A DNA stretch of 64,000 bases from Antedon mediterranea. Its lineage: Eukaryota; Echinodermata; Crinoidea; Comatulida; Antedonidae. Of the stretch, positions 1 to 64,000 are shown one piece after another. The position numbers and the translations under genes are program-made. How positions within the stretch are numbered: the stretch's first letter is position 1; each line of letters opens with the position of its first letter. Below the pieces are notes generated by a model. It did not search any database. It was not told the DNA's origin and was given only the letters and a program-made list of their open reading frames with translations. The stretch covers positions 17,373,312 to 17,437,311 of the forward strand of contig NC_092675.1 in assembly GCF_964355755.1 (NCBI RefSeq). Reading direction: 5' to 3'.

Positions 1-760
1 ATGGCGCGAGATATGAATGAAATGTTTTGAATTGAATGCTTTGAATTGAATGTTTTGAATGAAATGTTTTGAATGAAATGTTTTGAATTGAATGTTTTGA
101 ATTGAATGTTTTGAATGAAATGTTTTGAACGAAATGTTTTGAATGAAATGTTTTGAATGAAATGTTTTGAATGAAATGTTTTGAATGAAATGTTTTGAAT
201 GAAATGTTTGAATTGAATTGAAAAGTCAAACTATTGGCGGCGTATGTCATTCCCGCTCGCGATTTTGTTTTAACCTCTTAGGCCTAAGCCTGGGTACCCT
301 CATCTCCTTTCCACGCTGTCATCAATATGGATCCTTTACAGAGAATCCTAACAGACCTGAAACATTGGAATACATATTTCCGAACCCAGGTCTGTTAGGA
401 TTCTCTGTAAAGGCAGCGTGGAAAGGAGATGAGGGTACCCACGCTTAGGCCTAAGAGGTTGAGAAAAAAATCGCGAGCGGGAATGACATACGCCACCAAT
501 AGTTTGACTTTTCAATTCAATTCAAACATTTCATTCAAAACATTTCATTTAAAACATTTAATTCAAAACATTTCATTCAAAACATTTCATTCAAAACATT
601 GCATTCAAAACAATTTATTCAAAACATTTCATTCAAAACATTTCATTCAAAACATTTCATTCAAAACATTCAATTCAAAGCATTCAATTCAAAACATTTC
701 ATTCATATATTGCACCATTCAATTCATATCGATGCATTTCATTCACATATCGCGTCATAA
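1..760. mobile_element. Foldback (long inverted-repeat) element, left end cut by window
   Basis: Two arms of about 360 bases are near-perfect reverse complements around a loop at roughly 360-386. The inner part of each arm is unique sequence (334-359 pairs with 387-411, and the stretch around 230-300 pairs with 420-500). The outer part of each arm is a tandem array with a 14-base period, units like ATGTTTTGAATGAA on the left and the complement on the right. The right arm ends near 760 with a match to the first bases of the window, so little of the left arm is missing. Sea-urchin TU and fly FB foldback transposons have this plan. No transposase is visible, so it would be non-autonomous. Peptides read across the arrays are artefacts. 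Confidence 0.75.
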
Positions 761-1390
761 AATTCATATCATTGAAATGTTGCGTAAACGGCGTTCCATA
801 CTTAACATGTTATAGGCCTATATATATAAATGGCTATATAAACAAGAAATATTTCTTACAAAAAACGCCGCGTAACTTTTTGACTGGGCAGTTGTAAGAA
901 CAGTCTTCATTAATCTAATATAATAGGTCGGCCAATCAAAACGCAAGTGAACAATTGGGACTTTACTTGTGATTTATGTCATTGGCCTGTCAGCACAGTC
1001 GTTTCTTTCTAGAATTAAACGCACAAACTTGTATTGGGAATAATGTATGTGGTTATTACTATCGCATTTAGGTATTGATAATAATAATAATATGGCTTTT
1101 GAATATATAATTACTGTCTGTAGAATAACATTTATACATTTTCGGTTCGCGATCAAAAGTTATATGAATGGATTTGTAATAGGTATTTATAATAATAGTA
1201 TATGGGTTGTATTATTGCTAAGCTATCACCAAATCGCGTTATAACATTATTTCTCAGGGTTTTGTGCACCATTGATCAATACCAAACGCGTATCGGTATT
1301 ATAGTTTTTAATGAATCATTACATTAATAAAAATACCCAATTAAATCAATCGCGTCAGTCCAATTCCGACTTATGTTTCGATCACATAAT

Positions 1391-1547
1391 TGTTCTGTGT
1401 CTACACTGTCCCAACTAGTTTAACAAAAAAAGTGTGATCTGCCCAAATATGGTAGTGATATGCCCGAATATCGTAGTGATATGACATCGTCATGTCTATA
1501 TAATATGGGCACGTCATATTTAGTTTGATAGTATAGACAAAGCTTAA
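1391..1547. mobile_element. MITE-like element, family A copy 1
   Basis: About 155 bases. It shares its body (ATATGGTAGTGATATGCCC type motifs and a central CATCATGT-like segment) and its right terminal inverted repeat with the copy at 5038-5183. The left end is diverged. No coding capacity. Confidence 0.6.
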
Positions 1548-1569
1548 GGATTATATTTAAAAAATGTTT

Positions 1570-1930
1570 TCTTACATTTTGAACGGAAGTATTTATTTGT
1601 TTATAAGCCCAATTTTCCAGTCTTAATTTTACATTTTGAAAAAAAGTATTTATTTGTTTATAAGCCAAATTTTCCAGTCCTAATTTTACATTTTGAAAAA
1701 AAGTATTTTATTTGTTGATAAAGCCCAATTGTGCAGTCTTATTTTACATTTTGAACGAAAGTATTTATTTGTTGATAAGCCCAATTTTGCATTCTTATTT
1801 TACATTTTAAATGAAAGTATTTATTTGTTGATAAGCCGAATTTTCCAGTTTAATAATAATGACCCCTTCCACAGTGCTTATACCATATACATTTTACATG
1901 ATATTGACCGTGGGTTCTTTACGCCTCTGA
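1570..1930. repeat. About 60-bp tandem repeat with unique tail
   Basis: At least four to five diverged copies of a unit of about 60 bases containing GTATTTATTTGTTGATAAGC and ending in TTTTACATTTTGAA. The array runs into a tail with CTTCCACAGTGC and ATGATATTGACCG. The array and the tail recur together at 2395-2555, so this is a dispersed repeat with internal tandem units rather than a plain local satellite. Peptides from it are not genes. Confidence 0.7.
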
Positions 1931-2394
1931 TGCATTTGTTTTTATTGTACCTTTTTAATAAATTATTATATGTTTAGGCCTAATCACACCCAATTTAATG
2001 AAACGGTCAGATTCCGATTTCAATTGAACGAAAGTAGTACTGTATTTATTATTCATTGATAAGCCAAGGGTCCCATGGCGTTAGCTGATATCTTGAGCAT
2101 TTGACTCTTGTGTGAACCTGTAACACAAATCATTCTTCAAAATCTAAAGAAAGAACCTCACACGTCTTTTTTGTGAGTGATACACTATGGATATGCCCAC
2201 GGAAATAATATGTGGACATTGCAAATAATCATAGGCCTACAGTAACAAACATAGAATGGCTAATAAGCATAACATTCAGACTTGCTTGTTTTCTAGTGGA
2301 TTTTTATTTACTTTAGCATGTAGAATAAAACTAGTAACAGTGGCTATATTAATAATTATACTGATTATCCTTGATGTTATCGCGTCTAATAATA

Positions 2395-2555
2395 AAATAT
2401 TTTGTTGTTGATAAGCCCAATTTTTCAGCCTTGATTTTACATTTTGAACGAAAGTATTTATTTGTTGATAAGCCCAATTTTGCAGTCTTAATAATGACCC
2501 TTCCACAGTGCATTTTACATGATATTGACCGAGGGTTTTTACGCCTCTATAGCCA
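2395..2555. repeat. Second copy of the 60-bp repeat and tail
   Basis: Two units of the same sequence as 1570-1860, followed by the same tail (CTTCCACAGTGC, ATGATATTGACCG, TTTTACGCCTCT). The shared tail shows the two loci are copies of one longer element. Confidence 0.65.
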
Positions 2556-2559
2556 CTGA

Positions 2560-5037
2560 TCAATACCATAATTAATGTACTTTTTTAAATGAATATTGAA
2601 ATGTTTCAACATACCCAATTCAAAAAAACGGTCCGTTTTCGAGTTCAATCTTTTGATTAGAGAGGTTGGAGTTTCATTTTGAATTATAACATTGGCCTAG
2701 ATTGACAGTCATAAAAAAGAAAGTCATTGTAAATACTTCCCTTTATGTTGACAGAGCCAAAATAAAGTTTTGACCATTATCGAATGATTATTTGAATGTG
2801 ACTTATTATAATACCGGCCTGGTTGACAGCAAAAACGAAGTTATTATTTATTAAACAAGATTTTACAGATTTCCGTCTACATCTCAATAATACTGTATTA
2901 TCAGCAAAGGCTTTCATATAGACTCTCTTCTCCCAGACGTTTTTTGGGTCCAGCAGCTACCTATAAATTATAGTCGAGTTTCCAAATTCACAAAACTGTC
3001 AGCCTTAGATACTAAAGCTACCGCTATGAAACAGCTTATTAATGAATGTGTCCTCCTGGGACATAGCTGGCTAGAGCCGCGGCGCGAAAAATCTCATTAC
3101 GTTTAGACATCATAACTTATTTAATCAATCATATGTAATCATATGGGATTTCGTTTTTACTGGCAATAACGTCAATGCCAGAAACATCTGCTGTTGAACT
3201 TGAAACAGTTAACGTATTTTCCAAATATGACACTCACATTATTTCACACGGTTATTAATTCAAAATTCATTTAGCGTCCGGTTTGCGAATAGTTATTTCC
3301 TTCAGTAAGATTTCTCTTTGGTAGTTAGCCAACGTTAAGTCAACTCTTATTATCATTTTTCTTTTATGCCCAAAAAAACAATATGAGTAAAGCGCCACCA
3401 AGTTAGTTAGAAATTAAACAAAATTGCAGTAGGCCTACGATATATTATTTTATTAATGGGCCTTAATTTCCTGAATGAATATAGAATGAGATTCAAATAT
3501 ACCAGTTAGCACGATCGCCATAAAAGCCTGTTATCTTCTATAGTAATTTAAGAGTAAATGTTCATTTAAAATTGTAACCAATAGTTGCATAGATGTGTTT
3601 TAATAACAATTAAGTTAGTTAATAAAACTATATAGGTATAAAATTATATCCAAGTTATATCAGTAATTATCCGGTTGTAATATATTAATCAATTTTCATG
3701 CATTGGAGATTATATTAGGCCCACGTCCTCTTACACAAGAAAAACATATTTTAGTATATTGAATTACGGTTTGTTTTTTATTTGAAATTACTGTAATTGA
3801 AAGATTAAAGGGGAAAAAACACTATATAGTGTACAATATATTTAATAATAGGTCATATTCGATGTATGATTTAAAACAATTTATTTCGGTAATTATTTTT
3901 CATATTTCAAACAATACGAACTTGGTTACTTGATTTAGTGTCAGTCGATCATAAACAGCAGTACGGTATGAGAGAACGTATATAGTCTTCAGTCGACATA
4001 ATAAAGTTATATTTTTGTCGCAGCGTAGAGTTGAATTATGCAAAAAATTTGCTCAAAAATTCTTCAATGAAACTGCGTAAAAGTAAAACTTTTGAAATAC
4101 CCTTTATGACAACTGAACGTTTAAAAAAAATAGCCCTATTTTGAAATGATGAAATTGATCGAGTAGGCCTAATATTGACATCTTAGAAATCTGTGTAATT
4201 ATTTTTAAAACATTTGAGTTGTAGCGTTTGCTCTTTTTTTTTATTGTGTCTGTTTTTTTATATTCATATGTCCAATTTGCCTATTAACTAAATCATTGTT
4301 GTACAAATACTGCTGCAGTGTATATTTTTTTGCATAATTGAATGAATAAAGATACCGAATATATATTGCTAAGTACTGCCGGTCCGAATCGTTGACCGTT
4401 AGTTCAATTTCAAGACCATATCGGTATTCAAACTTTGACGCGTGTCAATTAAGTGTAATCGTTCCAAATAATTTCCGAAGAAAATTCTATCGCTGTGAAT
4501 CTACACTATCGGTCGGAACTGTTTGGAATTAAACAATTATGAATAATGTGAGCAAATGGATCACGTTTCCTTTTCCAAGATTAGGTTAAGTGGAATAAAT
4601 ACATTAGTATTACATTAAAAATGTATTGCCCTAAAAACATTAAAGATGAATAAAACAAACTGAATAGGTCATTTTGTAGTTTTACTATAGCCACTTTTTT
4701 GAACATGAACAATCAACAAAATAATAATTTCGTTTTAATATATAAACAAGACAAAACAGATGAATTTAACCACAGACTTGACTTGACCATACAATTGGTT
4801 CTTTACTATTGTTTTGATTCAATTGTTGATCAAAGTAAACAAAAAAACAAATATCATCAACATGCAATTTCAGAGAAAAATTATATATCTTTAAAAAATA
4901 ATTAGGGTGTTTAAAGGAATCATCATTAAGTTCCCAATTTGATGATTCTTATTTTATAATTCTAAAATATTTTGTAGTCTATTTCTGAAAATAGTCTTGA
5001 TTGGAAGCCTAAAAGGTTGATTAAATTGGGGACAAAC
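2560..5037. other. AT-rich stretch, no feature recognised
   Basis: I see no open frame with protein-like composition, no RNA gene and no clear repeat other than scattered TAGGCCTA-type octamers (about 3430 and 4165). The 68-codon frame at 4699-4905 is AT-rich and resembles nothing known to me. Confidence 0.5.
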
Positions 5038-5183
5038 TTAAGCTCTGTCTACACTATCAAACTAGTCGGACTTTAAAAGTATGGTGGTGATATGCCCAAA
5101 TATGGTAGTGATATTTCATCATCATGTTAATAGGCACATCACATTTTTGTCACATAAAGTTTGGTAGTGTAGACAGAGCTTAA
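5038..5183. mobile_element. MITE-like element, family A copy 2 (best preserved)
   Basis: 146 bases with terminal inverted repeats of about 24 bases: TTAAGCTCTGTCTACACT at the left and its near-complement AGTGTAGACAGAGCTTAA at the right. The outermost TTAA could be a target duplication (as for piggyBac-type elements) or part of the terminal repeat; two copies are too few to decide. No coding capacity. Related copies lie at 1391-1547 and 35765-35893. Confidence 0.75.
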
Positions 5184-7164
5184 CACGGAATACATGAATG
5201 TAGAACAAAAGTGTATTTATGATAGGAAGGTCAGAAAGAAATCTGTCTCTCTGTGAAAGTAAGTATGTTTTAGGTGGAACAAACAATAAATAGGAAACAT
5301 TTTTAAATGAAAATCAAATTGAATTTACCTTGAAGATTAGAAATTGAGAACTACGGGTACTCATTTTGTTCCTTCGACGTCATAGCTGACAACTACAGGC
5401 GAAACTTAAGGTGGTGGTGGTGGTGGTCAAATCATGTTTTAGCTATTCCAAGATGCTGTGTTTAATAATTTAATGAATAAGTTAAAAGGAATCGGATTGA
5501 ACTACAAGATGTAGGTATAGCCTACCGGTCCTCTAAATATTTATTTTATCAATATCTTTATTGATTAAACACACCATAGTCAAACATTTTAGCAGATAAA
5601 TTAATTTGATATGGTAACAACATAAAACCTTATCCAGAGAAACTGTCTCTAGAGAACTAAGCTCATGAGAATACTGTCATGGGGAACTATTTTCTGTGAG
5701 AGAGAGGTACTACAGGTGCAAAACCACTGGTTTCCGTTGACCATGTGAACGTGCGTGACATCCACCAGACCCACACTGAATTGAACTGGTGTTGAGAACA
5801 TCACCCGTCCTCATAGACCGGATCAATTCTATTTTTATCATTTTTTTTAAATTTTTCTGTAACAAGTGTTGAATCATTACAATCAATTAAACTTTCAATT
5901 TTCTTGTACAGTACATCCTTAATTTAACACTCAAAGATGACATATCAAGACTTCATGCTTGTTTTTTTATTGTTATTGTCTCCTAATTTTATGTTTCTTT
6001 TTAGGGGTATATAATGCTTATTAAAATCGTTTATTTTGCAGAGTAGGCCTATTTAAGTATTTAACTTTTTACAAATAAAGGTTAGGCCTAAACATAGGCT
6101 TATTGATGATCTCGATATTTCTGTGAACCTCCTTTTTAAAATAAGATCAAGTTTCTTAGTTGTTATCTTAATATAGGCCTGTTGTGGCTTTAAAGAAATA
6201 CATAAAGTAATAAGAAAGAGTTCAAATCTAGTTTAATTTGCAGCAATTTCAATAAGTTTTTAACATTAATATATCTTTGTGTCGTTCAACAAAGAACACC
6301 ATTAATTGAATGAAAAGCTCAAAAGGTGAGTGGTTAACACATTTCTAATCAAATCATGATTAGGGATCATTCAAAGGTGACAAAAGAATAAATGTCATAA
6401 ATTAAAGGTGGATGGCTAAATGACACCACAGTAGGAAATGAACAATTGAAGCGTCCGTTAATACAAAAGTCCAGGTCAATGATATGCATTGTCGCAGATC
6501 TGAGATTCTAAATTAAACAAGTAGACGAAGAAATAAAAGCACACATTGGAAACAAAAGCTTAATGGGGTGGGGCAGTGGACAGGAATGAACTACAACATA
6601 AGCTAAAATCGACAAGTGACCTTTTACAATCATGATAATGGAGAGTGGGTTACCAAGCAAATTAACAGTTTTTTAATAAGAAAATTGACAAAATAAATAT
6701 TTGTATTTGCCTTCATTTTAATGTAGGTCGGCGCCACTATATTATATTGTGTTAAATTTACTAATTTATATTATAATAAAAATACATAGCGTATACATAA
6801 TTAATTAATTTGGCGAACGTGTGTTGTGACCATGGTGTTATTACAACCAATGTTGTGACTCATGATGTAGTACCTCAACTTTATTAGATCATTGAGTTTA
6901 CATAATATTGTTAATGAATCTCTCAATATAGACTGAGCGAGCGGGATGTGATGAGATGTTGATAAAAATAGACTGCTTTATAAGGAGATACGACGTATCA
7001 TCTACATACTCAGTCGTGTTCTTAAGCGCATGGCTTACACTTCCGCTTCTTTATTTTTGAAATTAAATTTATTTAAAGTAAAAAACACGTTTATGAACGA
7101 CCTCATTATTGAAACAAATAAGCCTATTTGTTATACCTGTATTTATATATATATGTATTTATCA
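5184..7164. other. AT-rich stretch, no gene recognised
   Basis: Contains a short GGT run (5409-5426) and several TAGGCCTA-type octamers (about 6043, 6084, 6174). I see no coding or RNA features. Confidence 0.5.
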
Positions 7165-7210
7165 TAAATCCAAAGGCAAATTACTGAAAAAAAATGACAA
7201 TGCTGTCGAT

Positions 7211-7250
<40 letters not shown>
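7165..7250. repeat. Repeat family C fragment ending in a TA run
   Basis: 7165-7206 carries CCAAAGGCAAATTACTGAAA followed by AATGACAATGCTGT, which recurs at 13064-13105 and, as a palindrome, at 42483-42582. It is followed by TA dinucleotides at 7214-7250. Each copy in the window is joined to or close to a TA run. Confidence 0.6.
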
Positions 7251-7254
<4 letters not shown>

Positions 7255-8030
7255 GTATATTATTATATATAGTATATATTTTACAGTACAGTATATATAT
7301 ATATTTATATTTTCTTTACATGCTTTTTTATTTCATTATCGGCTATGTTGCGTCGTTTGCACATGTATCTTTTTTATATACTTTATTAATTTCATAGGCC
7401 TAAATGATCTTTAAACATAGCACTATATAATATTGTAATTCAGACGAGGAAGGAAGATGGCTTCAATAAATTGACATTTTTCCAGTAAACCCGGATACCT
7501 CTGGGTGGTGAACCAAGATCATATATCAGGAAATTCCCCGGAGGATCGAATGTGCGGGTGTGACGAGATAAGTCGGAACGGATTGTGAAAAAACTATATA
7601 TAGGCTGCTGGAATGTAAAGTAAAAATAAATTATTGTTTATTATAATTATTTATTATTTGGTGGTTCCGGAAAATAGCTAGGCCTATACTGTATTATATT
7701 TTCTTACCATTCGCATTTACTGTAAATAAAATTTATTTAGTTTTTTTAATTTTTTATGAAACTGAAAATATCTATAGCTTAGAAACTGACAAGGCTACAG
7801 GTATATTATAGAAATGGGCTTATGCCGTCATTACAATGATTGACCGTTTGCTTCTCTACAAAAATAAATTATCGTTGTTTTTAGGACGATTTTAATTACC
7901 AGTAGAGCATGGTTACATAACTATGGATGTAGGAACCATTCCCTACACAAAATGTAGGCTTTCCTTATTCAAAGTGAGTGAATGCCTAACTTTTCTGCTG
8001 CAAGTTATTAGAGAGGAACATGTGGACAAT

Positions 8031-8131
<101 letters not shown>

Positions 8132-8211
8132 TATTTGTAGTAAATATCAGGAAAGAAATAGGTGCTGCATAGGCAGGATCATGTATAAAATAAAACAAAT
8201 TAAAGTTCTTG

Positions 8212-8745
8212 TTTCTGCCTCAAAATAAAATATTTATTGTACTACAGTAGTACTTTCCACCATAGGTCATCATCAGGTAATTGGTAAAAGACGAGAGAAA
8301 GGGTAGCCTACACTAGAAAACAAAGGAGTCTATTATGGGCGTAAATGAACAAGGAAATAACAAATTGACAAAAGCATTGACAAACAAAAGATATTACATA
8401 ATAATAACTCATGTCAATCAGAGACAAGATAGTAATCAATTCCTAAATGATTTAAATGATACATTAAGTCCATTGGGTTTGAGAGTTCCAAGTTAAAAAC
8501 GTATACGGTCTTAATAGTCTACACGGTCACGTTTTTCGGAGAGGAGTTGCATTGTTTTATGCCAGTAACCTTGGTTTTATCATGAAAATGTTCTGCCACA
8601 GAACCGGGTGTATTAAGATGAATGGAACGTAAATGTTCTCATCCGAACGTGACCGTAGACGTCAGAAGAACGTATAATTTTTCAACTTGGAACTGTGAAA
8701 CCCAATAAATCATTCAGGAATTGAGTACTATCTTGTCTCTGATTG
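8212..8745. mobile_element. Inverted-repeat element, possibly with a retroelement 3' end
   Basis: 8415-8520 and 8640-8745 are inverted copies of about 105 bases with several mismatches. The ends are CAATCAGAGACAAGATAGTA at the left and its complement at the right. The roughly 120-base centre has no coding. On the minus strand, 8300-8212 reads a CTGATGATGACCTATGGTGG motif and then AATAAATATTTTATTTTG, which resembles the 3' tail of a Penelope-like or other retroelement. That reading is a guess. Confidence 0.5.
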
Positions 8746-8749
8746 TAGT

Positions 8750-8990
8750 CTAGGCTTAGTATAGTAATTGTACTCACTGTACAACATGACCCTCTTAGAG
8801 TTAGCCTACTACTACTAGCCTAGGGCCTACTAGTAGTACTAGTACTGGCATATCTGTCTAGTACTAATTACTACTAGGCTGCGCCTACTAGCTACTAGCC
8901 TGGTAGCCAACTAGGCTAGGCGTACTCGACTCGTCTACAAACATTGAGTAGGCCTGCGCTGCCTCCTACGTACTAACTAGTGTCGTAGGA
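8750..8990. repeat. CTAG/CTAC-rich low-complexity patch
   Basis: Dense CTACTAG, ACTAGTAC and TAGGC words, several of them self-complementary, from about 8790 to 8930. It lies upstream of the tRNA-Lys gene. It is not a perfect tandem repeat, and no function can be read from it. Confidence 0.5.
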
Positions 8991-9121
8991 CATTATATTT
9001 TTATAGGCCTAACTCAGAGAAAACATTTTTAAACATCGGCGCGTTTCTTTTGGCGCTATATAGTCGTAAATAATGAACTGCAACAATGGTATCGAATACA
9101 TTTCCAATCTACACCACGCGA

Positions 9122-9194
9122 GCCCGGTTAGCTCAGTCGGTAGAGCATCAGACTTTTAATCTGAGGGTCAAGGGTTCAAGTCCCTTATCGGGCG
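9122..9194 (+). tRNA. tRNA-Lys-UUU: tRNA-Lys (anticodon UUU)
   Basis: 73 bases fold as a complete cloverleaf: acceptor GCCCGGT pairs with ATCGGGC (one G-U), the D arm has AGCTCAGTCGGTAGAGC (A box), the anticodon stem CAGAC/GTCTG-type encloses CTTTTAA with anticodon TTT, and the T arm has GGGTTCAAGTCCC (B box). G is the discriminator. The body matches animal tRNA-Lys. A T6 run follows seven bases after the gene. No CCA is encoded, as expected in eukaryotes. It is not embedded in any repeat seen here, unlike the tRNA-like units at 18 and 41-42 kb, so it is likely functional. Confidence 0.95.
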
Positions 9195-9200
9195 AGTTAA

Positions 9201-9206
9201 TTTTTT
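9201..9206 (+). terminator. RNA polymerase III terminator of tRNA-Lys
   Basis: Run of six T residues seven bases downstream of the tRNA-Lys end, the usual Pol III stop signal. Confidence 0.85.
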
Positions 9207-12200
9207 GTTTTTCATTTTTTATTTTCATTTTTAAATATCGAAAAATACAAAATTATATATTTTTACCAAATTATACTAGCTAAAATGCATTTCTGATATT
9301 TTAAAAACATTTTCTTTTAAAATTCAAACACCACGAATGTGTGTGAACACGGTTCATACAGCAGGGTCTGAATGCATCATTACCGTAATACTACACTACT
9401 AGACTAAATACAGTATAGTATTAGTACGGTATACAAAAAACATTACCAGTTTTGTTAAATTGCATATTAAATCTGTCGTTGGAATAGTAATTATTAGTTA
9501 TATTTAATTCATGTCAGTTAATTTGTTTAAAAAATACTTATGTGTTATTTTCGGTGTTTTTTAAGCCCTCAAAAGTAACGTCGGTGATTCAGATAATTAA
9601 CCCATCATTTTTCAGTACCATACAGGAAAATCAGTTATTTTCCTAATCGAAAGTCTGCATAAAGTAAGTACTAAAACCTTAGTATTTCCTTAAGCTGTTA
9701 GGCCTAAAAGGTGACTTGCATTTGTGTGAACTGTCAAAAATCCCATCCGACGTCAATATATAAATCATTAAAATAAGTACCTTTAATAAGGTTTCCAGAA
9801 AAAATAAAAGAATTAAACAAGGAATCAATACAGCTATCAATACAGAGGCCTATTATTTGTATTGTACTAATGAAATAATAGACCTCCGCCTCACATGAAA
9901 GTCATGGATAAATTTCTGATGCCTGGAACACAGCCGAAAAATGAACTTTGTTTAGAGTAGTTAATTGAGGGTCAAAACTTGAAGGGTAAATGGCTAATGT
10001 ATGCACTGTAAATCATTAAATTATCATTATGATAAGATTTTATTCTCTATATTAATATTGACATACGTGTGTATCTGGTACGGTACGTGACAGTACGTAA
10101 CAATGCAGGCTGCGGTATACCTAACTGTATAGAGATTCAACAAGCCGTTTATACAACAAAAGAAAGGATTGACATTCTTCGTATTGTTTGAGTTTCGCCT
10201 CATTACCACTCGATTCTAACCGTATTGGCATTAAACACGATTAAACAGAATACCTTGATTTCCGTTTTCTCAATGACTGGGTTCTAGCTTTGATCTGCTG
10301 CATTTCAGGTACCGTGGGTACCACATAACGATCGACAAGGCTTAATTTCTGTTTGTAAAACGATAATTTTGTTTTTGCAAATCCTACTTTGTCTATTCAT
10401 AGACGGTACAGATGTTAGATATTTTTACAGATTTAATTTTTCTTATAGACTTATCATAATATATCCTTAGGCCTTTAATGAATTAATTGTTTAATAATGT
10501 ACTGGTAAATCTTTTGATAAAAAAATTATAGAGAACGTGTGGTCTACAGTATTCACACGTGACCCTTCCTTTATGTACCACCCTCCATGGTCCATTGATA
10601 TCTCAAATTATAGCCCTACCCTCCCTATCCCTTATCCTACCCATCTCCCCCACTCAAAAATAAACTCCGAAACCAATGGAACCAACCAGGAACCAAACTC
10701 TTATATAGAGTGATCACGTTAAACATGGAGGAAAGTTGATCGATGATATTGGGAAAGGGGTGAAACTGCGGCTATGAAGTAGTCCTCTGTGATCCCGTCT
10801 GTGATACAAACCCTCTGGATCAGCCTGTGATTTAACTTTAACTTGGCCTAGTCATGAGGCTTGTCTTCTCAGAACGCTTTGAGTTGAATGTGTGCTCTCA
10901 TTGTTCACGTAATAATAAATCCCTAGTTCAGAATTAGTAGTTATTTATAATGAAATATCAGCTCTTGGAAAATCCTGCAAGTAACGGAATGAGTCAGTTA
11001 TACCATACCATACCATAGGTGCCAACAGCTCTTGTACTGTATAAGTATATTGAAAATGAGTCACAATTCACTAATGTTGTGGAAATATTCCATCTTATGT
11101 GATGGAAATAATGCCATATTACCAAAATATGTGTAATGGGTTACTATTATGCCTAGTTGTTGCTTTGCGTGTTATTGGTGTACGTTGATCTTAATTGGCA
11201 CACTCAAAGTTATATATTATATTATGTTGTTTTAATTGTTGCTGAAATAGATAAATAAAACCCCTGTTGATCTATGAAGGACTAAGCAGTTTATTTAAGC
11301 TGAGATGTATACGAGTCGTTAATTTGGGTTTCGTCCAATCGAAATATCATGATTGCAGATACTGCGGTTTTTATGAAAATGAATTTATGATTTCAAATTT
11401 CCTCAGCACGTCTAGTTAGACATAATATTTTCAATTTTGTAAAAGTGACTAGGCCTATTCATTTCTATCTTTGAAAGAAAGTGAATGCTAATGTTTGATT
11501 AATTGACTGATTGATAAGCCTTTAATCTGTAAAACCCTCCGCAGATATTAATTTGCAAATGGCACGGGCATTTTCTGTACATGGCAGTTCAAAGTCAAGT
11601 TCGATAAAAAAAAAAATGTGTAATTGTCTAAAGTAATTTTAATTAACATGTTGCTAGTAATCACCAGTTCCCGACTTCCTTTTTAAACAAATAATAAAAT
11701 TGATTATTTACTAATGGAAGTCGGCAATATTTTAACACGTCAACAAGTAGACAAAAGAAAACTCATAAATAAAAATCCTAATATTTAGTTATCTCTCAAT
11801 TGATGGGTAATTACAGTAATTGAAATAGTGTCATGTACGGATGGGCTTCATTATTTATAGACAGATCCGATTTTAGGCCTATACATAAATGTACCAATTC
11901 GGTAGTAACCACAATTTTGCGGTGATTATGGTGTAGTGTCTGATCTCACCGCCAGGAGCCAGGGAGCTAAACAATAGTTTGAGATTAGGGAAATTGTTTG
12001 GTTATTTGATCAATATTGCTAATTAAACCATTTCCATGATCAAGTTTTGCTGTTGCTCAGCAGTTTTTCTTCTTCTTTATTGGCATAACAAATTCTATAC
12101 AGTATTAAATTATAGGAACATTCACTGTATACCCGTAATGTGATGCTATATTACAGAATTTGCCTATACATTACTAGACCATCGACAGAGTACCGGGTCG

Positions 12201-13063
12201 AATATTGCGATTTTATACGACATTTATTTTGTAATAGCGTATTAGAGAAATGGGACGTGAAAGAACGTGTCTTTTTAGGGACGTGATCTTAAATTCAAAC
12301 CAAAGATATTAGGAAATAAGGTTTGGTATACGGTCTATAAAAAAATAGGCCTATATCAATAATTAACTGGAGTATGATATGTTTCAATAAGTTGAGATTA
12401 GTTATTTAAAACACGATGAAATGATTAACACAACATACGATACTTAGTCACTTTAGGAACACAATTAAGAAAATATTTAAATATTTTTGTGCAGAGAAGA
12501 ATTACAAGTGCACTATTTTATGATGGTATAATCGTGAATTAAATATCCTCATCATCAAGGCTATTTGTCTATTTGTATTCAGTGAGTAATGATAACGACT
12601 ATTTATCGGATTTGTTTTTAATAATTATTTCATGACTTTGCAGTCTAATATCGACTATTTTTCTTTGGCCTAAAAAGGTGATTTTGACAGTGCGTAGGCA
12701 CGTGAATGAATGATAAACAAACAACAATACACAGGTACCTAGCTACACCGTACCTGTCAAAATCGTATGATTATCAAACAGGAAATACTATTGTTTTATT
12801 GCCTTCGTGAAATTAATAGAGATAATTTGCAAATAAAAGATATAACTATAAATGTTTGTGATTATTATTTACACACACAAAAAAATCATAATTATCACGT
12901 AATTGGCTAAATTCAGGCCCTATGGAACATAATAGGGAACTATACTGAATATACGGAACTACACTGAACATATGCCAAACTATACGGAACATTCTAGAAC
13001 ACAATTTATAATTTTGTTCCTTTTATTATTATTATTACAGTATAAATATTATTATTATTGTTA
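9207..13063. other. Intergenic, no gene recognised
   Basis: AT-rich. Contains scattered TAGGCCTA octamers (about 9700, 11451, 11875, 12346) and no open frame with protein-like composition. No repeat was recognised. Confidence 0.5.
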
Positions 13064-13245
13064 TATAAATCCAAAGGTAAAATACTGAAAAAATACAATG
13101 CTGTGGGTATCTGTGGCTGGATCTCAATGGAGATACAACAAAAAAGAAGCGAAAAGCTAAATCAAAACGATAAAGTAAAACAGCCAGAAAAGTTAGCAGA
13201 GCTTTCGGGCAACACTAGCATTTCATCAGTGCAAAAAAATATATT
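13064..13245 (+). repeat. Repeat family C, longest copy
   Basis: Starts with CCAAAGGTAAAATACTGAAA and continues through GCGAAAAGCTAAATC, GATAAAGTAAAACAGCC and AAAGTTAGCAGAGCTTTC. The last three blocks recur in reverse complement at 18636-18755. The left end recurs at 7165 and 42540-42582. The 69-codon frame across it is part of the repeat. A TA run follows (13252-13264). Confidence 0.65.
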
Positions 13246-13719
13246 TTTTAAATATATATATATTTGAAAAAAAATAATTTTAGAACTAAACTGTTGTTAG
13301 TTAAAATATTTGCATAAGCTCTTTTGCATTTGCAATGGTGGATGTCAACAGTCGAATTACAGCCAGATATTAAAAAATACAAAATCAACACTTTATACAT
13401 CATTACAAAATACCGCATTTTTAGTCTTGAATAAATATTAGTAGCACTATTTATAAAATAACATTGAGATATATTAATAGTAATTATATGCGCTGATAAA
13501 GTATAAACAATTGATAAATAAATAACATTTATAATATATTAAATTTAATATGATTCCTTATTGTAATTATGTAATAAGCTTAATCATATTTTATTTTGAT
13601 AGCGTTTTAAAGTTTATTCCTAGCTCATAAGATTGTGTTGTTATCGTATTTAACAAAATGAAATCCTTCCTATAAATCAACAGACTTCTGCAGCTTGAGA
13701 TCCGAACATCCCCGACAGT

Positions 13720-14267
13720 TACATTCGATCGAATGGTATGTGAGTCACGAACACTCTCCGCTTATATAGCCGGTTAAAAATAGACGGAAGGACCCGGCTG
13801 ATAAATAGAAATATTTTTCTTTTCCACTAGACTGAACTAGCGGCGACCTCTATCCGTGAACCCTCGTCAGACTTAACCAGCTTACGTCATTTACTTCATT
13901 TCTAAATGAATCGGAAATCGTTTGTAAACACGGCTTTTGTTACACTTTTGTTATGCCAATGTTTATTCATGTATATTCAATATCGTCATAGCAACAGCAA
14001 TTTGCCGCGTCAGCTCAGGATACTCCGAGAGCAGAAGTACTATGAGAGCTAACAGCAGAATATCTTCGGGTTTATATACCATCTAAATATAGCACTCGAA
14101 TCTCATTGGCTAACGCTACTAGATCGACCATGATTGGTCGATGGTTTATGAGTACAGTATGGCTATAACTACTGTCGAACATGTTTTGAACACATTGTAC
14201 ACGATTTCTCATGAGTTTACCTCTTTGAATCTAATATTTTTACAATTTCTAGCAAATAAAACAAAAA
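13720..14267 (+). promoter_or_regulatory. Putative KLF2/4 promoter region: AP-1, MEF2, CRE, TATA motifs
   Basis: Upstream of the KLF start codon are TGAGTCA (AP-1, 13741-13747), TTAAAAATAG (exact match to the MEF2 consensus YTAWWWWTAR, 13774-13783), TTACGTCA (CRE/ATF-like, 13882-13889), a TATA-like TTTATATACC (14071-14080) and two inverted CCAAT motifs, ATTGG (14105-14109 and 14132-14136). Vertebrate KLF2 and KLF4 are MEF2 targets, so the MEF2 match is notable. Transcription start is not determined. A TTTCTAG just before the start codon could be the acceptor of a 5' UTR intron. Confidence 0.5.
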
Positions 14268-15924
<1,657 letters not shown>

Positions 15925-16902
15925 ACATTTTATGCAACTCGGACATAAGTCTGAAAGCGTTTCATTTTAACCTATTTTGGCACTTTTAACTAAAGTCACT
16001 TGTGACATTATAAATGTTAAAGATGTAATGCCTTTTGTGCAAACATTAGTTGCCATAGGTGTCGTGTTACACGCACAAAAACGACGAAATTAAATGCCTC
16101 TGCCAACTGACCAGACAAGCCCTGTTGCAGGGCTTGGGTAACGGCAAGATGAGGTCCATAGGTGCTATTTGTTAAACATTAAAAATCAAGCATAATTTTT
16201 AAAAAAATGTTTGCCAATTTTAATTAAACTTTGAGTAGGCCTAAAATGTTCCAGTGAACTATTTGTATGTGTTTGATCAATTTCTAAGGATTTTGTTTTC
16301 TAAGGATTGTGTTTTAACATCGTAATGTATTGTGATAGCATCATTTAGGTGGAACAATTTTGAATTTAAGGAGGTGCTTTAAGCACATGTACACACATTT
16401 AACAACGTGTAAAGTTTTTATAACTCGTTTTCCTAAGGGAAGTTTAAACCTAAAGTCGACAAATTCGGTTGCGGTTTTGCTTAATAGATGATCGTGGGTT
16501 AGGTATTAACTCGTAGTTTATTTAGCAACGTAGACTTGTATGTAGAATAATGTGCAATCTTATTGGGGTAGGTGTTTTGATAATTTTTTAATCTAAAATC
16601 ACCGGGCTGGTCCCCTCACCGAGTTGGCACAACTCAATTACCGAATCTTCCGGATAAAACTCGTTTGAAATAAATTTAAATATTAAATGAATTCCTTGTA
16701 AATATAAAGAATTTTATATCAACGTGCTATTATCTGCACAATTATTTTTATATGTTTCGATAAAGTACTTATAATATTAATGTTTCATGATTGCACTCGC
16801 AAATACTGTATTAATTTGTTGCATTTTGTGAATTTATGTTTTATTCTTTATATTTGTGGTTTTCTGTGGTTTACAAACGATAAACAACGATCAATAAATA
16901 AA
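15925..16902 (+). other. klf2/4 3' UTR and candidate poly(A) signals
   Basis: AATAAA occurs at 16669-16674 and, overlapping twice, at 16893-16902. Either would give a 3' UTR of about 0.75-1.0 kb. No other gene-like feature is seen here. Confidence 0.5.
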
Positions 16903-18006
16903 ACAAAACACAATAAGTTAATGTTTTCTCGAATTTATTTCAGTATATTATTAATTAAATGTGAGCAATGAGAGGTGAAAGAATGCGTTTGAAATACTGT
17001 ATTGACTTTCAGCGTTTGACGATGACTTTGAAAAAATATATACCCCTATTATATTTTTGCTGTAGCTTGTATGAAGAAAAACCCACATTGATGTGTTTTC
17101 CACAATCATGCAACCAAAATCTGTCTTATAGGCCCTAACCCTAACAATGTCAAAACTATTAATGATAGCCTAATGATTTGCCACAAAAATCAGGTGACTA
17201 ACTATAACTATAAATATCCATTAAAAAAATATCGCAAAGTATTCTGATTGAACAAAAACGTTTTCCTTCGTGGTATCGATAAACAGGGAAAACACAATAA
17301 TATAAAGTAGGCCTGCTGTAATTTTACAGACTGGGCAATGCAATGGTCAGATACGGCTCTTTAAAAAATGATTGGTCAACAAACACTGATTTCCCGTGAT
17401 TTCCAGGTACGACGTCCGTATAGTACTCTTCTATGATAATAGGCCTAATCATAAGGAGTTACGTGGTGGTACCTCATTTTTACTTGGAAATTAAGACAAA
17501 CGGGATACAGAACAGTAGGATAAACCAGGGAGTTATTTTACAACTCCCTGGATAAACTGAATGAAAATCAGGCAAATATCACGGTTCATTGCATTTTGAT
17601 TGTTTTAGTATGCCAGGGAGACTCACTGATTAGGCCTAATAGTAATACACTGTATGGGGTTCAGGGTCCATAAGAACGGTACCTGGACCACAGCGCTACT
17701 AAATACCGGAAGTTATCAATAGATAAGACAGGTGTTATAATCCATCGGAAACGCTCTAATTTTCCCATACTATTTTTTTTCGTGGAACCATGTTTTGTTG
17801 ATATCTCCATGTAGGCCTGCATGACTATTCATTAATAATACCTAATAATTCTGTATATATTATTGGTTTGGGTTAATTTTTAATTTTTGCATAAAAAGGA
17901 TATATAAAAATACAACAAAAAAAAGAAGCAAGGAACAAACAAACAAAAAACACCCAGATAAACAAACACCACCAGGCAAAGACAGAATTACTAAAAAGTG
18001 AACCTA

Positions 18007-18007
<1 letters not shown>
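16903..18007. other. Intergenic, one small hairpin
   Basis: No gene recognised. A perfect 10-base-pair hairpin, CCAGGGAGTT/AACTCCCTGG, lies at 17525-17551 with a 7-base loop. TAGGCCTA-type octamers occur near 17306, 17441 and 17631. Confidence 0.5.

Positions 18008-18009
<2 letters not shown>

Positions 18010-18062
<53 letters not shown>
18010..18062. repeat. (TA)n microsatellite
   Basis: About 26 TA units directly abutting the 3' tail of the tRNA-derived repeat family 1 that follows. Confidence 0.9.
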
Positions 18063-18065
<3 letters not shown>

Positions 18066-18417
18066 AAATCAGGCACAGAACATTAATTCTAAACCGCCCG
18101 GTGATATACTGAAATTTAATTAATTAATTTGAAACGATAAAGATGAGGAAATCTGTGAGAATGAGAAAAAGTCGCCCCAACCGAGGCTCGAACTCGGACC
18201 GCCTGCTTGATATGCAGATGTCCTAACCATTAGACCACTGGGGCTTTCATGGTATTGTTCGAACTCGATTGGATAGCGACTCTTTAACATTCTCGGCGTG
18301 GTACGGCGGAACAGCACTAGTCCTCAGTTGTACGCACGCGCACCAGAGATCAAATTGATACGCCCTCATCTTACAGTATTTTTATTTACGAGGCGGGAAC
18401 TCAGAAGAGATACTTTT
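18063..18417 (-). repeat. tRNA-derived repeat family 1, copy A (with tRNA-like core 18173-18244)
   Basis: On the minus strand: a leader containing GTACCACGCCGAGAATGTT, a 72-base tRNA-like core, then a tail with AAACGAT, AATTAATT and CACCGGGCGGTTT ending at a TA run. The core folds as a full cloverleaf: acceptor GCCCCAG with TTGGGGC, D arm GTCT/GGAC, anticodon stem TCTGC/GCAGG around ATATCAA, T arm CCGAG/CTCGG. The body is tRNA-Glu-like but the anticodon reads ATC (codon GAU, Asp), which is not a normal eukaryotic tRNA. Other copies are at 18433-18610, 41193-41525 and 41565-41884. A T5 run follows the core. Confidence 0.75.
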
Positions 18418-18432
18418 TTATATATATATATA

Positions 18433-18612
18433 ATCACAAGAGGCAAAGAACATTAATTCTAAACCGCCCGGTGATATACTGAAATTGAATTAATTAATTT
18501 GAAACGATAAAGATGAGGAAACCGAGACTCGAACTCGGACCGCCTGCTTGATATGCAGATGTCCTAACCATTAGACCACTGGGGCTTTCATGGTATTGTT
18601 CGAACTCGATTG
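18433..18612 (-). repeat. tRNA-derived repeat family 1, copy B, internally deleted
   Basis: Same tail and core as copy A, but the segment between the GATGAGGAA motif and the T arm is lost, removing the 3' acceptor strand of the tRNA-like core (remaining core 18521-18585). It is bounded by TA runs on both sides (18419-18432 and 18614-18631). Confidence 0.7.
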
Positions 18613-18635
18613 GTATATATATATATATATAATAT

Positions 18636-18755
18636 GAAGGGCTATAGTGTTGCCAGAAAGCTCTGCTAACTTTTCTGGCTGTTTTACTTTATCGTTTTGA
18701 TTTAGCTTTTCGCTTTTTTTGTGTCTTCATTGAAATCTAGCCACTCATAATCGTG
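18636..18755 (-). repeat. Repeat family C, partial reverse copy
   Basis: Reverse complement of the GCGAAAAGCTAAATC to GTTAGCAGAGCTTTC part of 13064-13245. It is joined directly to tRNA-derived family 2 at about 18756. Confidence 0.65.
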
Positions 18756-19065
18756 GGTGAAAATCTGTTATGATACCATATATGGCTCTGTGGTCTAGTG
18801 GTGTGATACTCGCCCTGAAAGCGAGAGGTTGCAGGTTCGAATCAAGTCAAGAAAACAGTTTTTCATACAACTAAAAAATACGGAACTTTCGCCAATATGA
18901 GATCATAATTATATATATATATATAAATCAATTGTGCTGCGTGACACTGTAAATTATATATAAATCGGAACTTTCGCCAATGAGCTATGCTCGACGCGAT
19001 TATAAGATTCCGAATATGAGCAATGTTTCTATAATTGACAGTATGATATATTATATTAATTAATG
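18756..19065 (+). repeat. tRNA-derived repeat family 2, copy 1 (tRNA-like core 18784-18855)
   Basis: Leader GTGGGTGAAAATCTGTTATG, then a tRNA-like core starting GGCTCTGTGGTCTAGTGG (A box) with GGTTCGAATC (B box), then a tail with GGAACTTTCGCCAAT and GCTCGACGCGATTAT. The anticodon loop is CCTGAAA. Base 33 is C instead of the invariant U and the acceptor stem is broken, so this is not a working tRNA. The tail is interrupted by a TA run and partly repeated. Copies on the minus strand are at 41908-42130 and 42276-42490. Confidence 0.7.
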
Positions 19066-20404
19066 ATAAACATTAAACAATTTGAATAAAATACTATAAG
19101 TAAATATGATACGCAATACATTAGAAATAGACCCTATCAATAAATTGCAAATATAAAAACATGATTCCCAACAGGTATTGATTGGAACTCAGTACTTGGT
19201 TAAATTAATCAACGATTTAACTAAGAAATAGACGAGAAAATACAAATGAAGAAATCAAATACAATAAATTCCTGCTTATTTATTTGGGATATCACACATT
19301 CTTGTTTTCGATGATAACAATTACCGTACCTATATAACAATAGTTATTGTATTAGAAATGTCTATTGACGTTGATGGTTTCACCATGCATGTCCACGCCG
19401 TCACAACGTGACTTCCATTGCACCCACTGCTTCCGATTGACATTAAAAAAAATCAAGACATTTTATTATTCAAACTCAAAATGTTCATTTACATTAAAGA
19501 AAACCTAACTTTGTGTGAAAAAATATTGAACGATCGACCTCTTTTTTGTCCAAAATTGTAATCAATTTTTTTTCTATTTTTTTCAAAACGAAAATAGACA
19601 AAATAAAATTTAGATATACAGAAAAGTCTTCCCTATACGAACAAATGTAATTTTAATAAAAATAAAATAAAATTGAATTAAAATATCTAAAATTGGACTT
19701 GTAATTCATGAAAAAAAAAACATTGTAAAAAGCTAGAGATATTTGTTTTTATATTTGGTTTCGTTTTCATAGTGTAATTGTTTGATCATGAAGGAAATTA
19801 TAAAAATGTCTTCCATTCATCCACGCGTCTATCTATTTGATTGTCGGTATCGATTTCGTAATTCTGTAAAAAATTATTATACAATAAATCTATAGTATTT
19901 TACGCGTTTTTCTTTAAAAAATACTGTATAAAATACAATGAATTTTAAGTAGTCTTTTCAGCTGTCCTATAATAACATTTAATCCGATTACGTCAATATT
20001 GGTGCCAAGCACTAAATAATTATATCAAAAGAAACTTTCATTTACATTAAAGAATAGGTTCATAGATTGATACCATGATATTAAATGTAAAGTAAGCAAG
20101 ATAAACAAAGCATGTATTGTATCATGTACCTTATGTATTGTTATAAACTAACAATACGTATCACCATACTTATAAAATGACAAAAGATTGTCGTCATAAA
20201 TATAACAAGTAAAGATTAAGATTATATTGTTGGAATGAAGGATGTTTTTACTTTTTTAAAGGTAAAAATCACAATAATTATTCATAATTAACAATTTAAA
20301 CAAATAGTTTTTATAATTATATCACAGATCACTATGCTCGGTTAAGCTTTATACAGAATCCATTATTAAGTTCTGTATTATAATTAATTGTATTACATAT
20401 ATAA
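19066..20404. other. AT-rich, no feature recognised
   Basis: No coding, RNA or repeat features recognised. Confidence 0.5.
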
Positions 20405-20490
20405 ACACCAGGCACAGAACAAATTCTAAACCCCGGTGATATACTGAAAATGTGATGAGGAAACAAGAAAAAGTCGCCCCAAATATATAC
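20405..20490 (-). repeat. Truncated tail of tRNA-derived repeat family 1
   Basis: Carries the CCGGTGATATACTGAAA, GATGAGGAAA and AAAAAGTCGCCCC blocks of family 1 with deletions, without the tRNA-like core. Flanked by short TA/ATA runs. Confidence 0.6.
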
Positions 20491-21885
20491 ATATATAAAT
20501 ATTTTTTAAATCTAATTTGTTGCTTTTAGGCATGGTTTCTGAAAGTATCCATTTTTTATTTATAATTAAATCTTTATAGGACTTCTATAAATGAGAATTT
20601 CAGACAAACTTAATTTTGAGTTTAATTAGGTGATCATTTAACCTATTGTTATTGTATGAAATCTGTATTGGTTATCCGCCTCTTGTATAGTTGTAGTGTT
20701 TCTTCTTTAGTATATTCAGTTATTGATTTTTTAAATCTGCTTTTGAAATTAAAAAAAAATATCCTACATTTTGCCAAATTATGCCAACATTTGATTAGCG
20801 TTAATGTTAAGTGCTAAATCGGTTAAAATATGCACAAAAAAAAGCACAATTATCTACTAGATTTGGGCAACATTTTCACAGCACATACTTTTTTTAACGA
20901 GAAGTCAAAACAATACACTGAGAACACTTCTAACACGCCAACAGCAACGGGGAATCCACAAAATTTTAGGATTAAGCCAAATAGCCTGTTTTGCAATTAA
21001 AATCTCATTCTCGTAGGCGTGTTGAATATGCGTGTAATAGCGTGTTGTATAAACGCGTCCGATTGTTACAGTGTGATGCATTATCACAAAGGCTGGTAAC
21101 TTTGTAATTAGGCTAACAATATCCATCTGAAAACAATTGTTTTGTCTTGTGTGGATAGTCCCACTTTTATTTCTTCAACAATAAAATATTTCCATTTAAA
21201 TACATTATTTCATGTTTGTTTCTTTGTAACATTGTTACGTCGGTTATATAATAGGCCTATCGTTTTGTTTTGGTATGCTATGTACACAACAGACTGGTAC
21301 ATTTAAAATCATCCCTAAAAGCAGATGGTTAAAAAAAGTTGTGAAATACTCATTATATGATTATTTCCAATTTATTTGTAAATTCTGATTAGCTTCATCA
21401 TTATGTGTATAATGTTCCAAAAAATTGTACCGGTACTTGATTTTTTTCAACATAGTTCCCGGATTGAACATTTTTGGTTTGAGTTTTAAAATAATTTTTT
21501 AAACCACAACGAACAAACATCTGTCTATATAATTTATGTTTTGTTGTTGTGGGTTGCACTTTTATCCTGGATGTTACTTTATATATCCTTGATTTTTAAA
21601 ACGGTAATTTTATAAGTTCATGCTTTTGTTTGTAATATTTAAATGTCTAGTTTTCCCCCATGTAATCTTATCGCGGTGTGCTGCGTTGGTTGATTTTTAA
21701 TGAATTTTTAATTAGATTGTAACTGACAAAATCCAGAAGTAAATACCGTTAGTTTGCTGTTTATATTCATTTATATAATCCTATAGCCTACCACTTACCT
21801 ATTGAAGTCTAATTTAACACAGAAAGATTGAGGAATTTGAAGCTGCCAACTCAAGTCTCGACATTAGGGTTGGTGATTACCCTGC
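20491..21885. other. AT-rich, no feature recognised
   Basis: No gene, RNA or repeat recognised apart from a TAGGCCTA octamer near 21253. The 73-codon minus-strand frame at 20905-21126 resembles nothing known. Confidence 0.5.
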
Positions 21886-22175
21886 CAAAATACGCAAGAA
21901 TTTTGCAAAAATACGCTAATTGAGGGCGCTATGCTTTGCCAAAATACGCAAATCATGCCAAAATACGCAAATTGAGGGCGCTATGCTTTGCCAAAATACA
22001 GAGCCATATTTATATATATGGCTCTGCCAAAATACACAAATCATGCCAAAATACGCAAATCTGCTTTGCCAAAATACACTAATCATGCCAAAATACGCAA
22101 ATTGAGGGCGCTATGCTTTGCCAAAATACACAAATCATGCCAAAATACGCAAATCTGCTTTGCCAAAATACACAA
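21886..22175. repeat. Compound tandem repeat (CCAAAATACGCAAAT units)
   Basis: About a dozen copies of CCAAAATAC(G/A)CAAAT, alternating with TCATG and with TTGAGGGCGCTATGCTTTG. The longer unit (ATTGAGGGCGCTATGCTTTG plus two short units) recurs three times. The open frames across it are repeat artefacts. Confidence 0.8.
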
Positions 22176-25100
22176 ATATTCCCAAAGGTTTTCTGAACCA
22201 ATTTTTTGTTTGCATTATATATTGTAATTATTTGTACTCATAATATAACACTACTACTACTACAGTACATTCTTAAATTCGATACGCGTTACCTGATATT
22301 CTGGCTTCCTGGTCTAAAAGGTACTTTTTACTTGGAGCTCTATTGAAGAACACACATTTCCTTCATTTTCTTATTTAAATGTTATATCTTTCACAAGTTT
22401 TCTGCATTGTTTTAAAAATAGTATCGTGCGGTACTTCCGCGCCAAATTCCGCGAGAGCTAACTTAGAAAGTTGGTGGTAAAGTATTATTTTTTTATAGGA
22501 AACATTTTACTCAATATAAACTTAAAAATATACATTATACATTATTATAGGATTTATAGATGGTGATAATATAAGTGATTTGATAGAGTACTGTATATAT
22601 TATTATGGTAGCAGCAGACATGTAAACAAAGAGAGGACCATGTACTGTTAGTTTTTTTGTCATTTTCTTTTTTTTGTCTTATGTATAGGATCGACCCACT
22701 TTTATTTCTTCATCAATAAAATGTTCGTTTACAATGCATTGCACATGAGTAATGTAATGATACAATACAATATAATTGACATTAAATAACTTTCAGTACA
22801 TCTGATATCTCACTCCGACCATTGCATTTTATATATAATAGTATAAGGAAAGAAGAAAAAAAATGTCCTCTATGTTATACACTCTTTACACGTTTTTCAA
22901 TCCTTAACAATGTACGTATAATTTACCACAGAATTCTTTATTTTATAACTCTTTTTATCTCTTTCAGGCAATCAAAAAAAAGTTATATTTTACTTTACCT
23001 AAATATCAATTTTATAAACGTTAATTTTATACCTTGCTAAATTGTTACGGTCCATATCTGACCACATTTTTGTTGCCTTTTCTTTATTTATTAAAAACTC
23101 ACAATTGATTATACCTTCTAACTCCGCAGTGAACATTAACCATGGACATTTTTTAACAAGTCCTACTAGTCTGTGTTTGACTTTACTTTTATAAACACAG
23201 AAAGTTAAAATGGAAAATATTTTTGTCATTTTCTTGGTGGTACTGTCGGGAAGATGAACCGCGAGTGTTGGGTAAAGCGGATAGTAGGCCTACCCTAGAC
23301 TTTGAGTTTCGTAGTAAAGTTAATGTAGTATAGATAACATATTTTTAATTGTTATTACCTGAAAACTTAAATAAAGAGTCTTTTTACCAACCATAATGAG
23401 CCATATCTCGCGTCGGTTTTGTTTTTTTTTTCTATTCTCAAAATCTAATTTGTTATATAGTAGATCTAAATTGAGTAAATTGTAAAATATGTAACAGGAA
23501 TGATTATCTTGCAACAACATTGAGAAGGCTCTGTGTATTATATTAGCGTAGGGAGTAGCGCCCCCAAACGGTTTGTTATGATTCCATACCCGACTTACAG
23601 TAGGATAACCTGAGACAACTACTGTATTGTCCCTGGGATAACAGAGAATAAAAATTTCTCCCAGTATTCTATTGCCTAATACGATTCAACCACCTGAGTA
23701 GGCCTACTAGTAATGTTTAAGAATGTATTGTATGAAATCTGGACTTAACAGATATAAAGTATGAGTACTAGTAGGCCTATTGATTGATGGATTTTAAGTT
23801 TTATTCTTATATTGTCATGTTTATGTTGGTATGAAATAATTTCTTCACGCTTAGGAGCCGTTCTCATATTTAGTGTCTGCAAAACATTTATTACAAATGG
23901 TACACGTGAGATACAAGTCGGGAACTCGAACGTCAGTGTGATATAGGGAGTGGGGAGGGGGCACCATATAAGACGTCCTTTCCGATTAGCCACATATATA
24001 TATATTGCACATGCCCTGGCCTCTAATTAGGTTTGTTGTAAACTCATTCTGTCTATCAAAAAAAAAAATCTAAACAAAATCAACAATAATACAAACTGTC
24101 TGATATTCTATATCATTAAGTGTTACCGGTAAATATCAAGGGAAGAACATATGATATTGTTTAGCAACAGACTTAATTTTAACTCAGTGTCTGTGTTATT
24201 ACAAATTGAAGAATGTTGCCTCCAGCAACTGGGTTGAGTTGACTTGATTTGAAATGAAGAAACGTTCAATTCAGATTACAGTTTTAGTTAAGAGAAGCAT
24301 CACATGAATATTTTGATTTAATAGACACACTTTGACCCGGTCGAATATACTGTAAAAATAAGGACACTAAAACATTATTCTTAACTGAATGCTAACATAA
24401 AAAAACCGCATAAAATAATCGAGATAATGCCATTCACTATCAAATCATAGAATAAATTGATGTGACATAGTGTAGGATTTCTGTACCAAACAGTCCCACA
24501 ACTTCGACCCATCAATCGATCTCCAGCGTAAAATGTTGATCGTGCGTCCAGGGATAAGATCACGCCCAACACAGCGGACTCATAGGTGGGTGTGGTGTCA
24601 ACCCGCAAAAGTCTCTTTTGAAAAAAAGAAAAGAAATATTAAATAATGATGCAATTAAGAGAAACACAACAACTTACGCAAAAAACTTATCACCCCCAGG
24701 TGAGGTTTGATGCTTCGAAATAATTGTTGTTTACGTTGAAATATATTAGTAGCGCAGTATGTTATCGGTACTTTATTCCGAAATGGCTGACTCATCTGAA
24801 TTGTGAAAGTTTCAAGATCAATTCTTACAAAAATTAATGGCAGTAGTACGTCATTTTACAGTATTTGTAAAATGGTAGCAAAGTAACTACAGTTTTGCTT
24901 CAAATAAAACCTCTAAATCTTGAAAAAAATGGGTAAACTTTCAACGGCTTTAGATCTGTGCTACTAATAAACTCACTTTATGACATTTCAGATCATTGAA
25001 AAATTGGACTTAATTTTCAAATGAAAACAACACAAACACACACGGTAACATTTTTATTTATGTTTGAAATATAAATTCGTAAGAAAGTTCCAATGGATAT

Positions 25101-25369
25101 TCACTGGACTCGATTCCGCCACAATGACAAATGTTTTTAGTTTAGATGACAGTGAAAGTTATATTTACTTATTCGTATACCAAAGTGTAGTAGTAAAAAT
25201 AATGTTCCCGACTGTGACTTCGGAATGTCAGGAACTCTGAGAAATGACAGACGGGGACGAGTCAACCCTAGGAGAGCTCGGAAAAATAATCTAATCGTCT
25301 CGCATTTCCAACTCTGCGCGGGGCAAGTGCCAATAACAACAGCATTCTGCTTATTAATTCAACACTGTA
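22176..25369. other. Intergenic, no gene recognised
   Basis: No convincing coding or RNA feature. TAGGCCTA-type octamers at about 23287, 23700 and 23773. Short open frames here lack family resemblance. Confidence 0.5.
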
Positions 25370-25379
25370 GGGGGCGGGC
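25370..25379 (+). promoter_or_regulatory. GC box upstream of the hemicentin/ROR-like gene
   Basis: GGGGGCGGGC, an Sp/KLF-type site in otherwise AT-rich DNA, about 320 bases before the start codon of the large gene. It is the only strong promoter-like motif seen there; no TATA box is clear. Confidence 0.35.
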
Positions 25380-25698
25380 TCCTCTATCATTTTGTTGATA
25401 TCCACAAGTTTCGCAAGAGTTTGGAACTACAGGTCAATTTAAAATTTCTGAAACCCAAATCCAGTTATCTTCCAACTGCACTCAGCTCAACTGGAAATAA
25501 TGCGGACAGTTTGAACTGATTTATTACGTAATAAGTGATGGACAGATAATTGCTCTATTTTTTACTAGACCCTCAGAGGTAATGGTTAACCAGCGATTTG
25601 TTTAGGCCTACATGGTAGATTTTTAAAAGGAAAATTTATCTTTGTCATAATCTTTCAAGATATTTTTTGTTCGTTCTCAATCTTATCTTTCGCTTACA

Positions 25699-28600
25699 AT
25701 GTGGATGTTTGGTGAATTGTTGACATTGATTGTTTTTCTTCAACTGGGCTATGCTCAACTTGAACCATTAACTTTAAATGTACCGAAGAAAACATTCGTA
25801 GTTGAAGCTAATGATGAATCGTACGTAGAATATCTTATCGATGTAATAGATGAACTTTTATTATCAAACCCTAATGACGAGGGGAAGTATGTCTTGCAAT
25901 CGTTTTCAGAGTATGGTATGTACATGTGATAGTTATTTACTTCTGTATGTAATTACTACGGTAGGTTAAATTTTCTAACGTACACTTTTAATTGTTTAAC
26001 CATCAGACAATCCCAACCCACTCACTTCAAATAGTAAAATTGCAAACTATACTGTGGGCTGACATGACAAGTTTATATCCCAATAATTGTAGTTACAAAG
26101 ATAATATTTTTCTGTTTCAAAGGTTTATTTATTGTGTGTAGTTCCCAAATCTTCTTTTTGAAAGTAGGCCTAAATCATAGTGCATTCAGATAAGCAAATA
26201 AAAAAATAATTGCTACTGACTCATAAATATTACATTCACTTGAATAATATTATTTTTCTTTTCTTATTTGGGCAAGAATTGTGCATACAGGTAATATGAA
26301 AATAGTTTTTTTTTTATAGAAATGACTAGGCCTATATGATGTTATCTATGAGTAGAACATAAAATAATCTCGCTGCGATAACTAATTTTTCGGCACAGTT
26401 TGGTGCGTAATCGTGCCGTAAAGGTGAACATGAAATAGGCCTATGGCAAGCTATCAGTAGCAATAGATCATTAATAGTCCTGGGGAGAAGAATCTCACCT
26501 TAGCGGTGTCGTTTGATAAGAAATTTACCTGTAAAAGTTAATTTTACGTCGAAGAACCTTGACCCGATGTTGTCAAATTGATGGAAACTGAAAGGTAGTT
26601 TGGTTGTCACAGGCCTGTGTTCGACACGTGCGTGCTACACGTAGGCTTATGACGCAAGATTCAGAGTTACCGCTCATTTAACGTAGACATACTCGTTAAC
26701 AACCATTGGTATAGGCTTATTCTGCTGAGGAATGACCCATTGTTTATATAATTTAAATGTTTTTGTATTCCATAAATATGACAAAAGCTAATGAAAACAA
26801 TCTGAAATGTTTTGATAGCAAGTAATGAACACGTTGAGATAAAAATTAATCATTTAAATTTTGCGATTTTATGGGTGAGATCTCTGTTGGGGTTTTTCTC
26901 TCTAAAGACCGTAATTGAATTGTTAACAGATATGACCTTTTCCAGCAAACACTAATCCAGGACAGATTTGTCTAATAATGATAATTTTAATATCTATATT
27001 GGGGACGTATTATTGATATGTGTTCAATAAACAAGCTAATTTTACTAAGAATGCATTTATAAGGAAATCACAGGGTAAATTAAACATTTGAAGCTGAATT
27101 GAATTTCTGAAAGAAAAACAATAATAAACTATTTAAATTTTACGTGCTAAAAGTAATTTTTCCAAATTACATTTAATTGAGTAAACGTTATTATATGTTT
27201 GATGGGTGGGATATTTTCAGTTGACTAATCTCGACAAGTGGTATCAAGAGTGTTGTGGTTCGTGCTTTTTGTAATATAATTATATTGACAATTACAATGA
27301 ATGTACACAAATTTAGAAGACCGAATGAAATTGCATAATTATATACCGTTTGGATAGGTTGATTCTTAATATCTACACTTATGCTCAGAACACAAAACCG
27401 AACTGTAATCGAGTCACGATACAGAAGAAAGTGAAGTGAAGAACTTGTGCCAAATGCTGCAGCAGCAAATCGAATTATTGAGTGAATGTAGTATGGTGGT
27501 ACTACTGTATGATGATAACAACTTGGTATGAATGTTGAAAGCCATTTTCCAGCAAAGTTATTTCTACTTTATTACTCAGTTTATTAATTTCCATTTTATT
27601 TCACAAAACATTATTGCAAAGTTATATTTACAAAACACAACTATATTATTCTCTTTAAGTCATTAAATATATTGATTGTGAATCTAACATGAATAACGAT
27701 TAATTGTTAGGCTACTGGGTGGTATGATCTGTCTTGGTCACTACGAACATTAGTACTTCCATCAGGCTTCCCGCTGACGTTGTTGTTATTCTTCATATTC
27801 TTAGTGATCTAGCCTGTGGTAATTATTTTCTTTGAAAATGTTTTTGAGAGATGGTATGGAAGTACCCAGGCCCCCGTTTGTATTATTTAAGTTTATTTCT
27901 TATTTCAACATTGAATTCAGCTTCAATTTGTTCTAAATCGTTTTGTAAGTTCAGGTTACACGTGTTTAAATTTATCTTATATTAATCTAACATTTATTAT
28001 CAACTTAATTAAACTTTAGTTAGTGCTTTTAAAAGGCTGTAACAACGAACACACACGCGTACCTATGGGAATAAAGCATTTGTAACATGGTTTTGTCAAG
28101 ACCAATTAAATTCATTCCCAATTAAGTAAAATTACTTTGTTTGTGGTAATGAAAACCAGAAGGAGATTACAACATCAGCACCTGATAAGTCAGGGTATCG
28201 TTAACCGATAGCTTCCAATTTGAATTGGTGAAATTAACCTAGTAACTTTTGATTTATCCCGTGATTACTAAATTAAAATCTTTAATAATTTCGTCGGGTA
28301 CATGTGTACTTTATTACTTACTGCAGGTGCTCTATTGTTGAGTTTTAATCGTTGATTTTCTAAATCTGTCCATCCGTTTTTGTACAGTTGTGTAATGTTG
28401 TTGAAACTTCTTGTTGGTTTCTCCAATTTTTGTCGTCTATAATACACAATCCATTTTTAATATGTCATGAACTCGTCTTGCTTTTGTACACTGATATATT
28501 ATACTGAAAGTTTACAAGGTATTTTAAAGGTATGTCAACTTTGACCTTTAAATATTATTTCTAACATAGGAGATACCTTAGGGTAAGGAAAAAGGATCAC

Positions 28601-31600
28601 ATTCTTTGAAAATAATCGTGTAACTTAGAAACACAAGATCGAAGGTGAATACAAATAATTAGAACTAATATAGGCATATTCTGAATATTTAGAAATTAAT
28701 TATAAAAGCTAAACTTATGCAAAGAATAAAAATTGTTTTGTTGTTTTAAGAATTAACTTGATTTATAAAGTGCATCAAGTTCAGGTGATCAATTAACTTT
28801 AGGTTCGATTAGGAACGGGGTTCTAAAGGAACATCACGTCTATTGCTCCTAGCATACATTCCAAACCAATCAAATTATGGAAAAATGTATGGCTACAAAA
28901 TATATTTACTGTGTAATTGTTCTAATATCTGTCTAATGTCATGGGATTATGTCAAAAAACATTTAATTTCAACCCACTGAGTTTATTAATGAATTATTCC
29001 AATGATATCATATTTCTTTCAACTATTCTTAGACATGTTTGTTTTCACAACCTTAAGTCCATAAAAAACAATTTGGTATTAAAACAGTAAAATCATATTC
29101 TAAGGATAATATTACTTTAAAACAAGTTGCAATATGCTAATGAATATTCTTATATTTCAAATTAAATTACGGAAATGCTTTTATTCGCTACGATTTTGGT
29201 CAATTTAGCTCTATAGGTGTTATATTACGTTACATTACCATTAGTATGAAACACATTCTTTACATATTATGTACAAGTTAACATGGAAACATTGGATTAT
29301 GTATTGCAGAATAAAATCAAATCAGCAAATTAAATTGCAAACAAATTAACATGAGATAATTGAAGTGACAAATACGGCGTCGCAAACTGTGGAGATATTC
29401 TGCATTTCAGATTGGTTAGCATTTAATTTTGCTTAAACCAAACCAAAAGGTACAGCAAATTATAATAACTAAATAAGAAAATTTAATATAGATATTTAAA
29501 ATGTAAATATTAATTATAATAATTATATCGAATTATTTAATACTTTTTTCTCTTTTACATAAACTTGTAGCAAGCTTTATAGCCCTATATCAATTTAGCT
29601 ATAGGCCTATTTTTAGGCCTAATTATCTGGCCATTTGATACAATTTGATAATAAAACAATCAAGGTTTTAGGGCGTTAATATTACATTCGAAAGAATTGT
29701 TTAAACCCACAGCTGGAAAGATTACACGTGTTTGTAATCGCAATGCAATCCTAGTAAGTATCTTAAATACAGTTGAAATTGTTTAATTTTTAAAACTTTT
29801 TATTCCAAAATGTGTTTTTATACGAATAAGATATTTTTATAGAATGCACGATAATTATTTTAAATTTTGTATATATTGAAAAAGATAAAATACAGATATT
29901 TGCAACTAATAGGTAGGCCTATGTTCAGTCATTGGCATAATCTTTGAATTGGTAACATTCCTGGAATTTTCCTGAGATTTGACGTAATTAATATGCTTAT
30001 GATGTATGTCTTGCGAAGTTGTTGTTTGTTCATGTTAAGAAGAAAAATAACTGCATATTATAACTCCATGGGAACACTTAGGAACTATTTTTACTGTATT
30101 AACATAATTCAAATCTGTAACAGAATCCCATTAATTGTAATTATCTTACAAATGGTATTCGAAATGATAAAGTAATAAAATGGTGTTTTTGTATGTTGAT
30201 TATGTTAATTATGGTGTCATAAAATGTGCGTATAAACGTTTGAATGTAGTTTGAGTGTATCATTTTTTTTGTAGTCAGCATTAACCGGACGTGCTGTGAT
30301 TTTATCGAAATACCCAGTACCCCATTTACCTGGATCATTACCAAGTTGCGTTGGTGAAAACCAACAGCGGTAAAAGATGATTGACACTTTTGCAAAAGTT
30401 TTGCGTACAACTTTATGGCGCCGAAGCGAACTTTACCTTTGGTACCGTAGCTTGAAGGAGGAAGTAGTAGGCATGCGTATAAACTCAATATACAGAGTTT
30501 CGTTTCTGTACTGGTTTTGTCAATTTGATTGTCATCTTTCACCACCCTCCTGACACAAGCTCGCTAATATTTGTAAGGGAATTTGACGTTAGCTAGCATA
30601 TTTTTGCGTCAAATCATTAATAGTTCAGTGACATGATTTAATAAATTACATTTATAATGTTGATAACATCACATTTATTTGTTGTCTTTTACTTCATGTT
30701 TTTATAGGAAATGTGAAATAAATAAACATAATTCTCTAACCAAACTAAATTTCAATAGCATGCCGCAACTTATTAAACGTGAATTTGATTATCGGGAAAT
30801 CATTTTTCTATGTTATATGATTCAAGATAACATATCTTAGATTAGTCGATGCTGTTCTGAACAATGTTTGATACCATTCTGTTGTGATTCCTTGCAACAG
30901 GTTCCACGTGATTAATTAAAAAAACAAGACACAAAGACATGATTTAACATTATTTTAACACCATGACCTACTTCAGATGTATTATAGATAACATTATTGG
31001 ATTGGTGTAGGCCTTCTGGAGAGTAACATCTGAACACTGAGAAAACATAGGCTTGGCATGTGTCTCAAATAAAACATCCAGATCTATTCATAGTGCATAG
31101 CTGGGTTCATTTCCGAATATCGTATTCAACAGTTTTGTAATTTTTTGTAATGGGATTAATATATATAATAAGATATTTCCCCGACGGCAGTTCAGATAAT
31201 CTTTGACAGGGTTAAAATACGCCAACATACCGCTTCATCAAAATTTTATACATAAACAAAACTATAACAATATAGAAAATATCTGTTTAAACAACTGCTC
31301 ATTTTTTTCTATGTTAATTTCTTACTGTAATTACCATAATTTTAATTTTTGTTTACAGCAAACTGTATTAAACCTTTCCCAATAGTTATTTTAATATACG
31401 AAAATCGTGTAAATCACAAATTAACAGCTATTTTGATGAACTTCGAGTTTTACAACAAGCGTTCAAACGCGCCATTGATGGCAGAGAAGGCGGCTCATTC
31501 CAAATCTTTATATTATTAGGTACAAAGCGTATTGTACTTTTAATGACATTATTTCGTTCATATTTCTAGATGTTCCAATCCCGATTGAATCAAACAGCTT

Positions 31601-32118
31601 AATTGAAATTCAAGAATCGGTAAGATCTCTAGATGTTTACGACAATCAGAATTGCTCAACACGTGGCATCAAATCTCTGCCGCTGTACAGTGCCCTCAAC
31701 AGTTCTGCTTCAAATTCACTTGTGGTCGTTGTTACCGGAACAGGTGTTGAATCAGATGGAACTTTTATTCCTGAATTATTTGATATTATTCAGAAGAAAC
31801 AGCTTAGGGTAAGTTTAAAAATCTTAACTAATCAATCAATTGAAAGATAATCATACCCAGTCGGTATAAAGTTAACAAAATCAGTTTGCAAGTTGAACTG
31901 TTTTAATTGATATTCTAAAAAAGTTTTAACATTTTAGTAACTAAGCAAATGTTTCTTTCCTTTTGAACATATCTTACTTAAGTTTTAATTTGTAGGTTAT
32001 CTTTGTTGTATCCGATGAATGTTCTGATGGATACCGCAATGGACGTCAGTTAATAGACGAGGTCAAAGAAGTTAGTTCAGGGGTCATATTTCCATTGGAA
32101 ACTCAAAACATTAGCCAG
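25699..32118 (+). CDS. Exons 1-3: signal peptide and degenerate hemicentin-type VWA domain
   Basis: Exon 1 starts MWMFGELLTLIVFLQLGYA, a signal peptide with likely cleavage after residue 19. Residues about 31-193 follow the hemicentin VWA: strand 1 (KTFVVEAN), the SFSEYDVPIPIES segment, an SLVVVVTGTG strand, and KKQLRVIFVVSDECSDGYRNG, which closely matches hemicentin QKQSQVVFVLTGDCDD. The metal-binding DxSxS/DxTGS motif is replaced by E36-A-N-D-E-S. The later Asp (hemicentin FTDA) is replaced by VTGTG. Intron 1 is 5.65 kb. Exon 1 ends in phase 1 and joins exon 2 in frame. Confidence 0.8.
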
Positions 32119-33025
32119 GTTGGAAGCTTCACTTTGTATTTTGTACAACTATATTTTTTTTTTCTCTTTTGTGGCGTGAAAAACCACCTTTATTCTTTCA
32201 TATCATAATTAAATACATTACAAATAAATCAGTAATATCTGTCTTCATATGTTCTTTCTTTAATTATATTGTTTTCTCCTTTTTTCCCCTTAATTTCTTA
32301 CATTTTTCTTTGTATTATTCTGCTCAAAAACAACTATATTTGTTTTTTCAATAATGTAAAAATAAATATCTAAATACTAAATGCTGTTCAGTAAATTTGA
32401 GAATAGATTATTACGGATTATTCTTAAGAGTAAGTTTTTAACTAATATAGGATGTAAAATATCTGTATTTTTCATGTTAATATCGGAATATTATTTTCAA
32501 TAACAGATTATTCGATTCATTCAAATTTTTGATTACGGGGATGACGTCAGTCTTCTATCTCCTACGCTATCGACACCAGGAGTTAGTGCCTACCAATTAT
32601 ACGTTGATGAATCAATTGAACAACTAATAGTGATTTTATCAGGCCTTGAACCAATCATATCAATCTCAGACGTCGACGGTAAGTTTATAATATACATTAC
32701 AGTATAATTTATATACAAAATCACATTATTTTATTCCATATTATGTTAAGACAGTTTAATGTTTGACGTTGTGATTGAAAATAAAAGAGGAATGACACTT
32801 TATTGAGCAGTTATACAATTGAGTCTGAAGTTGTACGTTTACGTTTTGCTGTTTACTTTTAGGTTGTTTACTTTTTATGTTTTTTACTTTTGATGTTTTT
32901 TACTTTTGATTTTATTCTGCTTGTATTTTATATAATGTATTACCTTCTGTTTTGAAAGAATGTACCAATATTAACTCGTTTAAATTTAATTTTAAAAAAA
33001 ACATTTTATCGTAATTGTTTAATTG

Positions 33026-33058
<33 letters not shown>

Positions 33059-36000
33059 GACAATTATTTTTTTATATAATAGTTTTAAATTTAAATGTAT
33101 ATATTAGATTCGTATTAGTTAAGTATAGTTTTATATATTTTGTCATTTTTAAGAGGGCCCCTGAATATCAGCTGGCCTGCGGGTTCAGCTGGAAGGGTTA
33201 CCCTCTATAAATAAAGTTGAAATAAAAAAATAAAAAAAATTTGACGTTTTTAACTTATTAGCGTTTGCTTATTGCATCTCAATTGAAATCAAACAGCTTT
33301 GGTTTTACCTGTTTTTCGATGCATGTAAATAAATATATGTTTCTATGGGATGTAGCAAATCATTATGTTATTAATATATATTTTTAATACGATTCGTTAT
33401 ATTTTATAATTCAATAGGTAAGAAGCTTGAAGCGGAACAGGACTTTGAGTACATCGTTGCTTCCAACAAACTACAGATCATTGTTCTTGAGAACGTTTTT
33501 CCAACTGAATATACACTCAGTGTATTTAGCTCTACTGATAACTTGGTTCAAGTCATTGGATTTGCACCTAGCCCTATTGATATTAGGTTTATGTTTTACT
33601 ATGAGAAGACCATCAATATGACACAGGCATCGGAAAGGCCGTACACAACAGAAGGTAACTTTCTTGCACCAATTACAGGAAAGAAATACATTCTACAAAC
33701 AATTAATAATTGTAACAGTCAATATTTAGTTTATTGTTATACTAATTTTCCAATTAAAGTGAATTATTACGAAGGCGACTAAAAGTTTTATTCATATTTA
33801 TATTCATTAAATAATTTTAATGATTTTTCAACTGACATATATTACTCTTTATTAATTGTGTTTGAAACTATACATTAAACATGCACGTAGTGGTGCAATA
33901 TTTAGTATATCAACATCTCTCTAATGCTTGCATAATATTAATTTTAAGATGTGTTCATATAAAAAAAGATGAACCAACGTTGTATGTCTAAATTTCTATT
34001 TGTTTAAATAATCTCTCTCTTTATTTGTAGGTTCACAAAATGTCATTCTGATGCAAGTTGAAAACACTGAAACTAATGTATGGCACTCCCATGATATTAT
34101 TCAGAAGGTAGAATTTATTTCTTTGGTTGGTGAAGTTCTGCGAAATATTTACATGGACTCATCAAATTTTGTAAAAGAAGAAAACGCAGACCACGCTCAT
34201 TATGTTATGCAAATACGGCCACCAGATGATCATTTCTACATTACGGTACGAGGAGTTAATAAGAATCAACCGTTTCAGAGGTCATCTAAAGTGGCTTTCT
34301 CTCAATGGAGACCAGGTATGATTACATTTTGTATAATTATATCATCATCACAACAAATACTGGTGTAAAGTTAAAAGCACCAATGGCAGGCACAGGCCTA
34401 CACGGAAGATGGGTCTGATTAAGGGTACAGTCGGGCACCATCCAGGGCTTGACAGGGGCCAAACCTCTTCAAAATTGAGGCATCCTTAAAATAATGTCCT
34501 ATACCATGCGTACAATTATAGTAGCTTAAATAATAAGAGGAACAATCCACTACTAGTACTAGACAACAGTGTATATGAAAACATATTTCTCTTGAGTTGG
34601 TCTATAACATTCACTTTCAATCCTTATATATAGGCCTACTGTATACAGATTATGTTGTATATATAGTTGAATTGTTTTGACATGTTGACCTACGTCGACT
34701 TTTTTTTGTAATTGTTATTTTCTATATCATGTTTTTTTTTGTTTTTTTTTTGTATATTTCTCTTGGATGCACCTTCCATTTGGTCGAGTGCCACTGTTGT
34801 AAAAGTGTAATCTCCAAATAAATAATTATTATTATTACCAACAATTTAGTAACGTGAAATAACTGTCAATTTAATACATTATTGAAATGGTTCGTAAATT
34901 GTAATTTTAATTATATTTATTTGGCTCACAAGTTCCGAGCAGACCATCGAGTTTTATCGTATTTGAAGCTGAGGACTGTGATTACGAGGCAATTTGGTAC
35001 GAACCAGTACACACTTTTACCAAATCTTTGATTGCATATCAGTTTTCGTTTGGATTGGACACAGATACACCTATTGAGTTTCTACTACCATCAAATGTAA
35101 CGTCATATCGAGTTAACGAATTGGGTTGGTATTTTATTTATATCTAAGTAATTTATAAAATGTATTTCATATTAGTGATTTATGTTGAAATTAATATGTT
35201 GAGTTAATGTCAAGGCTGTTTTAATCACGGCGCAATCATTGCAATTATTTTATTTTGGTAAAGTATAAGTTTAATTAATTTTGTGAATAAATATTTAATT
35301 TCCATCAATGCTTCAGCGAAAGGTTTGACATACGTGTTTACCGTCGCCGCTGTCAACGAAGCTGGCGTAGGAGAATCACTTTCTGTCACCGTCATAACGC
35401 CTTCTGACAGTAAGTATATATTAACACGGTGTATTAACACACTATGTAATAATACAATACATAACTAATAAAATAATGTGCCATACAATATCTATTGTTT
35501 AAATGAACTATTTTTTAACGAAATTATGTTACAAACATTTGTTACAACTGTATATTGAAAAGAATAAATGTTGTTGTCATAATCAAAATTGAATATACTA
35601 ATATAATAATAGAGCGATTTCGATTTGCGACGAACGTACCTAGGATCTGCGCATGTTATGTCGTTGGTCGTCCTCAGGACCAACTCCACCGAAACCAATG
35701 TCACCACATTCCCACAGTAAATTAACATCACGTAATTAGTTCCTAAGCCCTAGATCATGGAAAATCCATCTTTATGTGACAAAAAATGTGATGTGCCCAT
35801 ATATGCCATATCTGCATGTATCACTACTACCATATTTGGCCACATCACACTTTTTTTTATCAAACTATTTTGATAGTGTAGACAGAGCTTTACACTTTTT
35901 TAAATATCATAAATTGTTCTTATTTTCAGGACCAATTGCACCACCAACAAACATCCATGCCATTCAGGCCACCGATTCGCTTATAGAGATCTCGTGGCAA

Positions 36001-39000
36001 CCACCCGCTGCAACCATGCGTGGCGGAAAGATTATTCGATATACTACAATACATTTCCTAATGACCGAGCCGTGGATAAGATACAGGTTTAAGTCCCGCA
36101 AAACCAGAGTTGTTTTTAAGAACCTGCTTCCCAATTCAGAATATGGTTTTCAAATATCTGCTCACACAATAATGGGCCAAGGTCCATTCAGTCGCACATC
36201 AGTTTTTAGAACAACGGCGGGTAAGTAGAAAATAAATTTAGTAAATGAACCATAATTTCCACATATGAAGGCATAGTTGTACTACATCGTTAAAAATTTT
36301 ATTTTATTTCATGTAAACAAATAATATTATAGGACGTGCATAGAGAACGGATAAGAGTACACTTGGAAGTTTACGGGTTGCAGGAATACCTTTGGCATGT
36401 ATGAATTGCGCATACTTTTCTCTTTCAATAATTGTTTAGGTCTCTCAAGTGGTCTCAATCCTGTCCAAAACACGACCTATAATCAGACAAACTCGGATAT
36501 AGATTCTGTTTCTCAAGGCTCTACAGAAGTATCAGTAGATTCACAGACACGACTGAATGTTACTAAATGGAATGTAATTACACACACAGAAGCAGCGTCA
36601 ACAGATATTCCGGACGAGATATCTACCACAGACACTATGGTGGAATCAATAACTAGTCAACAGAATATTGTCTCAGACAGCCAATCAGAAAGTAAACTAG
36701 TTTTTGAAGTGGAAGTTTATACTGAAACAAACTCACCAACGCCGTCTGGAGAGATCCTGAATGAACTGGATGAAGATATTACTGATGACGTCACTGAAAA
36801 GCAACAACCAGACGTTGTAGAACAACAAGACTCATTATTCAATAACAGTTTGGCAAGAATTATTGCATATCCAGTAAACGATCAAGCGTAAGTAGAAAAA
36901 TCTTTGTGTAACCATTGTTTAATGATGTAAAGATGTAATATCATATAGATGTTATGACTTTAACATATCTGAAATTATATGGAATAAGGATGTTTTACAA
37001 GTTATGCATCTAATAATTCCAAATTTCAACTTTTTGAATTCTTGTGATCTGTGTCAATGTAATTTTTGTTCTACTTGTTCTGATCATGTTCTTGATTTTG
37101 TTTATCAAACAGTATTTTGTGCAATAATGTTACAATGGGGCTTAATTATTGAATTCTGATCATAGTTCTTTAAGTATCAATTTCCCTATTTTAAATTATA
37201 ATAATTCTTTATCAACATGGGTGAAAACTCAAAGCGCTTTTGGTCTTGGGTGAATACAACAAGGAAATGTTCCAGCACCCCGTCTCTGTAATGCAATGAC
37301 AATGATAGCGCATATACAGCAAGTTCTGAGGCCACTATGTTAACAATTATTTTTATTCTTTATTTAGCCATTTAGCCAAGATGCTGCACTAGACCATCCA
37401 GAGTATACTGCGGATCAATTATCATTTATATCTTTTACTACAACTCTACAATTTGAAGGCAGAGAGTTCTTGTTGGGGGTCAATTGTCAAATTGGTTATT
37501 CTTTCAGGTGTTCCAAAGGGCTCGGTGTTGGGTCCTTTATTATTTAAAACTTTTATCAACGATTTTACCGCAATTTCTAAATTTTCCAAGTTTCTTTTAT
37601 TTGCGGATGATGTTAAACTATATCGTATTATTTCTTCTAACGATAATAAGGAGGATTTGGATGGTCAAGTGCAGTGGTCTAATTCATGGATATGAAACTC
37701 AATGCCTCTAAATATAAGTCAATGACTATTACTCTTAAATCAAATTTCGTTTAATCATCAAATTAATAATCAGAACATTGACAAAGTCCAATACCATAAG
37801 GATCTTGGAATATTCTTCATATTGACCACATTGTTAGTAAGAGTAATAGAATGGTTGGCTTCATTTGGAGGCACTGTAGGGGAATTAGCTACCACAAACC
37901 CCTTGTTTGCTAAAAACTTCTGTTATTTTTAATTTGATTTTTGATATTCATGCCACAAGGCTCCAACGTATTCAAGTTAAGTTTGTTTCTTTGTAAACGT
38001 TTCGATGTTGTTAATTTTCTTGAACCTCTTAAGTTTAGAAGAAGTGTGTCTGATTTAATGTTCCTTTACAAGAGTGTTAATTGTTTGTTTAGTTGTGACT
38101 GCTGTTCTTCTCGTAAAACTAGAGTCCACTTGTTATGTTCCTTTTAATAGAGTATGTATCGAAAAGGCGGTTTCAGACACGCTTGTCTTCTTTGTATAAC
38201 TATTTAAGTGAGTCCAATGTAAATGTTGATATTTTTTCAATTGTAATTCTTCATTCAAGACTCATTGTATTCTTTTTTTAAAAATAATTGTGCTCAATAG
38301 GCTAATTTTTACTACTTAACATCACATTTTGGAAAATTGTCTTCGTTGGAAAGATACCATAACACATTTACTGAGATTTATGTTGTATGTAAATTTAGTT
38401 AATATTACTAATTTAATAATCTAATCTAATACTGTTAAAAAACCACCTAATGCAATACAAACATATCATATCATTCTCTATTGAACGATAATTACTTTCT
38501 TTACCTATAATCTTCTTTTTAGTGAAACTGAGGCTGTTAATGGAAATGGTGGCGAATCATTTATCACTCTGGAGAGGAAGCTTGAAGATGTTACACAACC
38601 AGTTAAAGGTCGTGTAGTTTTTATTTGTCGTATAAAAGGAAGTCCTACGGTTAATTACAGTTGGTATCTCGATGATGAGCTTATCAAAGAAAGATCTGGT
38701 CGTGTCCGAGAGAAGATGATTCCACACCGCGGAATGCGTCTCACAATTCGTGATCTGACGCTGGTTGATCAGGGAAAATACACATGTCGTGGAGAAAACG
38801 GAGCTGGTAAAATAGAAACATCTGCTGTGCTAAACGTCAGGTTTGGTAAGTTATTTATTACGTTGTAATAAAATGCTCTCCCTGTTTTCCATGTATCAAC
38901 AATAAGATCACTTTCAAATGTAAATTAAAGAAACATCTACTTAGTAAACTTGAAGAACAAGATCCTGAGGAACATATATTCAATCACTGTAGTTTGTTTA

Positions 39001-42000
39001 TTTCTTGCATGCTTCTTCAAATTCCATCATAGTTTTTTTCTTTTAATATTTTAATCGGACCCCATGGTAACTAATCTTTTTTTAGGATTAATAAGGTTTG
39101 ATTTGAATCTATTAATCTTCATATGTTTCATGTGTGTGAAGTCGGATACTAATTTAATTATGAACTATGATTAGTTTAATCAATCTCATAAGAACCACTA
39201 TAGTTGTTGACAATATTTAGATTTTTAGACTTCTTGTACGTTACGTCTGTTGCGTTGCTTACTATAGGTCCAACAGGAATCGTGACTGACCTACAAGCAC
39301 TAGATGTTTCCAGTAACGAAGTAACAATCAAGTGGTTTCCTCCATTGCTTGATCTCAGTGATGGACCTCTCTTAAAATACATTGTTTACATACACACATT
39401 AAGTCTGCCGTCAGAAACATACAAGTTTGACACCAACGTTACTGAGCTCGTTTATAAGAACTTAGAGCCAAATACTGAGTATGTAATTAGAGTAAGAGCG
39501 GTAACATCAAAGGGGATTGGGCCGTACAGTTCGGTATCTATCAAGACTATAGAAGGTGGGTATGATTTTAACTCATCACTGAGCTCTTAATTTTTATTTC
39601 CCCCAAATTCTGCCAAAGGACTGGAACAACCCCAACACTACTGTAGAAGAAATAGACCTAAACATGAGGTTGTTAAAATACGAATGGAGCTAAATTACAC
39701 ATTTAGAACAAAAACTGGATAATATTGAGTATATTGCTTTGGTTGAAAATTTATAGTTTTTATTTTCCTGAAACGTCAAATTAAAATGTATTCTATAATT
39801 TATTCCAGAAGATACTCCTGTCGATGATACCACTGATAAAGACGACGATCAAACTACAGGAAAAAACATTCAAAATATTGTTACAAAAACTCCTAAGCAA
39901 CCAGGTATGAATGGAGAGGTAGAAAAAACAACATTGAAGCCGGAGATAACAACCGCAGAATCTAAAGTGCATGGAAGTGATAATGCTGATAAAGTGAGTG
40001 TAACTATTGATGAAACACCTGCTACATACTCTACTGAAAAACACGAAAACAACAACGGTTCAGATACGGAAGAAATGATACCAGAACCCGAGGAACATGC
40101 TAATGATGGGGAAGATCATTATGTTGTACCAACACCAGAAGATTTCCAAGAACCTGAACCAGACCGGACATCTACTTTACCAACAATCACCAAATTAGAA
40201 GATGAGACAAATAAACAAGATAATATTGAAAGTGTCAATTTTAAATCAGACTCAACAGAGATGAACGTCGAAGAAAAATTGAAAGCAAACACAAATACTA
40301 AAGACAGTTCAGAGGCGGTAAGCATTGAAGAAAAAACAGATAAAACAGATGGAATTGATACTTATAATGAAGAAAACCCTGAATTAAAGACTGAGACACC
40401 ATTTGATATTGAGCCAATTGAAGACGTCGGTGAAAATCAAGAAACTGTTAAGAGTACGACTGTTATACCTAATTACGACGGTAACGAAAATGAAGAAAAT
40501 GACGATGGTGCCATTGCCATTGTAACTGAAAGTATTGTTGTTAATGTCGATACCACAATGAAGAACGTTGAATTGGGTGAGGACATTGAAACAGCTACTG
40601 ATATCTCTGTAATGGAAGGTGATTCACAATCTCTCTCCGTTGATACAAACGGCGATAAGTTAACCGTTGATGAAACAGAAAATGTTATTATGATAACAGA
40701 TACATATATAGTAGATGCTGATGACGTCAACAACGAAGACATTGTGAATCCAATGGATGGAGGAGAGTAAGAGGAAATTTATCATTATTTTTAGTGTAAA
40801 CGTTTTTCATAGTCGACATTATATCAATATCATCAATAAATCATTGTCGATATATTTTTTTTACAGAGTTGCAGTTAATGAGGTACCACATTTGACCGTT
40901 GCAGCCCCATTACAACACCGAATAATTGATTATAATGGAAAGGCAACATTGAGATGTTTCGTCATAGGCTTTCCACTTCCTTCGTATGAATGGTACCACG
41001 AAGGGAAGAGGATACCAGTAGTAAGAGGTCGCATTAAGGATAGAACATTTGGATGGGGATCAAGGATTATTATTAAGAATATTACAGAGTCGGATAAAGG
41101 GCGTTATACATGCGTTGCCAAGAATGTAGCTGCAGAGAGAAGTCTAGAGGGCACTGTGTCTGTCAGAGGTGAAACATTTATTTAGAGTATATGAATTATA
41201 GATGAGGGCGTATCAATTTGATCTCTGGTGCGCGTGCGTACAACTGAGGACCAGTTGTGTTCCAACCGTACCACGCCGAGAATGTTAAAGGGTCGTTATC
41301 CGATCGAGTTAAAGAACAATACCATGAAAGCCCAAGTGGTCTAATGGTTAGGGCAACTGCATATCAAGCAGACGGTCCGAGTTCGAGTCTCGGTTGGGGC
41401 GACTTTTTCTCATTCTCCCAGATTTCCTCATCTTTATCGTTTCAAAAATTAATTAAATAATTTTCAGTGTATCACCGGGCGGTTTGGAATTTATTTCTAT
41501 GCCTGTTGTGTTTATATATATATAAAAGTATCTCTCGAGATCCCGCTTAGTGAATAAATATACTGAATTATAGATGAGGGCGTATCAATTTGATCTCTGG
41601 TGCGCGTGCGTACAACAGAGGACTAGTTGTGTTCCAACCGTACCACGCCGAGAATGTTAAAGGGTCGTTATCCGATCGAGTTAAAGAACAATACCATGAA
41701 AGCCCCAGTGGTCTAATGGTTAGGGCAACTGCATATCAAGCAGACGGTCCGAGTTCGAGTCTCGGTTGGGGCGACTTTTTCTCATTCTCACAGATTTCCT
41801 CATCTTTATCGTTTCAAAAATTAATTAAACAATTTTCAGTGTATCACCGGGCGGTTTGGAATTTATTTCTATGCCTGTTGTGTTTATATATATATATATA
41901 TATATATAAATCATACTGTAAATTATAGAAACAGTGCTCATATTCGGAACATGATCTCATAATCGCGTCGAGCATAGCTCATTGGCGAAAGTTCCGTATT

Positions 42001-42501
42001 TTTTAGTTGTATGAAAAAATGTCTCTGGCTGGATTCGAACCTGCAACCTCTCGCTTACAGGGCGAGTATCATACCACTAGACCACAGAGCCATGTATGGT
42101 ATTATCACAGATTTTCACCCACCAGATACATTCTCTCATACAACAAACGCCCTCACAATCAGTGGAGGCTTGACAAGTCAGAATAAATTCCAACTTTAAT
42201 TCGCAACGGTTTTTTAAATAATATTGTGTATATGTAAATCAATGATGTTGCGTAGCACTGTGTAAATTATATATAAATCATACTGTAAATTATAGAAACA
42301 GTGCTCATATTCGGAACATGATCTCATAATCGCGTCGAGCATAGCTCATTGGCGAAAGTTCCGTATTTTTTAGTTGTATGAAAAAATGTCTCTGGCTGGA
42401 TTCGAACCTGCAACCTCTCGCTTACAGGGCGAGTATCATACCACTAGACCACAGAGCCATGTATGGTATTATCACAGATTTTCACCCACAAAATGACAAT
42501 G

Positions 42502-42543
<42 letters not shown>

Positions 42544-45500
42544 CATTGTCATTTTTTTCAGTAATTTGCCTTTGGATTTATATATATATATATAAATTCC
42601 AAACCGCCCGGTGATACACTGAAAATTATTTAATTAATTTTTGAAACGATAAAGATGAGGAAATCTGTGAAAATGAGAAAAAGTCGCCCCAACCGAGACT
42701 GTGTACCTAGTGGAATACTGTTTCACGGCTTAAATACCAAACTTCTACTTAGCTAAATTGACAATTCTTTTATTGTTTTTTTTTTAAAATATATTTTCAG
42801 GAGTTGCAAAAATTGATGATATTCAGGTTATTATTAAGTCATCAACAGAGGCACTTGTAGTTTGGACAAAACCAAATTACATTGCATCTGGCGCAACATA
42901 CGTTGTCCGGTTTTATAATGAAGTTAATCGCGGATTAAAATATCATTTCTCCACAACCAGAACAGAGACTTACTACAGGCAACTATTGCCTAATTCAGCA
43001 TACACGTTCAGAGTGAAGATGCAAAGAGACGATAGATCGAGCGTGTTTAGCAAACCAATCATGGTGAAAACACCGCCGTTGGGTAAGTTTGATACCGTAA
43101 AGTAAATCATGAAATATCGTTTAACAAATGTAAACAATATTGTTTACTATTTATTTACTCTTTGGTGATCTTACAGAACCCACTACAATATCACCTAAGG
43201 ATTCTACGTCCTCGCCCAGTATTGATTCCACAACTTTATTTGTCAATGACAAAATAGTAGTTGGTGTTACCAATGCAGATACCGGAGAGGGGATTCAATT
43301 TACTACTGGAAGTCTGGAAGAATTTCAATTCAGTACGGCCACCAAAGATGAAAAAAGTCAGTCATTGCTAGTAACTACTGCTCCCGAATTCGTTCATGAA
43401 GACCTAGAACCATTGACAACTGCAGTTCCTGAACCAAAGGCAACTGCAGCTCCTGAACCAATGGTAACTGCAGCTCCAGAACCAATGGTAACTGATGATC
43501 CGGAACCAATGACAGCTGTATTTCCTGAACCAATGGCAACTGCAACTCATGGACAAGTGGTAACGGATGACCATGAACCAATGGCAACAGCAGCCCCTGA
43601 ACCAATGGCAACTAAAGTTCCTGACACAGTGGTAACTGATGATAACGAACCAATGGTAACTGCAGCTCGTGAACCAATATCAACTTCAGCTCCTAAACCA
43701 ATATCAACTGCAGTCCCAGAACCAGAAATGGAACTAATGGTAACGGATGAAAAATCCATTGCAAACGCATCTCCAGAACTAGTTATTGACGATACTGATT
43801 ACACTACCACTAATATCCCTAAAGGTACAGAAGAACCAGAAAAGGCAAATGCAATGGAGTCAACAACATCATCAATCATGATAACTGATACGAAAAACAG
43901 TCCACTGAATACTAATCCTCCAGAAGACACAACATCTACGGATCCGGTTGCAAGTCAAGTTGACGAAAATGAGGAATCTCAAACATCTGGGTACTAATTA
44001 TTTTGCTGATTTATTTAAAAGACTTTAATTATAATACCAATGTTTAGGTATAGAAAATATTCTTTATTTTACTATAAAATTATAAGAGTGGTGTTCTAAC
44101 TTGGGCAAAGTTTTTCTGTTAAATTATATAATATATATGTTTTATAATTACTATACATTCCAATCATGCCATCAGTTTCATTTTATCTAAGTATAATCGA
44201 AAACAAAAACATTTCTCATAGAATATTACACTGTACCCATATTACTATCAATATGTATACTATTTATTATAGACCGATCGCTAACGACGGCACGTATCTG
44301 CGGTTAATAAGACCTTTGCCAGACGTCATTGCATTTGTCGATGATCGCTTGAATCTACGATGCACCGTAGATGCTAACCCATCAGCTACATTACTGTGGC
44401 ACAAAGATGGAAATCCGTTGAACATAGGAGGTGACAAGATTAAGGAAAGAAAGTATTTAAAAGGGTCAATACTCACGTTTAAGGAAATTAAAATGTCGGA
44501 TGCAGGCAGATACACTTGCATTGCTCTCAACCATGGCAATGTTGTAGAAACATCTGGAAATATTACTGTTATTCCAAGTAAGTGCATTGTATTATGTAAT
44601 TATAATGTAACCTAACGTCTGGTGTTTTAGATCATTATATTGTGTTAGGAAGTGAGACGACGAGCTTCAAAGTTATTCGCGGAAAGGACAACAATTAGAA
44701 GTACCGTATATTGATAACTTATTATGTGGGTTGTCTGTACATTTTTCTGGTGTAATATATTAGCACATGTAATAATTGCTGCAAAAAAAAGAAAAAAGAA
44801 ATAGTTATCAATTCAAAACATTTCCATATTCTAAAACTTAGACATATTTTTTTGACGTTTTTAGAGGGTAGAATAACACAGAAGCCAGTCGTTGAAAACA
44901 GTCACACAGTAATGAAGCGATCAGTCAGGCCTGGAAGTAATAAGGATGTCGATCCATCATCATCGTACGCATCGTCATACACTACTCATCTGCCGTCATT
45001 AGTGGAGGAAGTGTTCATTACACCTGATGCAGAAACTCCAAAGGTTACAAGAGTATCGCAACATGATCCACAGATGCAGAAGCCTGATGGGAGTGTTGTG
45101 GTACGAGTTACTGGAATTGAACCAGAAGAGGTATTTCAAGACGCGAAAACTGACAGACTTGGGAATCTCAATGCTCGACCATCTCAAACATGGGATTCTA
45201 GTCGTAGGTGAGTCAACTTGCTTTCTTACCTCCGTTATGTAGTCGATTGTGTGTGTTTGTTTCGTTTATATTTGTTAGTTAGCAGAATTACTCAAAAAGG
45301 TATTGCTCGATTTTCATAAGATTTTAAAGGATGGTTTCATAGCTGTATGGGAACACATCATTCATTTTTCACATGCCTATGTGGAGGTTTGCCATTATCT
45401 GTACATTTCGATGGTAGAATAACTATTTTAATTATTATAGAATAGAAATAATAAAGTATACACATTTTTGATGACTTTGTTTTTGTATACAGTGGCGAGC

Positions 45501-48500
45501 CGTATGTAGAAATTAAAAAATACATGGAGGAACAGAGTGTTGAGGTTGGCGACAGGGTAGTGTTCCTTTGCCGAATCATTGGCGAACCTAAACCTAGGTT
45601 TTTGTGGTATAAAGATGGGGCACCATTAGTCTTTGATGATAGTCGAATGAAGGAGAGAGTTTTGGACACCGGGTCACGTTTTACCATCAAACAAGCGCTT
45701 TTGCGTGATGCAGGAATCTACACTTGTTATGGTCTTAACGATTATCAAACGGTGTCCATGCGAGCCACTCTAGAAGTCTTCAATCCATGTGAGTTAATAA
45801 ACTGTTGATAGTTTGTTCTTTTTGTTACTTGTATGTAGTTTATTACTAAATTCCTTGTAGAGGTGTATTATACGTTCTGTATCAAAGATACACTAGCAAG
45901 GGTTGCCCGACGACGATTTATAAGCAATTGATTTTTTTTTCAATTCAATTCAATTTATTTTCCACATACTATACAACTACTACAACCTAGTACATGGAGG
46001 ATGCATATTTTAAGATCTGTGCAGAACACATAGATCTTTAAGCTAATAAGCAACCTTAGACAATAATAATAATTACAATAAAAATAAAAGCATTGAATAA
46101 ATAAGTAAGTAAGTAAATAAATAAATAAATAAATAAGTAAGGCAGTATACAAAAAAAGAAATTATTCCATGTTTCATATAATTATATTGTATGATATATA
46201 ATAAATAATAAATAAGTAGAGTGGTATTTACTCACCATATATTTTCGTTTTTAGACGTAAATCCATACCAGCAGCCATCTACTACACCCACAAGAACAAA
46301 ACCGAATACTAAACCAAGAACAAAGCCACCGGCAAAAACAACACTTCCAATCACCTACAAACCAACCGACCCATTTACAACCCAAGTAACAAACTCGTAA
46401 GTTAATGACGTAATCAATCAAATGATAACATCTGTAATAAAATCAATGGTCATGTATAACAATGGCGATAACATGGACACACATAAAACCATGATTAATG
46501 ATGTTAACAATAATAATCGTCACATTTTTTTTATTAGTGAATAGACACCATCATCTTTGTAGGAAGTAATGATTATATATTAGATATTAGATTATGCTAT
46601 ATTACCTTCAAACGAGTAATTTCTCAATAATATTATATCTAATGTCTAAATTGTTTGTAAAAATTTAAATTACAGTTACACTAAGAAACATGATTGTATT
46701 GGAGAAATCTCAAAACTTTGCATGTCAAACGAGTTAGTTGGAAAGAAGGTTGATATAGATGATCGTATCTCGCTTCGGTGTCAAATATATGGAGATCCTC
46801 AACCTGAATATCGATGGTATAAAAACGGAATAAGAATTTACCCAACAAAACTTGGATTGATAAGAGAAAAGGCATTTCCTTGGGGTTCTCGCTTAGCTTT
46901 TAGAGGCGTGAGAGAGGCTGATACTGGTGAATATCGATGTCAGGCGATCAATGCAGCTGGTATTAAAGAAACAAAGGCTTGGCTGCTTGTCGGACCTTGT
47001 GAGTATTTCTTTTTCTGTTTATGTTTGTTATTAAAAGAGTACAACATTTACAACTTTCTATCCTGTTTGAATCTTTATTGGATCCGGTATAGGCCAACTC
47101 AGACAGCATCGTACGTCGAGGCCCGACCAATCGTTTTGACTCGTCCGCCGGTACTGTCTGAGATGATTCCGACGAGAGTCGAGAGTCGAGTCGTCTTGCG
47201 ATAGCGTCGAGCGTAGTTTTTAGACTCGTCGGGCCTCGTCGTACGACACTGTCTCTGAGTTGGCCTTAAGTTGTTTTGTTATTCAGACCGATTGTAAAGA
47301 CTAAATAATATATTTTTTCTATTTTAGATGCAACAATTCCTCCACAAATAGAAACAGAAGCACCAACCACAACTGTTGAAGCATACAGACCTACGACGAC
47401 CCAAACAAAACCCAAGCCTCCAAAGAAGACACCAAGGCCAACAGCCCCACGGCCACCAAAAAAGACAACACAACGCGTTGATCCTACAGATGTCTTCTTG
47501 CCAACAAGTACATCCAGACCAAGCGTCCAGTAAGCAGAATTGTTTGACGTTTTTTTCACAATATATATATAGCGTCGACGTTTACAAACTATGTCCCTTG
47601 GACTTTCTCTGCTCTTTTCATACATAGTAATTTGTATAGACAATTAGATTAAAATTATAATTTTATAGTACCGTAAAATATATACTGCTTCTGAAGATTT
47701 TGATCAGCTACTTAAGTCATTCTATATTTCCTATTTAGAAAATGCATTTCTGGTGACAACGGTGAATTATGTTATGCTAGCATGCCACATCAAGTCGGAG
47801 TAACTGGTGGATCCGTCGTTTTCCAATGCAGAATGAGCGGTACACCAGAACCTCAGTTTATCTGGTTCAAGAATGGAGTTCTTATTTTCATGGACGAGGA
47901 AGCTGGAGAAGATGATATGCAACGCATTCGTATTAAACAGATGTCGTGGGGGTCTCGTCTTGTTATCAAAGATATTGTACACGAAGATGCCGGTACATAC
48001 CTCTGCGTTGGCGCAGTTGTAGACATATCAGAAATTGTACAAGCTGAATTAAGTGTGGTAGAAGGTTCTCAATCCAGTAAGTCTTCCACATAGCATAGCA
48101 TAGACAACTGATACACTGTAGGCCTACATAATAACCTGTTTTTCTATTCTTAGAACCACCGCCAAAGAAAAAGCCTAACAAGAATAAGCCACCGAAAACT
48201 CCAAATACACCAAAGCCAAAGCCTCAACGGCCTAGAACACCAACAACGGGAGAAGACACTACTCCTCCCGTTTACAGACCTAGACCTGAAACTGGAAACA
48301 ATGGCGGGCAACCGGAAGGAAGGTATATCAATTCATTTCAACGTGCAGTCTCTTTGTCTTTCTCCGTTTACGTTAGTCTAACTATTTACTTCCACCAAAT
48401 AATAGCATCATAACTTGCCTAAAAATTAACGAAACAACTGTTTTCACAGCCCGGATGGTGGAAGATGTGTGGTATACACTGGCTCTGTGTGTCGTCGTTA

Positions 48501-51500
48501 CCTAAAATCTCAGATGGTTTATGTTGACGGCGGTTCAGACCTGTATTCAATTGATTACCAGCTTCAGGCTACTTTACAAACACTTTCAGCAACTGATTTA
48601 CAATGCATGAGCTACCTCGAGCCATTCCTCTGTTTCAAAGCCTTTCCCCTCTGCGACGATAGCGGTAAAAGTAAAAGCATATGTCAGGAGGATTGCTCTG
48701 TACTCACAAGAAGCTATTGTCGTGACCTAACTGATCTGAAAGTCGCATATCCTGGACAATATCTGTGGATGCCTGCATACGATGACTGCAGTACTTTACC
48801 ATCAGTGAACGTAGACAGCCAATGCATAACAGTGGGACTAACGAATTGTACGTATATATAACATAATTGTTCCTTCTATAACTGAAAATTCTCAATGTAT
48901 TAATGTTGTTTAACCTTAGTTTTATTGATGTAATGTTACTGAATTTTAATATTTGTATTGATTGTTTGTGGGGTTTAATTGATATACAATATGTCAATCA
49001 ATTGTTCATTAAATATTTATCTAGCACTATAAATACTCGACAATGCAGTATTAATTCTACATAAGAAAATTCAGTAGTCATTCTGTAGTTCTTATTTTTT
49101 TAAATAAACCAACCCATTACACTAAATATTTTAAGATAAAAAACAAAAACGCTTAACATAATTATTTTTATGTTATATAGTATATCCACATACATTTAGC
49201 CTACTTCTCGTTAATCAGGCATTATTCGGCCTAAACTGTAAACGAATAATGACAGCTTAATGGAGTAATTAATATGTTCAACATCCACATAAATAAATCA
49301 ACTTATAATCAATAACAATGTTCATTTCTTTTAGCCAACACCAATCGGTCTCCAACTGCGGGGTAAGCTTTCCATTTATTCTAATTTTGATTGAATAATC
49401 AGTTTTTATACACCTAAACTAAACTACTCTAAATTCCTGTTTATTTCATCGAACGATTTTGGGTCACATGGCGTGCCATAGTACGCACTATTTAATGGTC
49501 GTTAAATAGTAGTTTCTGAATACTTACTGAATATGAATATAGGAAATTGAATATTATTTGTTCATTTTATCAACATTCTTTGCAGTGCTTTTGTCATTAA
49601 TCTGACATAAAGAGCTATTTAACTGGAACTTGATTAAATAATAGAACTCTTTACTAATATTAATAGGAAATGGCTTATATAACAAAGAACCAACATAGTA
49701 TTTTATTTCAATGAATAAATGATTGCCTGTACTAGGCCTATAGTTCGGCAGATGAAACTGTATATGTGTTCATTTTATATTTAGGTCTAAACCTGCCGGC
49801 AAATGCAGACCTTATAATTCTGACGGGATTTGCAGCGAATATGTTGGAAACAGGAACACGTTCATCAAATCCGGATTAACGTTAGCTAAAATCGAAACTA
49901 ATGTTATGTCTATATTCACGGCAGTCCTTACCCTAGGCTCAGTGAGCAGACAGTGTTCCAACTACCTCCTTCCATATATCTGTCTGAGGGCTCTTCCACC
50001 CTGCAACCGCAACGACAGGCCATTGGAGGTATGCCGCGAGGATTGTGAGGTCCTCTCGAATAATATTTGCTACGAAGAATTCAGAGCTACCCTGGCTACG
50101 GATGAACTAGATAATAGTGTATTCAAGCTAAATGACTGTCTGTCTCTGCCGTCTCAATCTGGCAAATACAGCTGCACCACTCTTAGTATATCAAGCGAAT
50201 TTAGAGGTAAGCGTCATCACTTCCTAATACTGTGAAACTTATGTACAATAGATTATATTTAACTTAAGCAGGTGAAAACCAATGTTGTATATCGTCATCA
50301 TCGTCTAATAGGTATTTACAACAAAAGTATGTTCTATTTTTGTAGCAACCGAAACTGATGTTGTTTTTCCTACAAGGTAATGCACACTTTATTATTTTCG
50401 TACCCATAATAATGCAATATAAATTTATTTGTGTATTTCTTTTTTAAAAAAACACCCAACACTGCATGAATTTAGTCGCACATTTTCGTTAAAAGTGTAA
50501 ATTTTATCAATGTTATTTTGTTATTATGTTTTTTTACCATGTATATTGTATCAGTATGTCCCTTTGGCCAAATTATATGCATAATAATCAAATATCACTT
50601 TATTTATAATTAAAGGCCTGCCTCCAATGATAAGAAAAGTATTCCTACAGGTTTCATTATGTTTATTTTGGTTTATAATGTCAATAATTAGTTGAAACGT
50701 ACAAAACATAGACAACGTGTCAATGATAATGCTCACTTATAAATTTGGACAATTTTGGATAGTCCACAGCCTACAAGAAATTGTGAGGCCTACAAAGGAA
50801 CAGTGTGTTCTAAGTACCTGTCTGGACGCAAAATCTACCTTAACAGCGGACAAAAACAGTCGGAAATTGAAAATGAGATTATTAAAATCAAGGAATTGCT
50901 AGACACTGAAATGGACTCGAATTGTGGTGGTTACCTCTTCAAGGAGATATGCCTTACAATGTTGCCAGTTTGCAATAGCCGGGCAAAGAAACGCGAGATT
51001 TGCCGAGAGGAATGCTCACAACTCCATAACGAATATTGTTATAATGATTATCAAACATTACAAGTATTGTTACGTGGCCGTGACGATGTCTTGACTGACT
51101 GTTCAACTTTGCCCTGGACTTCAGATATACGGGGCCCGACCTGTATTGAGCTCGGTGTTTCGTCATTACCCGAGGGTGAGTCTTCACCCCAGAAAAACAT
51201 GTACTATATATTATTATATATATTAAATACAAAGGCTGTTTGTTAATTATTTTACATATCTGTACTACTTACTTTTAATGTTACTTACTTTAATACTTTT
51301 ATTTTGTATGTTGACTGCATGTTCACTAATTTAGTAGAATGAAAAAGGCTACGTATAGTGCGCTTAACATTGGTAGATGAAATGCATGTAATAGTATATA
51401 TCCTTTAATATTTTTCCCTTTTAATTACGGTTTTTGAATTTAATTAGCTTATTATCATAATGTATCAGTTTTAATCTGTTTTATATTATGGTAATATTAG

Positions 51501-52118
51501 TTTTTATGTAGGCATGTATGTAAACGCTAACCAATTTTAAAGATTTTATTATATTTTTATATATAGGATTACATTTGATATAGGCCTAGAAGATTATCCT
51601 ACTATTATTTCCATATACCCTATCTTATTACCGTGCCGTTTTCATGCTAAAGTTAGTGCATATAAGTATTCATAATTATACTGCTATAAAGCGAAGATAT
51701 ACTACAGATTAGCACCTGCATCATCATTGTTTAATCCATTTTATCAGGGAAGAGTGAATTTACAATTGTAATTTCACTCTTCCCTGATGGCACTACCGAT
51801 ACGAAAGAAAATCAACAATAACGATGTATTGGTTTAACATTTTCAGTGGCTCCGCAAGTAGAAGTAGAGCTTGAAATGGATTCAAGTGCAAGACAAACGT
51901 CAACAGTTACTCTAAGATGTCGTGTGACTGGATCCCCACCTCCGACAATCGAATGGTCAAAAGACGGCGAGATACTACAGAGTACTAATAATATTTCATT
52001 AGATAGGAATAAAGTTCGCATTCAAGTTACGAGTGAACGAGAAGAAGGGACCTACACATGTACAGCGAAAAATTCAGCCGGAATAGACAAACAGAATATG
52101 CTCATTAATTTAGTATAG
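25699..52118 (+). CDS. Giant secreted hemicentin/ROR-like mosaic protein (VWA-FN3-Ig-Frizzled)
   Basis: Thirty coding exons, assembled by eye from GT-AG sites with every phase consistent, give 2,981 residues. Exons: 25699-25915, 31570-31808, 31996-32118, 32507-32678, 33418-33654, 34031-34315, 34933-35124, 35317-35409, 35930-36220, 36440-36887, 38523-38845, 39268-39555, 39809-40766, 40867-41168, 42801-43082, 43177-43990, 44273-44577, 44865-45207, 45493-45788, 46255-46396, 46676-46998, 47328-47529, 47739-48076, 48154-48322, 48450-48847, 49335-49362, 49785-50206, 50346-50376, 50763-51175, 51847-52118. Order: signal peptide (1-19), VWA without MIDAS, hemicentin-specific domain, FN3 x2, then three FN3/Ig units and three Ig units with linkers, three ROR-type Frizzled domains, final Ig, stop. 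There is no transmembrane segment, kringle or kinase, so an extracellular matrix or soluble Wnt-binding role is inferred. Weakest junctions: acceptor of exon 7, donor of exon 7 (GTTGGT), acceptor of exon 29. Confidence 0.85.
25916..31569 (+). other. Intron 1, no embedded gene recognised
   Basis: AT-rich. Holds several TAGGCCTA-type octamers (about 26166, 26327, 26437, 29603, 29615, 29914). A slightly GC-richer island at 30280-30560 has a 134-codon minus-strand frame that I could not relate to any family. No further exon is needed to keep the reading frame. Confidence 0.5.
32507..34315 (+). CDS. Exons 4-6: hemicentin-specific domain after the VWA
   Basis: Residues about 194-424. The sequence parallels the hemicentin region after the VWA: LLSPTLSTPG then QLYVDESIEQLIVILSGLEP (hemicentin has LSTDH, then PFDPSLKEVTVSLSGPSP), a GFAPSPIDIRFMFYY block (hemicentin GLSTIDFRAGFSR), and an FYITVRGVNKNQPFQRSSKV block (hemicentin FFLKVTGYDKDDYLFQRVSSV). 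This makes the N-terminus hemicentin-derived rather than a generic VWA. Confidence 0.8.
33130..33240 (+). mobile_element. Possible LINE 3' tail in intron 4
   Basis: A GGGCCCCTGAATATCAGC to GGTTACCCTCTATAAATAAA segment ends in (ATAAA)-like repeats, a typical non-LTR 3' end. A T-run lies upstream (33030-33057). No reverse transcriptase is attached here. Confidence 0.4.
34933..36220 (+). CDS. Exons 7-9: fibronectin type III domains 1 and 2
   Basis: FN3-1 is split over exons 7 and 8 (residues about 425-519; core Trp in AIWYEPV, and the closing TYVFTVAAVNEAGVGESLS pattern). FN3-2 is a single 291-base phase 1-1 exon (about 520-616; PPTNIHAIQATDSLIEISW, then NSEYGFQISAHTIMGQGPFS). The donor of exon 7 is the weak GTTGGT, chosen because it alone keeps frame with exon 8. 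Confidence 0.8.
35765..35893. mobile_element. MITE-like element, family A copy 3, left end lost, in intron 8
   Basis: Shares the body and the right terminal repeat GATAGTGTAGACAGAGCTT with the copies at 1391 and 5038. The left terminal repeat is not recognisable. It lies about 40 bases before the FN3-2 acceptor. Confidence 0.55.
36440..38845 (+). CDS. Exons 10-11: Ser/Thr/Glu linker and Ig domain 1
   Basis: Exon 10 (448 bases, residues about 617-765) is rich in Ser, Thr, Asp, Glu and Gln with several N-glycosylation sequons and no fold. Exon 11 (323 bases, about 766-873) is an I-set Ig: VVFICRIKGSP, core W in YSWYLDD, then IRDLTLVDQGKYTCRGENGAG. Both cysteines and the DxGxYxC motif are present. 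Confidence 0.85.
37390..38290 (+). pseudogene. Decayed non-LTR (LINE) reverse transcriptase fragment in intron 10
   Basis: Frame pieces read SGVPKGSVLGPLLF..FINDF and FLLFADDVKLY, the RT motifs with the catalytic F-A-D-D, then after frameshifts a palm/thumb region and a C-terminal PLKFRRSVSDLMFLYKSVN typical of jockey/CR1-like elements. It is interrupted by stops and frameshifts, 5'-truncated, and in the same orientation as the host gene. Confidence 0.75.
39268..41168 (+). CDS. Exons 12-14: FN3 domain 3, acidic linker, Ig domain 2
   Basis: Exon 12 (288 bases, phase 1-1, residues about 874-969) is FN3: EVTIKWFPP, then NTEYVIRVRAVTSKGIGPYS. Exon 13 (958 bases, about 970-1288) is a 319-residue linker very rich in Glu, Asp and Thr, presumably disordered. 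Exon 14 (about 1289-1389) is Ig: ATLRCFVIGFPLPSYEWYHEG, GWGSRIIIKNI, DKGRYTCVAKN. The GSR-x-x-I-x-x pattern resembles the ROR Ig domain. Confidence 0.85.
41193..41525 (+). repeat. tRNA-derived repeat family 1, copy C (tRNA-like core 41330-41401), in intron 14
   Basis: Plus-strand copy with leader, tRNA-like core and tail as at 18063-18417. The core has GTGGTCTAATGGTTAGGGC (A box), anticodon loop ATATCAA and GAGTTCGAGTCTC (B box), and a T5 run starts four bases after it (GACTTTTTC). The anticodon reads ATC. Compared with copy A the first anticodon-stem pair is mismatched and one acceptor base differs (GCCCAAG). It ends in a short TA run. Confidence 0.75.
41565..41909 (+). repeat. tRNA-derived repeat family 1, copy D (tRNA-like core 41702-41773), with TA run
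   Basis: Nearly identical direct repeat of copy C, with only a few substitutions over about 320 bases, so a recent tandem duplication. The acceptor is the intact GCCCCAG/TTGGGGC. It ends in a TA run at 41885-41909 that joins directly to family 2. Confidence 0.75.
41908..42130 (-). repeat. tRNA-derived repeat family 2, copy 2 (tRNA-like core 42021-42091)
   Basis: Minus-strand copy. Core acceptor GGCTCTG pairs with CAGAGAC except one base, anticodon stem CTCGC/GCGAG surrounds CCTGTAA (anticodon position TGT), and the B box is GGTTCGAATCC. Base 33 is C, not U, so decoding is unlikely. A T6 run follows the core. The body recalls tRNA-Pro or tRNA-Thr. Confidence 0.7.
42276..42490 (-). repeat. tRNA-derived repeat family 2, copy 3 (tRNA-like core 42388-42458)
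   Basis: Practically identical to 41908-42130, including the core and the GGAACTTTCGCCAATGAGC tail, so the two are a recent duplication about 368 bases apart. It joins family C and a TA run at its far side. Confidence 0.7.
42483..42592. repeat. Palindrome built of family C ends around a TA run
   Basis: AAAATGACAATGCTG, a TA run (42504-42540), then the exact complement CAGCATTGTCATTTT, and onward to TTTGCCTTTGGATTTA and another TA run. The whole can fold as a long hairpin. Confidence 0.75.
42593..42705 (-). repeat. tRNA-derived repeat family 1, 3' tail only
   Basis: Contains CCGCCCGGTGATACACTGAA, AAACGATAAAGATGAGGAAA and GTCGCCCCAACCGAGACT, then stops abruptly inside the T arm of the tRNA-like core, about 95 bases before the next exon. 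Confidence 0.65.
42801..44577 (+). CDS. Exons 15-17: FN3 domain 4, PEPM-repeat linker, Ig domain 3
   Basis: Exon 15 (282 bases, phase 1-1, residues about 1390-1483) is FN3 (EALVVWTKPNY, then NSAYTFRVKMQRD). Exon 16 (814 bases, about 1484-1754) is a Thr/Pro/Glu-rich linker holding a run of 8-residue repeats of the type PEPMVTAA at 43405-43728, likely O-glycosylated and stalk-like. Exon 17 (about 1755-1856) is Ig: LNLRCTVDANPSATLLWHKDG, then SDAGRYTCIALNHG. Confidence 0.85.
44865..46396 (+). CDS. Exons 18-20: linker, Ig domain 4, linker
   Basis: Exon 18 (343 bases) is a Ser/Thr/Val-rich linker with a dibasic VMKRSVRPG that could be a protease site (inference). Exon 19 (296 bases, residues about 1971-2069) is Ig: VVFLCRIIGEPKPRFLWYKDG, TGSRFTIKQALLRDAGIYTCY. 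Exon 20 (142 bases) is a Pro/Thr/Lys linker. All linkers are phase 1-2 and the Ig exon is 2-1. Confidence 0.8.
45935..46145 (-). mobile_element. Possible retroelement 3' tail in intron 19
   Basis: On the minus strand the segment ends in AATAAATTGAATTGAATTGA and at the other side has an (AAAT)n run (about 46108-46138 on plus). This is the look of a truncated non-LTR element tail. There is no coding support. Confidence 0.35.
46676..48322 (+). CDS. Exons 21-24: Ig domains 5 and 6 with Pro/Lys/Thr linkers
   Basis: Exon 21 (323 bases, residues about 2117-2224) is Ig: ISLRCQIYGDPQPEYRWYKNG, WGSRLAFRGVREADTGEYRC. Exon 22 (202 bases) and exon 24 (169 bases) are Pro/Lys/Thr linkers (KPKPPKKTPRP and PPKKKPNKNKPPK types), basic in contrast to the acidic exon 13. 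Exon 23 (338 bases, about 2292-2404) is Ig: VVFQCRMSGTPEPQFIWFKNG, WGSRLVIKDIVHEDAGTYLC. Exons 21 and 23 each have an extra Cys pair before the domain (DCIGEISKLC, KCISGDNGELC). Confidence 0.85.
47091..47267. mobile_element. MITE-like inverted-repeat element in intron 21
   Basis: About 177 bases with terminal inverted repeats of roughly 35 bases: AGGCCAACTCAGA..CAGC at the left and the complement ending GAGTTGGCCTT at the right. It is GC-rich with many GTCGA and GAGTC words, unlike the surrounding intron. No coding. Confidence 0.75.
48450..51175 (+). CDS. Exons 25-29: three tandem ROR/MuSK-type Frizzled cysteine-rich domains
   Basis: Exon 25 (398 bases, residues about 2461-2593), exon 27 (422, about 2603-2743) and exon 29 (413, about 2754-2891) each encode one Fz domain: C-x-Y-x-(4)-C at the start, CSNYLLPYICLRALPPC (domain 2) like ROR1 CSQFAIPSLCHYAFPYC, then CREDCEVLSNNIC like ROR CRDECEILENVLC, and a late DCxxLP. 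The ten-cysteine pattern appears kept in each. Micro-exons 26 (28 bases, 49335-49362) and 28 (31 bases, 50346-50376) encode ten-residue spacers. Fz domains of this class bind Wnt ligands in ROR/MuSK; binding here is inference. Confidence 0.88.
51743..51788. repeat. Perfect hairpin just before the last acceptor
   Basis: ATCAGGGAAGAGTGAA and its exact complement TTCACTCTTCCCTGAT flank the self-complementary TTACAATTGTAA. It ends 58 bases before exon 30. Confidence 0.8.
51847..52118 (+). CDS. Exon 30: C-terminal Ig domain and stop
   Basis: 272 bases, residues about 2892-2981: VTLRCRVTGSPPPTIEWSKDG, then EEGTYTCTAKNSAG, and the frame ends LINLV-stop right after the last Ig strand. No hydrophobic anchor or GPI signal follows. 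This Ig exon enters in phase 1, unlike the other six, which enter in phase 2. Confidence 0.85.
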
Positions 52119-53200
52119 GATTAACAAATAATATTCAAAGGTTCTGTAAAAATAAGTAATGGATTTCTAACAAACTGTAAATTAATGTTTATCATGTATT
52201 ATAATTATTAGGCTAATGTTGATAGATTAAACATAGCGAAATATCATAAACGCATAATATAAGCGATATTAGAACTAAGATCTACTACAGAGAGGATGGT
52301 ACAGAGGGATATTCTTCCGATGTGCTACAGGACTTTTTCATATGTTATGAATTTTTCTGATTGTCAATGACTTGCAATAGTTAACCGGGTAGCTACTAGT
52401 AATACAGGTAGTATATACCTTTATCTTAAGATGCCTGTTGAGTCAATGTTGGTGACTTTTCCTACGAACAAATGCCCTGTCAGCCTAGCCTATACTATGT
52501 CCTGCTAATATTTAATTTGTAAGTGTTGCATTCGCATTTGGTACTCCTTTATCTTATTTTGTTCATCATTTATTTAATATTTCTCCCATACCGTTTCCTA
52601 AAGTAAAACTCATAGATAGGATCAATTTATAGGCTTCCAGTATCAAAACGTAGTAAATAAATAGAAACAACTGATGTATGTGTATGCTTAGTGGTTTAAC
52701 TGAGAACATCGTCTTTGACACAGTCATTACATCACAGAAGAAAATTATAACATTTGATATTAAATTATAACATAATAATGTTAGCTGCAATAAGATTATT
52801 AAACGAAGTTGAGCTGATTGGTGATAGTCATACCCACTTAATACGTGGAGTAGAACGTTTGAATATAACAATACCCTACTACACCAGATGCTAAAATATG
52901 GAATTAAATATAAAAGTAAATATTCTCCAACAAATCTTCATTTAAAGCTATATATTGATCTCATTTCTTTTCACAAAACTAAACTTTTTTTAAGTAAGAA
53001 AGGGCCACAATGTAAAACAGAGTTTCCTTTTCTGCTTGTGAAATCCTGTATAAATATGTTGTTATTTTTATAATAGTTAACTGAATCAGTGTAAACTAGT
53101 AAACAAAAAACGCTTTTCGGTCGTATACGCGAATTATCGCATTAGCAATAAAACTAACTGGGCATATTAGGCCTAATTAAGACGGTTGTAAAGATGAGTA
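52119..53200. other. Tail-to-tail intergenic region
   Basis: The 3' UTR of the plus-strand gene lies here; AATAAA at 52656-52661 is a candidate poly(A) signal. TTTATT at 52569-52574 could serve the minus-strand ankyrin gene. No other gene is seen. Confidence 0.4.
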
Positions 53201-55693
53201 CTATGGGTGTTGCTGGAATCGTTTGACGTAGCGTTTTTGATACAAATGAACATTTTCTGGCTTTGTATTATTTTTAATTTCAAACACTTTGGTTTCAGTC
53301 AATACTGGTGGTCGAAATCGCTCGGAACCAGAGTAGATGTGTTGTTTTTCAGATATCTGGCTCTTCGGCGCTAGCGCAGGTCGGCGTATTGAAGATATTT
53401 GTCGAAGCCTTTGTTTTCTGTTTTGTTTTTCTAGCTCTGAAATATCTTTTAAACATAATGTTTTATCCTTTTTGCATTCTTCGGAGCGTAACAAATCTTC
53501 TGAACTTGAAGACCAACCTAAACTTGGTAGTGACATACTTGATGTCAACGAAGAGGTCGAGTCTGTAGGATACTTTAAATGTGAATCAAAAGCAACACGT
53601 ACTTCTATGTTAGAACTTGTCAATGGAACTTTGTTTGAGACTGTAGCTAATGTTTCTATTTCGTCCTCTGAATGCCCAGCAGATCTTTGAATGGTGTTTT
53701 CGATACTGTTAATGTTATTACTTGAAAACATATTTTGGGGTAACCGTGGGTGGTAATTTCTAGAACGTCTTCTGGCGTCCATTTTCTCCAAATCTGAACG
53801 AAGAGAATCAATTTTTCGATTTAACTCATTTCGTCGATTTTCAGATTCTATTTCCTTTTGACGTTTGCATTCTTTTCGAGTTTCTCTTTTCGCTTTTTGT
53901 CCCGAATTGGTCGATGAACTGGGAGAATCCAACGTAATCTTTTTATTTCTTGAGCGAGTCTTAAGTCCGGGAGTCACAGGAGTCGATTGTGAATTTCTGA
54001 GCGTAAATTCCTGATCTTTGTGGTGTGGCGGATTAAAGTATTTACTACTTTCTGAATTTCGTCGATATACCGATTCCTTTCGTGGTGGTGCACTACTTGT
54101 CCTGATGTTCGAGCCAGTTCGCGGTCTAACGGAGTGAGTGAAACTTCTCGATTCTAAATTAAAACGTACGTTATTCTGAAATTTGTTTCTTATTTTACAG
54201 ACAGCATTTTGCCATCTCGCAATGCTAGGAGATGATACAGCCTTTGTATGAAGTACAGATGCACTATGAGGTTTCAAGATTGTATCATCCAGTACAGGGT
54301 CACTGTGCGGTCTGTATTTTCGGTTAGGTGTACTCTCAGGTCGCAAACTTTTTGATTGTGAAATTCGCGATTTGTTAGTTGTTTCTGGTGATTTTATAAC
54401 TTTTAAAATACTTATATCTGTAAATGAACATAATCGTTTCTTTGTAACAGGTGTTGTTAGATTATTCGGTAGTTGTTGTTGGCTTGGTTCATCTGAACTC
54501 TCCGTTTCATGAATACCCGAATCAGACCGTTCAATATTGGTGGAAGCTTTTCGCCGATGTTTTATTCTTGACATTTTCTTACTTCTAGCATGAAAATCTA
54601 CACTGTGGAAAACATCATCTGTTTGATCTAAATCACTATCAGATGTCTCGTAGTCTGGCGAGATTTCACGTATACGCGAATTGACGTCAAGTGACAAACT
54701 TTCTAAAACTGAGGCGCTATCCACTTGAGAACAATTGGATACATTGTGGGAAGAAAGACGTGAATCTGTATGCCTTCTTAGAAGATGTTTTGGAATTTGA
54801 TTTCCAGGATGCATTTTACTTTTATTTACTAACCACATGACGTCTTCAATAGAGTATGTGCCATCTTTATGGAAGTCAAAGAAACTTTTTAATATTGCTG
54901 GTGTAGACTTTTTTCGTGGATTAGTTGCGCTCATTCTATAAGAAGCAGAGTTCTGAATTTCGTAAATACGGTATGCCGTCGCCAAACACGTTGACATTGA
55001 TTTTTTAGTTTCCTCTTCATTTTCCGACACAACTTGTTTATTTGATGCTGAATTAGACCGTGGAAATTGCTGAGTTGGACTACAATAAATTCTGTCTAAG
55101 TTAACGTTAACATTTATTGGATTCGTTTGAGCCCATTCCAAAGCGTTCTTAAAATTGATATTATCACGTTTTGAAAGTGACGCTAGGCCGATAGTTATCA
55201 GAACTTCTGCACATGAAAGAAACCCTAGTCTTGATGCTATCATTAGAGGTGTCTCACCTAAGTTATTTGGAAGATCTACTGAAGAGTGGTTCCTTTTCAA
55301 CACTTTTACCATTTCTGTGACAATATCTACTTCGCCAGAGATTGCAGCGTGATGCAGAGGTGAATTTCCATCATAATCCAACATATTAAAATCATAATCA
55401 ACTTGAGACAAGAACATTTTTACAAGTTCGTAACGCCTTCTTATACAAGCATGGGTTAAAGCATTTTTACCATCTCCATCGGCTATACCAACTTGAGCAC
55501 CGCATTTTAGTAGCATGCGAGCTATACAAGCGGCAGTGTTTGTATTTTCAATCTCACAAGTAAGTATTAGCGGCGTTTTTGTTTCATCATCTTTAGCATT
55601 GATGATTTCATTATTCGTCGTCCTGTTGCGTGTTGCCAATATATACATAACTTGTTGTGTTCTTTCTTGTCGAATTGCCCTGTGTAAAGCCAT
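53201..55693 (-). CDS. Ankyrin-repeat protein, ANKRD63-like
   Basis: A single open exon encodes 830 residues from the ATG at 55693. The frame is open three codons further, and an acceptor-like TTTTGTTTTATCAG lies 14 bases before the ATG, so a 5' UTR intron is likely. Residues about 35-180 hold four ankyrin repeats (TPLILTC, NALTHAC, NSPLHHAAISG, TPLMIASRLGF) and a partial fifth (NALEWA). The spacing and the GNSP motif, and the LKRN...LGETPL stretch, recall vertebrate ANKRD63; ANKRD33/34 are alternatives. The rest is Ser/Arg/Lys-rich and mostly disordered, with repeated RPHSDP/KPHSAS and PRTGS phospho-type motifs and a basic coiled coil at about 598-644. No membrane segment or enzyme motif. 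Probably an intracellular scaffold; function unknown. Confidence 0.85.
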   Translation of the reverse strand: MALHRAIRQERTQQVMYILATRNRTTNNEIINAKDDETKTPLILTCEIENTNTAACIARMLLKCGAQVGIADGDGKNALTHACIRRRYELVKMFLSQVDYDFNMLDYDGNSPLHHAAISGEVDIVTEMVKVLKRNHSSVDLPNNLGETPLMIASRLGFLSCAEVLITIGLASLSKRDNINFKNALEWAQTNPINVNVNLDRIYCSPTQQFPRSNSASNKQVVSENEEETKKSMSTCLATAYRIYEIQNSASYRMSATNPRKKSTPAILKSFFDFHKDGTYSIEDVMWLVNKSKMHPGNQIPKHLLRRHTDSRLSSHNVSNCSQVDSASVLESLSLDVNSRIREISPDYETSDSDLDQTDDVFHSVDFHARSKKMSRIKHRRKASTNIERSDSGIHETESSDEPSQQQLPNNLTTPVTKKRLCSFTDISILKVIKSPETTNKSRISQSKSLRPESTPNRKYRPHSDPVLDDTILKPHSASVLHTKAVSSPSIARWQNAVCKIRNKFQNNVRFNLESRSFTHSVRPRTGSNIRTSSAPPRKESVYRRNSESSKYFNPPHHKDQEFTLRNSQSTPVTPGLKTRSRNKKITLDSPSSSTNSGQKAKRETRKECKRQKEIESENRRNELNRKIDSLRSDLEKMDARRRSRNYHPRLPQNMFSSNNINSIENTIQRSAGHSEDEIETLATVSNKVPLTSSNIEVRVAFDSHLKYPTDSTSSLTSSMSLPSLGWSSSSEDLLRSEECKKDKTLCLKDISELEKQNRKQRLRQISSIRRPALAPKSQISEKQHIYSGSERFRPPVLTETKVFEIKNNTKPENVHLYQKRYVKRFQQHP

Positions 55694-55707
55694 CTTAAGC
55701 AATCGTT

Positions 55708-57994
55708 CTGATAAAACAAAACTATAACATTCAATAGGCCGTCAATATCAAATTTGTAGTTAAACACAACCAAGGAGCGTCTGTGATGTTCGTTTCTATT
55801 TTGTGTAAACAACTCCGCCTGATTTATGCGCTAAAATAACTCGTATATGCGCATGACCGCCCTCTCAACGAGATTGATAATCGTTTAATTGATAACACTT
55901 CCTCGACGCAATGCGAGGCAGGTGTTTCTCGTTTCTCTTCATTCTAATTTCATATCCAAAAGCGTTTTTCTGCCGTTCTAAAAAAGGAAAATAGTTCACG
56001 GGAAATTAACTTATCGACTTATGTTCTGCAATAACGCGCCTAATCGACTTCAATATTTTTAAATATCTGTACGGCGAGTAATAATAATCCTCTCTTTAAT
56101 GTTCAGCTAAATCTACGAAGTATTGTCGGTGGAATATTTTGTATACTAGGCCTATATTGCTGCGCAGTTATGTGATCACTTATAGACATTAGATCCACAT
56201 TACATTTATGTTGGTCGGATGCTCACCAGATGCATCATAATACCGATCCATGGTGCAGATTATTATGGTATGATACCAAACGGATAATTGTGGTGTGGCC
56301 CTAGTTTTAGTGTTAAGCCCATCCGCAAAAGCTACAATGTCACCAATGCACGGCCGTCTATGTTCGTAGCATTCTTATATATCCATTAATGCAATGTAGC
56401 ATAAACAGTGGTGTGCGAACCTATAATAGAGTAAAATATTAATCGATGAAAACGAAAGGTGTTAATTACGTCAATTTATCAAATCACCGCCGACAAACGC
56501 ATTGTTTTATTAACCGTTTTCTACTCCATTTAAGCCAAGTACCTTCTGACAATTTTGATTGATTCAGCAATGCATTTAGTGTTTTTCGTTTTGTCTGTAT
56601 TATAATTATGAATACATAAAATAAGTATGCCATACTGTAATGTGAAAATGGCCGCGGGTGGTTGGGTAAAGTGAAAATGGCCGCGGGCGGTTGGAGTGGA
56701 TTCATCTTTGCAGTCCTCAATTTTGATAAAATGTAAATGATGAATGTTAAATCAGTGTTAAATGTTGTCTATATTCGGATATTGGATCCGCCTACTGTAA
56801 TTAATTAGTTGGCGGATAACCCATTGTCATTGTCAGGATCATACGCGCGATTTTATGAAATGTTAAGGTTGATCATAAATTCTGGACAAAAATTCATTTT
56901 TCAATTAAACTTTACGTGTACTTTATGTGTTTATAATAAGTAGCAATGCCAAAATAATAAAAATAGCGTGCTACGCAAAAACATTACGCGATGACCTGTA
57001 TTTAAAATTTCAAAATGCGCACAATTACTTTCTAATCAATTTCGCGTACATTTCAGGTCATTTTGAGCATTTCAAAATTTTCAAATGTGTTGGCGTTTTG
57101 TGCACGCACTTCTCGTACAAAGCGTAGAAAAGTTATTTTTGCAATCATACCTTCTGTAGTAGATTTCATTTTTTTAAGAACTTTAATTGTAAAATAACGA
57201 AAAAAATCGTGTGCTAAAAAAATAAGATGGCTGGTGATACTATACAGGTATGGATGGCCACACGAATTTAAAAAAAAAAGTATTTTTTCTCTTTTGTACT
57301 AGTTAATCCCATTTAACATCACGCTAATGCGTACTGCATTTTCTGACTTTAATATTATGTTCTTACTCAATCAATTCTCGTTCAAATAAGCTACAAAAAT
57401 GAAATTTTTATTACGTCATCATATCCAAAAATGAGAATAGAGAATACTGTATAATTTCATCTATACACTATATTTTAATCATCGGAAAGAAAAGTGACCC
57501 ACGTGATTAAAACTTATTATGGAAGCTGTTGAATATGAATTCATATAAAAAGTGTGTCTATCTGATGGCATGCCGTCATCATATGGTCAGTTGAATTAAA
57601 AAAGCCAGATTTTCATCTCTTTCGTAAAAGTTCATTGCGTTTAAAAGAGAACGCATCTCACTTTTACGTGCCCAAAATTCTTAACATTTTTATTGATGTA
57701 ATTATTTATTATACAATTGTTATCTTCATTTGATGACGTCATCATGTTAAAAATTGGACTAAAAGATGGGTCTCGTAATTTCTTCTATGCTACACTGAAT
57801 ATAATGTATACAGTTTATTCCGTAAATACTGATGTGCTTTATGACACAAAATAGGTAAAATTCAGGACTGTAAACATATTTAATTATAGGATGGCATAAT
57901 AATTGTCGGCATTCATATTTTAATAGTTACAATCCTAATCAACTACAACTCCACCTGGCCCTATCACCTCACCATCTTCGTCATACAACAATAA
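55708..57994. other. Region upstream of the ankyrin gene
   Basis: No coding or RNA gene recognised. A 29-base unit is repeated twice at 56642-56699, each copy with GAAAATGGCCGCGGG, matching the YY1 core (AANATGGC). It could be part of the ankyrin gene promoter, about 950 bases before its ATG, or of an upstream exon. Confidence 0.4.
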
Positions 57995-59390
57995 TTATTT
58001 TTAGACAATGTTTCATGTGAGGAAGTTTTAAGGAAAGTTCTAAACTTTAAAAGTAAATATTTATATGGACTTGATAATATCGATATGCATATGGTAAAAA
58101 GATTAATATATGAAATTGTTCAATCTGTAACGCGTATATGTAACCTGTCATTAGAAGTGCAAAGGTAATACTGGTGATAAACAAGATTTTTAACAACTAT
58201 AGGCCAATCTCTTTACTTCCGCAATTTTCAAAAATATTAGAAAAGATGTTTAACTAATTTAATTAATTACATTTATAAACAAAAATAATTTGGTTTTCGC
58301 CCAAATTATTATACAACCCATGCCTTATTTAAACTTAATGAAGACATTACATCCGCAGTACTGGATTGGCGTCTTTATAGATCTAAAGAAAGCTTTTGAC
58401 ACCATTTACGGAATTCGAGGTGTGGCTTCAAGGTGATTAAAAAGTTATTTATCAAATCGGGTCCAAATAGTATCAGTTCATAATGAAATGTCTGATCCTA
58501 TAGAAATGACATGCGGTGTGCCGCAACCGCATGTTGGTGCCTTCCTTATTCTTGCTGTACATAAATGATATTTATCGTGTGTCGTCATTCCTTAATTTTA
58601 TCTTATTTGCTGATGATACAAATCTTATTTGCTCAGGCAAAAATTCGAAACAAGTTTGCAGTATTGTCAGAAATGAGTTAAATAAACTTCATATATTGTT
58701 TGCAGTGAATAAACTTTCGTAAACGTAAAAAAAAATACAAATTATATAATCTTCCATTCCAAAAACGTTACATGAGAAACCAAAGTAACCATAGACGATG
58801 TTGAAATTGACCGGGTTTATAGCACTACATTTCTTGGAATAGAAATTGATTGTAAGCTTAATTGGAAAAAAACATGTTAAACACATACAAACAAAAATTG
58901 CTAAAAACATCAGTATAATTTATAGATTAAGAAAACTACTTGAAAGTAGTGTATTATTTATTCTGTATAATTCATTACCATGCATTAATTATTGTTGTGA
59001 AATATGGGGTAACACTTATAAAATTACATTACAGCATTTGTTTTTGTTACAAAAAAGGGTAATTAGAATTGTCTATAAAGCTGGCTATTTTGCTCACACT
59101 AAACCAATTTTCTATACATTTTAAAACATTATAATGTACAAAGCCCATAGACAACAACTTCCTCTTATAATCCAACGGTATTTTAAACAAAATAAAGATA
59201 TTCATAACTATAATACCAGACAGCATGAACATTTTAATACCAAAACTACGTTAAAACCAATGTGTTTATCAAATAAAGGAATTTTAATATGGAATAAACT
59301 CTCCGTTGAACTTAAATACTCCCCAAATGTTCATGTATTTAGAAAACTGTACAAAAAACGTCTATTAGAAAATTATATAATATGATAAAG
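57995..59390 (+). pseudogene. Decayed non-LTR (LINE) reverse transcriptase, second family
   Basis: Frame pieces in order on the plus strand: a finger region ending NYRPISLLPQFSKILEKMF (about 58195-58250), LFADDTNLICSG with catalytic ADD (58516-58722), TTFLGIEIDCKLNW, then a thumb region RVIRIVYKAGYFAHTKPIF and a C-terminal HNYNTRQHEHF...IWNKLSVELKYSPNVHVFRK. This is the order of CR1/L2-like LINEs. Many frameshifts and stops separate the pieces. The endonuclease is missing. Confidence 0.8.
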
Positions 59391-60229
59391 TACGGTGATT
59401 ATAAATCCATTCCTATTTATTAATGAATTTGATATTGAAATGTTTTTTTTTCTTTTATAAGCATCTGCTTCATGTATAAGCACATAAGCTTCTTCGTGAT
59501 TGCTATAGCGGATCATTTCCCTGGTTTATCTTGCATCTTGAAAATATTCTCACTGTTACTAACTCGTATCATTCTTGTACTGTTCTCTCTGTATATCAGA
59601 TAACTAAAATGCCTGACATCCATGTTTACTGAATCCTTAAACTGGTAGTGAATGACTATCTTTTTTTTAAAGTTTCAGCTTCTGGAACATCCCTGAGTAT
59701 GTCACATATGTATGATGTCAGATTTGGCTGAAGAAATTTAAATTGGTCTATGATCATGCTCTACTTTATGATATTCACCAACTCCAGTGGTTGGTCAGCA
59801 GATTTTCTGTCAGCTTTTGTTCGTAAATTTTGTTTTAATATGCTCTATTAGAAATGGTTGCCTTATAGAAATCAGCAACGGTTTAGAGCGATGCTTTTAT
59901 CAGTGGCTTATAAAATTCTATTTGTTTTCTCTTTCAATAAGTTGTTATTTTAAATGTGAGCTCTTCCTCATCATCCGTCAGGTTGAAAAGATATTGTGTA
60001 TTATGTTTCTGTACCATATAATTCTATTTTGAATCATTCATGATCAGTTCATCCACTCAGTTTTTAAAATATTTGGTGCTGATTGCTCATGGAGTTTGAT
60101 CTTTTATCACCGACGAGTATAAATAGTATATCCATAAAAGCAAAAGCCAAGATAGCATAGATGCAAGTATTAAGATGGCGAACCCTTCTAACGTTAATAG
60201 AGTTCAATTGATTAGGGTGTTCAAAAACA
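59391..60229. other. No feature recognised
   Basis: AT-rich, no repeat or coding recognised. The 81-codon frame at 59787-60032 has no family resemblance. Confidence 0.45.
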
Positions 60230-60860
60230 GAGACTCAATTGACCCAGGTTTCTCTTTCAAGATTTTTCGAAACAGAAACCTCAAAAAAAACTTTTGTTAT
60301 TGTACAACAACAACTTCTCAATAATTATGTTATAGGGGCCCGGGTCTTTTGACATTTCTAAAAAACAGAGACCCCAACAAATATTTCTCAACTTTAGGTC
60401 GTATAGGGAGTCTCTGTTTTTTTTAGATTTCTCGAAAACATAAATCCCCCAAAACAAGGCCATATACATGGCTGCAGTCGCGTGCTCAAGTTAGTGTTTA
60501 CCGACCAACCAACCGACCGACATAGTGAGCTGTAGAGTCACCTTGCACGCGACTAAAAAACTTCTCAATATTACGTTATATATAGGTAGTAATAATATTG
60601 TAGTAAAATATATGGCCTTTCATACCTATAATACTTTACCTATTTTCCCGATAAAAATCGAAACGCTGACTGGTGGACAACATAAACAAAGAAAATTAAC
60701 AATAGACTGGGGAAAAGTCTATAAAACTTTGTGTAATTAACAGATGTTCTATCTAAATTATGTTAAAACCACATTTTGAGAAAATGACACTTGTATTTAA
60801 TTTCCTATGCTTTTATGTGTAAAATAAAATGTTTATTTTATAATTACTATAATATGAAAC
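60230..60860. repeat. Diverged direct repeat, copy 1
   Basis: Shares in order with 62000-62475: CCCAGGTTTCT, a GAAACAGAAACCTCAA block, AACTTCTCAA..TTA blocks, CTGGTGGACAACATAA, ACAATAGACTGGGG, then GAAAATGACACTT and TTTTATGTGTA. Possibly the arms of a degraded LTR-like or duplicated element. Confidence 0.6.
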
Positions 60861-61002
60861 ATTAGTTGATCTTCAAAAATAGTTTTTGTGGATAGATCTG
60901 TTGATGTAGACATTTTCCATGAAAAAAAGTAAAAATTCTATATTTTGAACTTGTTTGACCTTTTGACGCTATAAACTGACCATAACACCCAAAACTGAGG
61001 AT

Positions 61003-61153
61003 GGCATCCACCCTATCATTTTTGTCAACCCACAAAGGATATATTCAACATGGTTGCCTGCTATTAAGAAAATCATGGGGGCATCTGATAATAGCAGGCA
61101 ACCACATGGAATATATCCCTTATGGGATGACAACAAAGATATGGGTGGATGCC
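61003..61153. mobile_element. MITE-like hairpin element
   Basis: 151 bases. 61003-61065 is a near-perfect reverse complement of 61090-61153: GGCATCCACC at the left end and GGTGGATGCC at the right end, with GGTTGCCTGCTATT/AATAGCAGGCAACC at the inner ends. The loop is about 24 bases. No coding. Confidence 0.8.
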
Positions 61154-61999
61154 ACTTTCAAATTTCAGGTCAAATGTCATTTTCAAACGGTTATAAGGTC
61201 AAATATGATCAACTAGGGGTTTAAACTGTTTTCAACAACTAATAAACTAATAATTAAAACAAAGGTAATCATTATTGATGATCAAGTTAATCAATTTTTT
61301 AACTTAAAAGTTTAAAGGTCATTGTCAAGGTCAAATAGAGCACAAACCTGTTAATTATCGGTATTAGTAATTGAAATTAATATAATTTTCATGAGGTTAG
61401 CCTGGGGTTGATGGTTATAGTGTGGTGTCAAAAAGACTAGAATTGTACTGAGAAGAGTTTGAATCACTCTTGGAAGGTGTTCAGGGGTGGGGAGTACGAG
61501 TCCTAGAGTATTAAAATAACCGGCACTACTAGAGTGTCTTAAATTACATTTAAAAACCGTCACAGAGGTAGGTTGGGTGTAATGGGCCAATTTTAAGTGT
61601 TTCCCTTTAACCGAAGTGAATACAATTTAAGGGAAATACAGTACTTAAATATTTATTGAGTAAAGTAAGTCTAGTTGGAGGTAGCATTTCAAGACCTTCC
61701 AAAGACTATGTCTGTTATTATACAGGATTGGATGCGTTAGGAACGTTTTCCATTTTATTTATTTGTTTAAACCATATTTATAAAGGGGAATTCTAAACAG
61801 CGTATATTGACAATCAAGGGGCTCTCTTGATGAGTGACAATGGCTGTGTGTATACAAGTACACCGGGGTAACCCCTAGTCGTCTCGAAAGATGTACTATG
61901 TTCTTTAAATATTTTTAAAGATAGCATATAGATGTGAAGGCCTCGAGAAGGAGAACCCATAGGCCTACTACTCTTTCCAACCTTGATAAAGTCCAATAT

Positions 62000-62475
62000 T
62001 TAGAGTTTTTGAAAACAAAGACCGATACCCAGGTTTCTTATTTGAGATTTTTTGAAACACAAACCTCAACAAAAACTTGTATCATTGAAAGATTGAACAA
62101 CAAAACTGTTTCAATATTTACATAGACCCAACAAAAACTTCTCAACATTAGGTCATATGTTTTTCGTGATTTTTCTAAAACAGAGACACCAAAACAAAAT
62201 CTCAATATTACATTACATATACTACTTTACCTATTTTTCTGATAAAAATCAAAACGCTAACTGGTGGACAACATAAGAAAGACAAATTAACAACAGACTG
62301 GGGGAAAGTCTAATATAAAACTGTGTAAAAGTCAAATATAAAACTGTGTGAAAGTAGTCTAATATAAAACTGTGTGAAAATATGTAAAAACCAAATTTGA
62401 AGAAAATGACACTTTTGTATTTCATTTCATATGTTTTTATGTGTACAATATACTGTTTATCTCATAATTACTATG
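62000..62475. repeat. Diverged direct repeat, copy 2
   Basis: Same block order as 60230-60860. It ends where the 22-bp minisatellite begins. The motif CTAATATAAAACTGTGTGAAA is locally duplicated in this copy only. Confidence 0.6.
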
Positions 62476-63460
62476 TGCACGAGGGACTATCATGGAGTGC
62501 ACGAAAGACAATCATGGAGTGCACGAAAGACTATCATGGAGTGCACCAGAGACTATCATAAGTGCACTAGAGACTATAATGAGTGCACAAGAGAATATTA
62601 TGGAGTGCACAAGAGACTATCATGGAGTGCATGAGAGACTTTCATAGAGTGCACGAGAGACTACCATGGAATGCACGAGAGACTATCATGGAGTGCACGG
62701 GAGACTATCATGAAGTGCACGAGAGACTATAATGGAGTGCACGAGAGAATATCATGGAGTCCACAGAGACTATAATGGAGTGCATGCGAGACTATCATTG
62801 AGTCCACAGAAACTATCATGGAGTGCATGAGAGACTATCATGAAGTGCATGAGAGACTATCATAGAGTGCACAAAAGACTATCATGGAGTGCATGAGAGA
62901 CTATCATAGAGTGCACAAGAGACTATCATGGAGTGCATGAAAGACTATCATAGAGTCCAGACTATCATGGAGTGCACAAGAGACTATCATGGAGTGCATG
63001 AAAGACTATCATGGAGTGCACAAGGGACTATAATGGAGTGCACAAGAGACTATCATGGAGTGCACAAGAGACTATCATGGAGTGCATGAAAGACAATCAT
63101 AGAGTCCAGACTATCATGGAGTGCACAAGAGACTATCATGGAGTGCATGAGAGACTATCATGAAGTGCACGAGGGACTACAATGGAGTGCACAAGAGACT
63201 ATCATGGAGTGCATGAGAGACTATCATAGAGTCCAGACTATCATGGAGTGCACAAGAGACTATCATGGAGTGCACAAGAGACTATCATGGAGTGCATGAG
63301 AGACTATCATGAAGTGCACGAGGGACTACAATGGAGTGCACAAGAGACTATCATGGAGTGCATGAGAGACTATCATAGAGTCCAGACTATCATGGAGTGC
63401 ACAAGAGACTATCATGGAGTGCACAAGAGACTATCATGGAGTGCATGAGAGTCTTTAGTC
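62476..63460. repeat. 22-bp minisatellite with higher-order structure
   Basis: About 44 tandem copies of a unit reading ATGGAGTGCACAAGAGACT plus ATC, with point variants (AAGAG/GAGAG, GCAC/GCAT). A shortened unit TAGAGTCCAGACTATC recurs at 62951, 63100, 63227 and 63376, i.e. every 149, 127 and 149 bases, showing amplification of multi-unit blocks. The open frames across it are artefacts. Confidence 0.9.
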
Positions 63461-63564
63461 AGTCATGAAACAGTACTACGTATCGTAGGCAAATATTTGC
63501 TTGTGGACTGAAACGCAATCCGTTTAAACTTGCAAACCATTTGCACTATCAAGTGTCTGTGAAA

Positions 63565-63690
63565 GAGCCAGCAGAGACTACCATGGAGTCCATAAGACTA
63601 CAATGCAGTCCATGAGGGACTGTCATAGAGTCCATGAGAGAGAGAGTCATGAAGTCCATGAGACTGTCATAGAGTCCATGAGATAGTGGT
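63565..63690. repeat. Diverged outlier block of the 22-bp minisatellite
   Basis: Units such as AGACTACCATGGAGTCCATA and GACTGTCATAGAGTCCATGA, related to the main array but separated from it by about 100 bases of unique sequence. Confidence 0.7.
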
Positions 63691-63871
63691 CTCCACCAGC
63701 AGCAGAAAAATAGAATGAAAAAAGTTATAAACTATAAAACAGAAGTCTTCTATTCATACTGAAAGTAATTTTTTATTTTGTATTGTATATACATATACAT
63801 TTACAGTATATTATTTCAATGTTTATACTGTTTAAGTACATTTAAACTTTTTATTAAATTTTTTTAATCTT

Positions 63872-64000
63872 TTTAATATACGATATGATACGATACGATA
63901 AAACTTTATTGTCACAACGGCAAAAATATACAGTTATGAGATATGGTTCCTTACAGTAGGTACACCCGAGTAGTTAGTATGAATATAACATAAATTACAA
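63872..64000 (-). mobile_element. Retroelement 3' tail running off the window edge
   Basis: On the minus strand this reads TTGTGACAATAAAGTTTTAT followed by (CGTAT)n. An AATAAA followed by a short tandem repeat is the usual 3' end of a LINE or SINE. The body would lie beyond 64,000. Confidence 0.5.

Follow-up and report, generated by a model that had tools for sequence, protein, structure and literature searches.

The plus strand of the window (the whole stretch of 64,000 nucleotides analysed) carries, between 25,699 and 52,118, a run of open frames with obvious domains. A chain of 30 exons, built by a dynamic-programming exon finder and hand changes, encodes 2,981 residues over this interval without an internal stop (Table 1). 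The first-pass annotation had described one spliced protein of this length, exon number, position and strand, and the same product was reproduced after six hand changes. As judged from the sequence, the exon and domain anatomy of the protein as modelled is very probably correct. The possibility of a pseudogene was ruled out (0 internal stops in 2,981 codons).

The next gene, convergent with the one studied, was a single long open frame, 846 codons in length and encoding ankyrin repeats at its N-terminal end, on the minus strand (53204-55741). Another open frame, at 14824-15921 on the plus strand, ended in three C-terminal C2H2 zinc fingers and is one that we take to be KLF-like. The intron separating exon 14 from exon 15 contained two tandem pairs of tRNA-like elements (41192-42494). 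In the first pair the unit was 372 bases long (98% alike) and included tRNA-Asp-like parts; in the second it was 367 bases long (99% alike), with tRNA-Thr-like parts on the opposite strand. Both are probably tRNA-derived short interspersed repeats, locally duplicated. Reverse transcriptase fragments were found in the intron that separates exon 10 from exon 11 (37393-37692; 24.1 bits, below the cut-off of 29.6) and at 57995-59120 (45.9 bits, above the cut-off). Positions 62475-63451 held a minisatellite in which a unit of 22 bases was repeated about 45 times, with a higher-order period of 149 bases. Near the window start, repeat arrays spanned 14-213, 520-705 and 1572-1854; they comprised two arrays of 14-base repeats, the second of which was by eye the reverse complement of the first, and one array of 57-base repeats.

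Table 1. Exons and domains of the predicted gene, with positions in the window and the evidence for each.
Feature	Position	Strand	Evidence
Exon 1: start codon, signal-peptide-like N-terminus, first VWA strand	25699..25915	+	by eye; hydropathy
Exons 2-3: remainder of hemicentin-type VWA	31570..32118	+	Pfam VWA_4
Exons 4-6: hemicentin domain (GBD_Hemicentin) and segment after it	32507..34315	+	Pfam
Exons 7-9: FN3-1 (two exons), FN3-2	34933..36220	+	fn3 25.7 and 49.4 bits, cut-off 25
Exon 10: linker rich in Ser/Thr, acidic (net charge -22)	36440..36887	+	no family above cut-off
Exons 11-12: Ig1, FN3-3	38523..39555	+	I-set 53.9 bits, fn3 51.1 bits
Exon 13: acidic linker, 319 residues, net charge -63, cysteine-free	39809..40766	+	no Pfam match above cut-off
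Exons 14-15: Ig2, FN3-4, intron with tRNA-like repeats between	40867..43082	+	Ig_3 53.0 bits, fn3 25.1 bits
Exon 16: Thr/Pro/Glu-rich linker, 271 residues, 8-residue repeat, net charge -39	43177..43990	+	
Exons 17-24: Ig3, Ig4, Ig5, Ig6, linker after each	44273..48322	+	I-set, four stretches
Exon 25: Fz1, ten cysteines	48450..48847	+	Fz 45.2 bits, cut-off 32.1; ROR2 4e-10
Exon 26: short linker exon	49335..49362	+	exon finder
Exon 27: Fz2, ten cysteines	49785..50206	+	Fz 37.9 bits
Exon 28: short linker exon	50346..50376	+	exon finder
Exon 29: Fz3, ten cysteines	50763..51175	+	Fz 45.2 bits
Exon 30: Ig7 and stop codon TAG	51847..52118	+	I-set 62.2 bits

Exon chain and coding signal

The splice-aware finder was first run with generic splice-site weights on positions 25,000-53,000 only and yielded 29 exons encoding 2,754 residues, a chain regarded as a draft because the codon table was partly trained on the same frames. 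The hand changes moved the start to the ATG at 25,699, added an FN3 exon (34,933-35,124), extended the end of the Fz1 exon and the start of the Fz3 exon, and set the end of exon 16 at 43,990 and the start of exon 17 at 44,273. The last two boundaries were picked with the protein length and phase pattern of the first-pass annotation already known. All 29 introns of the final chain were GT-AG, with lengths from 77 to 5,654 bases, and phase 1 introns (18) outnumbered those of phase 2 (9) and phase 0 (2). By finder score, weak acceptors were found at 34,933 (-2.5) and 50,763 (-2.1), and weak donors at 43,990 (-2.2) as well as 48,847 and 35,124 (-0.6).

Independent codon training used two neighbouring genes only (1,180 codons). 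With this training, and with stops left unpenalised, the model frame scored 487.9 nats versus 140.0 and 161.3 nats in the other two frames. The codon score of exons 8, 9, 17 and 25 (4 of the 30) was not above that of the best other frame, so the case for these four rests on domain matches and the lack of stops. The best chain scored 422.5 on the plus strand and 36.5 on the minus strand; for 22 kb from the rest of the window the best chain scored 9.2, which is a soft control, as that stretch was also used for background training.

This independently trained best chain comprised 28 exons and started at 25,705. The hand-set boundaries of the Fz1 and Fz3 exons, and those between exons 16 and 17, were recovered unaided, at site thresholds that had been loosened after the hand changes. 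Exon 3 was skipped, the two FN3-1 exons were replaced by one 54-base exon and exon 23 was shortened, and these features (exon 3, the FN3-1 exons and the extent of exon 23) consequently rest on homology and inspection.

Head, repeat domains and linkers

The head of the protein matched VWA_4 and GBD_Hemicentin slightly above the Pfam cut-offs when scanned as separate pieces (28.2 and 30.5 bits, respectively, with a cut-off of 27 for each) and fell below them within a 617-residue piece (24.7 and 26.6 bits). These matches bear out the hemicentin-type head, made of a VWA and the hemicentin-specific domain, that had been claimed in the first-pass annotation. Pfam matched nothing in the final 117 residues of the head, and the head as such gave no match against NCBIfam or, up to E = 10, against solved structures. 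A region of hemicentin between the VWA and the repeats has been described (PMC3707829).

The metal-binding motif D-x-S/T-x-S was absent from residues 1-200, and the VWA_4 match left out the first 32 positions of the model. Other positions of the VWA metal site presumably are changed as well, when set against the hemicentin sequence. Judging from these residues, the head probably lacks metal-dependent binding.

The hydrophobic stretch of exon 1 displayed a mean hydropathy of 2.50 over 9 residues and 1.48 over 19 residues. By eye, the N-terminus resembles a signal peptide, and on this basis the product would be secreted. No 19-residue window of the product reached a mean hydropathy of 1.6, and neither a kinase, a kringle nor a membrane segment was found in the modelled product by Pfam and hydropathy. 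The stop codon sits in the exon right after the Fz3 exon. Beyond it, plus-strand open frames from 52,250 to about 53,690 had no Pfam match; the reverse-transcriptase frames from 57,995 to about 59,120 were also scanned. The lack of a membrane anchor and of a kinase, as first annotated, thus held for the product and for the downstream frames scanned, and a search of those frames for a downstream exon with a kinase or a membrane segment found none. Hydrophobic frames at 51,201-51,269 and 52,523-52,541 fell in AT-rich DNA and were judged non-exonic.

The Pfam scan that the first-pass annotation had proposed confirmed all of its domain counts (7 Ig, 4 FN3 and 3 Fz). Its description of the Ig domains as ROR-like was not supported. 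They were generic I-set domains, the Ig profile matching solved titin, Robo and DSCAM best. MuSK was among the matches listed for this profile (60 of 171), and ROR was not among them or among those listed for Ig5 alone (60 of 133), in a database (PDB) that may hold few ROR Ig domains. Two extra cysteines preceded the first Ig strand in Ig5 and Ig6 (exons 21 and 23; 46676-48076) and were absent from the other five Ig domains.

Cysteines were lacking in all nine linker exons. The repeat of exon 16 had a 24-base period and 13.2 copies. When linker exons 10, 13, 16 and 18 were each scanned alone with Pfam, exon 16 gave the sole match, to the repetitive Cornifin model, above its cut-off. The last three of the linkers that follow Ig3 to Ig6 were basic and Pro/Thr-rich.

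Class of the Fz domains

The three Fz domains were 25-32% identical and had ten invariant cysteines common to all. Against solved structures, their joint profile ranked human ROR2 first (1.1e-25), ahead of fly Ror2 (3.5e-13), MuSK (2.8e-6, 5e-6 and 3.5e-5) and Frizzled-3 (E = 1), with six rows in total up to E = 10. In the three-Fz query, the match to ROR2 (3.4e-16) was strongest over Fz2 and that to fly Ror2 (9.9e-10) over Fz3. Cysteine spacing was 7-8/37-40/8/6/9/3/7/20-22/11-13 versus 7/40/8/6/12/3/7/21/13 in human ROR2. The largest constant difference was located between C5 and C6 (9 here, 12 in ROR2), and the C8-C9 gap was 20-22 here, compared with 21 for ROR2 and 27 for fly Ror2. Assignment of the three Fz domains to the ROR class is well supported by these sequence comparisons, and the ranking upholds the earlier view of them as ROR/MuSK-type.

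In the CRD of ROR2, an extra helix covers the site that accommodates the Wnt lipid in Frizzled domains (PMC11219042). The same source describes the MuSK Fz as likewise devoid of a groove and fly Nrk as burying a fatty acid (PMC11219042). Compared with Frizzled CRDs, the ROR2 CRD is a weaker binder of WNT5A and presumably does without the lipid, yet it is needed for WNT5A signalling, for which it is alone minimally sufficient (PMC11219042).

The extra ROR2 helix would sit in the C8-C9 gap, and by analogy the three Fz domains described here probably lack a groove for the Wnt lipid. Loss of the groove was inferred from Fz class and cysteine spacing, because an AlphaFold model computed for Fz2 together with the two sister domains (mean pLDDT 44.7) was too poor to judge the groove. 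As fly Ror2 (Nrk) buries a fatty acid, a lipid of another kind may be bound. The first-pass proposal of several potential Wnt-binding sites is weakened by the groove-less state of ROR2/MuSK-type Fz domains, as described in PMC11219042.

Role, gene number and relation to known proteins

The observation reported at first, namely a hemicentin-like beginning joined to Ig and Fz modules, was confirmed, and its interpretation as a whole was partly supported. We propose that one gene encodes a secreted modular protein of the extracellular matrix, which would begin with a signal peptide, a VWA and a hemicentin domain. The head would be followed by FN3-FN3, an acidic linker, Ig-FN3, an acidic linker, Ig-FN3 and a repeat-rich linker. 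After these would come four linker-borne Ig domains, the three Fz domains of ROR type and, at the C-terminal end, one more Ig domain. The head and the Ig/FN3 array may place the protein in the matrix. There, the three probably groove-less Fz domains could engage ligands of the Wnt5 class, or else Frizzled or Ror partners, independently of the Wnt lipid, and the protein might thus tune signalling of the Ror type by acting locally as a scaffold or decoy.

A secreted matrix protein presenting ROR-type Fz domains to Wnt5/Ror partners is the best explanation as a whole, with a little less than even confidence. The signalling role is more tentative, and binding, place and role are all what we infer. 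It is somewhat doubtful that the protein is a lineage-specific one in which the Fz domain of a Ror kinase was turned into a three-copy, matrix-anchored module, giving a lipid-independent handle on Wnt5/Ror signalling.

A purely structural matrix protein, in which the Fz domains would be adhesive modules without signalling, as I-set and FN3 domains often are, is rather unlikely and still the strongest of the alternatives. It would fit the predominance of Ig or FN3 among the repeat domains (11 of 14), the missing metal motif of the VWA and the nearest Fz class being without a Wnt-lipid groove (PMC11219042). However, all three Fz domains, at only 25-32% identity, keep the ten cysteines and a near-ROR spacing, which suggests a kept binding function, and the finding that the ROR2 CRD alone is minimally sufficient for WNT5A signalling (PMC11219042) also argues against a purely structural role.

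One secreted product from one gene is likely. In an improbable alternative, the region would contain more than one gene, or a second promoter, and a product with the hemicentin, FN3 and Ig domains would have been joined in silico to a distinct Ig/Fz product. Chimeric gene predictions are a recognised hazard (PMC3927609), and the exon joins are here predicted from sequence. When a cost was set on gene breaks, a three-gene split was best at 5 nats (425.3), in favour of separate genes, but a single gene (423.5) was best at all six higher costs (8, 10, 12, 15, 20 and 30 nats). A multi-gene run with no meaningful break cost returned many tiny genes and was uninformative.

Exon phases argue for the single gene. 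From exon 10 on, linker exons ran from phase 1 to phase 2 in nine of nine cases, and Ig or Fz exons from phase 2 to phase 1 in nine of ten (Ig7 being the exception), so that a linker and a domain together make a symmetric unit. This rule is obeyed by the Fz part as by the Ig part, that is, in both halves of the putative split, which speaks for a single gene that expanded by duplicating exons.

The search for alternative hydrophobic starts bore on both sides. None was found at a 9-residue hydropathy limit of 2.6, a limit that exon 1 itself (2.50) does not reach, and the scan was repeated at 2.3 with exon 1 as positive control. With donor scores above -2.3, 12 hydrophobic start/donor pairs fitted the next exon, including 37,607-37,668 ahead of Ig1 and 46,498-46,565 ahead of Ig5, which speaks for separate products; with donor scores above 0, only four pairs did, and all of these begin inside Ig or Fz exons and cut the domain. 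The stretch at 46,498-46,565 is very hydrophobic, starts with an ATG and is in phase with the Ig5 exon through a weak donor. It is possibly an alternative first exon, or else a chance occurrence in AT-rich sequence, and a second, shorter Ig/Fz product from an alternative start is possible on these features.

Least probable is a mineral- or cation-binding matrix protein of skeleton or shell with the acidic, probably disordered linkers as its working parts, an idea suggested by the net charges of exon 13 (-63 over 319 residues) and exon 16 (-39 over 271) but opposed by the basic character of three later linkers and by the lack of a biomineral family match among the four linkers scanned (exons 10, 13, 16 and 18).

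Compared with known proteins, the single product modelled here is not a hemicentin, not a ROR and not a MuSK. Like hemicentin (HMCN1/2, him-4), it possesses an N-terminal VWA with a hemicentin domain and several I-set Ig domains. Hemicentin has tens of Ig domains that run directly after the head, whereas the seven found here are set apart by linkers or FN3, and FN3 domains come first; the presence of FN3 and Fz and the missing VWA metal motif are further differences. The C-terminus of echinoderm and vertebrate hemicentins is described as containing TSP1, G2F, EGF and a fibulin-type end (PMC10381214), none of which was reported by Pfam in the pieces scanned.

The ectodomain of ROR1/ROR2 (fly Ror, Nrk) is similar in Fz class, in cysteine spacing and in having Ig and Fz in one chain. 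It differs by its single Fz and by the kringle, membrane segment and kinase of the receptor, while three Fz domains and none of the rest were found here. The MuSK ectodomain also displays several Ig domains and then a related Fz (2.8e-6), which is a weaker match than that of ROR; MuSK has three Ig domains, one Fz, a membrane segment and a kinase, in contrast to the seven Ig and three Fz domains, with no anchor or kinase found, of the present protein.

Secreted proteins with Fz domains include sFRP, carboxypeptidase Z and collagen XVIII, in which Frizzled-type Fz domains are combined with other partner domains, and they are mostly thought of as Frizzled-type Wnt binders. The present protein would be like them in being secreted with Fz and unlike them in its ROR-type Fz domains and hemicentin head. 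No protein joining a hemicentin head with Fz was found in the open-access literature searched, and the architecture is probably genuine, with known modules in a new arrangement.

Should it be merely one of many domain combinations of invertebrates, its interest would be modest. If true, the arrangement would be a clear case of exon shuffling, with a matrix head joined to receptor modules. Three ROR-class Fz domains in a secreted protein without a kinase would also allow one to ask what the ROR class binds by itself, which the ROR2 structure does not answer.
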